Source: Ypsolopha sequella
Lineage: Eukaryota > Arthropoda > Insecta > Lepidoptera > Ypsolophidae
DNA: 64,000 nt
Direction: 5' to 3'
NCBI GenBank assembly: GCA_934047225.1
Contig: OW203985.1
Coordinates: 11,680,701-11,744,700 of the forward strand
A program made the position numbers and the translations under genes. Below are positions 1 to 64,000 of the stretch, piece after piece; position 1 is the first letter of the stretch; the number at the start of each line of letters is the position of its first letter. The notes under the pieces are model-generated. The model saw only the letters and a program-made list of their open reading frames with translations, was not told where the DNA came from and did not search any database.

Positions 1-525
1 GATCCTTGCTTGTGTAGTTTGTACAGACCTAGCAGTTTTGGGATTTGAGGGTTCAACACCTTCAGTTTATAGTGATCCGTGTGTTTGAAAATACTATTTG
101 CCGTCTTTATCGTGTTTCTGACTATTTCATTATATTTCTTTGTAGGGTCTTTATCCAACTGTTGATAAGCTGAATCGGAAAGAAAATCATTCATTTTTTC
201 ATCATATTCAGTTTTTGTTGTAATGACAACTGTGTTCCCTTTGTCGGCCTTGGTGATGATGAGATTGTTGTCTTTCACATTTTCTCTAATACTTTTGATG
301 GTTTTTAGTTCATCGTGTCCAGATTTGCTATTTTTAATGGGTTGCTTGTGAGACTCTTCCTTCAGTAATTTACTGGCAATGTGTTTTGATAGAGGATCTG
401 AGGTGGCAACTTCTAAATCGACTTTCTGTTCGGTTTTGATGCCATATTCGTGTTGTACGCTACGCGGTAGTAGGCTATAAGAAGAACTATATTTAGCTTT
501 TGCTACGGGGTGCAGCGTAGCAATT
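1..525 (-). pseudogene. Penelope-like element reverse transcriptase, fragment cut by the window edge
   Basis: An open minus-strand frame runs from about 525 off the left edge. It contains the motif TKADKGNTVVI and, nearer the edge, PKLLGLYKLHK. Both are typical of the N-terminal part of Penelope-like element reverse transcriptases, which copy element RNA at chromosome breaks or ends. No stop is seen in the visible part, about 170 codons. The catalytic Asp-Asp box and the GIY-YIG endonuclease would lie outside the window, so intactness cannot be judged. Family assignment rests on those two motifs only. Confidence 0.75.
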
Positions 526-787
526 ATGAATTATATATAGGTATACAAAACCACAATTAAAAGTCTCAAGTCTGTTAATGGAAGTATGAAAGACATACTT
601 TTATTTTATTGTATTAATGGTACTAATGACATTAATGACATATAAATTCACACTGAAGACTCGGTAAGTAGTCGGTGTCAAGGTGCGATGACCCTTTTTT
701 GAGAAATACGCAAATAACTTTTTTCCTATTCCCTACAAACGCAAGCGTAGCCCCGAGTCAATAAATGAAAGAAAAAAAAATGTATTT

Positions 788-1167
788 TGTAACAAAGGAC
801 TCAAATAAAAGTATAGATTTCTTTAAATAAATCTTTAATTATTTTATATTTTCGCTCAGTCAACGGGCGGAGTAACGCCTTACAATTTAGTCTAGCAAAA
901 ATGAATCCAAAATCAACTCAATGCACGTTTATATAGGCAGGCGTAGCTTCCCCCTCCACTGCGGCTGCAGTGGGCGATTGCACGGCGCGCGCGGCTCGAG
1001 GCGGCGTGACGTCAGCATGACGCACGGCTATGGCTTGGCTTGGCTTGGCTTGGCTTGGCTTGGCTTGGTTTGGCTTGGCTTGGCTTGGCTTGGCTTGGCT
1101 TGGCATGGCATGGCTTGGCATGGCTTGGCTTGGCTTGGCTTGGCTTGGCTTGGCGTTGGTTGTTACA
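788..1167 (-). repeat. Gypsy-type LTR, copy A (3' LTR of a truncated element)
   Basis: Read on the minus strand this runs from TGTAAC (1167) to GTTACA (788), so it has TG...CA ends with a 6-bp inverted terminus. It shares a TATATAA box (near 929-935), a GC-rich block and a pentanucleotide array of CCAAG type (about 1029-1154) with the LTRs at 48827-49240 and 58940-59358. Those copies flank a recognisable retrotransposon, which identifies this one as the same family in opposite orientation. A short stub of internal sequence follows at 1168-1288. Leu-Ala-Trp repeat frames across the array are artefacts of the pentamer. Confidence 0.85.
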
Positions 1168-1288
1168 GTCGGCCATCCTGCAACAATTGCTCCCGCAATG
1201 GAAACAGAAAAAGTGTGTTTAACTTTCTAAAAGTTCAATCAGATCTTCGGTTTCTAACTGCTAGTCAGAATTGCTAGCATTATCTGTA
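1168..1288 (-). mobile_element. Internal 3' stub of the same Gypsy-type element
   Basis: These bases match in reverse complement the sequence just inside the 3' LTR of the element at 48827-59358 (there about 58735-58939). The match is broken by a 101-bp segment present only in that other copy (58764-58864). Homology ends near 1288, so the rest of the element is missing here. Confidence 0.75.
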
Positions 1289-1356
1289 TACTTTATATAC
1301 ATTATACTCTCCCACTTGTTATTATGTGCATCGGGCAGCGACCGCGTCAACACGTA

Positions 1357-1584
1357 CCCCCGGTTTCTGAAAGGCCAATCAATGTTAACAGTAGATTAAA
1401 AAATAATTATCTGCGGATTAAGCCAGAAAAAGTGGGAATTTTACATTGAAATCAAAAATTAACTAAGTTAATTATTGATTCATCACTATTCAGACTTCAT
1501 AATATGCTTTTTGTTCACCGTTATTTGCGGTTAAAGTTTTTTTAATCTACTGTTAACTTTGATTGGCCTTTCAGAAACCGGGGG
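1357..1584. mobile_element. MITE with about 46-bp terminal inverted repeats
   Basis: The left end begins CCCCCGGTTTCTGAAAGGCC and the right end is its near-perfect inverse, ending GGCCTTTCAGAAACCGGGGG. The arms span about 1357-1404 and 1538-1584 and enclose about 130 bp of AT-rich non-coding sequence. The 228-bp size and lack of an ORF fit a non-autonomous DNA transposon. Flanks are gta and tta, so no exact target duplication was resolved and the superfamily is uncertain. Confidence 0.8.
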
Positions 1585-2432
1585 TTAGTTAGTTTAATAT
1601 TTTTAATTTTATTAGTTTATTAGTTTTTTGTTTAGATTTATTCATGTTCTGGATTTTTATTTAAGTTTTTTATAAACCAAGTTTTAATAATATTTTAATA
1701 ATTATCCAAACATTATTTTTCTATTTTCAAATACTTATAAGACAGATATTTTAGCTCGATTATGGCAATGGTTAAAACTAAAACATTATAGTCGTCTCAC
1801 TCACTCAATTAATTCAGTTCTGCTACAACAGAGGGACTGCAACAAGAGCCGCCGCACGGAAGTGAAAGTGCAGCGGAAGTGGATTCGCCAGGCGCGAGCT
1901 AAACCGAGCCGAGTGTCACGAGGAAAATCTACTGGTTTTCTGTTACTATTCTGTTTGTTTACTGTTTTTATTTCTGGTTACTCCGTTTGTAGACAGAGGC
2001 TCAAAAATACAGACGTGCAAGGGATATTTAATATTAGGTCTTTACATATGAAATTGCCGTTTTCTATAGAGAATTTAAAGAAAACTCAATTTTCAGTGCT
2101 AACATTTTTGCATTTTTTTTAGGAAAGACAAATCGAAATTATGTAGTTTCTTTTGTGTATGAATGAGACAACATTGAGCTAACAGCAACATAATATTAAT
2201 TTTTTAAAAGTGTCAGCTGTAAAAAATCATTACTAATTTTTTTTCGGTTTACCCGCGATTTTCGATGCACTTGTGTTTTCAGTTTGCTGTGTCTAAAATT
2301 CGATAAAACTCATAAAAAATCTTGTATTTCAGTGCTATCTCAGTTTAATTGTGACGATTACTGCATAATTTACTACTGAAAGTGAAATCTCGCGTCAATA
2401 ACTTGTGATTTACAACTTTGTTGCAACTGCCA
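1585..2432. other. AT-rich stretch without a supported gene
   Basis: About 850 bp with only a weak 86-codon frame (1862-2122), whose composition shifts from basic to low-complexity hydrophobic; I do not accept it as a gene. A GC-richer patch near 1820-1930 could be the 5' UTR of the LINE that starts downstream, but nothing proves it. Confidence 0.4.
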
Positions 2433-2560
2433 AAAGTTCAAATTCAAATTCAAATTCAAATAGTTTATTTTGCAAAGCAGGTATAGATATATACACTTTT
2501 TACACGTCAAATTTAATCTAATAAAGAAAATATATGTAATAGAATAATAAATGTACATGA
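2433..2560 (-). mobile_element. LINE 3' tail with (TTCAAA)n
   Basis: About four TTCAAA-type units (2434-2461) precede AT-rich sequence. Read on the minus strand this is AT-rich 3' UTR ending in a TTTGAA microsatellite, the usual 3' end of many insect CR1-like LINEs. It lies directly upstream of the + strand LINE ORF1 and is probably an unrelated 5'-truncated insertion. Confidence 0.4.
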
Positions 2561-2637
2561 ACTAAATTAAAGGTTTATTTAATTTATGTAGTTAACCTCT
2601 AAGTTATTCAAAGTGCACCAAAAACAAATAAATTAAA

Positions 2638-3363
2638 ATGGTTTCCTGCTTAAAATGCATTAAAGACATTCCAAAAGTGGATGAAAAAAACCCCAAAATA
2701 ATTTGTCACGGCTGTGAAAGGCATATTTGCGTAAAGTGTAGTGGGTTGCTTGCCACGGAGTTGCGGGTGATTGCCTTGCAGTCACCTACACTTAAATACT
2801 TGTGCCCTGATTGTGAACTCGGGGTGCGCCAGCTTCCTGCTCTGCGAAAGAAGATAGATGAATTGGAAATGGACTTAATTAAGAAAAATCAACAACCCAA
2901 TGTGAATGTCGAATCTGTCATCGGGGAAATTGAAGAACGGCAGAAGAGAAGCTCTAATGTCATCATGTTTGGGATCCCAGAGATCTCATTTCCTGATTCA
3001 ACTATTGAGGAGCGTAAGCAACATGATAAATCAGAGGTGGAGCGTGCATTGTCTAACTTGCCCGATTCTGAATTTCCAGTTGTAATCATTCGCTTGGGTA
3101 AGCTGCAAACTGGCTCTGCCCCCCGTCCTCTGAAAGTGGTGATGAAAAACAAAGAAGCTGCCGTTCACATCCTTAAAAACAGTAAAAAGCTACGCCCAGG
3201 TGTCACCGCCAAAAACGACCTCACTCCATATCAGCGAGAGTACCTTAATAGTCTAAGGTTGGAATTGAGACAAAGGATTGAGCAAGGTGAGGAAGACATC
3301 TCTATCAAGTATGTTAATAACAGACCATCAATAGTACAAATAAATCAAGGCCAAAAAAAGTAG
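2638..3363 (+). CDS. LINE ORF1: PHD-like zinc finger and coiled-coil protein
   Basis: 241 aa. Cys/His spacing at residues 4-60 (CLKC, CHGC, HICVKC, CPDC) forms a PHD/RING-like cross-brace finger. A heptad-rich stretch follows (about 65-85), then a basic region starting near the RSSNVIMFGIPE motif, which resembles LINE ORF1 RNA-binding domains. CR1-group ORF1 proteins with PHD fingers bind the element's RNA and accompany it in the RNP. The frame ends at TAG (3361-3363), and ORF2 continues in the same frame with no other stop. The ATG at 2638 is chosen because the first zinc ligand follows at once. Confidence 0.8.
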   Translation: MVSCLKCIKDIPKVDEKNPKIICHGCERHICVKCSGLLATELRVIALQSPTLKYLCPDCELGVRQLPALRKKIDELEMDLIKKNQQPNVNVESVIGEIEERQKRSSNVIMFGIPEISFPDSTIEERKQHDKSEVERALSNLPDSEFPVVIIRLGKLQTGSAPRPLKVVMKNKEAAVHILKNSKKLRPGVTAKNDLTPYQREYLNSLRLELRQRIEQGEEDISIKYVNNRPSIVQINQGQKK

Positions 3364-4963
3364 CAAAAGAATGGTCTAACCGAACTTGCTCTGTTTTATA
3401 CGAACCTGGCATCGATTATGGCTAAAAGAGATTTGTTGCTATTGGAAATTGATAGGTTGCGACCTACATTTATAGTTATTACAGAAACACATTTAAAACC
3501 TGAAATATTGGATACATTAGTAGTTATAAAGGGATATACGCTTTATAGACTTGATAGACCACCTGGCCAAAGTGGCAAAGGTGCTGGAGGAGTAGCTATC
3601 TATATAGCCAAGAAACATCAGGATATTCCTATCATATCAAGCTTACATCCTACTCTTAACAATAAAACAAATGTAGAAGCATTGTGGTTGAATATTAAAT
3701 ATGGTAAATTTGAAATAGTTATTGGAGGTGTTTATCGCCCTACCCACTATGATCTGAAAGAATGTGATAAGTTGTTAATTGAAACAATCAAACAGGCTGC
3801 TAAAGAGAGTGGAAATTTACTAGTTGCTGGAGATTTTAATCTCCCTGACATTGAATGGCCACTACAGAAACTAGATGGTTATAATGCACTTCATGAAAGT
3901 TTCATAGAAATGATAACTGAAACTAATCTACATCAGTTGGTGACAGAAATAACAAGAAAGCGAAATAATGAAGAGTCTTTACTTGATCTTATTTTATGCA
4001 GTGACGAAAGCTTGTGTACTAAAATAATACATTATCCCCAAATAGGTAAAAGTGACCACATGGTCCTTTTTGAGACACTACAAATCCAGAATGACCAAAT
4101 TATCAACATTGTTGAGAGAAAACAAAGAAAAAACTTCTACAGTGCTGATTATGAAATTATAACGTCCTGGCTACTAGATTATAATTTAAATTCCATTCAC
4201 CACCTTCATCCCGATAAGGCGTGGATAGATTTTAAGACTGGCATTCATAAGGTTATAACAGAAAAGGTACCACTTACAAGAATAAATAAAAAGAAAAATA
4301 TTAAAAAACCATGGATTGGACAACAGATAGTAAAACTGACTAGAAAAAAGCTACAGAAATGGAAATTATACCAATTATGTAAATCAAAACAATCATACGA
4401 GGATTATAGGAAACTAAACAATAAAATTATTGCAGAAGTAAGGAAATCCAGAATTAATTTTGAAAGGGGTATTGTAGGAGCTGGTCCGAAATGCTTTTAT
4501 GCATACATACGTCAACATCTAAACTCGAAAGTATCCATACCCCCAGCGTTAAGAGATGATCTAACTCAGAGAATAACTACTGAGAATAAAGAAGTTGCTA
4601 ATATGTTTGGCAAACAATTTGAAAAGTCCCTTGTGAAAGAACCCCTTAACCAAACTTTACCAAACATTTGCAGTCCTTTTGTGGCAAACTCACTAGACCA
4701 GATTGACTTTACACCTGAAGCCGTAGCAAAGGCATTAAATACCTTTAAAGATGACACAGCAATGGGCCCTGATGGAATACCGGCAATACTATTGAAAAGA
4801 TGTAACCATGTGTTATGTGGCCAACTTGCTCACATCATGACCCTGTTATTTAAAGATGGGAAATTACCGCAGGATTGGAAAGAGGCAATGGTTACTCCTA
4901 TTTATAAAAAAGGAGATAAGCTCGACCCGGCGCACTATCGACCAATTTGCTTAACATGTATAC
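3364..4963 (+). CDS. LINE ORF2, 5' half: AP endonuclease and start of reverse transcriptase (CR1/Jockey superfamily)
   Basis: The first in-frame ATG is at 3418, but open, conserved-looking sequence (LALFYTN) begins right after the ORF1 stop. Endonuclease motifs follow in order: ITETHL (Glu), GAGGVAIYI, GGVYRP, VAGDFNLP (Asp-Asn) and GKSDHMVLF (His). The reverse transcriptase begins with MGPDGIPAILLKR and AHYRPICLT. This nicks target DNA and reverse transcribes the element RNA. At 4963 the frame is cut by a BEL/Pao element; the + strand frame running on to 5058 is LTR sequence. The rest of the RT resumes in the same frame at 18931. Confidence 0.88.
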
Positions 4964-5179
4964 TGTGCGGGGCAGCCGGGCTTGCTGGAATAGCAGAGCG
5001 TACGACCAACCGCGGGGAGCGTTCTCGTACAGGATGTCGAAGGACGGACGGAGGATAGCTGGGAACTGGCGACAATAAAACTGTGCTTCTGTATTTGGTA
5101 TCCCAGTTGAGATCTGCCAGTATTGCCTCTTGTTGTAGTTAGTAGTAAGAAGGTCGGAATGTGAATGAATGACCGCTCT

Positions 5180-7398
5180 TTTTTTTTTTTTTTTTTTTTT
5201 GCGCCCAAGCAAGGCACCCTCCGGAGGTCACGATGGGAGGGAGGTGGAGAATGCTCATAGCATACCAACGTAACCGGTTACGTTGGTTATGTGGGACTCA
5301 CTGAGTGCCTACCCACTAAACTCCACCTAATTTGGTTTGGCCCGTGAGGGTCTTAAAACCTTTATCGGAAGCGACCCCCTCTGGGGAAAGGGGGCGCTAG
5401 CGGAGCCCTATAGGGGCATCCGCTGGATAAGAACACTAAGTGTTAATTTCTGGGTTGGGAGGAAGAGCTAGGCTCTGATCGTTTGGTTTGAGCCTTCAGC
5501 TCATCGAAGGCTTTCAGAAGGAGATTGAGATGTGCTGAGAGTTTGTCAGGGGGATCGGAGAGAACGTTTCTTGGTCTTCGAACCTTGTATCGGGATGTAG
5601 ACGGAGCAGTATAGGAGACTGTCTCGCGTACTAACGGATTGGGGTGTTCTTCAGAAGATTTGAAGAATGTCTCTCAGAGGGATTTCATGAATTGTTGGAG
5701 GGTGGGTAGCTCCAAATCACGATGGAGGTCTGCGTTGCGCACGTACCATGGTGCGTTGGCCGCTCTCCGACAGAATAAGTTCTGTACTATCTGCATTTTA
5801 TACAGGACTTTGGGGTTCGCATGTGCGAAGACAGGGGAAGCGTACGTTAACACAGGTCGGATGCAGACCTTGTATAGTGTTCGCTTGTTCCTGAGAGACA
5901 TTTTACTGTGCCTGCCTAACATGCTGTTAAGCCGGTACAGATAGAAGCGGGCTCTGCGCGTCACTCTATTGACGTGGGGTGCAAAAGTTAATCTCGAGTC
6001 CAGAGTGACTCCTAGGTATTTGGCAGTGCTATGCCAAGGGACAGGGGTACCTAGCATTCGGACATTGGGGTTGTCATGGTGACGGCGTTTGTAGTCAAAG
6101 CGAATCGCGGAACTTTTATCTGGGTTCACATCGATGCGCCATCTTTGAAACCATTCTCCAAGGTCATCGATAGACTTTTGGAGTTTGGCGAGGATAGTCG
6201 GGGGGTTATGTCCTTTGACATAGAGAGCAGTGTCATCTGCGAAGAGTGATAGTTGTACCCCGTTTGTGGGGACGGGAATATCGTTTGTGTATAACGAGTA
6301 GAGGATAGGGGAGAGAACTGATCCCTGGGGGACTCCAGCCCTTAGGGGGCGTGGAGAGGAGAGCAGCCCTTCATGTCTGAAGCGGAATGAGCGATCTTTG
6401 AGGTATGATGCCACCATGCGGACAAGACGGTCGGAGAGGCCTGTCTTGTGTAGTTTGAATATGAGGCCTTCATGCCAGACTTTGTCGAATGCTTTCGCAA
6501 CGTCAAAAAAAACAGCGACAGTAGGGTACCGTCTTGGATAGAATCCACTTAGTATGTATTCTACTATACGGTGGACTTGTTGGGGGCAAGAGTGCTTGGC
6601 TCTGAAGCCGAATTGATAGGGGTTGATGATCGGATCTCCATCTGTTGGGAATAAGTGGGTTTTCATGCGTGAAAGCATAACCCTCTCCAATAGTTTCCCC
6701 AATGATTTGAGGAGGCTAATTGGGCGGTGACTGGCAGGGAGGTTGAGTGGTTTTCCTGGTTTGGGTATACCTATGACTATGGCTTCTTTCCACGCTTTTG
6801 GGAAGTGGCCGAAATTAAAGCAAGCGTTAAATATGAGGGCTAGCAAGGTGAGTACTTGCTGGGGAAGGTGCTTGAGGGCTTTATTGGAGATCCCGTCCGC
6901 GCCTGGCGCTTTCTTGGGTTTTAGGCCTCTGATGAAGAAGTGGATTTCATCTTCGGTCACTGTGATGGGGTCAGACGTGAGGGGGAGGGAGTTTCGATAG
7001 TGATTCTCGTCCTCCACCTCTTTTATGTGGGAGGGGTCAGTTGGTTGGGAGCTGGGAGAGCACTGTGAGGCCATGCTATCCGCAAAGCATTCTGCTTTTT
7101 CCTCGTCCTCGAAGGCTGTTGAGCCATCGGGGCAGGTCAGAGGGGGAATGTGGGTGATTGCGTCTATCCTGAGAGCTCTCGCCATTGGATAGAACGCAAC
7201 GTGTGATGGGGATATCTTTTCCATGAGCTCACTTCTACGGGATTCATTGAGCTCAGAGAGAGCTGACTTAAGTTTGCGACTCAATTGATTCGCGGTCTGT
7301 CTGTATTCTGGGGTGGGATAGATTGCTGCTCTCCTTTGGGCTGCTCTCTTAGCTTTTAGTAGGTTGGAGATTTCCAGGGGAAGCTGTTGGGGTGGCTT
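5180..7398 (-). mobile_element. Jockey-like LINE, 5'-truncated copy 1 inside the LTR
   Basis: The poly(A) tail appears as a T run up to 5200, followed inward by GCGCCCAAGC, the 3' UTR, and ORF2 from its C-terminus back into the linker between endonuclease and RT. The 5' end is truncated at 7398, where copy 2 continues. It is flanked by a perfect 11-bp duplication ATGACCGCTCT. It is close to, but not identical with, copy 2 (13718-18571), with scattered substitutions. Confidence 0.9.
5674..7396 (-). pseudogene. Jockey-like ORF2 fragment (reverse transcriptase)
   Basis: Open from the truncation point and matching copy 2 ORF2 almost residue for residue. RT landmarks are present: APGADGISNKAL, HRPISLLKSLGKLLERV, FFDVAKAFDKVWHEGL, AGVPQGSVLSPILYSLY and the catalytic FADDTALYV. 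The frame ends early after QQFMKSL because a TCA codon of copy 2 is TGA here, removing the last C-terminal segment. With the endonuclease missing as well, this copy cannot move itself. Confidence 0.9.
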
Positions 7399-7811
7399 AT
7401 GACCGCTCTGGAGCGCGTCTATATTTATACTGTTCGCTCTCTATAGAATTTCCGTATATTTATACTGTGCGAGTGAATAAGGAAATGTGTGAGCGAGACG
7501 GACTGATTTTTATACCCCCTAACGCGGCAATACCTGACAGAGCCCAACTGCACTATTATTTATTTAATCAAACCTATTTTATTTACAATTATCGAGAATT
7601 ACTATGTATTTATATATTCTATATACTATTTTCCTATATATCTAGGTTCATTAAAACACAAGGAAGCAGAAACTTTAATCAAATCACATACAGCTATAAA
7701 ATTGAGATCAGGACACGTCTTACAAAATAATCAACTTATAACAATAAAATAAGCCTACTCTATCCTAGTATATACATATGTAGGTATCTATAGCCGCGCA
7801 CGGATAGCTCG

Positions 7812-9444
7812 CTATTCTGTCTCGCACATCTCTCCCGCCGTGCAGTGCTCGTCACTGCATTTCCTTGCCCGGGGATGCGAGACGACTTCATCTGTAGTTT
7901 CTGTAGGCAGGATCACGAGGCGCTTCACTGGCCGACGTAGGACTCCTCCTTTGGCCTTGATGTCTACGAATCGTACCGTCCCGTCCGGTCCTGGGAATGT
8001 TGCTATGACGACGCCTCGCGGCCACGTGTTGCGAGGCAGGTTGCTGTCCACCACGAGTACTATGTCACCTTCTGTGACTTGACGTCCTCTTCCTCTAGGC
8101 TCCCGCCGGTTTTGAAGCTGTGGCAGGTATTCTCGTAGCCATCTTGCCCAGAATAGATCGGCGAGACGCTGGGAGGCCCTCCAGTGGGTGCGGCCGATGA
8201 GATCCTTGTCGTCGAATGTTCCAGGAGTGGGTACTCGTGCGGAGCCGCCCAGCAGCAGGTGATTCGGTGTCAATGCCTCCTCGTCGTCGGGGTGAACGGA
8301 GACGTGAGTGAGGGGCCGGCTGTTCACTGTGTACTCGGCTTCTGCTAGCAGGGTGCTCAGGACTTCCTCTGTTGGATGGCGCTCTTGGAGAACGGCGCCT
8401 AGTGCTGTCTTTACAGATCGTACAAGACGCTCCCAGGCCCCAGCCATAAATGGTGAACTCGGCGGTAGGAAGCGCCATGTTATGGCGCGAGTGGCGGCTT
8501 CTGTCTGTGTGGCGTCCAGTGCTGCACGTCGTAGTTCGGCGTCGGCGCCATGAAAATTGGTGCCGTTATCGGACCATATCTCTGTCGGGCAGCCTCTTCT
8601 GGCTATGAAGCGACGTAGTGCGAGTATTGCTGAGTCCGTCGATAATGAGGCTGCTACTTCGAGATGTACGGCCCTCATTGTTAGGCACGTAAATAGCGCG
8701 ACATAGCGCTTATGTCGCTGTCTTCCCACTGTGACGCTGAGCGGGCCAAAATAGTCTATGCCGCAGTATGTGAAGGCTCGATGATGGTGGGCGAGGCGGC
8801 ACGAAGGCAGGTCTCCTGTCGGCGGCTCTGTCGGTATTGCTAGTCGGATGCGACATGGCAGGCAGCGTGTTACGACTTCTTTGACTGTCTATCGTAGTCG
8901 CAGTACCCAGTAGTGTTGTCGGCACTCGTTAACTGTAGTTTCGACGCCTGCGTGCAGTAACTTGCGGTGAGTGTATTCTATCCATAGTTTGGTGGCGCGG
9001 TGATTTCCGTCGAGTATAGGCGGACTCTTCTGTCTGTCTGTTACTCCCGCCGCTGCGTCGACGCGCCCCTTCAGATGTATGACGTCATTGATAAGTACCA
9101 CCGATAGTAAGCGTAGCCGGCCAGTACTAGATGTCGCTTTTCCTTTTCTCAGTGCGCGTATTTCGTCTTCGAAGGAGTCTTGCTGTATTGTTCGTACTAT
9201 CAATTTTTTGGCTTCTTGTAGTAGGTAGGCTTCTATAGGTATAAATTTTCTCTCGTTACTGTTCAGTTCTCGCTTCTTAGACGTCCGTCGTTTGTTTGCG
9301 CTTCGCTCGGTTTTCCCAGTCAGGGTCTTGCTTTTTATTTTTTCTTGTGCGACTGTAGTTTGTTCGCACTTTCCTTTGTTTGCAGATTTCTATGAATTGC
9401 AGTACTCTTGCTGTAGTTCTCAGTAGACGTTCCCATTTTGAAAA
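7812..9444 (-). pseudogene. BEL/Pao integrase region, broken
   Basis: The 3' part of pol, downstream of the long polyprotein frame. A TGA (9442-9444) ends that frame although homologous sequence continues (FSKWERLLRTTARVL). A frameshift lies near 9290 and another in-frame TAG near 8890. Recognisable parts are the zinc-binding HHCC region (HRKLLHAG ... CLPC) and an integrase core with DYFGP (first Asp), SDNGTNFHG (second Asp) and AGAWERLVRSVK (Glu). A basic C-terminal region follows. The last 305 codons (7812-8729) are open and stop inside the 3' LTR. The product would insert cDNA into the genome but is inactivated here. Confidence 0.88.
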
Positions 9445-12400
9445 TCAACTGACGTCTGGAATAATACTTGTTGTTCGTGGTGTCGCCTGTGATGCGCAAC
9501 ATACGACCTTTTTCTCTTCTCCCGTAATCTCGGGCTGAGTAGGTATTTCTGTAGGCCACTCGGAGGGGTTTTCTCTCAGGAAGGACGGGCCGCTGTACCA
9601 CTGATGTTGGCTGTCGAAAGAGGTCGGGACTTCTCTTGTCGCATCGTCCGCTACATTGAATTTTGTAGGTATCCATCGCCACTCGCTTGTTAATGTTGTC
9701 TCCTCTATGGCGGCGACTCTATGTGCGACGTAAGGCTTGTATGATCTCGCGCCGTTTCTTATCCACGCGAGAACTGTCTTGCTGTCTGACCAGTACGTCT
9801 TGGACGTGGGTTTCTGTCTGTGTTCTTCTAACACTGTAGCGGCCATTCTGCTGCCCAGGACGGCGGCTTGTAGCTCAAGACGTGGCACGGAGATGACTTT
9901 GAGTGAAGCCACACGAGCCTTTGCTGTGATGAGTGACACGTGTACGCTGCCGTCGGGTGCCTCCGCCCGCCAGTATAGTGCGGCGGCGTATGCAGTCGTG
10001 CACACGACAAAGACGTGTAGTTGCAGTGACTGTGATTCGCTGTACTGTAGATAACATCTGGGTATGCTGACGTCGCACAGGCTTTTCAGGTGACTCATCC
10101 ACGTAGCCCACTGTGTAGCGAGGTCTTCTGGTATTTTGGTGTCCCAGTCTGTCCCTCTGCGCCATACTTCTTGTAGTATCTTTTTGGCCTGGATGGTGAC
10201 AGGTGAAGCCAGGCCCAATGGATCGTAGATTGACATGACGATTTTGAGAGCCTCTCGTTTCGTCGGCGCCTGTTCTGTGAGCAATGCTGGAGGTAGGCGG
10301 GCTAAGTCCAAGTTGAAGCTGAGCTCATCTGATTGTGGTTTCCAGATGAGCCCCAGCACCTTCTCTGTCTTGGTACCGTCGTCGAGCTTTACTGGCTGTG
10401 TAGTCGTGCTTCTGTTTTCTGTTAGGGCTTCGAGCGTCTTAGATGAGTTGGACGCCCAGCCTCGTAGGTCGAAGTTGCCCTTGCTATGGATCTCTCGTAC
10501 TTGCTTGGATACTTCTATGGCTTCTTCTTCTGTTCTGAAGCTGTCTAGGTAGTCGTCCATGTAGTGATTCTCTGTTATCGCTCTGACTGCCGTAGGATAC
10601 GTATCTCTGTATTTTTCAGCATTTCTGTTCTTTACGTATATCGCAATTGTCGGTGAGCTGGTCGCGCCGAATATAAGCGAAGTCATTCTGTATTCATCTG
10701 GTGGGCCGTCTCGTCGCTCGTCTCTCCACAGGTATCGTAGCGCGTCTCTGTCTTCGCACCGCACGCCAATTCTCATAAACATTTCGGCTATGTCTGCTGT
10801 TACGGCGACTCGGTGTTGACGGAACCTCATAAGAACCCCCGGCAGTGACTTGAGTAGGTCCGGGCCGGTGAGCAGATGGCTGTTGAGGCAGTGTCCCTTT
10901 GTAGTAGCCGCTGCGTCGTGAACTATTCTCATCTTGTCCGGTTTCATAGGATTGAAGACCGGAAAATGCGGCAGGTACCATGTGCAATCTCGTGTTTTTT
11001 CTGTGGGTGCCAGCTCTGCGTATCCTTTCTGTATAAGCGCCTTCATCTGTTCACCATATTTTTGTTTTAGGTGAGCGTCTCTGTCGATGCGTTTCTCCGT
11101 CGAAATTAAGCGCCGTAGAGCGTTGTCGTAGTTGCTGGGTAACTTGACATCTGCGTGCTTCCATAGTAGAGGAGTTTCATAGCGACCATTCTCTGTCTCT
11201 TTCGTGCACGCTTCTAAGAGTTGGAGCGCGCGCCTTTCTGGGTCGCTTGCGGGCTTCTTAGGTTCGATGTCTATCGAGTCCAGCGCGAAGTAATGCTTCA
11301 ATTGTTCATCCATCCTTTGTTCTGTAGTTTCTATCTGTTCTGTTCTGTCGGCCAGGTGGTGAACGAAGTGTACTCGGCTGCCTATAGTGCGCGTGTCGGC
11401 TCCGTGTAGGACCCAGCCCAGTGGTGTGCGCGACGCGACGAGTTGATGTCGGTTGCCTCTCCTTGTCTCTGTTGCTAGGAGGAGATGCCAGTTGTCTTGA
11501 CCGATAATGATTGTAGGTTTGGCGTCTTCATATACGAGATGTTTTTCTATGTCGCGCAGATGCTTGCAGCCCCATACGTGTTGCTCTTCTATTGTTTGCG
11601 ACGATAGTTTGAGGTCTTCTATAGTGCGCGCTTGTATCTTCATTGGTCGGTCTTGCCCTTGGATAGTGAGGGTGACGCGACGTGACGAGCCCGATAGTAT
11701 CTTGGAGTCTGATATGGTTTCGAGGTGAAGTGGCTCGCACGGTCCCGTAGCGCCAATCTGTTGTGCGACGTGCTCGTCGATCAAGGTGACGGTAGAACCG
11801 TCGTCCAGGAGCGCGTGCGTGTGTAGTTGTCCGCTGGGGCCGGAGACTCGTACTGGTATAATTTTCAGGTATGCGTATCTGTTGCGGCTGGTGTGAGTAG
11901 ATGTTACTATCTCCTTATTTTCTGTCTTTGCCTGTTCTTGCTTCGTTATGAAGTGTAGCATAGGATGATGACTACGTTCGCAGCCGTCCTTGTCGCACTT
12001 GCGCCTCGGGCATCTGTGTGTATTGTTCCTGTAGCGCAGGCATCTGTAGCATAGATGGTTCTTCTTTGCCATGTTCCATCTTTCGTCGGCGGTAGCTAGT
12101 TTGAAGGACTCGCATTCTATCTCTTTGTGATCCTTTCTCTCGCAGATAGTGCACGGGTACTTGTTTGTTCGCTCTTCTCTATTATTTGCGGCGTGGGCGC
12201 GTTGTAATTTTCTGTAGTTCTGTGGCGCCGCGCCGTCCTCTATGATTTGCTCGGGTGGTGTGAATTTGCTGCATCTGTCTGCTTCTCTGTCCATGAAGTT
12301 GCTAAATTGAAGTAGGTCGGAGTCTGTATTCTGTTGTTCTGCAGTGTAGTCGAACCAGCGATAGCGGAGTGCCGGCGTGAGTTTTTCTATGACGTTCTTC

Positions 12401-13446
12401 ATGGTCTCTGGGCTGGCTAAGTAGTGCGCCTTCCCGAGGTACCGTATTGTAGCGACGCAGTTCTTCGTCTTGTTAGCAAACAGGCAGATGTCACGTGGAG
12501 AGTCTGTAGTTCGTGGCATGCTGCGCAGTTTCTCTAGCTCGGCGAGGGCGATCGCGTCGGGACGTCCGAATCTCGCTTCTAGGGCACTCATGATGTCCTC
12601 TGGTGGCGTGTTGACAATTAGCAGGCTGGTAACGGCTTCCTTGGCTTTTCCTTTCAGTGCTCGGCGTAGTCTCGCTGTATTTTCGGCCGCAGAATAGGCT
12701 TTGGAAGACTCGAAGAATACAGACTTAAAGGCTAGCCATTCGTTGTGAGAGCCGTTGAATGGTGGCAGCTCTCCGAAGTATCTATGCGGCGTGACTGTGA
12801 TAGGTGTAGATCTCGCAGCGGCGGCGATGGCTTGCGCTAGTTCGGACAGGTCTAACTTCCCGGTCTGTGGTAGGTGCGTCGGAGCAGCGACGTGGGGCGG
12901 GGAAGGGACTATTTCCTCCTTGCTGAAGTTATATGCAGGAATTCGCTCTTCGATGATGGTAGCTGGCTTCTGTGTTTGCGGGACAGGCGCTGCTCGTGGT
13001 GCCTCTATTGCGGACTTCGCTGCTCTATGGTTACGAACGTTCTCCAGCGTCAGGTCTCCTTTGTTTTCTGGCGCTGATGCAGCTCGGTCTCGCTCCTGTC
13101 TATGTATCCACGTAGCGGTGCGTCGGAGTGTCTCGTTTTCTGTTGATGAAACGCTGTTGGTGTCGTCATCATCTGATTCGGCAGCTATCTTCTTCTTCTG
13201 TGCTATGGCGAGCTCCAACTTCAGCTTGGCTATTTCTTCGTCGGCTTTGGCTAGTCGATATGACTTGTTCGAACGTGACGATCTTCTACTCTTCTGTTTG
13301 GACGGCAGATTTTCTCTATGGTTATTGTTCTGCTGTTCTGACGGCGACAACGGAGGATGTTCATGATGGACTGGGAGATCTCTCTGTTGTACTTCCTCTT
13401 CTTGATTCTTCGGTTCCTTGGCTATTTGTGAACGCGTAGTCGGCAT
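9445..13446 (-). CDS. BEL/Pao Gag-protease-RT-RNase H polyprotein (C-terminally truncated by a stop)
   Basis: 1333 codons starting at ATG 13446, shortly after the 5' LTR and primer-binding site. Order: basic, Ser/Gln-rich coiled-coil Gag start; a DUF1759-like Gag core (about residues 220-400); zinc knuckles CTICERKDH, CYRCLRYRN and CDKDGCERSHHPMLH; an aspartic protease with ALLDDGSTVTLID; RT with VTADIAEMFMRIGV and catalytic YMDDYLDS; and RNase H (LHVFVVCTTAYAAALYW, VPRLELQAAVL, YWSDSKTVLAWI). The first RNase H Asp appears replaced in HVFVVCT. The frame ends at TGA 9442-9444 before the integrase. This is the usual BEL/Pao order with no envelope gene. Confidence 0.9.
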   Translation of the reverse strand: MPTTRSQIAKEPKNQEEEVQQRDLPVHHEHPPLSPSEQQNNNHRENLPSKQKSRRSSRSNKSYRLAKADEEIAKLKLELAIAQKKKIAAESDDDDTNSVSSTENETLRRTATWIHRQERDRAASAPENKGDLTLENVRNHRAAKSAIEAPRAAPVPQTQKPATIIEERIPAYNFSKEEIVPSPPHVAAPTHLPQTGKLDLSELAQAIAAAARSTPITVTPHRYFGELPPFNGSHNEWLAFKSVFFESSKAYSAAENTARLRRALKGKAKEAVTSLLIVNTPPEDIMSALEARFGRPDAIALAELEKLRSMPRTTDSPRDICLFANKTKNCVATIRYLGKAHYLASPETMKNVIEKLTPALRYRWFDYTAEQQNTDSDLLQFSNFMDREADRCSKFTPPEQIIEDGAAPQNYRKLQRAHAANNREERTNKYPCTICERKDHKEIECESFKLATADERWNMAKKNHLCYRCLRYRNNTHRCPRRKCDKDGCERSHHPMLHFITKQEQAKTENKEIVTSTHTSRNRYAYLKIIPVRVSGPSGQLHTHALLDDGSTVTLIDEHVAQQIGATGPCEPLHLETISDSKILSGSSRRVTLTIQGQDRPMKIQARTIEDLKLSSQTIEEQHVWGCKHLRDIEKHLVYEDAKPTIIIGQDNWHLLLATETRRGNRHQLVASRTPLGWVLHGADTRTIGSRVHFVHHLADRTEQIETTEQRMDEQLKHYFALDSIDIEPKKPASDPERRALQLLEACTKETENGRYETPLLWKHADVKLPSNYDNALRRLISTEKRIDRDAHLKQKYGEQMKALIQKGYAELAPTEKTRDCTWYLPHFPVFNPMKPDKMRIVHDAAATTKGHCLNSHLLTGPDLLKSLPGVLMRFRQHRVAVTADIAEMFMRIGVRCEDRDALRYLWRDERRDGPPDEYRMTSLIFGATSSPTIAIYVKNRNAEKYRDTYPTAVRAITENHYMDDYLDSFRTEEEAIEVSKQVREIHSKGNFDLRGWASNSSKTLEALTENRSTTTQPVKLDDGTKTEKVLGLIWKPQSDELSFNLDLARLPPALLTEQAPTKREALKIVMSIYDPLGLASPVTIQAKKILQEVWRRGTDWDTKIPEDLATQWATWMSHLKSLCDVSIPRCYLQYSESQSLQLHVFVVCTTAYAAALYWRAEAPDGSVHVSLITAKARVASLKVISVPRLELQAAVLGSRMAATVLEEHRQKPTSKTYWSDSKTVLAWIRNGARSYKPYVAHRVAAIEETTLTSEWRWIPTKFNVADDATREVPTSFDSQHQWYSGPSFLRENPSEWPTEIPTQPEITGEEKKVVCCASQATPRTTSIIPDVS

Positions 13447-13712
13447 GATGCTGTTTGATATCCGGCTTCTCTATGGGCAATGTCCGGCTCGAAGATCCAA
13501 TGTGCGGGGCAGCCGGGCTTGCTGGAATAGCAGAGCGTACGACCAACCGCGGGGAGCGTTCTCGTACTGAATCGTCGAAGGACGGACGGAGGATAACTGG
13601 GAATTGGCGACAATAAAACTGTGCTTTTGTATTTGGTATCCCAGTTGAGATCTGCCAGTATTGCCTCTTGTTGTAGTTAGTAGTAAGAAGGTCGGAATGT
13701 GAATGAATGACC

Positions 13713-13743
<31 letters not shown>

Positions 13744-13985
13744 GCGCCCAAGCAAGGCACCCTCCGGAGGTCACGGTGGGAGGGAGGTGGAGAATGCTCA
13801 TAGCATACCAACGTAACCGGTTACGTTGGTTATGTGGGACTCACTGAGTGCCTACCCACTAAACTCCACCTAATTTGGTTTGGCCCGTGAGGGTCTTAAA
13901 ACCTTTATCTGAAGCGACCCCCTCTGGGGAAAGGGGGCGCTAGCGGAGCCCTATAGGGGCATCCGCTGGATAAGAACACTAAGTG

Positions 13986-16844
13986 TTAATTTCTGGGTTG
14001 GGAGGAAGAGCTAGGCTCTGATCGTTTGGTTTGAGCCTTCAGCTCATCGAAGGCTTTCAGAAGGCGATTGAGATGGGCTGAGAGTTTGTCAGGGGGATCG
14101 GAGAGGACGTTTCTTGGTCTTCGAACCTTGTATCGGGATGTAGACGGAGCAGTATAGGAGACTGTCTCGCGTACTAACGGATTGGGGTGTTCTTCAGAAG
14201 ATTTGAAGAAAGTCTCTGAGAGGGATTTCATGAATTGTTGGAGGGTGGGTAGCTCCAAATCACGATGGAGGTCTGCGTTGCGCACGTACCATGGTGCGTT
14301 GGCCGCTCTCCGACAGAATAAGTTCTGTACTACCTGCATTTTATACAGGACTTTGGGGTTCGCTTGTGCGAAGACAGGGGAAGCGTACGTTAACACAGGT
14401 CGGATGCAGACCTTGTATAGTGTTCGCTTGTTCCTGAGAGACATTTTACTGTGCCTGCCTAACATGCTGTTAAGCCGGTACAGATAGAAGCGGGCTGTGC
14501 GCGTCACTCTATTGACGTGGGGTGTAAAAGTTAGTCTCGAGTCCAGAGTGACTCCTAAGTATTTGGCAGTGCTATGCCAAGGGACAGGGGTACCTAGCAT
14601 TCTGACATTGGGGTTGTCATGGTGACGGCGTTTGTAGTCAAAGCGAATCGCGGAACTCTTATCTGGGTTCACATCGATGCGCCATCTTTGAAACCATTCT
14701 CCAAGGTCATCGATGGACTTTTGGAGTTTGGCGAGGATAGTCGGGGGGTTATGTCCTTTGACATAGAGAGCAGTATCATCTGCGAAGAGTGATAGCTGTA
14801 CCCCGTTTGTGGGGACGGGAATATCGTTTGTGTATAACGAGTAGAGGATAGGGGAGAGAACTGATCCCTGGGGGACTCCAGCCCTTAGGGGGCGTGGAGA
14901 GGAGAGCAGCCCTTCATGTCTGAAGCGGAATGAGCGATCTTTAAGGTATGATGCCACCATGCGGACAAGACGGTCGGAGAGGCCTGTCTTGTGTAGTTTG
15001 AATATGAGGCCTTCATGCCAGACTTTGTCGAATGCTTTCGCAACGTCAAAGAAAACAGCGACAGTAGGGTACCGTCTTGGGTAGAGTCCACTTAGTATGT
15101 ATTCTACTATACGGTGGACTTGTTGGGGGCAAGAGTGCTTGGCTCTGAAGCCGAATTGATAGGGATTGATGATCGGATCTCCATCTGTTGGGAATAAGTG
15201 TGTTTTCATGCGTGAAAGCATAACCCTCTCCAATAGTTTCCCCAATGATTTGAGGAGGCTAATTGGGCGGTGACTGGCAGGGAGGTTGAGTGGTTTCCCT
15301 GGTTTGGGTATACCTATGACTGTGGCTTCTTTCCACGCTTTTGGGAAGTGGCCGAAATTAAAACAAGCGTTAAATATGAGGGCTAGCAAGGTGAGTACTT
15401 GCTGGGGAAGGTGCTTGAGGGCTTTATTGGAGATCCCGTCCGCGCCTGGCACTTTCTTGGGTTTTAGGCCTCTGATGAAGAAGTGGATTTCATCTTCGGT
15501 CACTGTGATGGGGTCAGACGTGAGGGGGAGGGAGTTTCGATAGTGATTCTCGTCCTCCACCTCTTTTATGTGGGAGGGGTCAGTTGGTTGGGAGCTGGGA
15601 GAGCACTGTGAGGCAATGCTATCCGCAAAGCATTCTGCTTTTTCCTCGTCCTCGAAGGCTGTTGAGCCATCGGGGCAGGTCAGAGGGGGGATGTGAGTGA
15701 TTGCGTCTATCCTGAGAGCTCTCGCCATTGGATAGAACGCAACGTGTGATGGGGATATCTTTTCCATGAGCTCACTTCTACGGGATTCGTTGAGCTCAGA
15801 GAGAGCTGACTTAAGTTTGCGACTCAATTGATTCGCGGTCCGTCTGTATTCTGGGGTGGGATAGATTGCTGCTCTCCTTTGGGCTGCTCTCTTAGCTTTT
15901 AGTAGATTGGAGATTTCCAGGGGAAGCTGTTGGGGTGGCTTTGAGGAGGTCTTTTCGTTCTCTTTGAGAGAGGAATTGATTAGATCCGTTAGCGAGTCTA
16001 TTGTAGCATCAATTTTGTCTGTGCTATCAAAGTAGTCAGGTGGGAGGTTGAGGGGAGATTCGGGGGCATCTATGGCCGAAGCTAATGAGTTCTTGAAGCC
16101 TTCCCAATTTGTAAAGGTCTTGGGGGGAGGTAGAACGTCATTTGGGGGACCTAGTCTAAGGGAGACTGGGCGATGGTCAGAGCCAAGGTCATCTAGTGTT
16201 TCGATTGCCCTCAGATTCAGGGACACGCCCTTCGTGAGTGCAAAGTCTAAAACGTCTGGGGAGTGATCCGTATTATCAGGATAATGAGTCGGGGCGTATG
16301 GGGATAAGACATTGATCTCGAGTGCATTTGTTATGCCGAGGAGTTTTCTACCATTAGTATTGGTTTTTAGGCAGGTCCAGTCAGTGTGTTTAGAGTTGAA
16401 ATCTCCGAACATAATGACCGAATCGCCCATAGAGAGGAGAGCTTCAAAGTCTCTTTTAACAGGTCTTTTGGTGGGGGGGATGTAGATAGATGCTATGATT
16501 AGCGTTGGATGGCCTGACATGGCTAGTCTACATATAGTGGCTTCCATAGTCTCGAGTGGAGGCGTGGGAAGGGAAGAGCAGTGGAGGGCTTTCCTATAGT
16601 ATATGGCTGTCCCTCCGAGGGGATCTTCTTCTCTTCTATCATTTCGTAGAAGAGAGAATTTTGGGATCGAGAGCCCCTTAAGGTTCTTAGACTTAAGAAA
16701 CGTCTCTTGGAGGAGAAGTAGATCTACTTCGTTTTTTTGAAGGTAGAGTTTTAGCTCAGGGAGGTTTGAGCGTAAACCTCTACAGTTATAGGAGGTGAGC
16801 GAGATGCCCTTGGGTTTTTGTCTAGCTGTACGGGCTTGAGACAT
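13986..16844 (-). CDS. Jockey-like LINE ORF2: AP endonuclease and reverse transcriptase
   Basis: 952 aa, uninterrupted. The N-terminal endonuclease (about 1-235) shows SYNCRGL (Asn), LLQETFL (Glu), GGTAIYY, ASIYIPP, MFGDFNSKHTDW (Asp-Asn) and GSDHRPVSL (His). The RT (about 430-720) shows PGADGISNKAL, HRPISLLKSLGKLLERV, FDVAKAFDKVWHEGL, GVPQGSVLSPIL and FADDTALYV. A C-terminal Cys/His-poor tail ends the protein, and no RNase H domain is seen. Its start ATG overlaps the ORF1 stop as TAATG. Motifs fit the Jockey clade rather than R1; phylogeny was not run. The protein should nick target DNA and prime reverse transcription there, and its endonuclease is the candidate determinant of the shared LTR site. 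Confidence 0.93.
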   Translation of the reverse strand: MSQARTARQKPKGISLTSYNCRGLRSNLPELKLYLQKNEVDLLLLQETFLKSKNLKGLSIPKFSLLRNDRREEDPLGGTAIYYRKALHCSSLPTPPLETMEATICRLAMSGHPTLIIASIYIPPTKRPVKRDFEALLSMGDSVIMFGDFNSKHTDWTCLKTNTNGRKLLGITNALEINVLSPYAPTHYPDNTDHSPDVLDFALTKGVSLNLRAIETLDDLGSDHRPVSLRLGPPNDVLPPPKTFTNWEGFKNSLASAIDAPESPLNLPPDYFDSTDKIDATIDSLTDLINSSLKENEKTSSKPPQQLPLEISNLLKAKRAAQRRAAIYPTPEYRRTANQLSRKLKSALSELNESRRSELMEKISPSHVAFYPMARALRIDAITHIPPLTCPDGSTAFEDEEKAECFADSIASQCSPSSQPTDPSHIKEVEDENHYRNSLPLTSDPITVTEDEIHFFIRGLKPKKVPGADGISNKALKHLPQQVLTLLALIFNACFNFGHFPKAWKEATVIGIPKPGKPLNLPASHRPISLLKSLGKLLERVMLSRMKTHLFPTDGDPIINPYQFGFRAKHSCPQQVHRIVEYILSGLYPRRYPTVAVFFDVAKAFDKVWHEGLIFKLHKTGLSDRLVRMVASYLKDRSFRFRHEGLLSSPRPLRAGVPQGSVLSPILYSLYTNDIPVPTNGVQLSLFADDTALYVKGHNPPTILAKLQKSIDDLGEWFQRWRIDVNPDKSSAIRFDYKRRHHDNPNVRMLGTPVPWHSTAKYLGVTLDSRLTFTPHVNRVTRTARFYLYRLNSMLGRHSKMSLRNKRTLYKVCIRPVLTYASPVFAQANPKVLYKMQVVQNLFCRRAANAPWYVRNADLHRDLELPTLQQFMKSLSETFFKSSEEHPNPLVRETVSYTAPSTSRYKVRRPRNVLSDPPDKLSAHLNRLLKAFDELKAQTKRSEPSSSSQPRN

Positions 16845-18370
16845 TATAATGACGTGAGAAGGTGAGAGTGTTCTACGAGCGCAAGAAGGCGCTGTTGGGG
16901 GGTGCGTGAAGCGCGCAGCTTATTAGCTAATGACGAAATCTCGTGTACATTAATGTTCGAGATTACATCGTGGATAAGTCTCATATCATCAGCCAGGGAG
17001 GGCGTTAAGCCGTCTGATTGTGACTGAGACGTGACGGGGGAGGCGACGGGTGGTGTGTGTGGGGGGGTCTTTTTCGGGGCCCAGGCCTTGGTCCGGGGAG
17101 GGGCTGGCTGGGGGGTTGCCACTAGTGGCTTTCCCGGAAGGCTGGGGAAATTATTGGAGTTGATTGGTGGGGGTAAAAGGGGTGGGGGTTTGGTTGCCCT
17201 GAGTTTAGGCTTGGGTAGGGTGGAGCGTGGGGCACGGGGGCAGCCTCTGTAATTGGCTTTATGTCCAACCTGGTTACAGAGAACGCAGGCTGGAGGGGTA
17301 AGGTCTTCTAGGGGCCTTGGGCACTCTTTGGTGCTGTGGGGGTCGAGGCACTTAACGCACCTTGGGGGGGCTGTGCAGTTTGCAGCTGCGTGGCCATAGA
17401 GTTGGCAGCGACGGCATTGGCCGGGGTACCCGCGGCGGTTGGGTTTTTCTACTTTGATGCAAGAGAGCCCGCAGATTGTGCGGTCCTCTTTAAAGAGTGC
17501 CTTAGCGGCCGGGGAGTTGGTCATAATGACCAGGGCCAGGGGGAATCTCTTCCCTGAGCTGCTGTGCATCTTGTGCACAGCTTCAACAGGGAACCCCTGA
17601 TTTTTGAGATCATCCATGATCTCGTCATTGGATACCTCGAACGGCATCCCCCGAAGGACAGCGCGGACTTTGCGCTCTTCTTCGAGGGCGTGCGTGTGGT
17701 AGGGCCAGTCTTTGAGAAGTAGGAGCCTGATGAGACTCCTGAAGTCATTAATTGTAGGGGTCATGATCTTAATAGCCACGCCGGTATTGGTGGCTTGGGT
17801 GTAGGGGATATTTTTCTCGCTGCAAAGCTTGGAGAGAGCCGACCATTTGGTCTTGTCTCTCAACAAGACGGCGGGGGGGGTTTCCTTCTTTGCGAGGCGA
17901 GGCTCGCAGCGGGAGGCTACCTTAGGGGCCGTCTGGGTGGCCGGGGGAGGGCCAGTCTGGGTGGCCGGGGTGGGGGCAGGGGTTTCCTCTGTGGGGGAGA
18001 GGGGAGGGGAGGCTTTCCCCTTCTTTACCCTCTTTTTACGACTTTCAACCCTGGTGAAAGGGTTGATCTCGTCGTTGTTGATGGAACCTGTGAGGGTTCC
18101 ATCATTGGACATTTTGTCCGAAGAGTTTGAACTGTTTGAACTCGAGGAGATCGAGGGGGGGGCGGACCTCTTACGGTCAGAATTGGTGGACGAGTTGTCC
18201 GAAAACTCCATGCTCTGGGATGGAGAGGCAGGGGATTCTGTCTCGAACCTTTGGGGGTTCGTGACCTCCGAGGAAGCCTTGATGAGGCTTGCAAAGGCAT
18301 TCTCGTTGAAGACGAGGCCTTGGCTTTCGAAAAAGTTTTTTGTGAACTCTATCCATGGACCGTAATTCAT
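16844..18370 (-). CDS. Jockey-like LINE ORF1: Gag-like protein with three zinc knuckles
   Basis: 508 aa from ATG 18370 (MNYGPWIEF). The open frame extends further upstream to 18664, but that part reads the 15-bp repeats as VTPSR and then LTR sequence, so I prefer the internal ATG. A Ser-rich N-terminal half with basic RKKRVKKGK is followed by an RNA-binding-like region (RAVLRGMPFEVSNDEIMDDL) and three CCHC knuckles starting CRRCQLYGH, CVKCLDPHS and CVLCNQVGH (about residues 330-400). A Pro-rich tail follows. Such proteins coat element RNA. The stop TAA overlaps the ORF2 ATG. Confidence 0.9.
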   Translation of the reverse strand: MNYGPWIEFTKNFFESQGLVFNENAFASLIKASSEVTNPQRFETESPASPSQSMEFSDNSSTNSDRKRSAPPSISSSSNSSNSSDKMSNDGTLTGSINNDEINPFTRVESRKKRVKKGKASPPLSPTEETPAPTPATQTGPPPATQTAPKVASRCEPRLAKKETPPAVLLRDKTKWSALSKLCSEKNIPYTQATNTGVAIKIMTPTINDFRSLIRLLLLKDWPYHTHALEEERKVRAVLRGMPFEVSNDEIMDDLKNQGFPVEAVHKMHSSSGKRFPLALVIMTNSPAAKALFKEDRTICGLSCIKVEKPNRRGYPGQCRRCQLYGHAAANCTAPPRCVKCLDPHSTKECPRPLEDLTPPACVLCNQVGHKANYRGCPRAPRSTLPKPKLRATKPPPLLPPPINSNNFPSLPGKPLVATPQPAPPRTKAWAPKKTPPHTPPVASPVTSQSQSDGLTPSLADDMRLIHDVISNINVHEISSLANKLRASRTPQQRLLALVEHSHLLTSL

Positions 18371-18445
18371 GGCTAGGAGTGGGGGTAGAGGTGAAGGCAA
18401 AAGTGAAAGTAGGTGAAAAGTGGACGGGGGTGAAATTGGACTTGG

Positions 18446-18571
18446 GGTAAATCGGGACGGGGTGACTCGGGACGGGGTAACTCGGGACGGGGTAACTCGG
18501 GACGGGGTGACTCGGGACGGGGTGACTCGGGACGGGGTATCTCGGGACGGGGTAACTCGGGACGGGGTGAC
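18446..18571 (-). repeat. 15-bp tandem repeats at the LINE 5' end
   Basis: About eight copies of a 15-bp unit (plus strand CGGGACGGGGTRACT) end exactly where LTR sequence resumes. Their position at the 5' terminus matches the tandem promoter-like 5' UTR units of several LINEs. The unit is a multiple of three and reads as a pentapeptide repeat, which artificially extends the ORF1 frame. Confidence 0.85.
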
Positions 18572-18930
18572 AAGGAAATGTGTGAGCGAGACGGACTGAT
18601 TTTTATACCCCCTAACGCGGCAATACCTGACAGAGCCCAACTGCACTATTATGTATTTAATCAAACCTATTTTATTTACAATTATCGAGAATTACTATGT
18701 ATTTATATATTCTATATACTATTTTCCTATATGTATATCTAGGTTCATTAAAACACAAGGAAGCAGAAACTTTAATCAAATCACATACAGCTATAAAATT
18801 GAGATCAGGACACGTCTTACAAAATAATCAACTTATAACAATAAAATAAGCCTACTCTATCCTAGTATATACATATGTAGGTATCTATAGCCGCGCACGG
18901 ATAGCTCGCTATTCTGTCTCACACATATAC

Positions 18931-20069
18931 CATGCAAAGTAATGGAAAAAATTATTGCTGAGAAAATAAGAGAATTCTTGTCGAAGGAACAGATCACTAT
19001 TGCTGAACAACACGGATTTGTACCTCGAAGATCAATAGTTACTAACCTGTTGTCTTGTGTAGACTATTGGACAAAGAACTGGGATAAACATGAACCTACA
19101 GACATCATTTATTTAGACTACGAGAAAGCATTTGACCGTGTCCCCATAAAGCGATTAGTTGCAAAATTACAACATTTCGGAATTCGAGGAAAACTTCTTC
19201 TGTGGATAGAGGACTTCCTTAGTGCGCGAACATTCAAAGTTCGAGTTGGAGAAGAGCTTTCCGACACCTTCAATGTTTACAGTGGTGTTCCTCAAGGCTC
19301 CGTATTAGGACCAATCCTATTTGGAATATTTTTAACTGACCTAAAGGATATTATAAAATCTGGATTGTCCTTATTCGCTGATGACACAAAAATAATGGGG
19401 AATCCACTAATATCCCACCAGATGATTCAAGATGATCTGAATCGAATAACTCAGTGGACAAAAGATTGGCTTCTTACTTTAAACTCTGGAAAATGTACTG
19501 TCTTACATGTTGGAAAAAACAACCCCTATTTACCATACACAGTAGACTCAGAACCCCTAAAAACAGTTAAAACACAGAGAGATCTGGGAGTCACAATAAC
19601 ATACAACTTGAAATGGGATGCTCACATTCTTCAACTAACCAAGAAGGCTAACTCTGTAACATATATGATCAGAAAAACGTTCAATTACATCGACATGTCT
19701 TTATTTTTGAAAATCTACAAAACATACATACGCCCACTGCTTGAATATGGCTTTCAAATTTGGAGTCCCTATTTTCAAAAGGACATTGTCATGTTAGAGA
19801 AGATTCAAAGAAGAGCCACTAAAATGGTTGTGGGTTTACGTGACAAGCCATACGAACAGCGATTGAAAGAACTTGGTCTAACCACGCTACAGCAGCGCAG
19901 ACAACGCGGAGACCTCATTGAGACATATAAGATACTGACTGGGTGCTACGATGTTCAAGAACTTGATAGTCTTTTTAACATGAACAAAAACTATCACAAC
20001 AAAAACAACAGCAACAATACAACTTTATTTGTACACCATATAAAAAGGAACAGAAATATAAATACTTAA
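18931..20069 (+). CDS. LINE ORF2, 3' half: reverse transcriptase core (continues 4963)
   Basis: After the BEL element the frame resumes as PCKVMEKIIAEKI. RT landmarks follow: EQHGFVPRRSIVTNL, IIYLDYEKAFDRVPIKRL, SGVPQGSVLGPILFGIFL, catalytic LFADDTKIM, then VTITYNLKWDAHI and the thumb-region TYIRPLLEYGFQIWSP. The first in-frame ATG (18942) is internal to the original protein. The frame is lost after about 20040, where a repeat-like stretch begins; the original C-terminus is found at 20440-20631. Clade: CR1/L2-like group of the Jockey superfamily. Confidence 0.9.
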
Positions 20070-20439
20070 TTTTACTTACTTATTATGTAGCACAAACAGG
20101 CGGCCTTATCACTTAAAGCGATCTCTTCCAGACAACCTTTGGGTGGATGAAACTGTTTAGAATGATTGCTGAAATGGTGGTGTACTATTTTTAATAATAG
20201 ATATATTTCAATATTAATAGATAAACGTATTAATATATAATGATAAATACATACTAATAAAATATATAACAAACAATAAAAATAATATATATATGTATAC
20301 GTCATGAAATAAATTGTCAACTGGGAAAAAAAAATAAATAAAAAATAATGATAATGAATATTTCGGTAATCAGAGTGAAAGATAGTGTCCTTTAACTAGT
20401 CTCTTGAAGATAGGCAGGGAAGGGGCTCTTCTTATATGT
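20070..20439. mobile_element. Short insertion in LINE ORF2 resembling a SINE/LINE tail
   Basis: This AT-rich stretch separates the RT from its C-terminal motif. It includes the block GCGGCCTTATCACTTAAAGC followed by CTCTTCCAGACAACC (about 20,100-20,140), which I associate with lepidopteran LINE/SINE 3' regions, and ends in A-rich and AT repeats. Boundaries and target duplication were not resolved. Confidence 0.45.
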
Positions 20440-20690
20440 AATATATATCACCTCAGAGGTCACTCCCTTAAAATCGTTGGAACAAAGTGTGCAAGCAACC
20501 CCCGTCAACACTTTCTGCCAAACCGTGTAGTTAGTGGGTGGAATAGTCTACCAGAAGCTGTAATCAGTGCATCCACAGTGAACTCATTCAAAAATAAACT
20601 TGACAATTTCATAAAAACTAAAGTGCAGTGATATACACAAAATCAGCTTTTAGCTGCCTGTGTATCAATAATAATAATAATAATCTTATC
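20440..20690 (+). pseudogene. LINE ORF2 C-terminal end and 3' tail
   Basis: The frame gives RGHSLKI, then NRVVSGWNSLPEAV and FKNKLDNFI, the characteristic C-terminus of CR1-group ORF2 proteins, ending at TGA 20629-20631. A short 3' UTR ends in an (ATA)n run (about 20668-20686), consistent with the microsatellite 3' termini of this group. It is taken as the end of the element beginning near 2,600. The apparent start at 20404 lies in the inserted stretch. Confidence 0.75.
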
Positions 20691-20756
20691 AAGAAAATGG
20701 ATGGTATTTAAGACGAACTGTTTTCGAAGATTTAATTTTTATAATCGAACGGTGTA

Positions 20757-20990
20757 ACATCTTTATTGCAACAATTAACTTAAATAACAATAAAATTAAA
20801 ATAAAAGGACTAAAATAAATACATCTAAACTAAACTAAAAATGACCGTAAAAATAAACTAAAACACCTTAAAAAATAAACTATATTATAAATAAAAAACT
20901 TCGTTCAAATAGCTGCTCTGCGGCAAGGTGCCCAGTATGCTGGCGACATTCCCACGCTGGATTGCTAATCGAACTAAAAGTAAAAACAAA
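20757..20990 (-). mobile_element. LINE 3' end with C-terminal ORF2 remnant
   Basis: On the minus strand 20985-20883 reads LAIQRGNVASILGTLP and stops shortly after; an AT-rich tail follows. The same motif ([18 protein letters not shown]) occurs at 45074-44880, and a similar tail without coding sequence at about 42185-42290. I take these as truncated copies of one LINE family whose clade I cannot name. Confidence 0.5.
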
Positions 20991-21122
20991 TTTTAATACG
21001 TAGATGTAAAAACTCGAAATCAACTTTCAAACAAAAAGAAAATAATTGAAATAGCTATTGAATTACAGGAATTGAATTTGTAAGAAAATTTCGGCAATTT
21101 AATATGTAATTACAAGACAATA

Positions 21123-21287
21123 AAGCCAATTCTGAAGGCTTTAATTTTAGCTTTAGTGCTGTCTAAACAAAACTTTGTCTATCGTAAAATTGTCTTTAAA
21201 TGCTAGGAATAGAATCTGAATTACTTTGGAATAATTTTAGTTTTGAGAGCACTAAAACTAAAATTAAAACCTTCAGAATCAGCTACA
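21123..21287. mobile_element. MITE-like element, about 165 bp
   Basis: Left arm GCCAATTCTGAAGGCTTTAA and right arm around TTAAAACCTTCAGAATCAGC are inverse over about 38 bp with few mismatches. A related copy lies at 46089-46245 (same left arm and same inner ATTACTTTGGAATAATTTTA). No ORF. Confidence 0.65.
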
Positions 21288-21330
21288 GTAGCTAGCTTTG
21301 TAGGCGGCACTTTTATCTCCATACTCGTAA

Positions 21331-21597
21331 GGGGTCATCCATTAATCACGTGAGGCTCGAAAGGGAGGTAGGGGGTTCGGAAAAAAACACCAAATATCAC
21401 TAGGAGGGAGGGAGGGGTGTAGTGAGATATCACGTGTATTTATTTTTTCTTTGAAGGCGCAATTTTTAAACCAAAAAATAAAATAAATAAAAATTTTCAA
21501 TAGGTATACCTTGTACCAAAAAAATACACGTGATTTTGGGTAGGGGGAGAGGGGTTCAAAAGTTGCTAAAAACATGACGTGAATAATGGACGGCCCC
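21331..21597. mobile_element. PIF/Harbinger-like MITE with TAA duplication
   Basis: The 267-bp element starts GGGGTCATCCATTAATCACG and ends in the imperfect inverse, CGTGAATAATGGACGGCCCC. The trinucleotide TAA flanks both sides (21328-21330, 21598-21600). A 3-bp TAA-type duplication with G-rich termini suits PIF/Harbinger non-autonomous elements. A weak minus frame across it is not accepted as a gene. Confidence 0.75.
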
Positions 21598-21876
21598 TAA
21601 AATAACATAATAATATTTGACCCTCCTGTAAACTTAAAAAGCCTATGTTATGTAACGTATGTTACTCGCGTTTGTTATGAATATATCAAAAGCATCGATA
21701 AAGAAATCAATGTTACTTTGTTGTTGCACATTAAAAACAAAATTCCATGTAAGTGAAGCTGCGGGAAAAGGCTACTTATAAATACGAATCAACGGATTTA
21801 AAATCTTGCACTAAAAACGAACAAATTCATTACATATCAATACAATATACTTACATATACAACGTGTAGAAAGATG

Positions 21877-22072
21877 TAACCATATTTGAAGAGCTTATTT
21901 AGTCAATGGTATAGAACAACTTTTACTATGGAACAAACACTGTATGCAAAAATGCAATACCGCTCGACCGAAATGTATAGAAGGGCAGATTTTTTTTTTG
22001 AGATTTCAGGGTTGGCTCCATAGTAAAAGTTGTTCTATACCATTGACTGAAAAAGCTTTTCAAATATGGTTA
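21877..22072. mobile_element. MITE with about 55-bp inverted repeats
   Basis: TAACCATATTTGAAGAGCTT at the left is matched by the inverse at the right (AAGCTTTTCAAATATGGTTA). The arms extend through TATAGAACAACTTTTACTAT and its inverse, leaving a loop of about 85 bp. No coding capacity. Confidence 0.8.
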
Positions 22073-22517
22073 ATTTGAAATGAGATGTTAATCGTTCTGT
22101 TACACCTTGTATACAATGATATTCCACAGCCCTAGATTTCTTACTCCATATATAGACAGTTGTAAATCATGGCCCAAGTTTCTCTATATCTATACATCGA
22201 AACATCCATACATCTATACATCGAAACAAAACAACAATAACATAAGAGCCAAGTAAGGATTTTTCGTAAATAGACCTTGTCCGCTCTTGAATAAGATTTG
22301 TTTTACACGATCGATGTGTGCAGAAATTCTATTTTGCTTCCGTAGCTCACAAAAAGTCGTAAAACCATATTGACCAGCCAGCGAATATAGAACTCAGTGA
22401 TAACTATTTTTATATCTTTCACCTTTATGCTAATGCATTAAGGTAGAAAACGGATTGCATCATATTGTCGATTTACGACGTACTATTGTTGAAACAGGCA
22501 AAGTCAGTTTTAGGACT

Positions 22518-22525
22518 ATAAAAGG
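22518..22525 (+). promoter_or_regulatory. Possible TATA box
   Basis: TATAAAAG followed by GC-richer sequence, unusual in the surrounding AT-rich spacer. No downstream ORF longer than a few codons is present before the palindrome, so it may be a remnant or chance match. Confidence 0.25.
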
Positions 22526-22614
22526 AGTGGAGTCGCGCTTCGTTTATTTTATTCACTGATGACGATGATGACGGAACAAAGATGTAATTTATTATTTATA
22601 TTTAAGGTATGTAC

Positions 22615-22670
22615 TACATACAAACAATCATACATACATAAATATATGTATGTATGATTGTTTGTATGTA
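22615..22670. repeat. Perfect palindrome, 26-bp arms
   Basis: Arms 22615-22640 and 22645-22670 are exact inverse complements (rich in CATA/TATG) around the 4-nt loop AATA. This could extrude a cruciform. No flanking repeat or gene explains it. Confidence 0.9.
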
Positions 22671-22850
22671 ATATGAATGCATGTAGCTTTTAGCTATGTG
22701 GATATATAATATGTTTGTTTAATATAAACAAGGTTTGTGTACCCTGGATCGAAGCAGGTTTATTCATTTGTACTTGTCACTAGAGGGCGCTGTAAAAGTA
22801 AATTATTAATATAAAATAAACTAAAATATTGGATTAGATAGGAGCTTGAT

Positions 22851-23093
22851 AGTAGTAAATTATTGGGCGTTCTACCCCGCCTCTCTTATCCATGCCTCGC
22901 TTCGCTCCGCTCCGCTCGGGGCTTCGCCCTCCGCCTGGATGAGAGAGGCGGGGTTGAACTCCCAATAATTTAGCTTCGCTTGGGGCTCACTCCGTTCGCC
23001 CTCTGCCTGGGTGATTTCGATAGCGTAGATTTTCCAATAAATTGGAGTGGGTCCCGAACTTGCTTCAAGACACCAAATTGCAACCATTACATC
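22851..23093 (+). repeat. Polinton left terminal inverted repeat
   Basis: About 243 bp matching 39175-39417 in reverse complement, with a few mismatches near the tip; similarity stops after CAACCATTACAT. Positions 22857-22975 form a large imperfect hairpin. Its arms begin AAATTATTGGGCGTTCTACC and include CCCGCCTCTCTTATCCA against TGGATGAGAGAGGCGGG. Confidence 0.92.
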
Positions 23094-23230
23094 TTATTTG
23101 AATTTCATAATATTGAAGAGCCACAAGTAACAGAGTCACCGTGCTTTATATAACATGAGCACAGTGAAATTACTGCATTTCTAAAATCATAATCTCCACG
23201 TTTACACTTATTAATTACTCCTTATTAAGA

Positions 23231-23917
23231 ATGAGGTTTGTAAAACAACAACAGTCGCTGCACTTGGAAAAACTCTGTCAGGAGTCAGGAAAAATATTAC
23301 TCCGTCATGGAAACCTTTTACCTAATACAATTAGATGTATTGTTTGTGGTCCTTCCAACTGTGGGAAAACGAATATGATGATAGGTCTTCTTTTACATGA
23401 AAATGGATTGCGTTTTCATAATGTTTACGTTTATTCGAAAACTTTATATCAACCGAAATATATTTTTTTAGAAAAAGTCTTGAAAATGGTCCCAGGAATT
23501 TCTTACTCTAAATTTCATGATAATGAAGAAGTTATCGGCCCAAAAGATGCTGCATCAAATTCAGTTATAATTTTTGATGATGTTGCCTGTGAGAATCAAA
23601 ATAATATACGTGATTACTTTGCGATGGGAAGACATAAAAATATTGACAGTTTCTACCTCAACCAAACATATAGCAAGATACCAAAGCAACTTATTCGAGA
23701 TAATGCAAATTTGATTGTGCTATTCAAACAGGACGATATCAATTTACGTCATGTCTATGATGAGCATGTGAACACTGATATGAGTTGGAACCAATTTAGG
23801 GAAATGTGTTCACATGCTTGGAAAGATTCTTATAGCTATTTAGTTATAAACAAGGATTGTCAAAAAAACAATGGTTGTTATAGGATGAAGTTTGACACAT
23901 TTATTCTTTTAGACTAA
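23231..23917 (+). CDS. Polinton genome-packaging ATPase (FtsK/HerA superfamily, A32-like)
   Basis: 228 aa from ATG 23231. Walker A GPSNCGKT lies at about 40-47 and Walker B VIIFDDV at about 112-118. A conserved Asn/Gln-containing segment (LNQTYSKIPKQLIRDNAN, about 143-160) matches the sensor region of this family. The protein is predicted to pump element DNA into preformed capsids. It is the first gene in a + strand series and the closest to the left TIR. No sign of disruption. Confidence 0.92.
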   Translation: MRFVKQQQSLHLEKLCQESGKILLRHGNLLPNTIRCIVCGPSNCGKTNMMIGLLLHENGLRFHNVYVYSKTLYQPKYIFLEKVLKMVPGISYSKFHDNEEVIGPKDAASNSVIIFDDVACENQNNIRDYFAMGRHKNIDSFYLNQTYSKIPKQLIRDNANLIVLFKQDDINLRHVYDEHVNTDMSWNQFREMCSHAWKDSYSYLVINKDCQKNNGCYRMKFDTFILLD

Positions 23918-23997
23918 TGAAATATATTTATAAATATTTTTGACAATTTCTCATTATTAACTGTGCTATCAACAAGCACGCTTGTTAGTTTGCAAAA

Positions 23998-24969
23998 ATG
24001 AATACAGAGAAATCAATTAAACAACAGATAATCAGATCTGTTGAAGCTGTCAAGAAAAAGATAAAAACCATGAAAAACATCAAAATGGATAGTGAAATAG
24101 CTTTAGAATCCGTTTTTAAACCAATAACAGATCCATTAAATCTTATAGCTAGTAAAAGAAATAAAACGAATGATAAAAATGAAGAATCATTGGAGGAAAA
24201 GTTTAAAGAAGAGAAAGATAACCCTTCAGATTATTTAGCAAATACACAAGGTTCTGTAAAGAAAAGAAAAATATCTGAAACAAGTTCTTTGTCTAGCGAT
24301 AAAATTTCTGAAAAAAATAAATTAAGTTCAAGTGAATCTTATACTGATGAAAGTACAGAAAATAGTAATAGTGAACAATTTTTTGAATCTAATAATTCAA
24401 CTGTGAGCCCTAACGAAACCGAAATTAGCTCTTGGTCCTTGTCTTCACAAGTATTCAAAGATGTTCCATTCGGAGTACGCATAGTAAAAGGAAAATACAT
24501 GATTGGTTCAATGCCACTTTCTTTAACAGATGATAAATTAACAGTTGATGGTCAAATTTATATTATTACCCCAGGACTAGCAGAGTTGTTGTTTAAGAGA
24601 GATCTTGATTTAAGTCTTGTAACTCAGGACGATAAAGAAAATTACAAAAAAATATTATTAAATACCAACGCTCATCGCCGAGGATATGACCCAGATCAAC
24701 CTATCAAAAGCAATAGAGGTGTTAAGTATACACAAATTATAAAACCGATGTTTAAGTCATGTTGTAAGGAAAATGTATCTAAAGGAAAAGGACTACCAAA
24801 GTTAAAAAAGTTTGTAAGAAATGTTGATTATTTATACTGGGATGATCCAAATGAGTTGGTAGAACGACTAAAAATACTTATTGCATCTCGTGATGCTGGT
24901 AATACTGGTCTTGATAATGAAATCATATCAATTATTGAAGAATTAAAAGAAAATTACATAATAGATTAA
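23998..24969 (+). CDS. Polinton uncharacterised protein
   Basis: 323 aa. The first half is charged and low-complexity (Lys/Glu/Ser-rich, about 50-145), with likely NLS KKRK. The second half holds a compact domain beginning VPFGVRIVKGKYMIGSMPLS and continuing through GLAELLFKRDLDL to TNAHRRGYDP and RGVKYTQIIKPMF. I recognise this domain only as one recurring in arthropod Polinton-like loci; its function is unknown. The position between the ATPase and integrase genes suggests a structural or packaging role, which is inference. Confidence 0.75.
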   Translation: MNTEKSIKQQIIRSVEAVKKKIKTMKNIKMDSEIALESVFKPITDPLNLIASKRNKTNDKNEESLEEKFKEEKDNPSDYLANTQGSVKKRKISETSSLSSDKISEKNKLSSSESYTDESTENSNSEQFFESNNSTVSPNETEISSWSLSSQVFKDVPFGVRIVKGKYMIGSMPLSLTDDKLTVDGQIYIITPGLAELLFKRDLDLSLVTQDDKENYKKILLNTNAHRRGYDPDQPIKSNRGVKYTQIIKPMFKSCCKENVSKGKGLPKLKKFVRNVDYLYWDDPNELVERLKILIASRDAGNTGLDNEIISIIEELKENYIID

Positions 24970-25038
24970 ATAAATATAATCACAACACTTTGTAATATTC
25001 ATTAGTGTCATATCCATCAGCTCAATTACACCATCAAC

Positions 25039-25398
25039 ATGAACATTGATAAGTTCGGACATCATGTTCATAAGCGGCTTCGATTCACAAACTCTTACGA
25101 ACAGAATATAATGGAAAAAGTCATATTTAAAAATTTATCTGGTGATTATGATGTGAAATCTAACAGGTTAATAGGTTTGAAATTACCACTGCAATCGGAT
25201 GAAGCAGTCAATAAAGAGTATGTCGATAAAAATAATCAATTGTTTTGTAAAAAGTATGACTTTTTTGTTGAACTGAAAAGTATAAAAAATCAGATACAGC
25301 TACTTCAGCAACAGTTAGATGAGAAATGTACCCAAGTGCAAGTCAGTAACTTGCTAAAAGACCATTTAGTATCTTTAAAAAAAATAAACCATGAGTAA
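25039..25398 (+). CDS. Polinton small fibre-like coiled-coil protein
   Basis: 119 aa. The central segment (about 36-62) reads DYDVKSNRLIGLKLP, then DEAVNKEYVD. This resembles the repeat found at the collar or shaft of phage tail-fibre proteins, where a strand-turn unit ends in DAVNKxYVD. A predicted coiled coil follows (about 65-110, with QIQLLQQQLDEK). This suggests a trimeric fibre or spike-like virion component, an inference from motif similarity. Its last 8 bases (ATGAGTAA) overlap the integrase start. Confidence 0.6.
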   Translation: MNIDKFGHHVHKRLRFTNSYEQNIMEKVIFKNLSGDYDVKSNRLIGLKLPLQSDEAVNKEYVDKNNQLFCKKYDFFVELKSIKNQIQLLQQQLDEKCTQVQVSNLLKDHLVSLKKINHE

Positions 25399-26326
25399 AT
25401 GCAATGTTGTTGACGAGATTCACAAATCAGCTAGACGAAATTTTAGACGGCGTTCTGTCGTACTTAAGGGGATTGGTGATTTGTGGCAAGGAGATTTAAT
25501 CGACATAAAAAATTATTATAAAGATAATAAAGGATATAAATTTATTTTAATTGTTATTGATGCCTTTTCTAAATATTCATGGGCAGTTCCTTTGAAAACC
25601 AAAACAAAAAGCGAAGTAGCTTTAGCATTCCAAAGTATTATAAGAAATGGTCTAAAATGTAATAATTTACAAACGGATCATGGTACAGAGTTTTATAACG
25701 ATGTGTTCCACAAACTAATGAAGGTTAATAAAATCAACCATTATTCTACATACTCGACTAAAAAAGCATCTATAGTAGAGAGATTGATCAGAACTTTAAA
25801 AAACAAACTATTTAAATATTTTAGTCTTAATGGTAGTTACAAGTGGATTGGAAAACCTTTAACAGAAATTATGAGTAGTTATAATAATACCACACATCGT
25901 ACAACAAAACATAAACCACGTGAAGTAAATATGTCAAATCAGTTAATCGTGGCGAGAAATATAAAAGAATCACAAGATAAATCTGTCAAACACAAAAATA
26001 AATTTAATGTTGGTGATGTGGTTCGTATTAGCAAGTATAAAGGTAGTTTTCAAAAGGGATATACTCCAAATTGGTCTACAGAATTGTTCACAGTTAAGAA
26101 AGTGAATAATACAAACCCACTTACTTATCACATTGAAGACCAACATAAAGTCATAATAAAAGGGTGTTTTTATGCAGAAGAACTTCAAAAGACAAAATAT
26201 CCAAACATTTACTTGATTGAAAAAGTAATTAAGAAAAGAGGTAAAAGATATTACGTTAAATGGCTTGGTCTTAGTGACGATGAGAATAGTTGGATTGACA
26301 AGAATGCTATCGTGAAAATTAACTAG
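25391..26326 (+). CDS. Polinton integrase (DDE core plus chromodomain)
   Basis: 311 aa. The catalytic core shows Asp in LWQGDLIDI (about 35), Asp in LQTDHGTEFYN (about 96) and Glu in KASIVERLIRTLK (about 130). Between them lies the conserved VIDAFSKYSWAVPLKTKT. A basic SH3-like region (HKNKFNVGDVVRISKYKGSF) is followed by a C-terminal chromodomain (about 270-305, RYYVKWLGLSDDENSWI), which may steer integration to marked chromatin. It joins element ends to target DNA, giving the 6-bp duplication seen at the borders. The start codon overlaps the preceding gene by 8 bp. Confidence 0.95.
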   Translation: MSKCNVVDEIHKSARRNFRRRSVVLKGIGDLWQGDLIDIKNYYKDNKGYKFILIVIDAFSKYSWAVPLKTKTKSEVALAFQSIIRNGLKCNNLQTDHGTEFYNDVFHKLMKVNKINHYSTYSTKKASIVERLIRTLKNKLFKYFSLNGSYKWIGKPLTEIMSSYNNTTHRTTKHKPREVNMSNQLIVARNIKESQDKSVKHKNKFNVGDVVRISKYKGSFQKGYTPNWSTELFTVKKVNNTNPLTYHIEDQHKVIIKGCFYAEELQKTKYPNIYLIEKVIKKRGKRYYVKWLGLSDDENSWIDKNAIVKIN

Positions 26327-26400
26327 TTTAATTATGATTTTGGTGGTTAAGATATTTATTATGATATTTATTGATACAACTTTCAGTACTGTACTAGTAA

Positions 26401-27128
26401 TGAAAGGAAGAGGACTTATCAATAATATTATTAATAGTTTACCAATTGAGTTACATATACCTGGTTATAATTATTGCGGACCTGGGACCCGACTACAAGA
26501 GAGATTACAGAGAGGTGACATAGGAATCAATCAGTTAGACAATGGGTGTATGCAGCACGATATAGCTTATTTAAAACATACTAATTTAAAAGATCGTCAT
26601 AAGGCGGACAAAGAATTAATGAAAATGGCAAATAGAAGATTAAAGTCCAAAGATGCTGGTAAAGGTGAAAAGATCGCGTCTTGGTTAGTTGATAAGGTAA
26701 TGAAAGTAAAGCTGAAATCAGGTGCTGGTATTAAAACATTTAAGAAGGCAGTTTCTAAAATAAAGTATCAACTGAAAAAATTCAAACCGAGAAATAATAA
26801 TGACGCTATCAAGTTTGCACAAATGGCTGCAAAAAAAATATTTTCTAAAAATAATAAAATTAATCTTCCTAGGATTATACCTATTCCGAAAACTGGTGGA
26901 ATACTACCTTTGATTCCAATCTTTGCGGGGCTTTCGGCACTAGGGTCTTTGGCTGGTGGTGCTGCGGGTATTGCTAAAGCTGTAAACGAGTATAAAACTG
27001 CTCAAAAAAGTCTTGCAGAGTCCGAGCGGCACAATATAGTAATGGAGTCAAGGGCTTTAGGTAAAGGATTGTACATTAAACCGTACAAAAAAGGAAAAGG
27101 CCTGTGTCTGCGTTCATCAAAAAACTAA
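26401..27128 (+). CDS. Polinton virion protein with phospholipase A2-like domain
   Basis: I prefer ATG 26401 (MKGRGLINNI) over the upstream in-frame ATG 26334, which adds 22 hydrophobic residues. Near the N-terminus YNYCGPGTRL (calcium-loop-like) and DNGCMQHDIAY (His-Asp dyad) match the secreted/parvovirus-type PLA2 signature, which breaches endosomal membranes. A basic linker, then a hydrophobic Gly/Ala segment (GILPLIPIFAGLSALGSLAG) and a basic Gly-Lys tail follow. LAGG-A fits the adenain consensus (M/I/L)xGG-x and could be a protease cleavage site. The end overlaps the protease frame by 25 bp. Confidence 0.82.
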
Positions 27129-27526
27129 TAGCAAGGCTACCCAGAAGAGCACTTTCTAATATTGATATTATCAAATACACTCATGACGTTCCATATTTTC
27201 GGGGTGTTTTTATGAGAGATCGTTTACCTAGAAAATCAAAGCTAATTGAATGTGCAATAATGAATTTAGATAGTTCTGAAAACGCTGGGACCCATTGGGT
27301 AGCCTATGCAAAAATAAAAAATTACTGTGAATATTTTGATAGTTTTGGGAATTTAAAACCACCTTTAGAATTAATTAAGTACTTAAAGAGGTGTACTATA
27401 TTTTATAACTATAAAAAATATCAGCAGTTTAATACGGTTAATTGTGGACACCTGTGTATAAAATTTCTGAATGAATTCTGGAAAAAGCATTTAAATGACT
27501 TACGGTCATTAAAAAAATCATTTTAA
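27080..27526 (+). CDS. Polinton maturation protease (adenain-like cysteine protease)
   Basis: Conserved sequence begins before any ATG: the frame opens at 27080, reads ALSNIDIIKYTHDVPYFRGVF, and the first ATG is 27212. Catalytic residues are His in GTHWVAYAK, Asp in EYFDSFGN and Cys in NTVNCGHLC, in adenain order (His, Asp/Glu, Cys). The family processes capsid precursors during virion maturation. A GTG at 27104 could serve, or a frameshift from the upstream gene could supply the N-terminus. The gene ends two bases before the minor capsid ATG. Confidence 0.88.
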   Translation, partial: TVQKRKRPVSAFIKKLIARLPRRALSNIDIIKYTHDVPYFRGVFMRDRLPRKSKLIECAIMNLDSSENAGTHWVAYAKIKNYCEYFDSFGNLKPPLELIKYLKRCTIFYNYKKYQQFNTVNCGHLCIKFLNEFWKKHLNDLRSLKKSF

Positions 27527-27528
27527 TA

Positions 27529-28200
27529 ATGTCGTTCACACTGTCAGTAACAGGCAACGATTCTGCTTTGATTACAAATTATTCACCTGAACTACAACTT
27601 GATGGTGAATATGAATGCGGTCTTATTTATTTTTCTACCTTTAACTCAATACCTAATGTTGATGGTAGAAACAATAAGTTTTACTATGGCAAAAATGAGG
27701 TGATAGAAATACCTGAAGGTTCGTATGAACTTGAAGATATTAGTGATTATTTAACTGAGAATATTAATGATTGTACTTTAAAACTCATCTGTAATAACAA
27801 TACTTTGAGTACCAAAATATTTTGTACTAAAGACATATATTTTGAGCACAATGACTCTATAGGTCGTATATTAGGTTTTAGAAATGAAACATTAAAATCT
27901 AATATATTGCATGCATCTTGCTTTCCAATAAGCATTTTACCAACAACCATCATCCGAATCGAATGTGATATTGTGAGCGGATCTTTTATCAATGGAATTC
28001 CAAGTCATATAATTTATGAGTTTGCACCTAACGTACCACCAGGTTATAGAATTATTGAAATTCCTAAAAATCTAATATACTTTCCCGTGAACCAGAAAAG
28101 TGTCAGTGAAATAAACATAAAAATATTAGATGCTAATAACGATTTAATCAATCTGCGACACGAAGAGATACAGTTATATTTGCATTTAAAACGAAAATGA
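27529..28200 (+). CDS. Polinton minor capsid (penton) protein
   Basis: 223 aa, intact. Beta-rich with alternating hydrophobic strands. The segment ELQLDGEYECGLIYFSTFNS, followed by FYYGKNEVIEIPEGSYELED and SIGRILGFRNE, is characteristic of the single jelly-roll protein encoded next to the major capsid gene in Polintons. It would form the pentameric vertices. Its stop overlaps the start of a 48-aa frame as ATGA (28197-28200). Confidence 0.88.
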   Translation: MSFTLSVTGNDSALITNYSPELQLDGEYECGLIYFSTFNSIPNVDGRNNKFYYGKNEVIEIPEGSYELEDISDYLTENINDCTLKLICNNNTLSTKIFCTKDIYFEHNDSIGRILGFRNETLKSNILHASCFPISILPTTIIRIECDIVSGSFINGIPSHIIYEFAPNVPPGYRIIEIPKNLIYFPVNQKSVSEINIKILDANNDLINLRHEEIQLYLHLKRK

Positions 28201-28343
28201 TTGATTTCAATAAAATAACACAACATGCACAAAAAAATCTCAGTTCAATCAGCGCAGTTCCTGGGAGATCACCTAAAACAAGAAAAAAAAAGTTAACCAA
28301 ACAAAATAAAAAATTTCTTAAGCTCATAAAACTACTAAAATGA
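28197..28343 (+). CDS. Polinton very small basic protein (48 aa)
   Basis: A 48-codon frame lies exactly between the minor and major capsid genes, sharing ATGA overlaps with both neighbours (28197-28200 and 28340-28343). The N-terminus is MIDFNKITQHAQKNL. The middle and C-terminus are strongly basic (PKTRKKKLTKQNKKFLKLIK), with one third lysine/arginine. Exact fit between stop and start codons makes chance unlikely. The charge suggests a DNA-condensing or capsid-lining peptide comparable in role to adenovirus core peptides; this is inference, and no homolog is recognised. Confidence 0.65.
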   Translation: MIDFNKITQHAQKNLSSISAVPGRSPKTRKKKLTKQNKKFLKLIKLLK

Positions 28344-29554
28344 GTATTTTGGATATAGGAGAATCGTTTGTTCAGGACAACAGCATTGAAAGCTATCAGG
28401 TGCATTCTTATAAGCCTTATGTGAACAGTTTTAATAAAAATGACGAAATACGCATTCCCATCAATCAACAGGATTTGTACGTTTTGCCATCAGTGAGCAC
28501 ATTGTATATAGAAGGTTCCGTTACAATTCATAAAAGTAGAGAAACAAAAGAGAAAGTTAATAGTGTTGAGTTTATTAATAATTACATACTTTTCCTTTTT
28601 CAAGAAATACGATATGAAATAAATGGGGTAGAAATTGACAAGATTAAAAATGCTGGTTTGTCGACAACTATAAAGTCATTATTGTCAATGAATTCAAATG
28701 AATCGAAAATGTCTAGGTTTTGGGGATGGGATTTTGATGGTATAAAAAATACAAATGGAGGTCATTTTTCTGTTTGCATACCTTTGAACAAAATTCTCGG
28801 ATTTGCGGAAGACTACAATAAAATTATCATGAACTGCAAACATGAGCTAGTTCTTTTGCGAAGCAATACGAACCTGAATTCACTCAAACTAAATACAAAT
28901 GAAGTAATACATGACCTTACTATTAATAAAATCGTATGGAGGGTGCCCCATATCAAAGTATCGGATCGTGAAAGAATTAACTTGCTGAAATATTTGGAGA
29001 AAGACAGAACTATAAATTTAGCATTTAGAAACTGGGATCTGTACGAATACCCTCTTTTGCCAAGGACAACAAAACATACTTGGTCAGTAAAAACAACATC
29101 TCAAGTAGAAAAACCGAGATATGTAATTATAGGGTTGCAAACTGATCGCAAAAATAATGGAGCAAAGGATATGTCACAATTTGATCATTGTCATTTACGA
29201 GATGTCAAAGTATTTTTGAATTCCGCTTATTATCCATATGAAAATTTAAACATCCAATTTGGTGAAGATAGATATGCTTTATTATACGAGGCTTTTGCAA
29301 CATTCCAACATTCATATTACGGTCGTCGTTGCGAGCCGTCAATCAGTTTTAAAGAATTTAAGGAAAAAGCGCCCTTATTTGTAATTGACTGTTGTCGCCA
29401 GAATGAAACTTTAAAATCAGGCCCTATCGATGTGCGAATTGATTTAGAAAGTGATCTTGAGTTTCCTGATAAGACATCTGCGTACTGTCTGTTTTTGAAT
29501 GATTGCGTTTTTGAATACAAACCACTTACAAGTATTGTAAAAAAGATATCATGA
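28340..29554 (+). CDS. Polinton major capsid protein (double jelly-roll)
   Basis: 404 aa, intact. Opening SYQVHSYKPYVNSF and IRIPINQQDLYVLPSVSTLY, central NFRNW-like AFRNWDLYEYPLLP, then RYVIIGLQTDRK with HLRDVKVFLNSAYYPYENL, and C-terminal AFATFQHSYYGR and FVIDCCRQNETLKSGPIDVRI, match the hexon-like capsid protein of Polintons. Trimers tile the icosahedral shell. It is translated from an ATG that overlaps the small basic gene's TGA, and its own stop overlaps the next ATG. Confidence 0.92.
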   Translation: MSILDIGESFVQDNSIESYQVHSYKPYVNSFNKNDEIRIPINQQDLYVLPSVSTLYIEGSVTIHKSRETKEKVNSVEFINNYILFLFQEIRYEINGVEIDKIKNAGLSTTIKSLLSMNSNESKMSRFWGWDFDGIKNTNGGHFSVCIPLNKILGFAEDYNKIIMNCKHELVLLRSNTNLNSLKLNTNEVIHDLTINKIVWRVPHIKVSDRERINLLKYLEKDRTINLAFRNWDLYEYPLLPRTTKHTWSVKTTSQVEKPRYVIIGLQTDRKNNGAKDMSQFDHCHLRDVKVFLNSAYYPYENLNIQFGEDRYALLYEAFATFQHSYYGRRCEPSISFKEFKEKAPLFVIDCCRQNETLKSGPIDVRIDLESDLEFPDKTSAYCLFLNDCVFEYKPLTSIVKKIS

Positions 29555-30045
29555 GTACTGAATATATTTTTTGTGATTTGCAAGGCTTTAAGGACTTTAA
29601 AAATAATTTTATTTTAAAGGAATTTGCAATTGCTAGTCCACTATTTACACAAACATTTCTTGTAAAGCCCCCATACCCTTTTGCATCATTGAATGACCGA
29701 GAAAAAAAACACGTGAAGTGGCTTGAGATCAACCAAGGATACAAATGGTCTGAGGGTTATATTGATTATAGGGAATTTCGTAGAATTATTCATGACTATC
29801 TTAGAAATAAGAAAATTTTTGTAAAAGGAGGTGAAAAGATAACGTGGATATATGAATTGTGTAAAAAATGTACTGTTATTGATATAGGAGAAAAAGGGTG
29901 TCCTAACTTAAGAAACTTACTCGATGAGTTTTGTGAAAATAACTTAATTTGTTTTAGTAATCATGCAAACAAGTGTGCTTTAAAAAATGTAATTTCCATA
30001 AAAAATTGGTTTTATAACAACAATATGTTTTGTTTTAAGTTTTAA
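29551..30045 (+). CDS. Polinton uncharacterised protein downstream of the capsid gene
   Basis: 164 aa, starting inside the capsid stop (ATGA). Motifs: CDLQGFKDFKNNFILKEFAI at the N-terminus, PPYPFASLNDREKKHVKWLE in the middle, then FVKGGEKITWIYEL and a C-terminal NHANKCALKNV. The acidic DLQGF / KxxEK / HxxxxCAL layout loosely recalls an RNase H-fold exonuclease with altered active site, but I cannot assign it. Last gene of the + strand series; AT-rich sequence follows. Confidence 0.7.
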   Translation: MSTEYIFCDLQGFKDFKNNFILKEFAIASPLFTQTFLVKPPYPFASLNDREKKHVKWLEINQGYKWSEGYIDYREFRRIIHDYLRNKKIFVKGGEKITWIYELCKKCTVIDIGEKGCPNLRNLLDEFCENNLICFSNHANKCALKNVISIKNWFYNNNMFCFKF

Positions 30046-30234
30046 TTGTACTTTATTATTTTACAGAGTTCAAATAAAATTAAAAATTAAATGAAAATTG
30101 TTTAATTTATGTACCTGTTAATAAAATAAAATAAAACGAAAACTTTAATTTCACTCGAATAAAATATATTTAATTGACTAAAATATTACTTACATCATAG
30201 AATATTTACTTAAATTCCAACACTTAACTAATTT

Positions 30235-30713
30235 TTAAATATTATTGTCACACATCTTTTGCGATATTCTTTTTATAACACTTTCTGTCAAGTCTAAAAT
30301 TTCGTCCATAGGATCCTCACACACCCATTGACAGGTCACTAAAGCACTTTCACGATTTATGTCTTGGCATTCATGGAGGTCAAATATCTCAATCTTGATG
30401 AGCCGATTTCCTCGTCGAGACGTCTTGTTTATTATAAAAGAAGATTGCATCATCTCCTTTGAAGATCGCTTTCTGTGTGTCCTCACCCGTTTTTTAACTA
30501 AATTCTGAGGCTGGGGAATCTGTCGGACAACTTCCACGTCACTATCCATCCCTTCCAACATATTTTGAGCGTAATAATATGGGTCATTTTGATCAGTCAG
30601 GATCTGTAACAAAAACAAATTAGCTTTATTAATTTATAAATAAATATAAAAGTATACTGATAAAGTTAATTTAATGTTAATCAAATTAAAGTTCTACTTA
30701 CAGAAAAAGACAT
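30235..30713 (-). CDS. Polinton spliced gene, two exons, unknown function
   Basis: Exon 1 is 30702-30713 (ATG TCT TTT TCT), followed by donor GTAAGT. The 98-bp intron (30604-30701) ends TTTTGTTACAG. Exon 2 is 30235-30603, giving about 126 aa. The protein is acidic at the N-terminus (DPYYYAQNMLEGMDSDVEVV), basic in the middle (VKKRVRTHRKRSSKEMM) and ends in a predicted helix (ILDLTESVIKRISQKM). No family is recognised; the mix of acidic and nuclear-localisation-like parts would suit a regulator. Splice sites were read by eye. Confidence 0.6.
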
Positions 30714-31418
30714 TTTTGAGCCAAGGTCGTAACGTAAATAACTGCTTAGTAAAACCAGGTAACTGTTGTTCACCTCGGGTCTGTCTAAAGCCTAATGAAT
30801 GCATGCATTTGTTAGTTAATAGTTGCCCACTCCACATGTGACTATATGGCAGTGAGGCTTGTACCTATAAATATTTGAATCTTACACCTATGCAATACAG
30901 GTCATAATAGACTGATGTCAGCTGTTTACATTTCACACACACACACACGCATATAGATACAATTGCAAGACGATTTCTGCTTACTTGCATTATTCAATCA
31001 GGTGACCGGTGACCGATGTCCGACGTGTTCATTCCTGTATGCGTTACACAGGTAAATAATAATATACTCACGCATGTCTCCTACAGGGTATGCAGAGACT
31101 GCAGGGTAATTATAAACGTTGTTTTTAACTTACTGTTAGCAAAAGGACTATGAAATAAAATAAAATTCATGGTAATGATTCATGAACAAATTTATTTGTA
31201 AATTAAGGTTTACAATTTTTAAACTTACTAATATAAACTACAGGTAGGTATACATAAAAACAAAATACATAATGGTACCTACTTAATTTTGAGATAAATT
31301 TAATTATATTAATTATTAATTAAATTTATCTGTAAATTAAGTGTTACAGTTTGAAACTAATTATATACATAAAACATAAAAGGTTCTATCTACAGTTAAA
31401 TACAAGCCATTAACTCAC
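30714..31418. other. Polinton internal spacer
   Basis: No gene seen. Contains a CA-rich run (about 30934-30950), a palindromic AT hairpin around 31290-31332 (GATAAATTTAATTA against its inverse), and presumably the promoter of the spliced gene and the 3' UTR of the polymerase gene. Confidence 0.5.
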
Positions 31419-34400
31419 TTAAGATAATAATATTATTGATGAATTACCCCAGGCTTTTGTTGAAATATTGTCACGCTGCAGTAAACGTTTATCATCATTG
31501 CTCGACAAAGCAATTTTGTTTACACTCTGAGTAAATATTTCATGTTTAATTGACCGAAACAAAATATTTTTTTTACGAATTATTATTTTCTCAAACAACG
31601 ATTTTTTATAATCGGAAACGTTTAATTTTTTTATTACGGCTTTTTTCACGCCTTTAGCTTTTTTTATAGAGCTGCTTTCGGTGCGAATGCAATATAGCTT
31701 CGAACGTAGACCTACAAATTCAGATATAACTTGACCACCCATTTCATCCTTAAATAGCCCCGGTACTTTTTTGTTCTGTAACGGTATACCGTAATAATTG
31801 TCGACGTCGTAATTACTGGTATCAAAATTATCCAAAAATATATTTTTCAAATCCCTATAAAAGTTTTTGGTCTGTAACATTAGTATGTATGAATCCGTAT
31901 CTAGGTAAAGAACGGAAACTCTATTTTCATATACTGGTTTTATTACGGTATAGTAATAATCATACATGTGGCTCTTTGACAATTCTAGAACGGTGAAACC
32001 GATATAGATAGGTTTATCTAAGCGAACGCATTCGGGTTTCATCTGTATTGCAACTAAATCGTCTGATAGTACTGAAACAGTTTGAAAATTTGGTCGCGCG
32101 ATTAATTTTTGTGCAGAAGATGATTGTTTCGTTTTATTATTTAAATCGATCCAATGTTTAACTAACTGAACATTTGTACGTCGCTCAGTATTTTCCAACG
32201 TTTTTCCAAAAATACTGTTGTTTAAGAGTTTAAAAAAGTCTTGCTCAAACTTTGACTTTGCTTTTTGTCGTAACTTTGTATTTAGATCAATATATTCTTT
32301 TAAATACGCACTTTGCCGAAAAGTAATAACTCTATGTACTTTGACTAGTCTCAAGCCGTGTTTAAGGCACTGCTTCAGGTGAACGTAATGAATCACGTAC
32401 CTATATTTATTATACAGATTAGGCACAAGTTTATGATTCTTTCCTCCGGGAGGAATACATTTTTCAGGGCAAAAAGGAAGATCGTTATGCTCATGGTGTA
32501 AAATTTCAGGATAGATTATGTCTACTTCTAAAATATAACCAGTTTCACCATTATCGGGAATAGTTGAAACATCAAAAGTTTCCATTTCCTTTGCTGTTAA
32601 AAATCTAAAATGACTAAGGGGTAGCATCTGTGACATACAATAGCCGTATAAGTTGTTAGCGTCTATGTAAACGATAAATGAATCTGGTTGAGATGTATCA
32701 TAGTCGGACAGGTACTTATTATTGGCTTTAGCATAACGCTTAGAGCACATACATACCCCACCTCTTATTCCTCCCTGAATCATTCGAATGATTTCTAAAT
32801 CAGTAAGTAGCTCGAGCTTTACTTGAGTTTTGAGAAGCATACTGTCAAACGACAACGCACTTATAGTGAGATAGAATAAGCTATCAAGTTCGTAGTACTT
32901 TTTGCAAGTTTTTCGGAAATTTTCGAATATGTCTGTAAGTAATAAAACATCTGTTTGCAAATACAGATCTGTGTATTCACCTAAATCTTTTATAGCAAAT
33001 TCCAACCAAACTGCTTGCGCATGCTCATAGTCCTCGTCACTTATGTCTTCACCGGTAAGTGAATTAAAAAAACTTTCTTTTGATGGTAAAGACTTATTTT
33101 CATAACGATCCATTTCAGACATAAAGCAATAAGGATAAACACCTTTACGCACGAGTAAATTAAATTTGCTGTCTTCTTGAAATCGGTTTCTTAAATAATG
33201 AAACTGATTTTTCGTTAATGATTTTGCAAGTTGGTCTAAGCTAGCTCCTAAAAATTTAAATGAATCAATAAATCGTACTTGGATGCTATCTTCCTGGGAA
33301 ATCGGTATGTATTTAGTGAACGAAATATAGTTTTCTTTAGTTTTAGGTATGACTTTTACAGGGCCGGGTGATAAAGCCAGCTCCTTTATAAACAAGTGAC
33401 AGTCGTACCCAGCTAAATTATGAAATACTACAGGAACAAAAGCGGGTAGTTTAAGCTGTAAATTACAATGATTGTGGGCTGGTCCGCGATACTTTCCGGT
33501 GATATGGCAGTGATCACGGACCCGATCCAAAAACATAAAGTTTTTACAGATGTAACATCGAGTGGCGTTTTCGAAATCTTTTTTATCTGCTTCTGTGAAT
33601 ATTATGCTCACAGTTTTTTTCAAAATTTCATGTATTTTTCGTACATCGCGATTTAAACATTTGATAAACTTTTCAATACAGTCGACACCGCGGTAAGTAA
33701 CAAACATATCATATGAGTCATCTACCGAGCAAACTATCTGGTAAGCGAATGCTATCGGCACGTGACGTTGTAAGGTCGATGTGCTAGCGATGTTGGGATT
33801 ATTATTGCAGCCATCATATTTCTCGAGCATCGTTTCTAAGTCAGCGTAAATCACAAAAGGCATGTTTTGTTTACGTCCATAGTTTTGAAACTGTAAAATG
33901 CTTCCCTTTTCAGGTATTTTGGTAGCTACCCCACTGCATAAGTGATTATTGACTTGTTCAAGTGTCGTAAAAAATAGCAAACAACTTTCGCAAATGTGTA
34001 ACTTTTGATGGTGTTTAGTTATTTGACTTCTAACCAGACGAGACAGGTTTCTGATTAGACAGAAATGAGATGATAAATCCTTCTCAAGATATAGTAGATG
34101 AATAATTGTTTTATCCTTTAAAATTTCTGATTTATACAAGGGACCCGAAATAGTATTTCCATCATACAACCCATACACCACGATACCAATATGAGAGTTG
34201 TTTTTTTCAAATACACCTATGTCCGAAAAACTGACTGGAAATGACATTCCCTCTATGTTCAATTTTTTCCTAAAGTCAGGGTAAGATGTTATTCGTTCGG
34301 GATGTTTCAGAGATGGAAATAAGGCTGCCATAACGCACCACAGAAAGCAATAAGGGTCATTGTTCTTTATGTTTAGACAAGCTCGTTTATTTTTTATAAA

Positions 34401-34934
34401 CTCAGGCAACTCAACATGGCTAGCACCTCGCAGTGGTTGGTATTTATTTATATTAATTTCAAGATGCGAATTACTGAGAAATGTCCACCCACTATCTCTC
34501 TCTTGAAACTCTTCAATTTTTGTTTTGATTGTATTCAAGACCCCTGAATATTTCAAATCAAAATCGTAGTTCAGATATAAAATCTGGTTTTTAGTTCCAA
34601 ATGATTTCATTTCTTGACAATCATTTTTGAACATCAAAAACAATGAAAACAGTTCAATATTTACTTTTATACAAGTATGAGCTTTGAGTGATTTATCAAA
34701 AAGATGTTTTATCTTGGTTCGAATCGAGTCAAAAAAGTTATCTACAGAGTTTTGCTCAAACTCACTACTGGCTGTAACCCTATATGTTGCTATACGGGAC
34801 TTGAAAGCAGAAGTAATTATCTCGACACCATCGCATAGAGATACCACGGCATTGTTTTTATGCAAATTACTGCGTAAATGCCCTATCCATTTTTTACCAT
34901 CAACTGCTGTTCGACAAACAGTACAGTACGGCAT
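31419..34934 (-). CDS. Polinton protein-primed DNA polymerase B
   Basis: 1171 aa from ATG 34934. N-terminus: a CxxC...HxxxxxH finger (CTVCRTAVDGKKWIGHLRSNLH). Residues about 185-300 hold NNDPYCFLWC and SSHFCLIRNLSRL, a Cys/His pair like an OTU-type fold seen in some relatives, then a C2H2 finger (CESC...HL). Proofreading exonuclease motifs: YADLETM (about 363), FHNLAGYDCHLFI, and YLQTDVLLLTDIF. Polymerase motifs: YIDANNLYGYCMS (A), LLNNSIFGKTLEN (B) and YLDTDSYI (C), plus a TPR2-type insertion as in protein-primed enzymes. It replicates the linear element from its TIR ends. No stop or frameshift. Confidence 0.95.
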   Translation of the reverse strand: MPYCTVCRTAVDGKKWIGHLRSNLHKNNAVVSLCDGVEIITSAFKSRIATYRVTASSEFEQNSVDNFFDSIRTKIKHLFDKSLKAHTCIKVNIELFSLFLMFKNDCQEMKSFGTKNQILYLNYDFDLKYSGVLNTIKTKIEEFQERDSGWTFLSNSHLEININKYQPLRGASHVELPEFIKNKRACLNIKNNDPYCFLWCVMAALFPSLKHPERITSYPDFRKKLNIEGMSFPVSFSDIGVFEKNNSHIGIVVYGLYDGNTISGPLYKSEILKDKTIIHLLYLEKDLSSHFCLIRNLSRLVRSQITKHHQKLHICESCLLFFTTLEQVNNHLCSGVATKIPEKGSILQFQNYGRKQNMPFVIYADLETMLEKYDGCNNNPNIASTSTLQRHVPIAFAYQIVCSVDDSYDMFVTYRGVDCIEKFIKCLNRDVRKIHEILKKTVSIIFTEADKKDFENATRCYICKNFMFLDRVRDHCHITGKYRGPAHNHCNLQLKLPAFVPVVFHNLAGYDCHLFIKELALSPGPVKVIPKTKENYISFTKYIPISQEDSIQVRFIDSFKFLGASLDQLAKSLTKNQFHYLRNRFQEDSKFNLLVRKGVYPYCFMSEMDRYENKSLPSKESFFNSLTGEDISDEDYEHAQAVWLEFAIKDLGEYTDLYLQTDVLLLTDIFENFRKTCKKYYELDSLFYLTISALSFDSMLLKTQVKLELLTDLEIIRMIQGGIRGGVCMCSKRYAKANNKYLSDYDTSQPDSFIVYIDANNLYGYCMSQMLPLSHFRFLTAKEMETFDVSTIPDNGETGYILEVDIIYPEILHHEHNDLPFCPEKCIPPGGKNHKLVPNLYNKYRYVIHYVHLKQCLKHGLRLVKVHRVITFRQSAYLKEYIDLNTKLRQKAKSKFEQDFFKLLNNSIFGKTLENTERRTNVQLVKHWIDLNNKTKQSSSAQKLIARPNFQTVSVLSDDLVAIQMKPECVRLDKPIYIGFTVLELSKSHMYDYYYTVIKPVYENRVSVLYLDTDSYILMLQTKNFYRDLKNIFLDNFDTSNYDVDNYYGIPLQNKKVPGLFKDEMGGQVISEFVGLRSKLYCIRTESSSIKKAKGVKKAVIKKLNVSDYKKSLFEKIIIRKKNILFRSIKHEIFTQSVNKIALSSNDDKRLLQRDNISTKAWGNSSIILLS

Positions 34935-35159
34935 TATTGAGTTAATGGCTTGAAATCACTGAATGTAACAACAGGCAAGTATGTAAATAATAGTAATTGA
35001 TGCGTTTTCGTCAAATTAGTTATCGCTCTGTGATTAGAATAAAAAAAGTTATCAGAATAAAGAAAGAAAGTGGAAGATCACAAAATAAAAAATAATGTGT
35101 ATAATATATAACAGAAAAAGATATTATGTTTTATTGATCATGTCATAAAGAAAAATATT

Positions 35160-35904
35160 TTACTTAATATTAATTTTATCACTATAAAACACACCCTCAC
35201 AGTCGGTAAACACAGAGTGTGCTTCCCGTACAAACTTCTGCAATGCCTGCCACTGACCAGAGTCCTGGTCGGTCAACAGTTTCACCCCAAACAACGATTT
35301 CTTCCACCTTTCCTCTGGCTTGGTACTTTTAGCGTCGACGGTTTTGTATACTTTTAACTCCACGTAAAATTCTCCTTCGTTATCAATAGCCTTCCGTACT
35401 GAACCGTTTGCGACTCGTGATATAAAGCTTGATGATACTGGAAAGTTTGTAGGCGCCGCGCTGCTGGCTATATTTTCGGCTTCTTCTAGTATGCCGAAAA
35501 TATCAAGCTGCTTGCTACTTGAACCACTGCTTTTCTTTTTGTTTGCCCTGTAAATAAAAGATTCGTTTTAGACACACAAGTATACGTTGAAAATGTTGTG
35601 CCACGTCTGAGTGTACGTTCATACGATTAAATAACTGCAAAATACGTTTGAATGCGGGTTTTATTACAGAATTTAATATCAATAAACTCAATAGTTGCGA
35701 ATAGAGAAACATTAATTTATTTATTTGTTTTAAGTTAAAGTGGAAAAAACGGATTAAAGAGACTTACAAATAGAAATAAAGACAAAGATGTACCTTTGGT
35801 TTTCTGCTGAAGAGGTCGTTTTACGTTTGCTCGGTCCAGCTACCGCAGCTTTATTTTTCACAACTTGCGGATGCGAGACGACACTTTCGTATTCTGAGTC
35901 AGAC
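35160..35904 (-). CDS. Polinton spliced gene, at least two coding exons, unknown function
   Basis: Exon 35794-35904 (acceptor TTTTACAG, donor GTACAT) joins exon 35160-35547 (acceptor ATTTACAG) across a 246-bp intron with matching phase (AG + G). The product is Ser/Lys-rich with NLS-like PSKRKTT and NKKKSSGSSSKQLDIFG. A more ordered C-terminal domain follows (EFYVELKVYKTVD, ERWKKSLFGVKLL, FVREAHSVFTDCEGVF). The first exon is not settled: ATGTTAGTATTC at 36222-36233 with donor GTGAGT is a candidate, but its phase only fits an alternative acceptor upstream. No homolog recognised; perhaps a DNA-binding or terminal protein (speculative). Confidence 0.5.
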
Positions 35905-38500
35905 CTGTAAAATATACACTGTTTTACTACCTATATAAAAACTAACAGGACTAGACGATGTTTGTCTGTTTTTTTCATTTGTAACTTGAGAAACACTTTA
36001 CAGATTTCAATGCTGTTTTTTATTGTTAGCTAGGGTTTCTTGAATAAAATTTTGGAATATTTATCATAACAAAACAACAACAAAAGGCTTGTAAAATAAA
36101 ACAAACCATTTTTAGAACGCACAACGCCGTAGAAAATAAAACGCAAAACAAATTGGTATTAAAATATAAAACAGTTTAAAATCAATTCTACTTTAACTGA
36201 GAAGATGAAATAGGTACTCACGAATACTAACATTTTTAGGGCAGGATTCGAAGGATTTTCACACACACACACGAACAGCACGTTAGAAACAACGGAAGGA
36301 AAAAACTAACAGTTTCCTCAAGGAGTAACAACAGCACGCGAATACGGTCAAAGAGTGAATTGGAAATTTGTAAAAATGTTTTATAAACCTTTTTGTCAAA
36401 ATGTATTTTTGTAATAAGTTTTACTTTACTGACGATTAAATTTCACCCTTATAGCATATTGTTCAGTAATCTATAATCGTTTAACTTATTTTACTCATAT
36501 TACTTTAAATAATTACTATGAAAGTAGGTATACTTACGCTGCAATATTGATATTTTCGAAGGAAGTAACCCAATTTTAAATAATGTAATATAACACCTAA
36601 CCCGTGGCTTACAACGCAGTTTCACAATAATTTTATTTTTGTAACTAACTTTTGCCTGCGACTTCATTACTACTAATCGTCCACCAAGAAATGATTTAAC
36701 ACCCTCCCCAAATACATACCTTAAAGGTCATGTTACAATTAAATTATATTATAATTATGAAACACCATTTTATTCATCATTCAAAATCATATTAGAGGCT
36801 TGGTAGGTGATCAATATCATAGGTCTTTTGTACAGTATAAATTTGGATGATGAATAAAAAGTCATCTTGGGTAAAAACTAGCTTTTCGCCTGCGACTTCA
36901 TATACACTCATCTATAACAAAGTTACTTTACAACCCATAAATAAAAATAAGAAGTCTATGTTGATAGTAAAGTAAACTATATTAAAATCTTAAATGTAGT
37001 TTTGTTGTCACAACGCAATATTATCTCACATAAAGACAAACAATAATTCTAAATCAACCCATTTATTTATTTGTTATTAGTATGTAATATACAAACCTTA
37101 TGTTATAAATCGAACCCTTAACTTCTAGTCTTTAACCACTGAACCATTAAAGCAATAAAGCTACCTAATAATTATGTGTAAGCAAAAAATAATATAATAT
37201 TTCAAAGAAGTGCTCCACAGACCACTAAGTCATTAGACGTTGTAAAGTGGTACACTTTTTTCGCAAACACATCAGTGCAATTGCACTACTAAAACACCTT
37301 CTTATAACACTGGGGCGTAAGGAAACTCTTTTAGTGCTAAGTCCATCAAACTGTATGCAGGCTAAACTACTATGTAGGCATTTGCATGTAAATTTCATGT
37401 ATTTATTATATTATTATGTTTTTAACTATTAGGTATCTACTATTAATTTAATCTTGTTTCTGTATAAGTATTATCTTGCACCATATGAATATCTTATTTA
37501 TATAAAATATGCCTATCGCCCTTTGTTTGCTGAAAGAAATCTCATTATTGAGATAAGCGCGCCATTGTACACAACTTTATCATATAATTTTGAATTAAGT
37601 TTTCTGTGCGAGTGCATTAAGAATAAATATAAATATGCTATACTAACACTTGTCTATGGTTGATAAGATGTCTAATAGTTAATTAGTCTGTGACCTGCTC
37701 GCTAGTTACCTAGAGCTGATGCAGCAATGTTACACGTGGACTCGTTAATAGGTCGAGAGTCATAGACCTTTAATGCTGGTAAAAAATACTATCCATATAT
37801 TGAAATTACCCTTTATTAAAATAAGTAGGTATGAAGGTAAATAGTAGTATATAAAAACATTATTTAGTTGAAGCTATAACTTCTAAACTGGGTATGAACT
37901 ATATGTTATAAAATGTCTCATACAAAATTTATATAATTATTATACAAATAAACAAATATCTGGATAGTTTTAACGATAAGGATAATTATCAGTATAAATT
38001 GGAAACCAAAAACCTTTTGTTAATTTTATCAAGAATTTTATATCTTAGTGATATTCTTTACAGCTCCTGGTCTACAGCATTGGAACAGGGATGCAGAACA
38101 GTTTTTCTTTGATCAATTTCAAGTATAAGGATTATAGAATAATATGGATTTCGTTTGTTAAAACTATATGCTAGGTAATAGCCATGCTTTCTAGCTAGGA
38201 TTCTACACTTACTCTAAAATAGGGTTCAATATATCAAAATTGTTTACACGTACATCTTAATATTTATACATGTACATCTTAATATTTATCTTTGTAAGTT
38301 TTTATCAAAATACCGTGTTAAGGTTCTAGATTATTTTACATAAATAAAACAGTTTCCTTAATGTAATTTTTAAATCAAAATGAAATATAAGCCTAAGGTT
38401 TAAAACAACTGATTCACAATACCCACTTCAAAGCATAGCATACTCATTACACTCAATGCAGTCGTCATTATCAGTTATGCATATTTTTGTGTTAGAACCG
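35905..38500. other. Polinton right-hand region without a recognised gene
   Basis: About 2.6 kb, AT-rich, with only short frames (for example 37247-37432 and 37454-37663) lacking coding character. It contains possible upstream exons of the spliced gene (36222-36233; donor GTAAGT near 36537). Nothing else is supported. Confidence 0.5.
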
Positions 38501-38600
38501 TATTTAAATTTTAAACCTTATGCAGAGACTGAGCGTCTTTGGGGTTTTTTTAATTGAGTGACTATGGAGTATAGTTATATTAATATTGAATAATAAAACA

Positions 38601-39055
38601 GATTCATAAGTCTTATACGAGAACTCAGTGTTTTCGGGATTTTAGAATTAGATCTTATGCGGAAACCGAACGTTTCTGGGATCAGGCAAGATTTATACGA
38701 GAACTGAGTGTTTTTGGATCTTGTTGCTGTAAAAATTTCAATAATTTACTATTGAAACATATTCTTAAGTCTTTTACGAGAACCCAGTGTTTTCGGGATT
38801 TTAGAACAAGATCTTATGCAGAAACCGAACGTTTCTGGGATCAGACAAGATTTATACGAGAACTGAGTGTTTTTGGATCTTGTTGCTGTAGTATTTCAAT
38901 AATTTACTATTGAAACAGATTCTTAAGTCTTTTACGAGAACTCAGTGTTTTCGGGATTTTAGAACAAGATCTTATGCGGAAACTGTACGTTTCTGGGATC
39001 AGGCAAGATTTATACGAGAATTGAGTATTTTCGGATCTTTTTATTGTAAACTTGC
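38601..39055. repeat. Polinton subterminal tandem repeats, about 160 bp unit
   Basis: Nearly three copies start at about 38601, 38761 and 38919. Each unit contains three related ~50-bp submodules of the form TTATACGAGAACTSAGTGTT, CTTATGCGGAAACCGAACGT and again TTATACGAGAACTGAGTGTT, then an AT-rich spacer. A more diverged module lies near 38518-38550. The array ends about 120 bp before the right TIR. Confidence 0.88.
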
Positions 39056-39174
39056 TATTAGTCATCATTAATAAATTTAAGTACGGTTCAAAAAAGTGGT
39101 ATTATTATTTGTGATGGTCTCAAACAAGGAGGTGTGCAGAGATCTGTAAGTATAACATCCCTGTTAAATTTTAT

Positions 39175-39417
39175 GGATGTAATGGTTGCAATTTGGTGTC
39201 TTGAAGCAAGTTCGGGACCCACTCCAATTTATTGGAAAATCTACGCTATCGAAATCACCCAGGCAGAGGGCGAACGGAGTGAGCCCAAGCGAAGCTAAAT
39301 TATTGGGAGTTCAACCCCGCCTCTCTCATCCAGGCGGAGGGCGAAGCCCCGAGCGGAGCGGAGCGAAGCGAGGCATGGATAAGAGAGGTGGGGTAGAACG
39401 CACAATAATTTACTACT
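39175..39417 (-). repeat. Polinton right terminal inverted repeat
   Basis: Inverse of 22851-23093, including the large imperfect hairpin (here about 39293-39411). It ends TTTACTACT at 39417, immediately followed by the CTTGAT duplication. Confidence 0.92.
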
Positions 39418-39423
39418 CTTGAT

Positions 39424-39833
39424 ATATCACACAAATGTTATGAAATATTATTAGATACATCATTCGGGAAGAATAACCACTGGATGGATTTCTATGCAGT
39501 TTTCAATGTCAATTAGTGTTTTTTTAAGAAAAGTTTACTTACTGTAAAACAACATACAGTAGAACGAAATAAATAATGCACATCGGCAATATATGGTTGT
39601 AAGTATAAAAAGCTACCTAAAAAGATATTGCGTTGATTCTAAATAAATGCAATATCTTGTAAACGTATTTACAAGGAATTGCTAATATTACCGAGGTGCG
39701 TTGTTTATTTTGTACTACTGTGAAATTTACATTCCATAAAAAATATTTAACATTAACATTTAATCTTACGTCATCAAGAGAAATAAAACCGAAATTGTGA
39801 CACAAAAACTTATTTATTAGATAATTAAGTGCC
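39424..39833. other. Intergenic stretch right of the Polinton
   Basis: AT-rich, no gene seen; a possible 3' UTR of the transposase-like remnant that follows on the minus strand. Confidence 0.35.
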
Positions 39834-40166
39834 TTAGAACAAATTTAACTTATTATATACTTGTCTTTTTGAAGTGTACTTTTTTTCAACATTATCTTTT
39901 TTGTATATGTAATGTAGACGGACATCGACAAACTTTTCAATTATAGCCTCAGTCAAATCATACACATGATTAAACTGATCCTTGGTATGGGCATCAATTT
40001 TTGCAAATATATTGATGTCTATTAATGATCGCAATACCTTCATGGTAATAAAAGGTTTATCATATTTCTTGAGTAGCGTTTTGCCACCACACAGTTTTAA
40101 CAAATTCCTTATGATATTCTCTGCTTTATTATTCTTTACACATTGTGGTCCAACCTGGAGGGTCTA
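39834..40166 (-). pseudogene. Possible transposase C-terminus (P-element/THAP-like), remnant
   Basis: The minus frame can be followed from about 40166 (GPQCVKNNKAENIIRNLLKL) to a stop at 39834. The C-terminal part (YDLTEAIIEKFVDVRLHYIY ... YTSKRQVYNKLNLF) resembles the end of P-element-like transposases, where an RLHH segment precedes a basic final stretch. Upstream is a CAG that could be a splice acceptor, then minisatellite. Family assignment is by memory of pattern only. Confidence 0.35.
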
Positions 40167-40234
40167 CCACCTTTCGTTCCGAAGATATGCCCAAAAGAAT
40201 ATTTTGGCGAAAAATATTTTGGCCGATATTTGTT

Positions 40235-40555
40235 GGCACATACCTAGTGTGATGGTCCTAGTGTCAGAACTGCCAGGGACATCCCTACTGTCAGGAACAA
40301 CCGCAATTTCAGGCACATCCCTAGTATCGGGTACATCCTTAGTGCCAGGCACATCCCTAATGACAGATACATCTCTTGTGTCAGGGACATCACTATTTCA
40401 AAGTCAAAGAATGCAAAGCACATCTCTAATGTCATGGGCATCACTACAAACTCGGGGACATCATTATTTCGAATTCAAAAATAACAAGGCCCATCCCTAG
40501 TGTCAGGGACTTAACTATGTCAAATTCAAAGAATGTAGAAGCACATCCCTAACGT
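40235..40555. repeat. 18-bp minisatellite
   Basis: Degenerate tandem units of the form TGTCAGGCACATCCCTAG, at least seven consecutive (about 40268-40400), then scattered units mixed with TTCAAAGAATGYA segments to about 40555. The unit is a multiple of three, creating a false Ser-Gly-Thr repeat frame on the + strand. Confidence 0.85.
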
Positions 40556-42180
40556 CATAGTATCGGATGGTTTTAAAAATAAACATTTGAATTTCATACT
40601 AATTTACTAGACACTTACAGAAAAACTTACTGGAAACTTGAAATAGCTCTCCAGGATGAAATACTTACTAGCTTGTCTAACTTTATTGTATGAAATGATA
40701 ACACTTGAATGTATTTTTGAGAAATATAAATTAACTGCTTATATCTGTATTAAATGATATTTAAAAATGAATCAAAGAATAAAAAGAAATATTTATAAAA
40801 GGCGACTCCATTAGAACTTTTTGTACTATGTTCTTGTTGCTTGTCTACTTTCTTACTTTAACGTACATGAATTGTGATGCGTATGTAAGAGATAACAACA
40901 AAACGAATGGCTGTTCAAATTTTTTCCGTTAAAACACCGAAATATTTACGATTTTAGTATTATTTATTATATTTAAGCATATATCTACAACTTTGATGTA
41001 ATAAAAGGTAGTAAATACTACTCTTTTTTGCTGTCTTATGGTGTCGTTTTTACACTTTTTTAGGCAACAATTTTGCGTGTTGTGTCACGCGGGGTCACGC
41101 GCTGTCTGAACGACAATCCCACTCCTCAACTGTATTGAGTGGGTTTGTACGGGGCCACTTTTGGCGCGCTGTCGCATAATCTAGGGCTGTGGAATATCAT
41201 TGCTTGTATACCTACACTAAAATTGTTTTTTAAAATAATACCTGTGCAACTGAAATGTCACCTGGTAACTCACTCATGGCGTGTATCAAGATTTTATTTA
41301 CTTAACATTTAAATGAGATTGCCCATTGATTGCAGGTTGCAGGTAATCGAGTTTATCCTGCTGTCCCACTTTCTATTAATAGCCGGGACAGAGATAGCCT
41401 TCGATTTAACAGCCATTCATCGGGAAAACCTAACTTGAGTCAGAGCCCTTCTTGGAGATGTTAATTTAGGTTTTATGTTTACTGAATTGCCTAAGCATGA
41501 CGTAACTGATCAAGGAACAAACTTTATCGTTTCAAATACTTCAATCAATTCATAGGCATCTCTAAATTATATTTCAAAATGCATCCGCGTATTGTACTAA
41601 GACCTAAATCAAGGACCTTTTACTATAGAGGATTATGAAAGCTCTACTGGAAATGAAAAAACAGCCTTGCAGTACAAATATACTAAATGGAGTGCTTTGG
41701 ATATGAATAATACTGCAAGATCTTGAATCAAATTGGAAATAAAGTAACAAAAGATTATCAAAACACGAGTTCCTTCCTACTAGCTAAAAAACCCTATTCC
41801 GATACAACCTAAACAAATAAACATAAATTGTCTGGAGAAGCAAAACATCCTAGTTACCCAGAGTACCTACATATGCAAGTAGAATAGATGCGCAGTGACA
41901 GAAGATGGATAGATAGCTTGGGGTTCTTAGAAGCAGTCGGCTGACTGAATGACAATGCAACCTAGAACGAAAGTATTGTACTTTTACTATGCAAACGCGT
42001 GATTGGGATAGCACATGCAGTCTAGGATAGCGAAATTATAGTGGAATCTAGAAGGGTCAAATCGAACATAAATATAAACACGCCAGACATATAATACTAA
42101 GACAGGTATTTCTTGATATTCCAAGTGTTAATAGTATAAGAGGACATCTGTACACTCATTTTATAGCAACTATTTTCAAG
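40556..42180. other. Intergenic stretch, no gene
   Basis: About 1.6 kb without an ORF of interest. A GC-richer patch near 41070-41190 (CACGCGGGGTCACGCGC, GGCGCGCTGTCGC) and the CCACAGCCCTAGA-type block shared with 22112-22138 suggest old repeats. Confidence 0.45.
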
Positions 42181-42184
42181 TGTA

Positions 42185-42290
42185 ATAATTTGTCTTTATT
42201 CAATAAAATTAACTTAAATAACATTAAAATAGTAAAAAAAAAAAAGGGGGACTAAAATAAATTAATCTAAACTAAACTAGACTTAATTAA
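42185..42290 (-). mobile_element. LINE 3' tail remnant
   Basis: Similar to 20757-20860 (shared TTAACTTAAATAACA, GGACTAAAATAAAT and CTAAACTAAACTA), with an A run. Only the 3' UTR part is present. Confidence 0.45.
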
Positions 42291-42312
42291 TTTTCAAGTT
42301 AATGTTATTGAA

Positions 42313-42525
42313 TACAAGGTGAAATTTAATCAACCGCCTGAATTCATACATAAAAAAATATCTCCCATTCACACTGAACTAGATCAAATACAAATCCTTG
42401 TGTAGGCAGTATAGGAGCAAAAAACTTTTTTTCGGATTTCGCCTGACGGATCATTAAACATTGTTCCTGGTCACTAACCGAGTCTGCAGTATGAATTCAG
42501 GCGGTTGATTAAATTTCGCCTTATA
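42313..42525. mobile_element. MITE with about 36-bp inverted repeats
   Basis: Left arm includes AATTTAATCAACCGCCTGAA, right arm its inverse TTCAGGCGGTTGATTAAATT; the arms end near TACAAGG and CCTTATA. The loop of about 140 bp is non-coding. Confidence 0.75.
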
Positions 42526-42675
42526 TACAGACTGGATTTTTTATTGCTTACTAGCCGACCATTTCGTTGTTCGAAGGGTTTAGCTTGGCGCCTACGTAAA
42601 AGTTGTTCGCATAGACGGCGGGTACTATTTTTGTTTTCGGCTTTCCAGCGACTATTAATATAGGTAAGAGCGTTT

Positions 42676-42817
42676 GAGCGTTTGTGCACTTCGTGTTCGA
42701 TTCGTATTCTTGTTTGTACATGTTATTTTCGTAGATGAATATCGGATCCGTTCTTAAGTTGTTCGTAACAAATCACGAATACGAATCGAATAGGTACGAG
42801 TGAGTGCACAAACGCCC
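42676..42817. mobile_element. Short inverted-repeat element
   Basis: GCGTTTGTGCACTTCGTGTT ... TTCGTATTC at the left matches, with small gaps, the inverse of GAATACGAATCGAATAGGTA ... GTGCACAAACGC at the right. About 140 bp, non-coding, likely a MITE. Confidence 0.55.
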
Positions 42818-43400
42818 TAAGTCTTCATCAAAGAAGTAATACAACCGGAGGTCTACATAGTGAAAGTTCTGTGGTTGGTACAGAGAACTTTATCTCCCTA
42901 TATCGCCTATGAGCTCGATAAGCCTTGTTCTAAATATGTATAGTTACAGATGACATTTATTACATAACATAAAAAGTATTTATTTTCATACACAAAGTCA
43001 CAATTGTTTTAAAGCAACTGGCTCCCAAAAAGTTAATACTGAGATTCAGGAACCAGTTTCTCCTCTTATATTATAAATTATACAGGTCAAAGTGTTAGCG
43101 TAATAATTATTAACAAAAAAATACAAACAGGAATGTGGTTAGTAGGTACATAGAAATCTTATAATATCATATTAGTGGGTTAGTATTACCATTAGGTTTT
43201 AATTTTTCCAAAAAAGAAGGTGAATTAATTAATTAGGCAAACTATGTAGAATAACAAATAGAAGAAAAAGGTATGAATTTGAGTATGAGGGTGAGTAATG
43301 TGTGAATTGTATGTGTGTGAAGTGTGAGGATGAATGCGTTGTGTTTGTGAAGATGTGTTTGTATATAATAAAACTAATAGTATAATATACCTCGCTATAT
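42818..43400. other. Spacer and likely LINE 3' UTR
   Basis: No gene. The right part (about 43,130-43,400) probably is the 3' UTR of the minus-strand LINE fragment that ends at 43401. Confidence 0.4.
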
Positions 43401-44022
43401 TTATTTTATAATTTGGAAGACTAGAGGGTCGAGCAAATCCTCGGTTTCCTTAAATGTTAAATGTTGAATCCAGTCTTTGATGGCAATTTTACACTGTCGC
43501 AGAGGAAGAGGGTAAATATTAATTTCTCTGTTTAATTTGTTGTATAGGCGGCCACTCAAGCTTGGATAATGGCGATTAGCCAATGCTGTTTTAAAGAAAG
43601 GGATTTTGCAGACAAGGTCATTGCGGCGCTTCTTTGTTATAAAGTTCGGATCATAGGCTAGAGAAGCATGTTTTCTGAGAACAACTTGAAGAATAAAGAG
43701 CTGCCTTACAGTTTGTACTTTGCATTCTTGATATAATAGTGTGGTCGGATATCGAAAAGGTTTAGAATTCATTACCTTCAGGATAGCCCTTTGAGCTCTC
43801 TCGATGCTGAGAAATGATGAGATACCAGCACCTCCCCATGCAGCAATGCCGTATGTTAAGATGGATTGGGCTAGGGCATGATAAATCATTAGAAGAGTCT
43901 TTTGGTCGGCGCACGATCTAAGGTTTTTAAATATGTAGATTAGTTTCCTGACACGGGGTTTTAGGTATTCAAGGTGTTGTTTCCAGCTTAGAGTATTATC
44001 AATTAAAACACCTAGATATTAT
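43401..44022 (-). pseudogene. LINE reverse transcriptase C-terminal fragment
   Basis: Minus-strand frame from about 44022 (YLGVLIDNTLSWKQHLEYLK) to a stop at 43401, with the thumb motif QSILTYGIAAWGGAG, RAQRAILKVM and FRYPTTLLYQE. It corresponds to the last third of the ORF2 at 47030-48660 (which has FRYPTELLYKEALVLTVRQLF), but the two differ clearly, so they are related families rather than recent copies. 5'-truncated at about 44022. Confidence 0.8.
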
Positions 44023-44029
44023 TTACCTA

Positions 44030-44752
44030 TTGTTTATTTATTGTTATTTATTGTTTTAAATATTGATTGTTCGGGTAGGCACTGCATTTGCAATAATCTG
44101 TGTAAGCGACATTAGCAGTTGGCTGAGTGCCCGCAGGCGGACGCAGTGCCGTGCGACTTTGTCCACTGCACCATTGACCTGCAGGCTGTAGGGTGCCGTC
44201 ACTGTTAGGACAAATGGGTTACCAGGGAATTATGGCACGGGAGGAGACGCGAACAGTGCGGGTGATGATCAATGTAGCGGTTTCTATAGGTGTGGCCCGT
44301 GTGGCCGATATATTCATACAGTTCGGTATGTATGTCTTGTCTATCCATGGTACCGGGTTTGGGTGGGCCTATCTGTGAAGATGGCGGAATAGTGTTTGGG
44401 CTTACTACATATAATAATCGACTTGGCGTTGTTCTTAAACAGGAAGAGGGCACAAGTAATATTTTGTCGCATTTTGCGGGAGAGGGGGGGGGGGGTCGCT
44501 AAGTCTTGATATTATTCAAATATCTCAAATTAACTTAATGGCAGAGTTGCTACTTACTGAACTTTTGTAAAACTAAACTTTCTTGCTTATTGTAAAGACA
44601 AAGTTCCCTTTTAAAAGAACAACTTCCTTTGGAACATAGTTAGCAATACCTATTATTGGCTATGTGCAAACTAAGAATTTGTGTTTTTTATATACCTGTG
44701 TAATGCTGTTGGTGTTGTAAATAAAGAAATTGAAATTGAAATTGAAATTGAA
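44030..44752 (+). mobile_element. Repeat-derived stretch ending in (ATTGAA)n
   Basis: No coherent ORF. A GC-richer block (44090-44500) with a G run (about 44479-44497) leads to TGTAAATAAAGAAATTGAAA and four to five ATTGAA units (44727-44752), the 3' end of a + strand LINE. Frames inside the block lack recognisable domains. Confidence 0.4.
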
Positions 44753-44879
44753 TACAAAAATGTTCGTTTGTATAAAATACTTGTTAGTATTTCGAACATT
44801 TTTTACCTATGAGAACAATACATATAGATAATCACCGACATTAAAAAATCATAAAATTAAAACTAAATAATATTTAAAA

Positions 44880-45074
44880 TTAAACTAAATAAAAAATTCT
44901 ATCAAGGTCGCTGCCGTCGTGCGGGAGAGTACCTAGCAGGCTGGCAGCGTTACCTCGTTGTATGGCCAGACTGATTCTCTGGCCGAGGTAAGCCCCAGCC
45001 CGAGGGTCCCCGGAGGCATCGACCAGGCGTTTTGATAAATCTAGATTTTTGATAATTTGATACATATAGATCAT
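44880..45074 (-). pseudogene. LINE ORF2 C-terminal fragment
   Basis: Reads [20 protein letters not shown] then [16 protein letters not shown] and stops; an AT-rich tail follows to about 44,770. Same family as the fragment at 20883-20985. I recognise the motif as a recurrent C-terminus of arthropod LINE proteins but cannot name the clade. Confidence 0.5.
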
Positions 45075-46088
45075 ATTTCTTTTTTATTATAATTTTTTTC
45101 CGCTTTCTCAGTTTCGTAATGTTTTTTAAATATTTAGCTATCCATATTTATATTAATTTCATACTCGATTTACTGATAAGTCATTACAGCCCTAAAGGTT
45201 GTGTTTTAGGATGTAGACAAATCGATTAAAATATTTAAAAAAAATCTTGATGCAGTGTCACAAAATAAGGGAACCATATAGCCCATATACTCCATGTCTC
45301 TAGGCTTGGTTATGTGCGTGGTAAAGCTGAGAAAGTGCTAAGCATAGGAAATGGTTTTTGAACGTGCATTGTGTGTTAAATTATGATTGGCTACCTGCTA
45401 GCGCTCTTGATGGTAGGTATGTACAACGTAAGTGAGCTAGCGATGACCTCAGGCGATTATTCAAGTTCCAGTAATCCCATGACATAATACCAACATATTG
45501 TTTTGATTTCAGGTTTTATTGTTTGTTTTGATTTTATAAAGCAACTGGTTAGATCTTTTTTAACGTACGTGTACTTCGTCCTCGTCTTTCGTTTTATTTG
45601 GTGGTTTGAAAGAGAGAAACTTCGGTAGCAGATTTGAGAGCGAATACATAATATATTTAATTTTGACGAGACTAGAATTTAGGCAAATGATAGGAAAAGA
45701 AACTGACTGGCAATTGTGAAAAATACAGTACGATCCCTCCCAAATCTTATACATTTTGAGTTGAGAAACAAGTTGAATTCGTTTTCATGGGAGACTGTAC
45801 GCAACCCGAACCGATCCGGTCTCATCGGCTATAGGTCGCAGCACGATTTTGACCGCTCGGCGAAAGTGGTGGGGAACTAGCGCATGTGTTCTTTCACGCA
45901 CAAAATTACTAAGTGCGATAGAGAAAATATTACTAGCGCAGTCAAGGTCAGACCTCATAGACCGTGCCGTTACCTGTAACTGAACTGAAATTAAGAATTT
46001 GAACTAAATGCGAGACTGTCTGTTTGTAAGTTGACAATATAAATACGTATCAATATCTATTTTTATTTAGGGCGTTTTTTTAAATATT
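45075..46088. other. Intergenic stretch, no gene
   Basis: Short frames only. A moderately GC-rich patch at 45,780-45,990 may be an old SINE, but no A/B box could be confirmed. Confidence 0.4.
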
Positions 46089-46245
46089 AAGATAATAAAG
46101 CTAATTCTGATGGCTTCAATTTTAGTTTAAGTGCTGTCAAAACAAAATTTTGTTTATTACAAAATAGTCCATAAATGCTACGAAAAGAAGCTAAATTACT
46201 TTGGAATAATTTTAGTTTTGACAGCACTGAAATTATTATCATTTT
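46089..46245. mobile_element. MITE-like element, second copy
   Basis: Matches 21123-21270: left arm GCTAATTCTGATGGCTTCAA and inner ATTACTTTGGAATAATTTTA; the right arm is diverged or lost after GACAGCACTGAAATT. Confidence 0.6.
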
Positions 46246-46829
46246 AGACGAGGAAGTACATATAGGTACAGTCGCTCTCACATCCATCTACTCATTGGCA
46301 TTTCTTATTACGCTGTCATATAAGTAGTCATAACATAACGGATAAAAAATTTACTTGAACTGCGCGGGGCCTGTACATTACAACCTGCCGCTTATGTAAC
46401 TTAATGATTTAAGTACCCAGTTACATCTAACTAAACGGATGCTAAATGAACGCACATAGACAAATCAATGATAGTCACTTCTACAGAATAGCAATTAAAA
46501 TATGGGGACAAATATTTGTGCATACATTTTTGTAATATAAATCGAATTTCACAGATTTATATGGATTAGTATAGATGTACATTGTCTTCTGTAAGCTGAC
46601 AGACAAGACAACAAAGACAAAATGATTTTATTGCATGAGTTTTTACAAAAATTGTTATTCAACTATACTTATTACTAGAGACGTGTACATGCTGAGAAAC
46701 AAATTAACTAATTTACCAGGGGTCCCCAAACTCGGCTAAGCCAGCAATGCGGGGTACCAGATAATTGTTATTAATACACAAAATTATACATTGCTTACAG
46801 TAAAATTTAAAATTCAAGTACATGCATGC
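46246..46829. other. Intergenic stretch, no gene
   Basis: AT-rich; nothing supported. Confidence 0.4.
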
Positions 46830-48800
46830 AAGTAATACATTCATTCATTCATTCATTCATCCACTCATACTTTCATTCTTTCTAAGAAAAAAAAAATACT
46901 AATTTACAATTACAATTTTATTGTGCAAATACCCACAAAGACAGTTACTAAAAATAGAAAAAAATAAATGAAAAATGACAAAAATGGAACACATACATTA
47001 CATTTAGTTAAACAAAAATATGTACAAATTTATACTACAACTAACAATAAGGTTTCAGTGTCATCATAATTTAAAGTTTTTAGCCAGTTGACCAACTTGA
47101 CATTCACTTGTACGACAGAACATGTTTTTATATCAAGGTACTTGAGTATGTTATTATATATGACAGACCTCAAAAATTTACCGAATCTACTCGCGATCAC
47201 AGTCCTAACAGGAGTTTGTGGCATTCTAAAAACTCGCTTCCCCAAGTAGTTATTATATTCAGCTGAACAAATCATAGCCCTGTGAGAAATAGTGGCAATT
47301 TTCTGTATGAAAAGTTGGCGAACAGTAAGTACCAGAGCTTCTTTATACAGGAGCTCCGTGGGGTATCTGAAGGGTTTCTTTAACATCACCTTTAGAACTG
47401 AGCGTTGGGCCCTTTCTGCAACAATCATGGAGATTTTAGGGGCACTGCCCCATACCGGAATACAGTATAGGATGAGTGATTGGCAGAGGGTAATATAGAC
47501 CATTTTGAGGATTTTGGTGCTAGCTATATGTCGGAGCTTTTTCATTATGCCAATGATTTTTCGAACACGCTTCGACAACAGCAGGATATGTTCCTTGAAA
47601 CCGAGTTTTTCATCGACTATGACCCCGAGATATTTAAGACTTGTGACCCGCTCGATAACTTCACAGTCACAGAGTATTTGGTAGTTATGATTATTACAAG
47701 AATGTATTTTTATGCTGTTTTGTGACGGGGGTTTAGAAGCGGCAGTTTTATGGAAACACTCGTATTTCGTTTTTTTATAGTTAAGTGTGAGTAGATTGCT
47801 TTGAAGCCAGTTAGAAACCATAAACATCCCTTCTTCAGTAGCCCGAAAAGCGTTTTCCCATGTGTTACCGTGGAATAGCACCACCGTATCATCAGCGTAG
47901 CAGATGGTCTCCGCCCCACTCATCTCAAGATCATGTAAGTCGTTCATGTAGATTATGAACAAAGTAGGTCCCAGGATACTGCCTTGTGGTACACCGTAGT
48001 TAACCGTCTCCATGTTGCTTCTGTGACATCCAACCTTTACAAGCTGTTTTCTATCGGATAAATAGCTGCGGAACCAGGATAGTGCAGTTCCTCTAACGCC
48101 CAGACATTCAAGTTTTCTTAGGAGGATCGAAGTTGAGACCGTATCAAAGGCCTTGGCCAGGTCCAAAAAAACGCCAATGCATTTCAGGCCCTTGTCTAGA
48201 TAAGCAGATATGAGATCCGCAAGCAAAACAACAGCATCTTCTGTTGATCTCTGCTGCCTAAACCCAAACTGTCTCTCTGAAATAATGTTTAATTTGTTCA
48301 GAAATTTGACTAGTCGTTTGTTAGCAAGCTTTTCTAAGATCTTCGATAAGACACTCAACAGAGATATCGGTCGATAATTATTTGGCAGGTCTTTTTGACC
48401 ATCCTTGTGGATGGGTACAACCGCGGCCACCTTCCATTTATCAGGAAAGCAACCCACGCTAACACTCAGGTTAAATATAAAGACTAATGGTTCGACTATA
48501 AGTTCTCCTATGTGTTTAATTAGCTGGCTATTTATCTCGTCGAGTCCCGGTGCGCTGTTGGTTTTTAATCTAAGGATAACACAAGCAACCTCATGTCTGT
48601 CAGTAGGCTCCATGAAAAAAGAATCAACTGGACTGTTCTTCAGTCTGACTCTGACAGTAAGTACAAATATTGCAAATATAGTTTTCTTGCTTTCAAGATT
48701 TAATGGACTGACCCAGTTGTACTCAAAACTTGAAAATTATTTGTTAGACCTTGATAAAGCAAAATTAAGCTAGAAATAGGGGCCTTTTAAACATCTCTGA
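46830..48800 (-). mobile_element. CR1/Jockey-superfamily LINE, 5'-truncated
   Basis: Contains the RT ORF (47030-48660), a short 3' UTR and a tail of about five CATT units (46842-46862; GAAT-type on the sense strand). The 5' part, including the endonuclease, is missing; the Gypsy LTR begins at 48827 just upstream, and no continuation is found beyond 59358. Confidence 0.75.
47030..48660 (-). CDS. LINE reverse transcriptase (ORF2 C-terminal two thirds)
   Basis: Open frame; the first in-frame ATG is 48613, but homologous sequence (RLKNSPVDSFF) precedes it. RT motifs in order: SAPGLDEINSQLIKHI, NYRPISLLSVLSKILEKL, ERQFGFRQQRSTEDAV, GVFLDLAKAFDTVSTSILL, YGVPQGSILGPTLFIIYMN, catalytic CYADDTVVLF, SLKYLGVIVDEKLGF and SLILYCIPVWGSA. 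No stop interrupts about 540 codons, so decay is limited, but the absent endonuclease means it cannot mobilise itself. Clade: CR1-like group. Confidence 0.88.
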
Positions 48801-48826
48801 AAATAATAAAAGCGATCAATATATAA

Positions 48827-49240
48827 TGTAACAACCAACGCCTAGCCAAGCCAAGCCAAGCCAAGCTAAGCCAAGCCAAGCCAAGCCAAGCCAAGCCAAG
48901 CCATGCCAAGCCATGCCAAGCCATGCCAAGCCATGCCAAGCCATGCCAAGCCATGCCAAGCCATGCCAAGCCAAGCCAAGCCAAGCCAAGCCAAGCCAAG
49001 TTAAGCCATAGCCGTGCGTCATGCTGACGTCACGCCGCCTCGAGCCGCGCGCGCCGCGCAAGCGCCTACTGGAGCCGCAGTGGAGGGGGAAGCTACGCCT
49101 GCCTATATAAACGTGCACTGAGTTGATTTTGGAGGCATTTTTGCTAAACTAAATTGTAAGGCGTTACTCTGCCCGTTGACTGAGCGAAAATATAAAATAA
49201 TTAAACATTATCTATACTTTTATTTGAGTCCTTTGTTACA
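48827..49240 (+). repeat. Gypsy-type 5' LTR, copy B, with CCAAG array
   Basis: TGTAAC...GTTACA, 414 bp. The U3 region holds a pentanucleotide array of CCAAG with interspersed CCATG variants (about 48845-49005). A GC-rich block follows, then the TATATAA box (49104-49110) about 130 bp from the LTR end. ATAA (48823-48826) precedes it and recurs after the 3' LTR (59359-59362) as target duplication. Confidence 0.9.
49104..49110 (+). promoter_or_regulatory. TATA box of the Gypsy-type LTR
   Basis: TATATAA followed at about 20-25 bp by GCACTGAGTT, a possible initiator. The same arrangement occurs in the LTRs at 59222 and, inverted, near 929-935; position and conservation support a promoter. Confidence 0.6.
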
Positions 49241-49266
49241 ATCAGAAGTGGCACAAGGATCCAAAA

Positions 49267-50821
49267 TGATGAGAATAATCTTATATGACAGTCCGCTGAA
49301 CGCAAGAAAAGATCTCGTCTATCTGAAAAAGAGTCTCCAGCCGGTGATAAGTAAAGAAGGTGTATCACTCGTCGTACATAATGGTGCGGCTACCCTCAAA
49401 CAGGATTGTGATTTTTTTATCAAGAATCTACGTCGAAGAAAGCACTCGTTTCACGGTTGTCACTGCTGAAAAGGAATGTTTGCCACCTGGAATTTCAATT
49501 GTCAAAGTTTTCATACTGGGAAACAAAGAAGACAGTGATGTAATTACACCCGCGCGCCATTACGAGTTGGGAGCCAAGTCGTTTTCCCTACCAGCCACGG
49601 TACTTCGAGGCAGTCAAGGCTACATGAAAATCGTCAACGTAGGGACCGACTCACTATGCAGGCGGGCGAGTTACTGGTGCGAGCTGAAGACTGTGAGCAG
49701 ACGCCGCCTCATCACCAAGACAGCCAAGTAAGTTCTCATGCCATTATTAGTCTTGAGCCTGCAGCCAAAGCCGTTTTAAATATTAGCAATGCCAGTTCGG
49801 AGATAAGAAGTATTGGGAGTGTAGCAATAGATGAAATAAATATAGGCCGTATCAGCGAACAGGAACGAAATTCTTTGATAGATTTGTTATCCCGGTATGG
49901 ATCATGTTTTGCTAGTAATACCAATGAGTTGGGTTGTTCGGATTTAGTGCAAATGCGAATAAAATTAACAAATGATCAGCCAATATACCGCCGCCCTTAT
50001 CGCTTGTCACACCCGGAACATCAAATTGTTAAGTCAAAGGTAAAGGAATTGTTAAATGCTGGGATAGTAAAGGAATCAGAGTCTAGCTATGCGTCTCCCG
50101 TAAAAAACGGCGATAGTAGGTTATGCGTAAATTACCGCGCTTTGAATTCAATGACGGTTCGTGATCGGTATCCCTTACCAAATATTGATGACCAAATTTC
50201 GAAATAAGCCGGTAAGAGTTATTTTACTTGCTTAAATATGTCGCAAGGGTACCATCAATTGAAAATAAGCCCTGAGGATACTCATAAAACAGGATTTGTA
50301 AAGTCGCAAGGACATTTTGAATATCTGCGTGTACCGTTCGGTTTAGCAAATTTCCCGTCGGTTTTCATGCGATTAATCAATAAAATGGTAGCATCTATAA
50401 GAAATGCTGGTCAAATTGAATCCTCCGAGCCAACATCAGGGCCTCCAGAAATATTCGTTTTTTTTGGATGATTTGCTTCTACCGTCACATGATGTTTCCT
50501 CTGGTTTGAATTTACTAAAAACCGTGTTACAAAAATTTGGGATGAAACACGTGTGAAAAGTTTCGTACAGTTAAAGTCTCTTGTGTAACAAGCCAGTACT
50601 TGCTCTGTAAGATCGAACGCTGCCAACAGAGATTCATACTGATGCGTGCAAACTAGGTATCGCTGCTGAGATATTATTACAGCGCAAACCGATGACACAT
50701 TGCGACCGGTTATGTATTTTAGCCGAGTAACAAGTCGCGAAGAGAGCGTGTACCACAGTTATGAACTTGAAACTCTAGCAGTAGTTGAATCGTTGCGTAG
50801 ATTTCGTGTCTATATAGTGGG
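49267..50821 (+). pseudogene. Gypsy-type pol remnant, 5' part (protease-RT linker, RT, RNase H start)
   Basis: An open start at 49267 (MMRIILYDSPLNARKDLVYL) has no recognised domain and may be what is left of gag. From about 49450 the linker CLPPGISIVKVF appears, then RT: YRRPYRLSHPE, SYASPV, RLCVNYRALNSMTVRDRYPL, PNIDDQIS, a stop and frame change near 50205, MSQGYHQLKISPEDTHKTGF, FEYLRVPFGLANFPSVFMRL, and a broken YxDD region (LDDLLLPSH). RNase H-like YHSYELETLAVVESLRRFRV ends at the insertion. At least three frame changes are needed to read it. Confidence 0.85.
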
Positions 50822-51183
50822 TGTATGATAAATATGCCTAATTCTACCTTGTTTTTCACAAACTTTGAAGTGATCCTTTTGACGGGTAGTTTTGAGTGCG
50901 TGCGATCAGCGCCCTCCGCGGACAAACTTTAGTCTGCGACGAAAGCCTGCGCCGTGCGCATCGATATCTGTTTTCGTGATCAATACCGTAAACCCAAGCA
51001 TCAGTGCCAATCATCTCATCACATTCTGGAGAATCTTCATACCCAACCCCAGCTGGAGGAGTCATACTGGAGATCTGCAAGGTGAGTGAGTGACATTGTG
51101 GAATTTGGTGTAGACTCATTATAACCCTTTATCATTCCGATATTACTATTTCCAAAACAATACTTTGGAGTAGATATCGAACA
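50822..51183 (+). repeat. BEL/Pao 5' LTR (young element)
   Basis: 362 bp, starts TGTATGATAAATATGCC, ends AGATATCGAACA. It gives the same short shadow frames as the 3' LTR, showing base-level agreement. No clear TATA box. Confidence 0.92.
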
Positions 51184-51432
51184 TATTTTTGGCCTCCGAG
51201 CCGATGGTCCTATGGAATTTAGTCTATTTAAACCCTTTTAAGTGCTTAAAAGTACTTATCTTTTATAATTTGAGTGTAGGAATCATAATTCCTATTCAAA
51301 ATCCCAAAAACCTTTATCATCATCAAGTTTCTACATAAATTAGTCTATCGAAAACGTGTTTATCGTCCCTTTGTTTGACGCCACATTGGATAGTTCTCAT
51401 CGTTACGTTAACTTTAAGAAGTAAACAACAAA

Positions 51433-53043
51433 ATGGCGCCTAAAGATCCAAACGTAGGTGCAACAAGAGCATTGCAAAGATTAATAGCATTGAAGCAAAG
51501 ATATTTTCAACAAATAACTTCAATTCATGATCTCGGTAAAAAGATTACTTCATATCCTGAACAGACCGACATGTTTTTGCTCCAAGCTGGAGAAATAGAC
51601 GAGATCCGAAAATCTTATAATGACATTATTTTGGACATTTATGAAAACGAATGCATTTTGGACGAAAATGCGTCATTAAATACGATTGACATGAGTAACT
51701 TTGATGAAATATACTTTCAAATAAAACTTTTAAAATCAAAATTACATGTTAGTGGTGACAGTTTCTTTAAAATGGAACAAACTAGCTTAAAACCGCGTCT
51801 TCGCCTGCCGAAAATTGATTTAGTAAAATTTGACGGAAAAATTGAAGAATTTCCAACTTTTTATGAAACGTTTTGCTCCCTGGTACATAACCAGACTGAC
51901 ATCGTAAAAATAGACAAGTTTCACTATTTGATTTCTTGCACTTCCGGGCCTGCTCGAAGTCTTGTTACAAGTCTTCCTTTGACATCAGACAATTATGACT
52001 TAGTGTGGAATTCTCTGCTAAAAAGGTATCATGACAACAGAGCGCTAGGTGGTCTTTATCTAAAGAAAATGTTGAACTTTGTACCGTTAACTACCGAGTC
52101 AGCTGGAAATTTAAATATATTTCTTGAAACGTTTGAAAATTCTTATAAAGCTATACAGTCAATAAAAATCAATGATTTGGCGGACTATGTGTTTTGTCAC
52201 ATTGCCTTAAGGGTTTTAGATCCTCAAAGTAGAAGGTTATTTGAACAAACCCTTGAGAAAAATGGTGAACCTACATTCTCCAAAATCATTGCTTTTGTGG
52301 AAAAACATATTAATGTTTTAAATCATTCGTCGCCTGAAAGTGTGCAACAGGATCCGCCTAAAATTAATAATAGAAATTACAATAATAGAACTTATAATAA
52401 AAATGCTAATAAAAGCAATTTTTCACACGCGTCTTCTTCTTCAGCGCGTCAAAAGTTTTCATGTGCACATTGCACAGAAAATCACATGATTTTCCGTTGT
52501 GAATCTTTCCGAAAAATGAACACTTTACAGCGCATTGATCGCGCAAATGCGCTAAATTTATGTCATAACTGTTTAAAAACGAATCATTCTACCAATGACT
52601 GCAAAAGTGAATTTAGGTGTTTCATTTGCCAAAAACCTCATCACGCATTGTTACATATGGAACAGAATACTAATCAGTCAATCGGAAATGAAACTGCATC
52701 CGCGTTTCCCGTGACTGCGAGCGTCTTGCAGTCGCAGCCACCGCTGCAGGTACATGAGAGTGATTCCGCGCGCTCAGCTGATAATGACGTCACCGTGAAC
52801 CTGAATTGTCACGCGTCGACGCAGAATTATACCGTTATCTTAGGGACAGCGATTGTAAATGTTAAAGATGCGTTCGGAAATGAACAACCATGTCGAATAT
52901 TAATTGACTCTGCGGCACAATCGAATTTCTTGGCACTTGATTGTTTAAAACGCTTAGGATTGCCTCAAACAAAATGTCCTTTGAATATTTTTGGATTAGG
53001 TGGCGTTCAATTAAAAATAACGGCATGGTTACTTGTGAAATAA
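51433..53043 (+). CDS. BEL/Pao Gag and protease start
   Basis: 536 codons from ATG 51433 (MAPKDPNVGATRAL). Gag core with PRLRLPKIDLVKFDGKIEEF and FYETFCSLVHN (DUF1759-like, about 120-270). A Ser/Asn-rich linker leads to zinc knuckles CAHCTENHMIFRCESF, CHNCLKTNHSTNDC and CFICQKPHHALLH (about 345-415). The aspartic protease begins with CRILIDSAAQSNFLA, Asp-Ser-Ala in place of the usual Asp-Ser-Gly. The frame ends inside the protease; the continuation lies in the -1 frame (overlap 52941-53043). Supplies virion core protein and protease. Confidence 0.9.
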   Translation: MAPKDPNVGATRALQRLIALKQRYFQQITSIHDLGKKITSYPEQTDMFLLQAGEIDEIRKSYNDIILDIYENECILDENASLNTIDMSNFDEIYFQIKLLKSKLHVSGDSFFKMEQTSLKPRLRLPKIDLVKFDGKIEEFPTFYETFCSLVHNQTDIVKIDKFHYLISCTSGPARSLVTSLPLTSDNYDLVWNSLLKRYHDNRALGGLYLKKMLNFVPLTTESAGNLNIFLETFENSYKAIQSIKINDLADYVFCHIALRVLDPQSRRLFEQTLEKNGEPTFSKIIAFVEKHINVLNHSSPESVQQDPPKINNRNYNNRTYNKNANKSNFSHASSSSARQKFSCAHCTENHMIFRCESFRKMNTLQRIDRANALNLCHNCLKTNHSTNDCKSEFRCFICQKPHHALLHMEQNTNQSIGNETASAFPVTASVLQSQPPLQVHESDSARSADNDVTVNLNCHASTQNYTVILGTAIVNVKDAFGNEQPCRILIDSAAQSNFLALDCLKRLGLPQTKCPLNIFGLGGVQLKITAWLLVK

Positions 53044-56000
53044 AACCTCGCAATAGTAGCGAGTGTAATTTCAAAATTGACGCAGTAGTTTTGCCAAAAA
53101 TCACTTCGGACCTTCCGACAGTTCAAATTCCGGAAAAGATTTTACAAAATTATAAAGGTCTTAATTTAGCTGACCCATACTTTTACAAACCATCACCAAT
53201 TGACATAATTTTAGCTGGTGATGTATTTCCTCACATTTATGATGGAAAAAAGATTATCTTCGCTGATTGTATTCCTCCAGCATTGAGTAGCATTTTTGGT
53301 TACGTTATAACTGGCAAGTTGGAGGTCGAACAATCCAGTAATGTAATGAGGGTAGCGTCTACACATCATTGCTCAGCGTCGTACGCTGTTGAAACGTGTC
53401 TCGAAGACCGTTTAAAATCCTTTTGGGAGGTGGAATCTGCGCCGTGCGAAATTCCACAAGATCCACTGGATGAAATCGCGGAAAAAATATTTGTAGAAAA
53501 TCATTATCGTGATTCATTTGGTAAATACGTTTCACCGTTGTTACTTCAACCTTCAGGCGCGTCGCTTGGGGATTCTTACCAAACTGCATTGAAACGTTTT
53601 CTGCAGTTAGAACGCCGTCTTGTAAAAACGCCTGATATACATAAGGCATATGTTGACTTCATGAACGAGTATGAGTCATTAGGGCACATGGAAGTGTATT
53701 CTGGTTCTGAAAAATCTAAATACGTCATACCACACCATGCTGTTGTGCGATTATCTAGTGCTACTACGCCTGTCCGTGCCGTTTTTGACGGATCGGCAAA
53801 AACAGATGGTAATTCGGTTAGTCTAAATTGTCATCTTTTGACGGGTAAAAAACTACACCAAGATATACATAAAATTATTTCAAATTTTCGTTTGTATGAT
53901 GTGTGTTTTACTGCTGACATAACAAAATTCTACCGTCAAGTCTGGATACGCCCGTGTGAACGTAGTTATCAACATATTTTATGGCGTGACTCACCTTCTA
54001 AACCATTGAAGACTTATGAGTTAAAAACAAATACTTACGGTTTGCGCAGTGCACCTTTCATTGCCGTGCGTACGTTACAACAGCTGGCTCACGATGAGCA
54101 TGATTCTTTCCCGCGGGCCGCGCCTGTTGTTATGGAAGGATTTTACATCGATGACTTATTGTGGTCAACACAAACGCTGGCTGAAGCCTGTACGTTACAG
54201 GATGAACTCAACCTCCTATTGAATAGAGGTGGTTTTGAGTTGAGAAAATGGTCAAGTAACCATAATGAGTTACTTACCCGTGTACAAACACAACAAACAT
54301 CTGACATTAGCTTTCAAGATGATACCTTATCGTCAGCTATTAAGGTGCTTGGTCTTAAATACATCCCAAATCAAGATTGTTTTGCATTTAATTACAATCT
54401 AGCTGATGCAATTTCCACAAAACGATCGGTACTGAAACTTTTAGCCAGCATTTTCGATCCAATTGGATTTATTGCTCCCTGTACTTTTGTAGCAAAATGC
54501 ATCATGCAAGATCTGTGGAAACTTAGCCTTGACTGGGATGAACAATTACCATCAGATGTCCGTGACAAGTGGCAGAGGTTCATCACTAGTTTGCCCGTAT
54601 TATCTGAACTACGCATCGAGCGTCACCTTCTTATAACCGGTTTTAAAGAAATACAGCTAATTGCATTCTGTGATGGAAGTTCTCGTGGATATGCAAGTTG
54701 TCTTTTTCTCCGGAGTACAGACTCGATTGGCAATGTTAAGGTTAGACTAATAATGAGCAAATCTAAAGTGGCTTCAATTAAACCACAATCAATTCCGAGA
54801 ATTGAGCTGATGGCGGCCGTGCTGCTTTCGAAACTAGTAAAAAGTGTCGTACAGAACCTTAACAATTTAAATTTACAAATCATCGCCTTTAGCGACTCAA
54901 GTGTTGTTCTGTCATGGCTACAAACACCACCCTATAAATTAAAAACTTTTGTGTCAAGTCGCGTGGCTGATATCATTAGTGTGGTTCCGCCAAACAAATG
55001 GTATCATGTAACTAGCAACAACAATGCTGCAGATGTTGCGTCTCGGGGTGTTATGCCTGAGCAACTAGTAGAGATTGCTACAACTTGGTTACACGGACCA
55101 GAGTGGTTATATTATAACCGCGAAAAATGGCCAGTTAGCACATTTTTCATTAAAAATTCTGATAATGTCCCAGAATTAAAATCAAATGTCGACACTTTTT
55201 GTCTGACATCACATTCTGATATGCCAAAGGATAATACAAATAAATGCTTAGAAGCAAAAAATGACTTGGAACCTTTATGTCTGAAGTTTTCTTCTTTTGA
55301 CAAAATTCAGAGGGTGTTGGCTTGGTGCCTTCGATTCATAAAAAACTCGAAACTTAATTCAGAGAATCGTAGTGTAGGACCTTTGAAAACTTCAGAGCTT
55401 CAAAATGCTCACGATTCCATTATAAAATGTGTTCAAGAGAACCACTTTTCATCTGAAATTGAGATGCTGAAGAATGGAAAGTTTGTTTCATCCCTTAGAA
55501 AATGTTCTCCTTTTTTTGACACCCGTGGTTTTCTCAGGGTGGGGGGTAGAATCTCGCAATCGACCCTACCATTTAGAACAAAACACCCACTTTTGCTCCC
55601 AAAAAAGTGTCATATTACAAAACTGATAATTGAATATTTTCATAAAAAATATTTACATGTTGGACCTCGAACCTTGCAAGGTATATTATGCAAATCCTAT
55701 TGGATTCTTTGTGCTCGCAGTATAATCCGATCCGTACTTTCAAAATGTTTAATCTGCTTTAAATGCAGACCTGTTTCCTTACAACCAGCTATGGGTGACC
55801 TTCCAACAACGCGCTTACAACCTGAAAAGGTATTCAATCATGTGGGTTGTGACCTAGGTGGGCCTTTCTACATAAAGGAAAGTCTCCGAAGGAACTCTAA
55901 AGTACATAAGGTATACCTTTGTTTGTTTGTATGCTTTTCAACTAAAGCAGTTCACTTAGAAGTACTGACTGATCTTACAGCTGACTGTTTTCTCGCTACG

Positions 56001-56747
56001 CTAGATAGGTTTGTAGCTCGTAGAGGATTAATGACTTGTCTATACTCTGACTGTGCTACCAACTTTAAAGCTTCTAGTAAACACTTAAAAGAAGTTTACC
56101 AATTTCTTTCAAAGGAATCTGTCCGTGATGAAATCTTAACTGGCTGTACTTTGCGCCAAATAAATTGGACATTCAATGTTCCGACGGGTTCAAATCTGGC
56201 AGGACTGTGGGAGGCCGGTATAAAGTCTGCCAAGTACCACCTGATTCATGCAATAGGTGACAAATCTTTGACTTTTGAAGAAATAACGACTTTATTTTGT
56301 AAAATAGAGGCCGTTATGAACTCTCGTCCATTATGCAGTTTGTCAGACTCAGCTGATGAGTTTGAAGTTTTAACCGCAGGACACTTCCTGATTGGACAAA
56401 ATCTTCTGGCCGTTCCAGAATTTAATTTGGACGACTTGAGTATCAACAGATTATCTCGTTGGCAATATATTCAGAAATCGACCCAAATATTTTGGAAAAA
56501 ATGGTCTAATGATTATATTCATACTCTCCAACAAAGACAAAAATGGTTTACAGTGACGCCTAACATAAAAGTAAATGATCTTTGTTTAATCAAATCTGAC
56601 TTTACCAAATCTTTGCAATGGCCTGTTGGACGTGTAGAATGTGTTCATCCTGGTGCAGATAACATAGTACGCGTCGTAACAGTGAGAACACCAAAAGGTC
56701 TCTACCGTAGACCAGTTAATAAGTTATGTCCTCTTCCAAATCAATAA
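52941..56747 (+). CDS. BEL/Pao Pol: protease end, reverse transcriptase, RNase H, integrase
   Basis: 1268 codons; the true junction with Gag is near 53010-53020, so the first ATG (52941) is probably not a start. After VVLPKITSDLP come RT motifs VRAVFDGSAKTDGNSVSLN, CFTADITKFYRQVWI, TYGLRSAPFIAVRTL and the catalytic YIDDLLWS. RNase H follows (IAFCDGSSRGYASCLFL, IPRIELMAAVLLSKLV, FSDSSVVLSWL). Integrase has a zinc finger (HKKYLHVG ... CLICFKC), core Asp in CDLGGPF, Asp in YSDCATNFKAS and Glu in LAGLWEAGIKSAKYHL. A basic C-terminus precedes the stop. No envelope gene. Confidence 0.92.
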   Translation: MFKTLRIASNKMSFEYFWIRWRSIKNNGMVTCEIKPRNSSECNFKIDAVVLPKITSDLPTVQIPEKILQNYKGLNLADPYFYKPSPIDIILAGDVFPHIYDGKKIIFADCIPPALSSIFGYVITGKLEVEQSSNVMRVASTHHCSASYAVETCLEDRLKSFWEVESAPCEIPQDPLDEIAEKIFVENHYRDSFGKYVSPLLLQPSGASLGDSYQTALKRFLQLERRLVKTPDIHKAYVDFMNEYESLGHMEVYSGSEKSKYVIPHHAVVRLSSATTPVRAVFDGSAKTDGNSVSLNCHLLTGKKLHQDIHKIISNFRLYDVCFTADITKFYRQVWIRPCERSYQHILWRDSPSKPLKTYELKTNTYGLRSAPFIAVRTLQQLAHDEHDSFPRAAPVVMEGFYIDDLLWSTQTLAEACTLQDELNLLLNRGGFELRKWSSNHNELLTRVQTQQTSDISFQDDTLSSAIKVLGLKYIPNQDCFAFNYNLADAISTKRSVLKLLASIFDPIGFIAPCTFVAKCIMQDLWKLSLDWDEQLPSDVRDKWQRFITSLPVLSELRIERHLLITGFKEIQLIAFCDGSSRGYASCLFLRSTDSIGNVKVRLIMSKSKVASIKPQSIPRIELMAAVLLSKLVKSVVQNLNNLNLQIIAFSDSSVVLSWLQTPPYKLKTFVSSRVADIISVVPPNKWYHVTSNNNAADVASRGVMPEQLVEIATTWLHGPEWLYYNREKWPVSTFFIKNSDNVPELKSNVDTFCLTSHSDMPKDNTNKCLEAKNDLEPLCLKFSSFDKIQRVLAWCLRFIKNSKLNSENRSVGPLKTSELQNAHDSIIKCVQENHFSSEIEMLKNGKFVSSLRKCSPFFDTRGFLRVGGRISQSTLPFRTKHPLLLPKKCHITKLIIEYFHKKYLHVGPRTLQGILCKSYWILCARSIIRSVLSKCLICFKCRPVSLQPAMGDLPTTRLQPEKVFNHVGCDLGGPFYIKESLRRNSKVHKVYLCLFVCFSTKAVHLEVLTDLTADCFLATLDRFVARRGLMTCLYSDCATNFKASSKHLKEVYQFLSKESVRDEILTGCTLRQINWTFNVPTGSNLAGLWEAGIKSAKYHLIHAIGDKSLTFEEITTLFCKIEAVMNSRPLCSLSDSADEFEVLTAGHFLIGQNLLAVPEFNLDDLSINRLSRWQYIQKSTQIFWKKWSNDYIHTLQQRQKWFTVTPNIKVNDLCLIKSDFTKSLQWPVGRVECVHPGADNIVRVVTVRTPKGLYRRPVNKLCPLPNQ

Positions 56748-56975
56748 AACTAATTCATAATTAGTTCTAATTTAAGATAGTTTAATTTATGTAGAGTCTA
56801 AGATTTGTTTTATTCTTTTTTATTTTACTTAGATCCCTGTTAAAGTTCATAGTCTTAATTTCATACTCCTAGTAGAGTCTTCATTATGTAGAGTCTATTA
56901 TTTTGTATAGAGTCTGTAGAGACTTCATATTATTATTATTTTTTAGAAATCATACATGATTTCGGTGAGGGGTTA
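56748..56975 (+). other. BEL/Pao 3' untranslated region
   Basis: AT-rich, with three AGAGTCT-type direct repeats (about 56,795-56,915) and ending in the G-rich polypurine tract just before the LTR. Confidence 0.5.
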
Positions 56976-57337
56976 TGTATGATAAATATGCCTAATTCTA
57001 CCTTGTTTTTCACAAACTTTGAAGTGATCCTTTTGACGGGTAGTTTTGAGTGCGTGCGATCAGCGCCCTCCGCGGACAAACTTTAGTCTGCGACGAAAGC
57101 CTGCGCCGTGCGCATCGATATCTGTTTTCGTGATCAATACCGTAAACCCAAGCATCAGTGCCAATCATCTCATCACATTCTGGAGAATCTTCATACCCAA
57201 CCCCAGCTGGAGGAGTCATACTGGAGATCTGCAAGGTGAGTGAGTGACATTGTGGAATTTGGTGTAGACTCATTATAACCCTTTATCATTCCGATATTAC
57301 TATTTCCAAAACAATACTTTGGAGTAGATATCGAACA
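56976..57337 (+). repeat. BEL/Pao 3' LTR (young element)
   Basis: Same 362-bp sequence as 50822-51183 as far as read, followed by the GTGGG duplication. Confidence 0.92.
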
Positions 57338-58939
57338 GTGGGTATACATGTGAAAATAGTAACAAATTGCAGTGCTGTACGCGACACACTAACAAAACGC
57401 AATATCATCCCACGCATAGCAAGATGGTGGATGTTAATTCAAGATTATGATATCAGAATCGAGTATAGGCCTGGAGAACGAATGAGACACGTTGACGCTT
57501 TAAGCCGAAACCCCACTGACGTTGCGAATGTGAATAGGTTATAAATTGCCGATTGGTTCTATGCAGTACAGTGTCAGGACGAAAAAGTGAAACATACCAT
57601 TGATCTTTTAGAAAATGGATGCACTGATAGTGATAAAGTTAATAACTACGTGTTAATTGATGGCAGGCTTTATAGAAAAACCCTTGACTGCAATCGCTTA
57701 GTAGTACCTAGTTTAGCCCGGTGGAGGATAGTGTAGATGCATTGTGATGAGATAGGACACATAGGCTTAAAACGATGTTTAGAGCTAATAAAAAACGATT
57801 ATTGGTTTTCTAAAATGTCAAGATTTTTAAGGAAATACGTAACATCCTGCCTACATTGGGCGTATGGAAAAGGGGCATATGGTAGAAAAGAGGGTAGACT
57901 ACATCCTATTCCTAAACCTTCAGAGACTGTGAATATGATCCACGCGGATCATCTTGGACCCTTTTGTAGGACAAAAAAAAAAGTACCAATATATTTTGGT
58001 TATTACTGACTCATTCAGTAAATTTGTCATAGCCGAGCCAACGCGCACCGTAAATTCCGTAGAAATTATTAGAGTACTTTAAAAACTGTTCAGTCTTTTT
58101 GGGTACCCCGGACGCGTAGTTTCAGATCATGGGAAAGCCTTTACCAGTCGATATTTTAAGCTATTTTCGTTACAGAAACAATTTCGGCATATATTGAATG
58201 CTATCGCTTGTCCGCGTACTAATGGTCAGGTATAACGAACTAACCGCACTATTTTAGATGCGTTAAGGGCTACTGATTCTAGTGAAACGCAAACAACTGG
58301 GATAATACATTACCGGACGTTGTTTGGGGCATAAATAACACTGTGAACGCTACAACTGGCTTTAAGTCTGCATGTTATAATCTGCGATGTTATAATCCCC
58401 GGTAACAAAAAAGAATCTGTGCAGACAAAGCGCACCAAAGCTGGATTAAGAGTGCTTCTGAACGAATGAAATGTAATTACGACAAACGGCGTAAAAACAG
58501 TAGAGTTTATAGGAAAGGAGAATTCGTTTTGTAGAAGCAAGCCCCTACTAGCAGTGCGGGTAAAGTAAATACAAAATTAGATGACTTGTATTCAGGCCCC
58601 TACATTATTACCAAGGTGATTGGTAACGATGGAGTATCAAGGGTATGTGAGGTTATAAGAGTTTTGCAGCCTTAGTAGCATCTGACGCGTTGAGTCCCTA
58701 TAAAAGCTTAGCCCCACGTCAGATAGTGCTAGCAGTTCTGACGAGCAGTTAGAAACCGAAGATATTCCCTGCAGTCCGAAATAGAATTACAATGGATCAT
58801 AAGCCATTCACTTCATACTTTCGTAATCGATTTTAGCGAAATAATTCTATTTCGGAACGCGGGGCTGATTGAACTTTTAGAAAGTTAAACACACTTTTTC
58901 TGTTTCCATTGCGGGAGCAATTGTTGCAGGATGGCCGAC
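57338..58939 (+). pseudogene. Gypsy-type pol remnant, 3' part (RNase H end, integrase)
   Basis: Resumes the interrupted RNase H with HVKIVTNCSAVRDTL and the family signature IEYRPGERMRHVDALSRNP. The integrase follows in pieces: LDCNRLVVPS, a decayed zinc finger (MHCDEIGHIGLKRC ... CLHW), core Asp in IHADHLGPF, second Asp in VVSDHGKAFTS, and a C-terminal basic part (RMKCNYDKRRKNSRVYRKGE). Stops at about 57541, 57735 and 58008 and further breaks show decay. The 101-bp segment 58764-58864 is absent from copy A. Confidence 0.85.
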
Positions 58940-59358
58940 TGTAATAACCAACGCCTAGCCTAGCCAAGCCAAGCCAAGCCAAGCCAAGCCAAGCCAAGCC
59001 AAGCCAAGCCAAGCCAAGCCAAGCCAAGCCAAGCCAAGCCAAGCCATGCCAGGCCATGCCAAGCCATGCCAAGCCATGCCAAGCCAAGCCAAGCCAAGCC
59101 AAGCCAAGCCAAGCCAAGCTAAGCCATAGCCGTGCGTCATGCTGACGTCACGCCGCCTCGAGCCGCGCGCGCCGCGCAAGCGCCTACTGGAGCCGCAGTG
59201 GAGGGGGAAGCTACGCCTGCCTATATAAACGTGCACTGAGTTGATTTTGGAGGCATTTTTGCTAAACTAAATTGTAAGGCGTTACTCTGCCCGTTGACTG
59301 AGCGAAAATATAAAATAATTAAACATTATCTATACTTTTATTTGAGTCCTTTGTTACG
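58940..59358 (+). repeat. Gypsy-type 3' LTR, copy C, with CCAAG array
   Basis: 419 bp, TGTAAT...GTTACG, so both terminal hexamers carry one change relative to copy B. The CCAAG array (about 58953-59125) has a different pattern of CCATG variants from copy B. TATATAA is at 59222-59228. Confidence 0.9.
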
Positions 59359-59361
59359 ATA

Positions 59362-59622
59362 AGGTTAAATAATATTAGTTGGCGAAACTCAAAACATAGC
59401 TAGTACTAGTCTATATGAACAACTCTTTGTATGGGAGCTAAGCGAAATTCGTAACCTTTTTTTACTTCCTCCCACACAAATTGCCCCGATCAGCTGACTG
59501 GTCCAGTATGGCAAGGTGAAAATAAATTTTAAGAATTTTGCACAATCCTAATAGAAATAGTTGTTCATATGGACATGTTCTACATATGTTTCAAGTTTCG
59601 CCAACTAATTTAATTTAACCCT
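59362..59622. mobile_element. MITE with about 60-bp inverted repeats
   Basis: AGGTTAAATAATATTAGTTGGC at the left and its near-inverse GCCAACTAATTTAATTTAACCCT at the right; the arms extend through GTTTCAAGTTTCGCC and ATATGAACAACT. The interior is non-coding. Its left tip overlaps the last base of the Gypsy target duplication. Confidence 0.75.
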
Positions 59623-59661
59623 GTAGATGCAAATGATGGTATTAAGTAGACGCTTATTACA

Positions 59662-59990
59662 TTGTTAAAATATTTTGATCCGTTTCTCTATCCGTCAAAA
59701 TTCTTACTCGGCATGTTGGAATCTAGGCGTAGTAGTTGTGAGTTAATTTTCGCACTGAAGATTCTGAGAGGAGAAATCGACTGTCCTGAGTTGCTTACTA
59801 GGCTGCTTTGGCTGTTTGTACCGGCTAATTACGTGCAATGGCGATCGCGTCGGGAGCGCAAGTTGTTTGCCGTGCCCACCAGCCGCACGCACGCTCACGC
59901 TTATTGACCAATGTGTAAAATGACGACAGCTCTCAATGAGTCCGAACCGTCTGCTGACGTGTTCTTCGATAATAAAAGTCAATTAGTTTG
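59662..59990 (+). pseudogene. LINE ORF2 C-terminal fragment
   Basis: Frame with SRRSSCELIFALKILRGEID then CPELLTRLLWLFVP and KLFAVPTSRTHAHAY, stopping at 59907. The spacing of RR...LKIL..ID.PELL...FVP...F..P..RT matches the tail of Jockey-type ORF2 proteins. The expected final RTNY-like segment is altered. AT-rich sequence with AATA repeats follows. Confidence 0.5.
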
Positions 59991-60771
59991 TAAGTTAATT
60001 AGTTTTTTTCTTTTGGCTTAAAGTTATTTTAAATTTTATGTTTGTTTTATGTTAATTTAAATAATAAATCAAATAATTATTGTAATTGGGTTCACCCGTA
60101 TTAATTATAATAAATAAATAAATTGTTATGGCTGGCTTCAGCTCTGCAAGTTGTTTCTAAGAACCAGGATCTCAATTTCCAATACTTTTGCCATCGAATA
60201 CTGTTCAAGTCAGTAAAAGGTCAAAAGTGTAAAACAAAAGTATGTAGTTCAAAATTATAAAACTAGATGGTGCTGACGTAATCTACATCGCGATATCGTT
60301 TTCTTTATTATTAAATGTTATATGGTGAAGACAAGTTCCGATCAAGTTTTGGTATGCAACAATGTGTGTTTTAGTATAACGTAAGCAGTGTCCCCTACAA
60401 ATACAATGGTGGATCGTGTTATTAAAAAAATCTTATTTGGCCTCATCACGTACCCTTCGCACGGTAAAATACCAGAATCCAAGATTGAGTACCCAAAGAG
60501 ATTTCCTTTCCTGAAGTTGCACACATAACAATAGCCCTGTTAGATCATTCGGTCAAGTGCGCAGGGGCTAAGTATGCATTCCGCGCACTCACGCGCATGT
60601 CTGCACTTTAGTTTATGTTCCGTAGTAGATTTTTCTGTCCTATTGATGAAATCGCAGATAGAGAAGTACGTAGTAAAACCACCAAAATTACTGAAATGTG
60701 AAGCAGAAATTGGTCTATTTACATGTATTTCTTGTACATTAACTTACAACTTATGGATATAATAATATATT
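59991..60771. other. Intergenic stretch, no gene
   Basis: Only short frames without domain character; an AATA-rich patch near 60,060-60,125 probably is a LINE tail. Confidence 0.4.
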
Positions 60772-61254
60772 TGTGCGGGGCAGCCGGGCTTGCTGGAATA
60801 GCAGAGCGTACGACCAACCGCGGGGAGCGTTCTCGTACAGGATCGTCGAAGGACGGACGGAGGATAACTGGGAACAGGCGACAATAAAACTGTGTTTTTG
60901 TATTTGGTATCCCAGTTGAGATCTGCCAGTATTGCCTCTTGTTGTAGTTAGTAGTAAGAAGGTCGGAATGTGAATGAATGACCGCTCTTTCTTTTTTTTT
61001 TTTTTTTTGCGCCCAAGCAAGGCACCCTCCGGAGGTCACGGTGGGAGGGAGGTGGAGAATGCTCATAGCATACCAACGTAACCGGTTACGTTGGTTATGT
61101 GGGACTCACTGAGTGCCTACCCACTAAACTCCACCTAATTTGGTTTGGCCCTTAAGGGTCTTAAAACCTTTATCGGAAGCGACCCCCTCTGGGGAAAGGG
61201 GGCGCTAAAATGACCGCTCTGGAGCGCGTCTATATTTATACTATTCGCTCTCTC
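60772..61254 (-). repeat. Partial LTR of the first BEL/Pao family, with LINE insertion
   Basis: 60772-60988 matches 4964-5179 and 13501-13717, and 61210-61254 matches 7399-7443, so this is the same LTR interrupted at the same base. Matching stops at 61254 (TTCGCTCTCT), where another LINE begins; the remaining ~385 bp of the LTR are not seen in the window. Confidence 0.85.
60989..61209 (-). mobile_element. Jockey-like LINE, copy 3, strongly 5'-truncated
   Basis: Only poly(A) (T/C run to 61008) and about 200 bp of 3' UTR remain, closely matching copies 1 and 2. It is flanked by ATGACCGCTCT at 60978-60988 and 61210-61220, the same duplication as copy 1. Confidence 0.9.
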
Positions 61255-62676
61255 AATCACGTAGTCTTCTCACACACCCGGGGTGGGGGTGTGGGGACTC
61301 AGTGTCGGGGCATGTGCCCCCTGACTGAGGAGTCAGTCCGCTGCCCATAACAATGGGCAGGTCTTTGAGTTTGTGCTCTTGGCACGGTGGTCAGTCCGGT
61401 GGTTGTTGCCTGCGGTTCTGAAACCTGGAGGAGGATGGCTCGACTCCGGGGAACCGCAGGATATCAATGTACGCACGCGCAGGCGCGGATGGCGCGGGTG
61501 CGGTGCGTAGCTTTGGGCTCGTGGTGACATCGTGATGGCGCACAGTCGGGTGACTCGCGCTCACGATGTTGAGCCGGCAGGGGCGGGGTGTGGCTGGGTG
61601 ACGGTAGGCGGAGCGGGTGGGTGGACCCGCTGCAACGCCATACTCGTGCTCGGCGAAGTGGCGCTCGGAGTGTGCGTCGCTGGTGGCGCGGCTGTCAGAT
61701 CCGGTGGTTGGTTGTCTAGGAGATCCCGTGGGAGGTGGCGGCGGTCAGGGGGGCGCGCATGGTACGGCGCCAATTCTCTGATGTGAGGATGTGGCGCGTG
61801 TTTGGCGCGCACAAACATCCCTGCCGCGAGTCGTTTGACGAAATCGTCCAGGCTTTCAACCTTCAAGTCCCTCATTATCGTGTCGTTCCTCACGTACCGA
61901 GGAGCGCCGACGATGGTCCGGAGGGCCTGGCTTTCTTGGGCTTTCAGCTTTTTCTTGTTTGTAGCCGAGGTAAGGGCGTACCATGCCGGCGCAGCGTACG
62001 TGAGGCGGGATCTCAAGTATGTCTTGTAGACCCCGAGCTTTGCACGGAGAGGGAGGCTTGAAGCTAGGAGCGGGAACAATTTTGCTCTCGCTCCTTTCAC
62101 CTGGGCGATGACGTTCTCCACGTGCTTTCCCATGGTCAGTCCCCGGTCAATGGTGACTCCCAGGTATTTCACGTGGAGCTGCCACGGGATCTCTTCTCCT
62201 TGTAGTTTCAAGGGAGGGGGGAGGCTGGAGCGTCCGGTGATCAAGGCCTGCGTCTTCCCGACGTTCACCGATAGGCGCCATTTGGACAGCCAGTCAGGGA
62301 GCAGGTCCAGCGTGCGCTGCATCTTCACCGCCGCGTGTTTCGCGATGAAAGACGACACGTAGTACGCGGCGTCATCGGCGAAGAGAGCGAGCTGGGTACC
62401 CGCTCCGAGAGGGATGTCATCGGTGAAGCGGGAGTAGCAGGCCGGGGAGAGGCAGCTTCCTTGGGGGACGCCGGCTCTTATTGGGTGCTCCTCGGAGATG
62501 GCGTCTTCCACCATAACTTTGAAGCGGCGGTCTTCTAAGAAGGACGCCACGACTCTGACGAGGCGGCGGGGTGCAGGTGACGTCGACAGCTTGTATAGCA
62601 GCCCCTCATGCCATACTCTGTCGAACGCCTTCTCCATGTCCAGGAGTACTGCAGCGTGTACTAAAACCTGTAACAC
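61255..62676 (-). mobile_element. Second Jockey-like LINE family, 5'-truncated
   Basis: GC-rich, unlike its surroundings. It contains the RT ORF at 61561-62655 and about 300 bp of 3' UTR; no poly(A) is seen at the 3' end (61255). TTCGCTC occurs at both borders (61244-61250 and about 62683-62689) and might be a target duplication, but the LTR does not continue beyond it. Confidence 0.75.
61561..62655 (-). pseudogene. Jockey-like reverse transcriptase fragment
   Basis: Begins within RT motif A (LLDMEKAFDRVWHEGLLYKL); the residues before it come from flanking DNA. Next are AGVPQGSCLSPACYSRF, catalytic LFADDAAYYV, WRLSVNVGKTQALITGRS, VKYLGVTIDRGLTMGKHV and SRLTYAAPAWYALT. The C-terminal Pro/Ala/His-rich tail ends at TGA 61561. 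About 360 codons without a stop. It differs clearly from the RT at 13986-16844, so it is another family; endonuclease and RT fingers are missing. Confidence 0.88.
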
Positions 62677-64000
62677 TACCCTTCGCTCACACTGAACTCC
62701 ATCGACCCGAATAACAACCCACTTACAACCTACATAGTTTAACGCTTGGTGCTTAATAGAAATGATTTTAACAGATATATGGCCAAAGTGTGATCGTCAG
62801 ATTAGAACCTTACGTTGCGCCTTAAGTAGTAACCCAAATTCTTTAGAAGCGATTCAGAGATGAAGATAGCTAACAAACCCTTATTAATAGTCCTGTTCTA
62901 AAATATAACTTATCTTTCACGTGCTAAGTAAATTGGACATAAAATAATTAAAACCAAATTCGTAGATTTAGATAGTAAAATCAGAGAATATAAAGTATTG
63001 GTAAAATGTTCAGATTAGAAATTTCACTGTTTGTCAGTTAAGCCAATATATGAAAGTCATAGAGATAAATAGCACTTTGTAAACAAATCTAGATGTAAAA
63101 TTCATTAATGTTTCAAATAATAAAAGGTGAATAAAATCTCTGTAGCAATTCTGCGCCAGTCAGCCTCTTAAGAGGCTATGTGAATTTACTATGTTAGACT
63201 ATACCCGTTACTTAAGATGATACATCACATACATATTTTGTTTGTTTATGTTATGAATAAAATGCATTATTATTATTTTTTTTTAATAACCACTACCAGT
63301 AATTGGGGATGGATGAGGTGAGGTATTTCTGAGTTTGAAATTTAATAATTTATTGATGATCAAAGCTGAATAGTATTCTAACAGCTGACCTTTATGTATG
63401 TTGTAAAACTTATTACTCGATAGATACTTCTATACGAAAATTACTTATTTAGCTGGTAATCTTCGAATAAGTCCATAGGACAGTGAGTAAAATTCTCACA
63501 TCTGTGATTATCTGGTCAGTAAAATAGAGACTCAAAGAAAGCCATATTGGCAACTTCTCAGAAGTACCTTCCCTTGGATGTGGAATACCCCCTTGACTTT
63601 TTTTAGTGTATACTTTTTTTTTGAATTCTAAATTTAAGATTTATTTATTTATTTTTAATTTTACGCGCCTATGTTGGTTCCCTGACTACACAGCTCTGGT
63701 AAAGAACCAACAAGAAATCCAGAGCGTCCCTACCATCATAGTAACCAAAACTACAAATGACACAACTAATCCAACAGAATGATTTCAGATTTCTAACTTA
63801 TGGCAATCTTGTGTTTCTGTACCAAATATATTTTATTTGTTCTTATGTCATTGGTAAGCTAAACTACCCCATTTCAGTGTATAGTTAGCTCGTGGCTGAA
63901 TTTTGCCTGACAAAAGAACAAGTACATCTATACAAATACACCAAATGTTACTAATTATATACTTGAGTATCAAATATTGAAATCACTCGTGTTGCACCAT
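62677..64000. other. Right-end intergenic stretch
   Basis: AT-rich with no supported gene. An (ATT)n run near 63,268-63,280 after AATAAAATGCATTA probably marks a + strand LINE tail; the GC-richer patch at 63,660-63,760 (ACGCGCCTATGTTGGTTCCC) looks repeat-derived. Confidence 0.4.

Follow-up and report, generated by a model that had tools for sequence, protein, structure and literature searches.

Some LINEs insert into a multicopy sequence at one fixed base. Among them are those of the R1 clade (R1, TRAS, SART) and the Tx1 clade, and the LINE presented here resembles them in carrying an APE-type endonuclease together with a reverse transcriptase (RT) and in hitting a fixed base of a repeated sequence. 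Tx1L inserts in a DNA transposon, Tx1D. In the Jockey clade, HeT-A, TART and TAHRE are telomere elements of Drosophila, which go to chromosome ends and are guided by Gag. Milder target preferences are common among LINEs. In social amoebae TRE5 and NLTR-A, which belong to the L1 clade, insert at or near Pol III genes, and the yeast retrotransposon Ty3 integrates at the Pol III start; TRE5 and Ty3 are targeted via contact with TFIIIB, and the ORF1 protein of TRE5 interacts with TFIIIB proteins (PMC5911963). We found no LINE targeting an LTR in the open-access papers that we consulted. Here we describe a Jockey-like LINE and the BEL/Pao LTRs in which it lies, in a window of 64 kb of insect-type DNA (the whole stretch that was analysed).

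The BEL/Pao provirus and its LTRs

The positions of all features are presented in Table 1. Pfam analysis of the provirus detected Peptidase_A17 (E 2.8e-45), together with DUF1759 and DUF5641; RVT_1 and rve were below the Pfam cut-offs. The LTR was 635 bp long and its ends were TGTG...CACA. When the ORF of the host LINE was joined at the empty site, its frame was open for 894 aa, and the BEL duplication was 5 bp (TATAC). We assigned the element to BEL/Pao on the basis of a Pao-type peptidase, RT and integrase (the latter two as matches below the cut-offs), TG...CA LTRs and a short duplication.

Pieces of the LTR matched three places only in the window (blastn, E<=1e-3), and the match of LTR-C to the other two was limited to 60772-60988 and 61210-61253. 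LINE copies 1 and 2 occupy the two LTRs of one provirus, therefore both LTRs were struck after BEL integration. The shared provirus and the TATA/initiator context presented below were absent from the original prediction. As a target, the BEL LTR is mobile and, being part of a retrotransposon, lies outside host genes.

Table 1. Positions, strands and basis of the features in the window
Feature	Position	Strand	Basis
BEL target-site duplication TATAC, left	4959..4963	.	empty-site analysis
BEL/Pao provirus with both LTRs, inside ORF of another LINE	4964..18925	-	Pfam, LTR ends, TATAC, open frame
LTR-A (3' LTR in BEL sense), split by LINE copy 1	4964..7828	-	blastn, TATAC/empty-site analysis
Target-site duplication ATGACCGCTCT, poly(A) side, copy 1	5169..5179	+	11-mer scan, junction
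LINE copy 1, 5'-truncated, poly(A) 5180-5200	5180..7398	-	junction, blastn
Target-site duplication ATGACCGCTCT, 5' side, copy 1	7399..7409	+	11-mer scan, junction
Predicted core promoter of LTR-A at LINE 5' junction, TATAAATA from 7429 down	7399..7429	-	pattern match, shuffles
LTR-B (5' LTR), split by LINE copy 2	13501..18925	-	69 bp of LTR missing at LINE 5' junction
Target sequence ATGACCGCTCT at copy 2 poly(A) junction, single copy	13707..13717	+	11-mer scan
LINE copy 2, near full length	13718..18571	-	junction, blastn
ORF2 of copy 2, 952 aa, APE-type endonuclease and RT	13986..16844	-	ORF, Pfam, alignment, structure model
ORF1 of copy 2, 508 aa, ATG at 18370, PRE_C2HC and zinc-knuckle motifs	16844..18370	-	Pfam, translation
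GC-rich tandem repeat of 15 bp, 8.3 copies, 5' end of copy 2	18444..18568	-	sequence
BEL target-site duplication TATAC, right	18926..18930	.	empty-site analysis
LTR-C fragment, split by LINE copy 3	60772..61253	-	blastn
Target-site duplication, poly(A) side, copy 3	60978..60988	+	11-mer scan, junction
LINE copy 3, 5'-truncated, about 0.2 kb	60989..61207	-	junction, blastn
Target-site duplication, 5' side, copy 3	61210..61220	+	11-mer scan, junction

Coding capacity and relatives of the LINE

The LINE ends in poly(A) at its 3' end and 5' truncations are present. Both ORFs of copy 2 are open, and the TAA of ORF1 overlaps the ATG of ORF2 (TAATG). There was one in-frame stop in the ORF2 fragment of copy 1, and two extra bases (61208-61209) were present at the junction of copy 3. 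PRE_C2HC was detected in ORF1 (E 2.4e-8, Pfam), and three knuckle-like motifs (CCHC zinc knuckles) were read by eye in its translation. For ORF2 the same database gave Exo_endo_phos, Exo_endo_phos_2 and RVT_1 at E<=0.001; no RNase H domain was found at this threshold. We aligned the window protein with 18 of the 60 ORF2 protein matches (alignment A1). Residues E47, D148, N150, D223 and H224 of the endonuclease and A688-D690 of the RT, which we take to be catalytic, were invariant in the 19 aligned sequences. The structure model gave target-normalised TM of 0.72-0.76 against the listed L1 and TRAS1 endonuclease structures.

The ORF1 search returned 66 matches, many of them named X-element nucleic-acid-binding protein by the source. 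We also obtained a tree of 62 rows, comprising 59 of the 60 protein matches (P0048 was left out) and three rows from the window. The 8-row group of the LINE was sister to 10 rows, several of which were source-labelled BS or jockey, and the resulting 18-row clade had support of 97 (SH-aLRT, quick method, in a tree that holds no curated reference LINE). Rows with RNase H were placed elsewhere in this tree. P0002 of Parnassius mnemosyne (70-71% identity to the window LINE) and P0007 formed the sister group of the window LINE. The lepidopteran Jockey/BS/X-element-like LINEs, namely P0002 and the Eumeta japonica rows, have the same kinds of ORF1 and ORF2. Judged by ORF1, the domain set and the nearest labelled relatives, the LINE is Jockey-like, as had been proposed from the DNA.

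No relative was found with ORF2 alone in viral contigs and genome contigs, nor with two 22-base patterns in viral contigs, and alignment A1 detected no locus in viral contigs. In genome contigs A1 detected six loci of 27-35% identity, all in records titled bacterial or symbiont genomes. These are probably animal DNA carried along, and they are too distant from the window LINE for use.

Insertions at one base of the LTR

The LINE/LTR joins were located at 5179/5180, 13717/13718 and 60988/60989, each immediately 3' of ATGACCGCTCT on the + strand, and the poly(A) of all three copies abuts the identical base of the LTR. A scan of the window for the 11-mer, allowing at most one mismatch, gave five matches (chance expectation 0.54), all exact and all at LINE junctions (two at copy 1, two at copy 3, one at copy 2). 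Copies 1 and 3 are flanked at both ends by a perfect 11-bp duplication. Copy 2 has no duplication, and LTR sequence returns after a gap of 69 bp, at the position that corresponds to 7479. Therefore the site evidence from copy 2 is its poly(A) junction alone. By blastn (E<=1e-3) the LINE matched the same three places as the LTR, besides short self-matches within the LINE. Thus 3/3 LTRs in the window carry the LINE and 3/3 LINE copies are within LTRs.

Site targeting is strong locally, in the window, where all copies found (3/3) inserted independently into a repeated target at the same base. The sample consists of three copies in one 64-kb stretch picked for looking striking, two of them sharing one provirus. 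Under a uniform-insertion model the probability of three insertions in LTR copies at one LTR base was ~1e-10, or ~2.5e-6 given that all three are in LTRs; the model is naive, as the LTR-C fragment was counted as whole and the finding was chosen for looking striking.

These results confirm the original observation and support its interpretation in part. The junctions confirmed that poly(A) of three copies is joined to the same LTR base, that the 11-bp duplications of copies 1 and 3 are perfect and their 5' ends unlike, and that copy 2 is near full length, to which we add the missing 69 bp of LTR. The site-targeted pattern held within the window. The LTR may, as was also proposed, be the niche of the family; the pattern observed here concerns the three copies of this window. 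An inverted repeat had also been proposed at the cut. The insertion cut is indeed at the centre of a 12-bp inverted repeat, CGCTCTGGAGCG, but the repeat is imperfect, with 5/6 pairs matching, and such a repeat is expected at ~1 site in 200 by chance (our own arithmetic). It is weak and may be incidental, and we considered 5/6 pairs too weak to weigh as a determinant of the site.

It is unlikely that the LINE is only loosely specific, inserting widely with a mild preference for which the LTR sequence or the small inverted repeat is a very good site. The central position of the cut in the repeat and the mild preferences of many LINEs would agree with such a hot spot, and so would a copy of a relative in histone H3. 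In P0007 (a cluster of 3 member sequences on 1 contig) approximately the first 100 residues of H3 are joined to a 5'-truncated relative of the window LINE (74% identity over 626 residues). This insertion falls within the coding region; that lineage, at any rate, is therefore not restricted to LTRs, and the H3 copy is the only target site seen among the lepidopteran relatives. A search for further H3 fusions gave 742 proteins (E<=1e-10), and the domain columns of the best 120 of 742 showed no second fusion with the LINE family. P0178 (Eurosta solidaginis), among the same best 120 of 742, has histone and RT domains, with the same 34% coverage as plain H3 rows. We do not claim H3 as a target of the family, as no second fusion was found among those 120. 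Against the hot spot, no LINE copy was detected elsewhere in the window by blastn, and three hits on one base of 635 are unlikely by mild preference alone.

Independence of the three insertions

The insertions are supported as separate events by the different 5' ends, the duplications of their own in copies 1 and 3, the evenly spread differences and the hits on the two LTRs of one provirus, which were copies of one sequence at integration. The same conclusion had been drawn before from the different 5' ends at one target base, and the shared provirus reinforces it. We observed 34 mismatches in 2198 bp between copies 1 and 2 in a gapless blastn alignment, and 3 mismatches in 199 bp between copies 3 and 2. 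The longest identical run between copies 1 and 2 was 164 bp. A run of this length was reached in 4910/5000 random placements and hence does not point to a conversion tract.

One insertion multiplied by segmental duplication, by gene conversion between LTRs or by copying within the BEL LTR is very improbable. Conversion is conceivable for LTR-A and LTR-B, which lie in one provirus. However, the 5' ends differ in all three copies, copy 2 reaches ~2.6 kb past copy 1, and there was no alignment outside the LTR copies. A LINE-bearing LTR copied by BEL would yield two identical LTRs, and duplication or conversion would need deletions which rebuilt perfect 11-bp duplications by chance. We therefore rejected gene conversion and duplication on the junctions and the even spread of differences.

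Predicted promoter context of the insertion site

Of the TATA boxes in the LTR, a single one, at 400, is followed by TCAKTY matches at a spacing of 27-33, whose A lies at 429 and at 433. The 11-bp duplication spans -9 to +2 relative to the nearer of these two predicted starts. In LTR-A the predicted +1 is 7400, inside the duplication (coordinates derived from LTR positions). The LINE lies just downstream of the predicted start, in the same orientation as BEL. In dinucleotide shuffles any TATA/initiator pair occurred in 55/5000 and an A inside the duplication in 0/5000, for an initiator consensus that was chosen post hoc, after the site was known. The two strands of the whole window together contained 5 TATA/initiator pairs, one of which was that of LTR-C. 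At copy 2, where this TATA is lost, another TATAAAAA starts 36 nt ahead of the LINE. LTR-A also contains a similar TATA/AGAGCG block further upstream, which was not hit.

We find it doubtful that the LINE finds its site via the Pol II initiation complex or the open bubble of the LTR promoter, and not (only) via DNA sequence. Promoter DNA is melted close to the -9 to +2 region, where the duplication lies, and the shuffles, the shared orientation and the 5' end of copy 2 point the same way. The Pol III targeting of TRE5 and Ty3 offers a precedent (PMC5911963). On the other hand, the start is a predicted one, with a consensus picked after seeing the site, and the second initiator match (A at 433) is outside the duplication. 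The three hits are base-exact, which favours recognition of sequence; the upstream block was spared, and the H3 copy of the relative is inside a coding region.

Discussion

We consider it probable (approximately 0.68) that the LINE, which is Jockey-like and has an APE-type endonuclease, uses target-primed reverse transcription to insert at a single position of the BEL/Pao LTR. The endonuclease would nick the + strand after ATGACCGCTCT, and the freed 3' end would prime reverse transcription from the poly(A) tail, as the scar suggests. A second cut 11 bp away would produce the duplication, the scar itself being observed. Three independent uses of the site were observed, two of them in the LTR pair of a single provirus. 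Specificity would most likely lie in a stretch of ~10-20 bp around the cut that is recognised by the endonuclease or by another portion of ORF2 or ORF1.

For copies 1 and 3 the LINE lies ~30 nt downstream of the LTR TATA box, in the same direction. From this position insertion should damage the LTR promoter, and a full-length LINE could be transcribed from it. A further reading, that the LINE parasitises the BEL promoter by aiming at the Pol II start of the LTR and perhaps cutting where the open bubble begins and ends, seems quite unlikely. If true, each hit would damage the LTR promoter for BEL and place a full-length LINE where an existing TATA box lies ~30 bases upstream; the Pol III targeting by Ty3 and TRE would then have a Pol II counterpart, with a mobile target that continually supplies new sites.

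The repeated hits on one LTR base suggest a type of address that is new for a site-seeking LINE. If recognition is as proposed, the LINE would add a new recognition site to those of natural APE-type endonucleases, and it would allow one to test directly whether a Pol II start site can serve LINEs as a landmark.

In comparison with the R1 and Tx1 clades, the window LINE is Jockey-like and its target is an LTR, which is probably a new target for a Jockey-type LINE. It shares with HeT-A, TART and TAHRE a Jockey-type nature and a confined location, but it sits at an internal base and has an 11-bp duplication. Finally, in contrast to the Pol III genes that TRE5, NLTR-A and Ty3 target, the LTR promoter is predicted to be of Pol II type and the insertions are exact to one base.

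Junctions of the three LINE copies

We analyzed the positions at which the Jockey-like LINE meets the BEL/Pao LTRs. In the junction sequences of all three copies the poly(A) joined the LTR directly after ATGACCGCTCT on the plus strand, as the original prediction of a single target base had stated. The perfect 11-bp duplication described there for copies 1 and 3 was recovered as well, with ATGACCGCTCT exact on both flanks; at the 5' junction of copy 3, 2 additional bases were present. Copy 2 lacked the duplication, and the LTR picked up again beyond a 69-bp gap. When the whole window was scanned for the 11-mer with at most one mismatch, 5 matches were detected, all of them exact and located only at LINE junctions (0.54 expected). 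A blastn comparison of the LTR pieces and the LINE with the window returned the same three places and otherwise only short LINE-internal self-matches.

Features of the window
Feature	Position	Strand
LINE copy 1	5180-7398	minus
LINE copy 2	13718-18571	minus
LINE copy 3	60989-61207	minus
BEL provirus	4964-18925	minus
LTR-C	60772-61253	
LINE interrupted by BEL	3418-4963 and 18931-20069	
Polinton/Maverick-like gene set	23231-34934	
Second BEL/Pao element	about 50822-57337	plus
GGCTT/CCAAG arrays	1026-1159, 48835-49013, 58948-59131	
ORF with RT domain	61561-62676	
Tandem repeat	38576-39050	

Independence of the insertions

Copies 1 and 2 occupy both LTRs (LTR-A and LTR-B, respectively) of a single BEL provirus, which is flanked on each side by the 5-bp duplication TATAC. 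Both LTRs of one provirus are identical at the outset, yet the two LINE copies differ in length and 5' end. Therefore they must have entered the LTRs separately, after integration of BEL, and the earlier claim of separate events stands. On the poly(A) side of the insertion, a 217-column comparison of LTR-A with LTR-B showed 5 mismatches and 1 gap; across 355 columns on the opposite side there were 2 mismatches and a single 4-base gap. LTR-C, a separate LTR fragment split by copy 3, differed from LTR-A or LTR-B by 4-5 mismatches on the poly(A) side, a distance no greater than that between LTR-A and LTR-B. Between copies 1 and 2 we counted 34 evenly distributed differences in 2198 positions; within ORF2 these were 21 synonymous and 11 nonsynonymous, including one stop in copy 1.

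The BEL provirus itself interrupts a LINE. Since the frame stays open over 894 residues when the flanks are joined, this LINE was probably intact shortly before the BEL insertion.

LTR stretches of 362 bp that are 100% identical indicate that the second BEL/Pao element is recent; its pol shares about 30% identity with that of the first over 642 residues. The window scan found no target 11-mer ATGACCGCTCT in this element. The ORF with an RT domain lies ~0.3 kb past LTR-C, beyond the end of the LTR match. The Polinton/Maverick-like set encodes a Pox_A32-like ATPase, an integrase with chromodomain, a phospholipase A2-like protein and a double-jelly-roll capsid protein, together with a large ORF whose Endonuclease_7 match is slightly under the Pfam cut-off. 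The arrays of the 5-bp unit GGCTT/CCAAG lie within longer repeats of ~330 bp, one of the three being inverted relative to the other two, and the tandem repeat has almost three copies of a ~158-bp unit.

Coding content and clade of the LINE

In copy 2, ORF1 (508 aa) contains PRE_C2HC together with three motifs of the zinc-knuckle type. ORF2 (952 aa), which overlaps ORF1 in TAATG, contains APE-type endonuclease and RT domains; no RNase H domain was found in ORF2. Many ORF1 matches carry the source name X-element protein. The best of 60 ORF2 matches reached 71% identity, and the best with an organism name was from Parnassius mnemosyne (70%); those with an organism name come from Lepidoptera. In a tree of 62 rows the LINE grouped with 7 others (support 100), next to a 10-row sister group in which several rows have BS or jockey as their label; the 18 rows together had support 97. 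The domains, names and sister rows agree with the predicted Jockey-like identity; membership of the Jockey clade is likely rather than proven, because the tree was built without a curated reference LINE.

The predicted structure of ORF2 (mean pLDDT 83.3, pTM 0.63) had human L1 ORF2p as its best match, and the modelled endonuclease part matched L1 and TRAS1 endonucleases. By sequence, the endonuclease alone matched TRAS1 no better than E 0.41. About eight GC-rich repeats of 15 bp, perhaps promoter units, form an array that makes up the 5' end of copy 2. P0195, a PRE_C2HC protein of the same LINE kind with 17 member sequences, is filed under Pseudomonas aeruginosa and is probably insect DNA within a bacterial record.

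Target recognition

All three scars lie at the one base and include poly(A), and two also include the 11-bp duplication, the pattern that target-primed reverse transcription leaves. The LINE endonuclease would nick after CGCTCT, the LINE RNA would be reverse transcribed from its poly(A) at the nicked 3' end, and the site would be recognised mainly through sequence.

The promoter complex of the LTR may assist this targeting. The LTR (635 bp, BEL sense) has TATAAATA at 400 and two TCATTC motifs, with A at 429 and 433. We searched for TATAWA and TCAKTY at 27-33 spacing, a consensus picked after the site was seen. With this post hoc consensus the TATA at 400 was the sole LTR TATA with TCAKTY partners, and dinucleotide shuffles gave any TATA/initiator pair in 55 of 5000 and an A inside the 11-bp duplication in 0 of 5000. 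Both strands of the window held 5 such pairs, one being LTR-C. The duplication covers -9 to +2 if the predicted start is 429, and stops just upstream if it is 433. In copy 3 the predicted pair is whole, immediately before the LINE; in copy 1, LINE sequence replaces the second half of the predicted initiator. In copy 2 the TATA at 400 is gone and the LINE starts 36 nt past the start of another TATAAAAA, a spacing that may well be chance, as the LTR contains four TATAAA. Insertion at the predicted start and the shared orientation of LINE and BEL speak for promoter help; a cut exact to the base and a similar upstream TATA/AGAGCG block that was left unhit speak against it.

In P0007, a relative from Parnassius mnemosyne (3 member sequences, 1 contig), histone H3 forms the first part and is fused in frame to a 5'-truncated LINE relative; the remainder is 74% identical to ORF2 over 626 residues. 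This, the sole further insertion site observed, belongs to a sister lineage and is not in an LTR, so it weighs against a strict specificity for LTRs in that lineage. By domain columns, no second fusion of H3 with a LINE relative appeared among the 120 of 742 matches listed. Histone and RT domains are also present in P0178, a protein match from Eurosta solidaginis.

We found no description of a Jockey-like LINE with an LTR as its fixed address in the literature searched. A review of Pol III targeting describes an involvement of TFIIIB for TRE5, insertion 2-6 bp from tRNA genes for NLTR-A, and insertion at the Pol III start site for Ty3 (PMC5911963).
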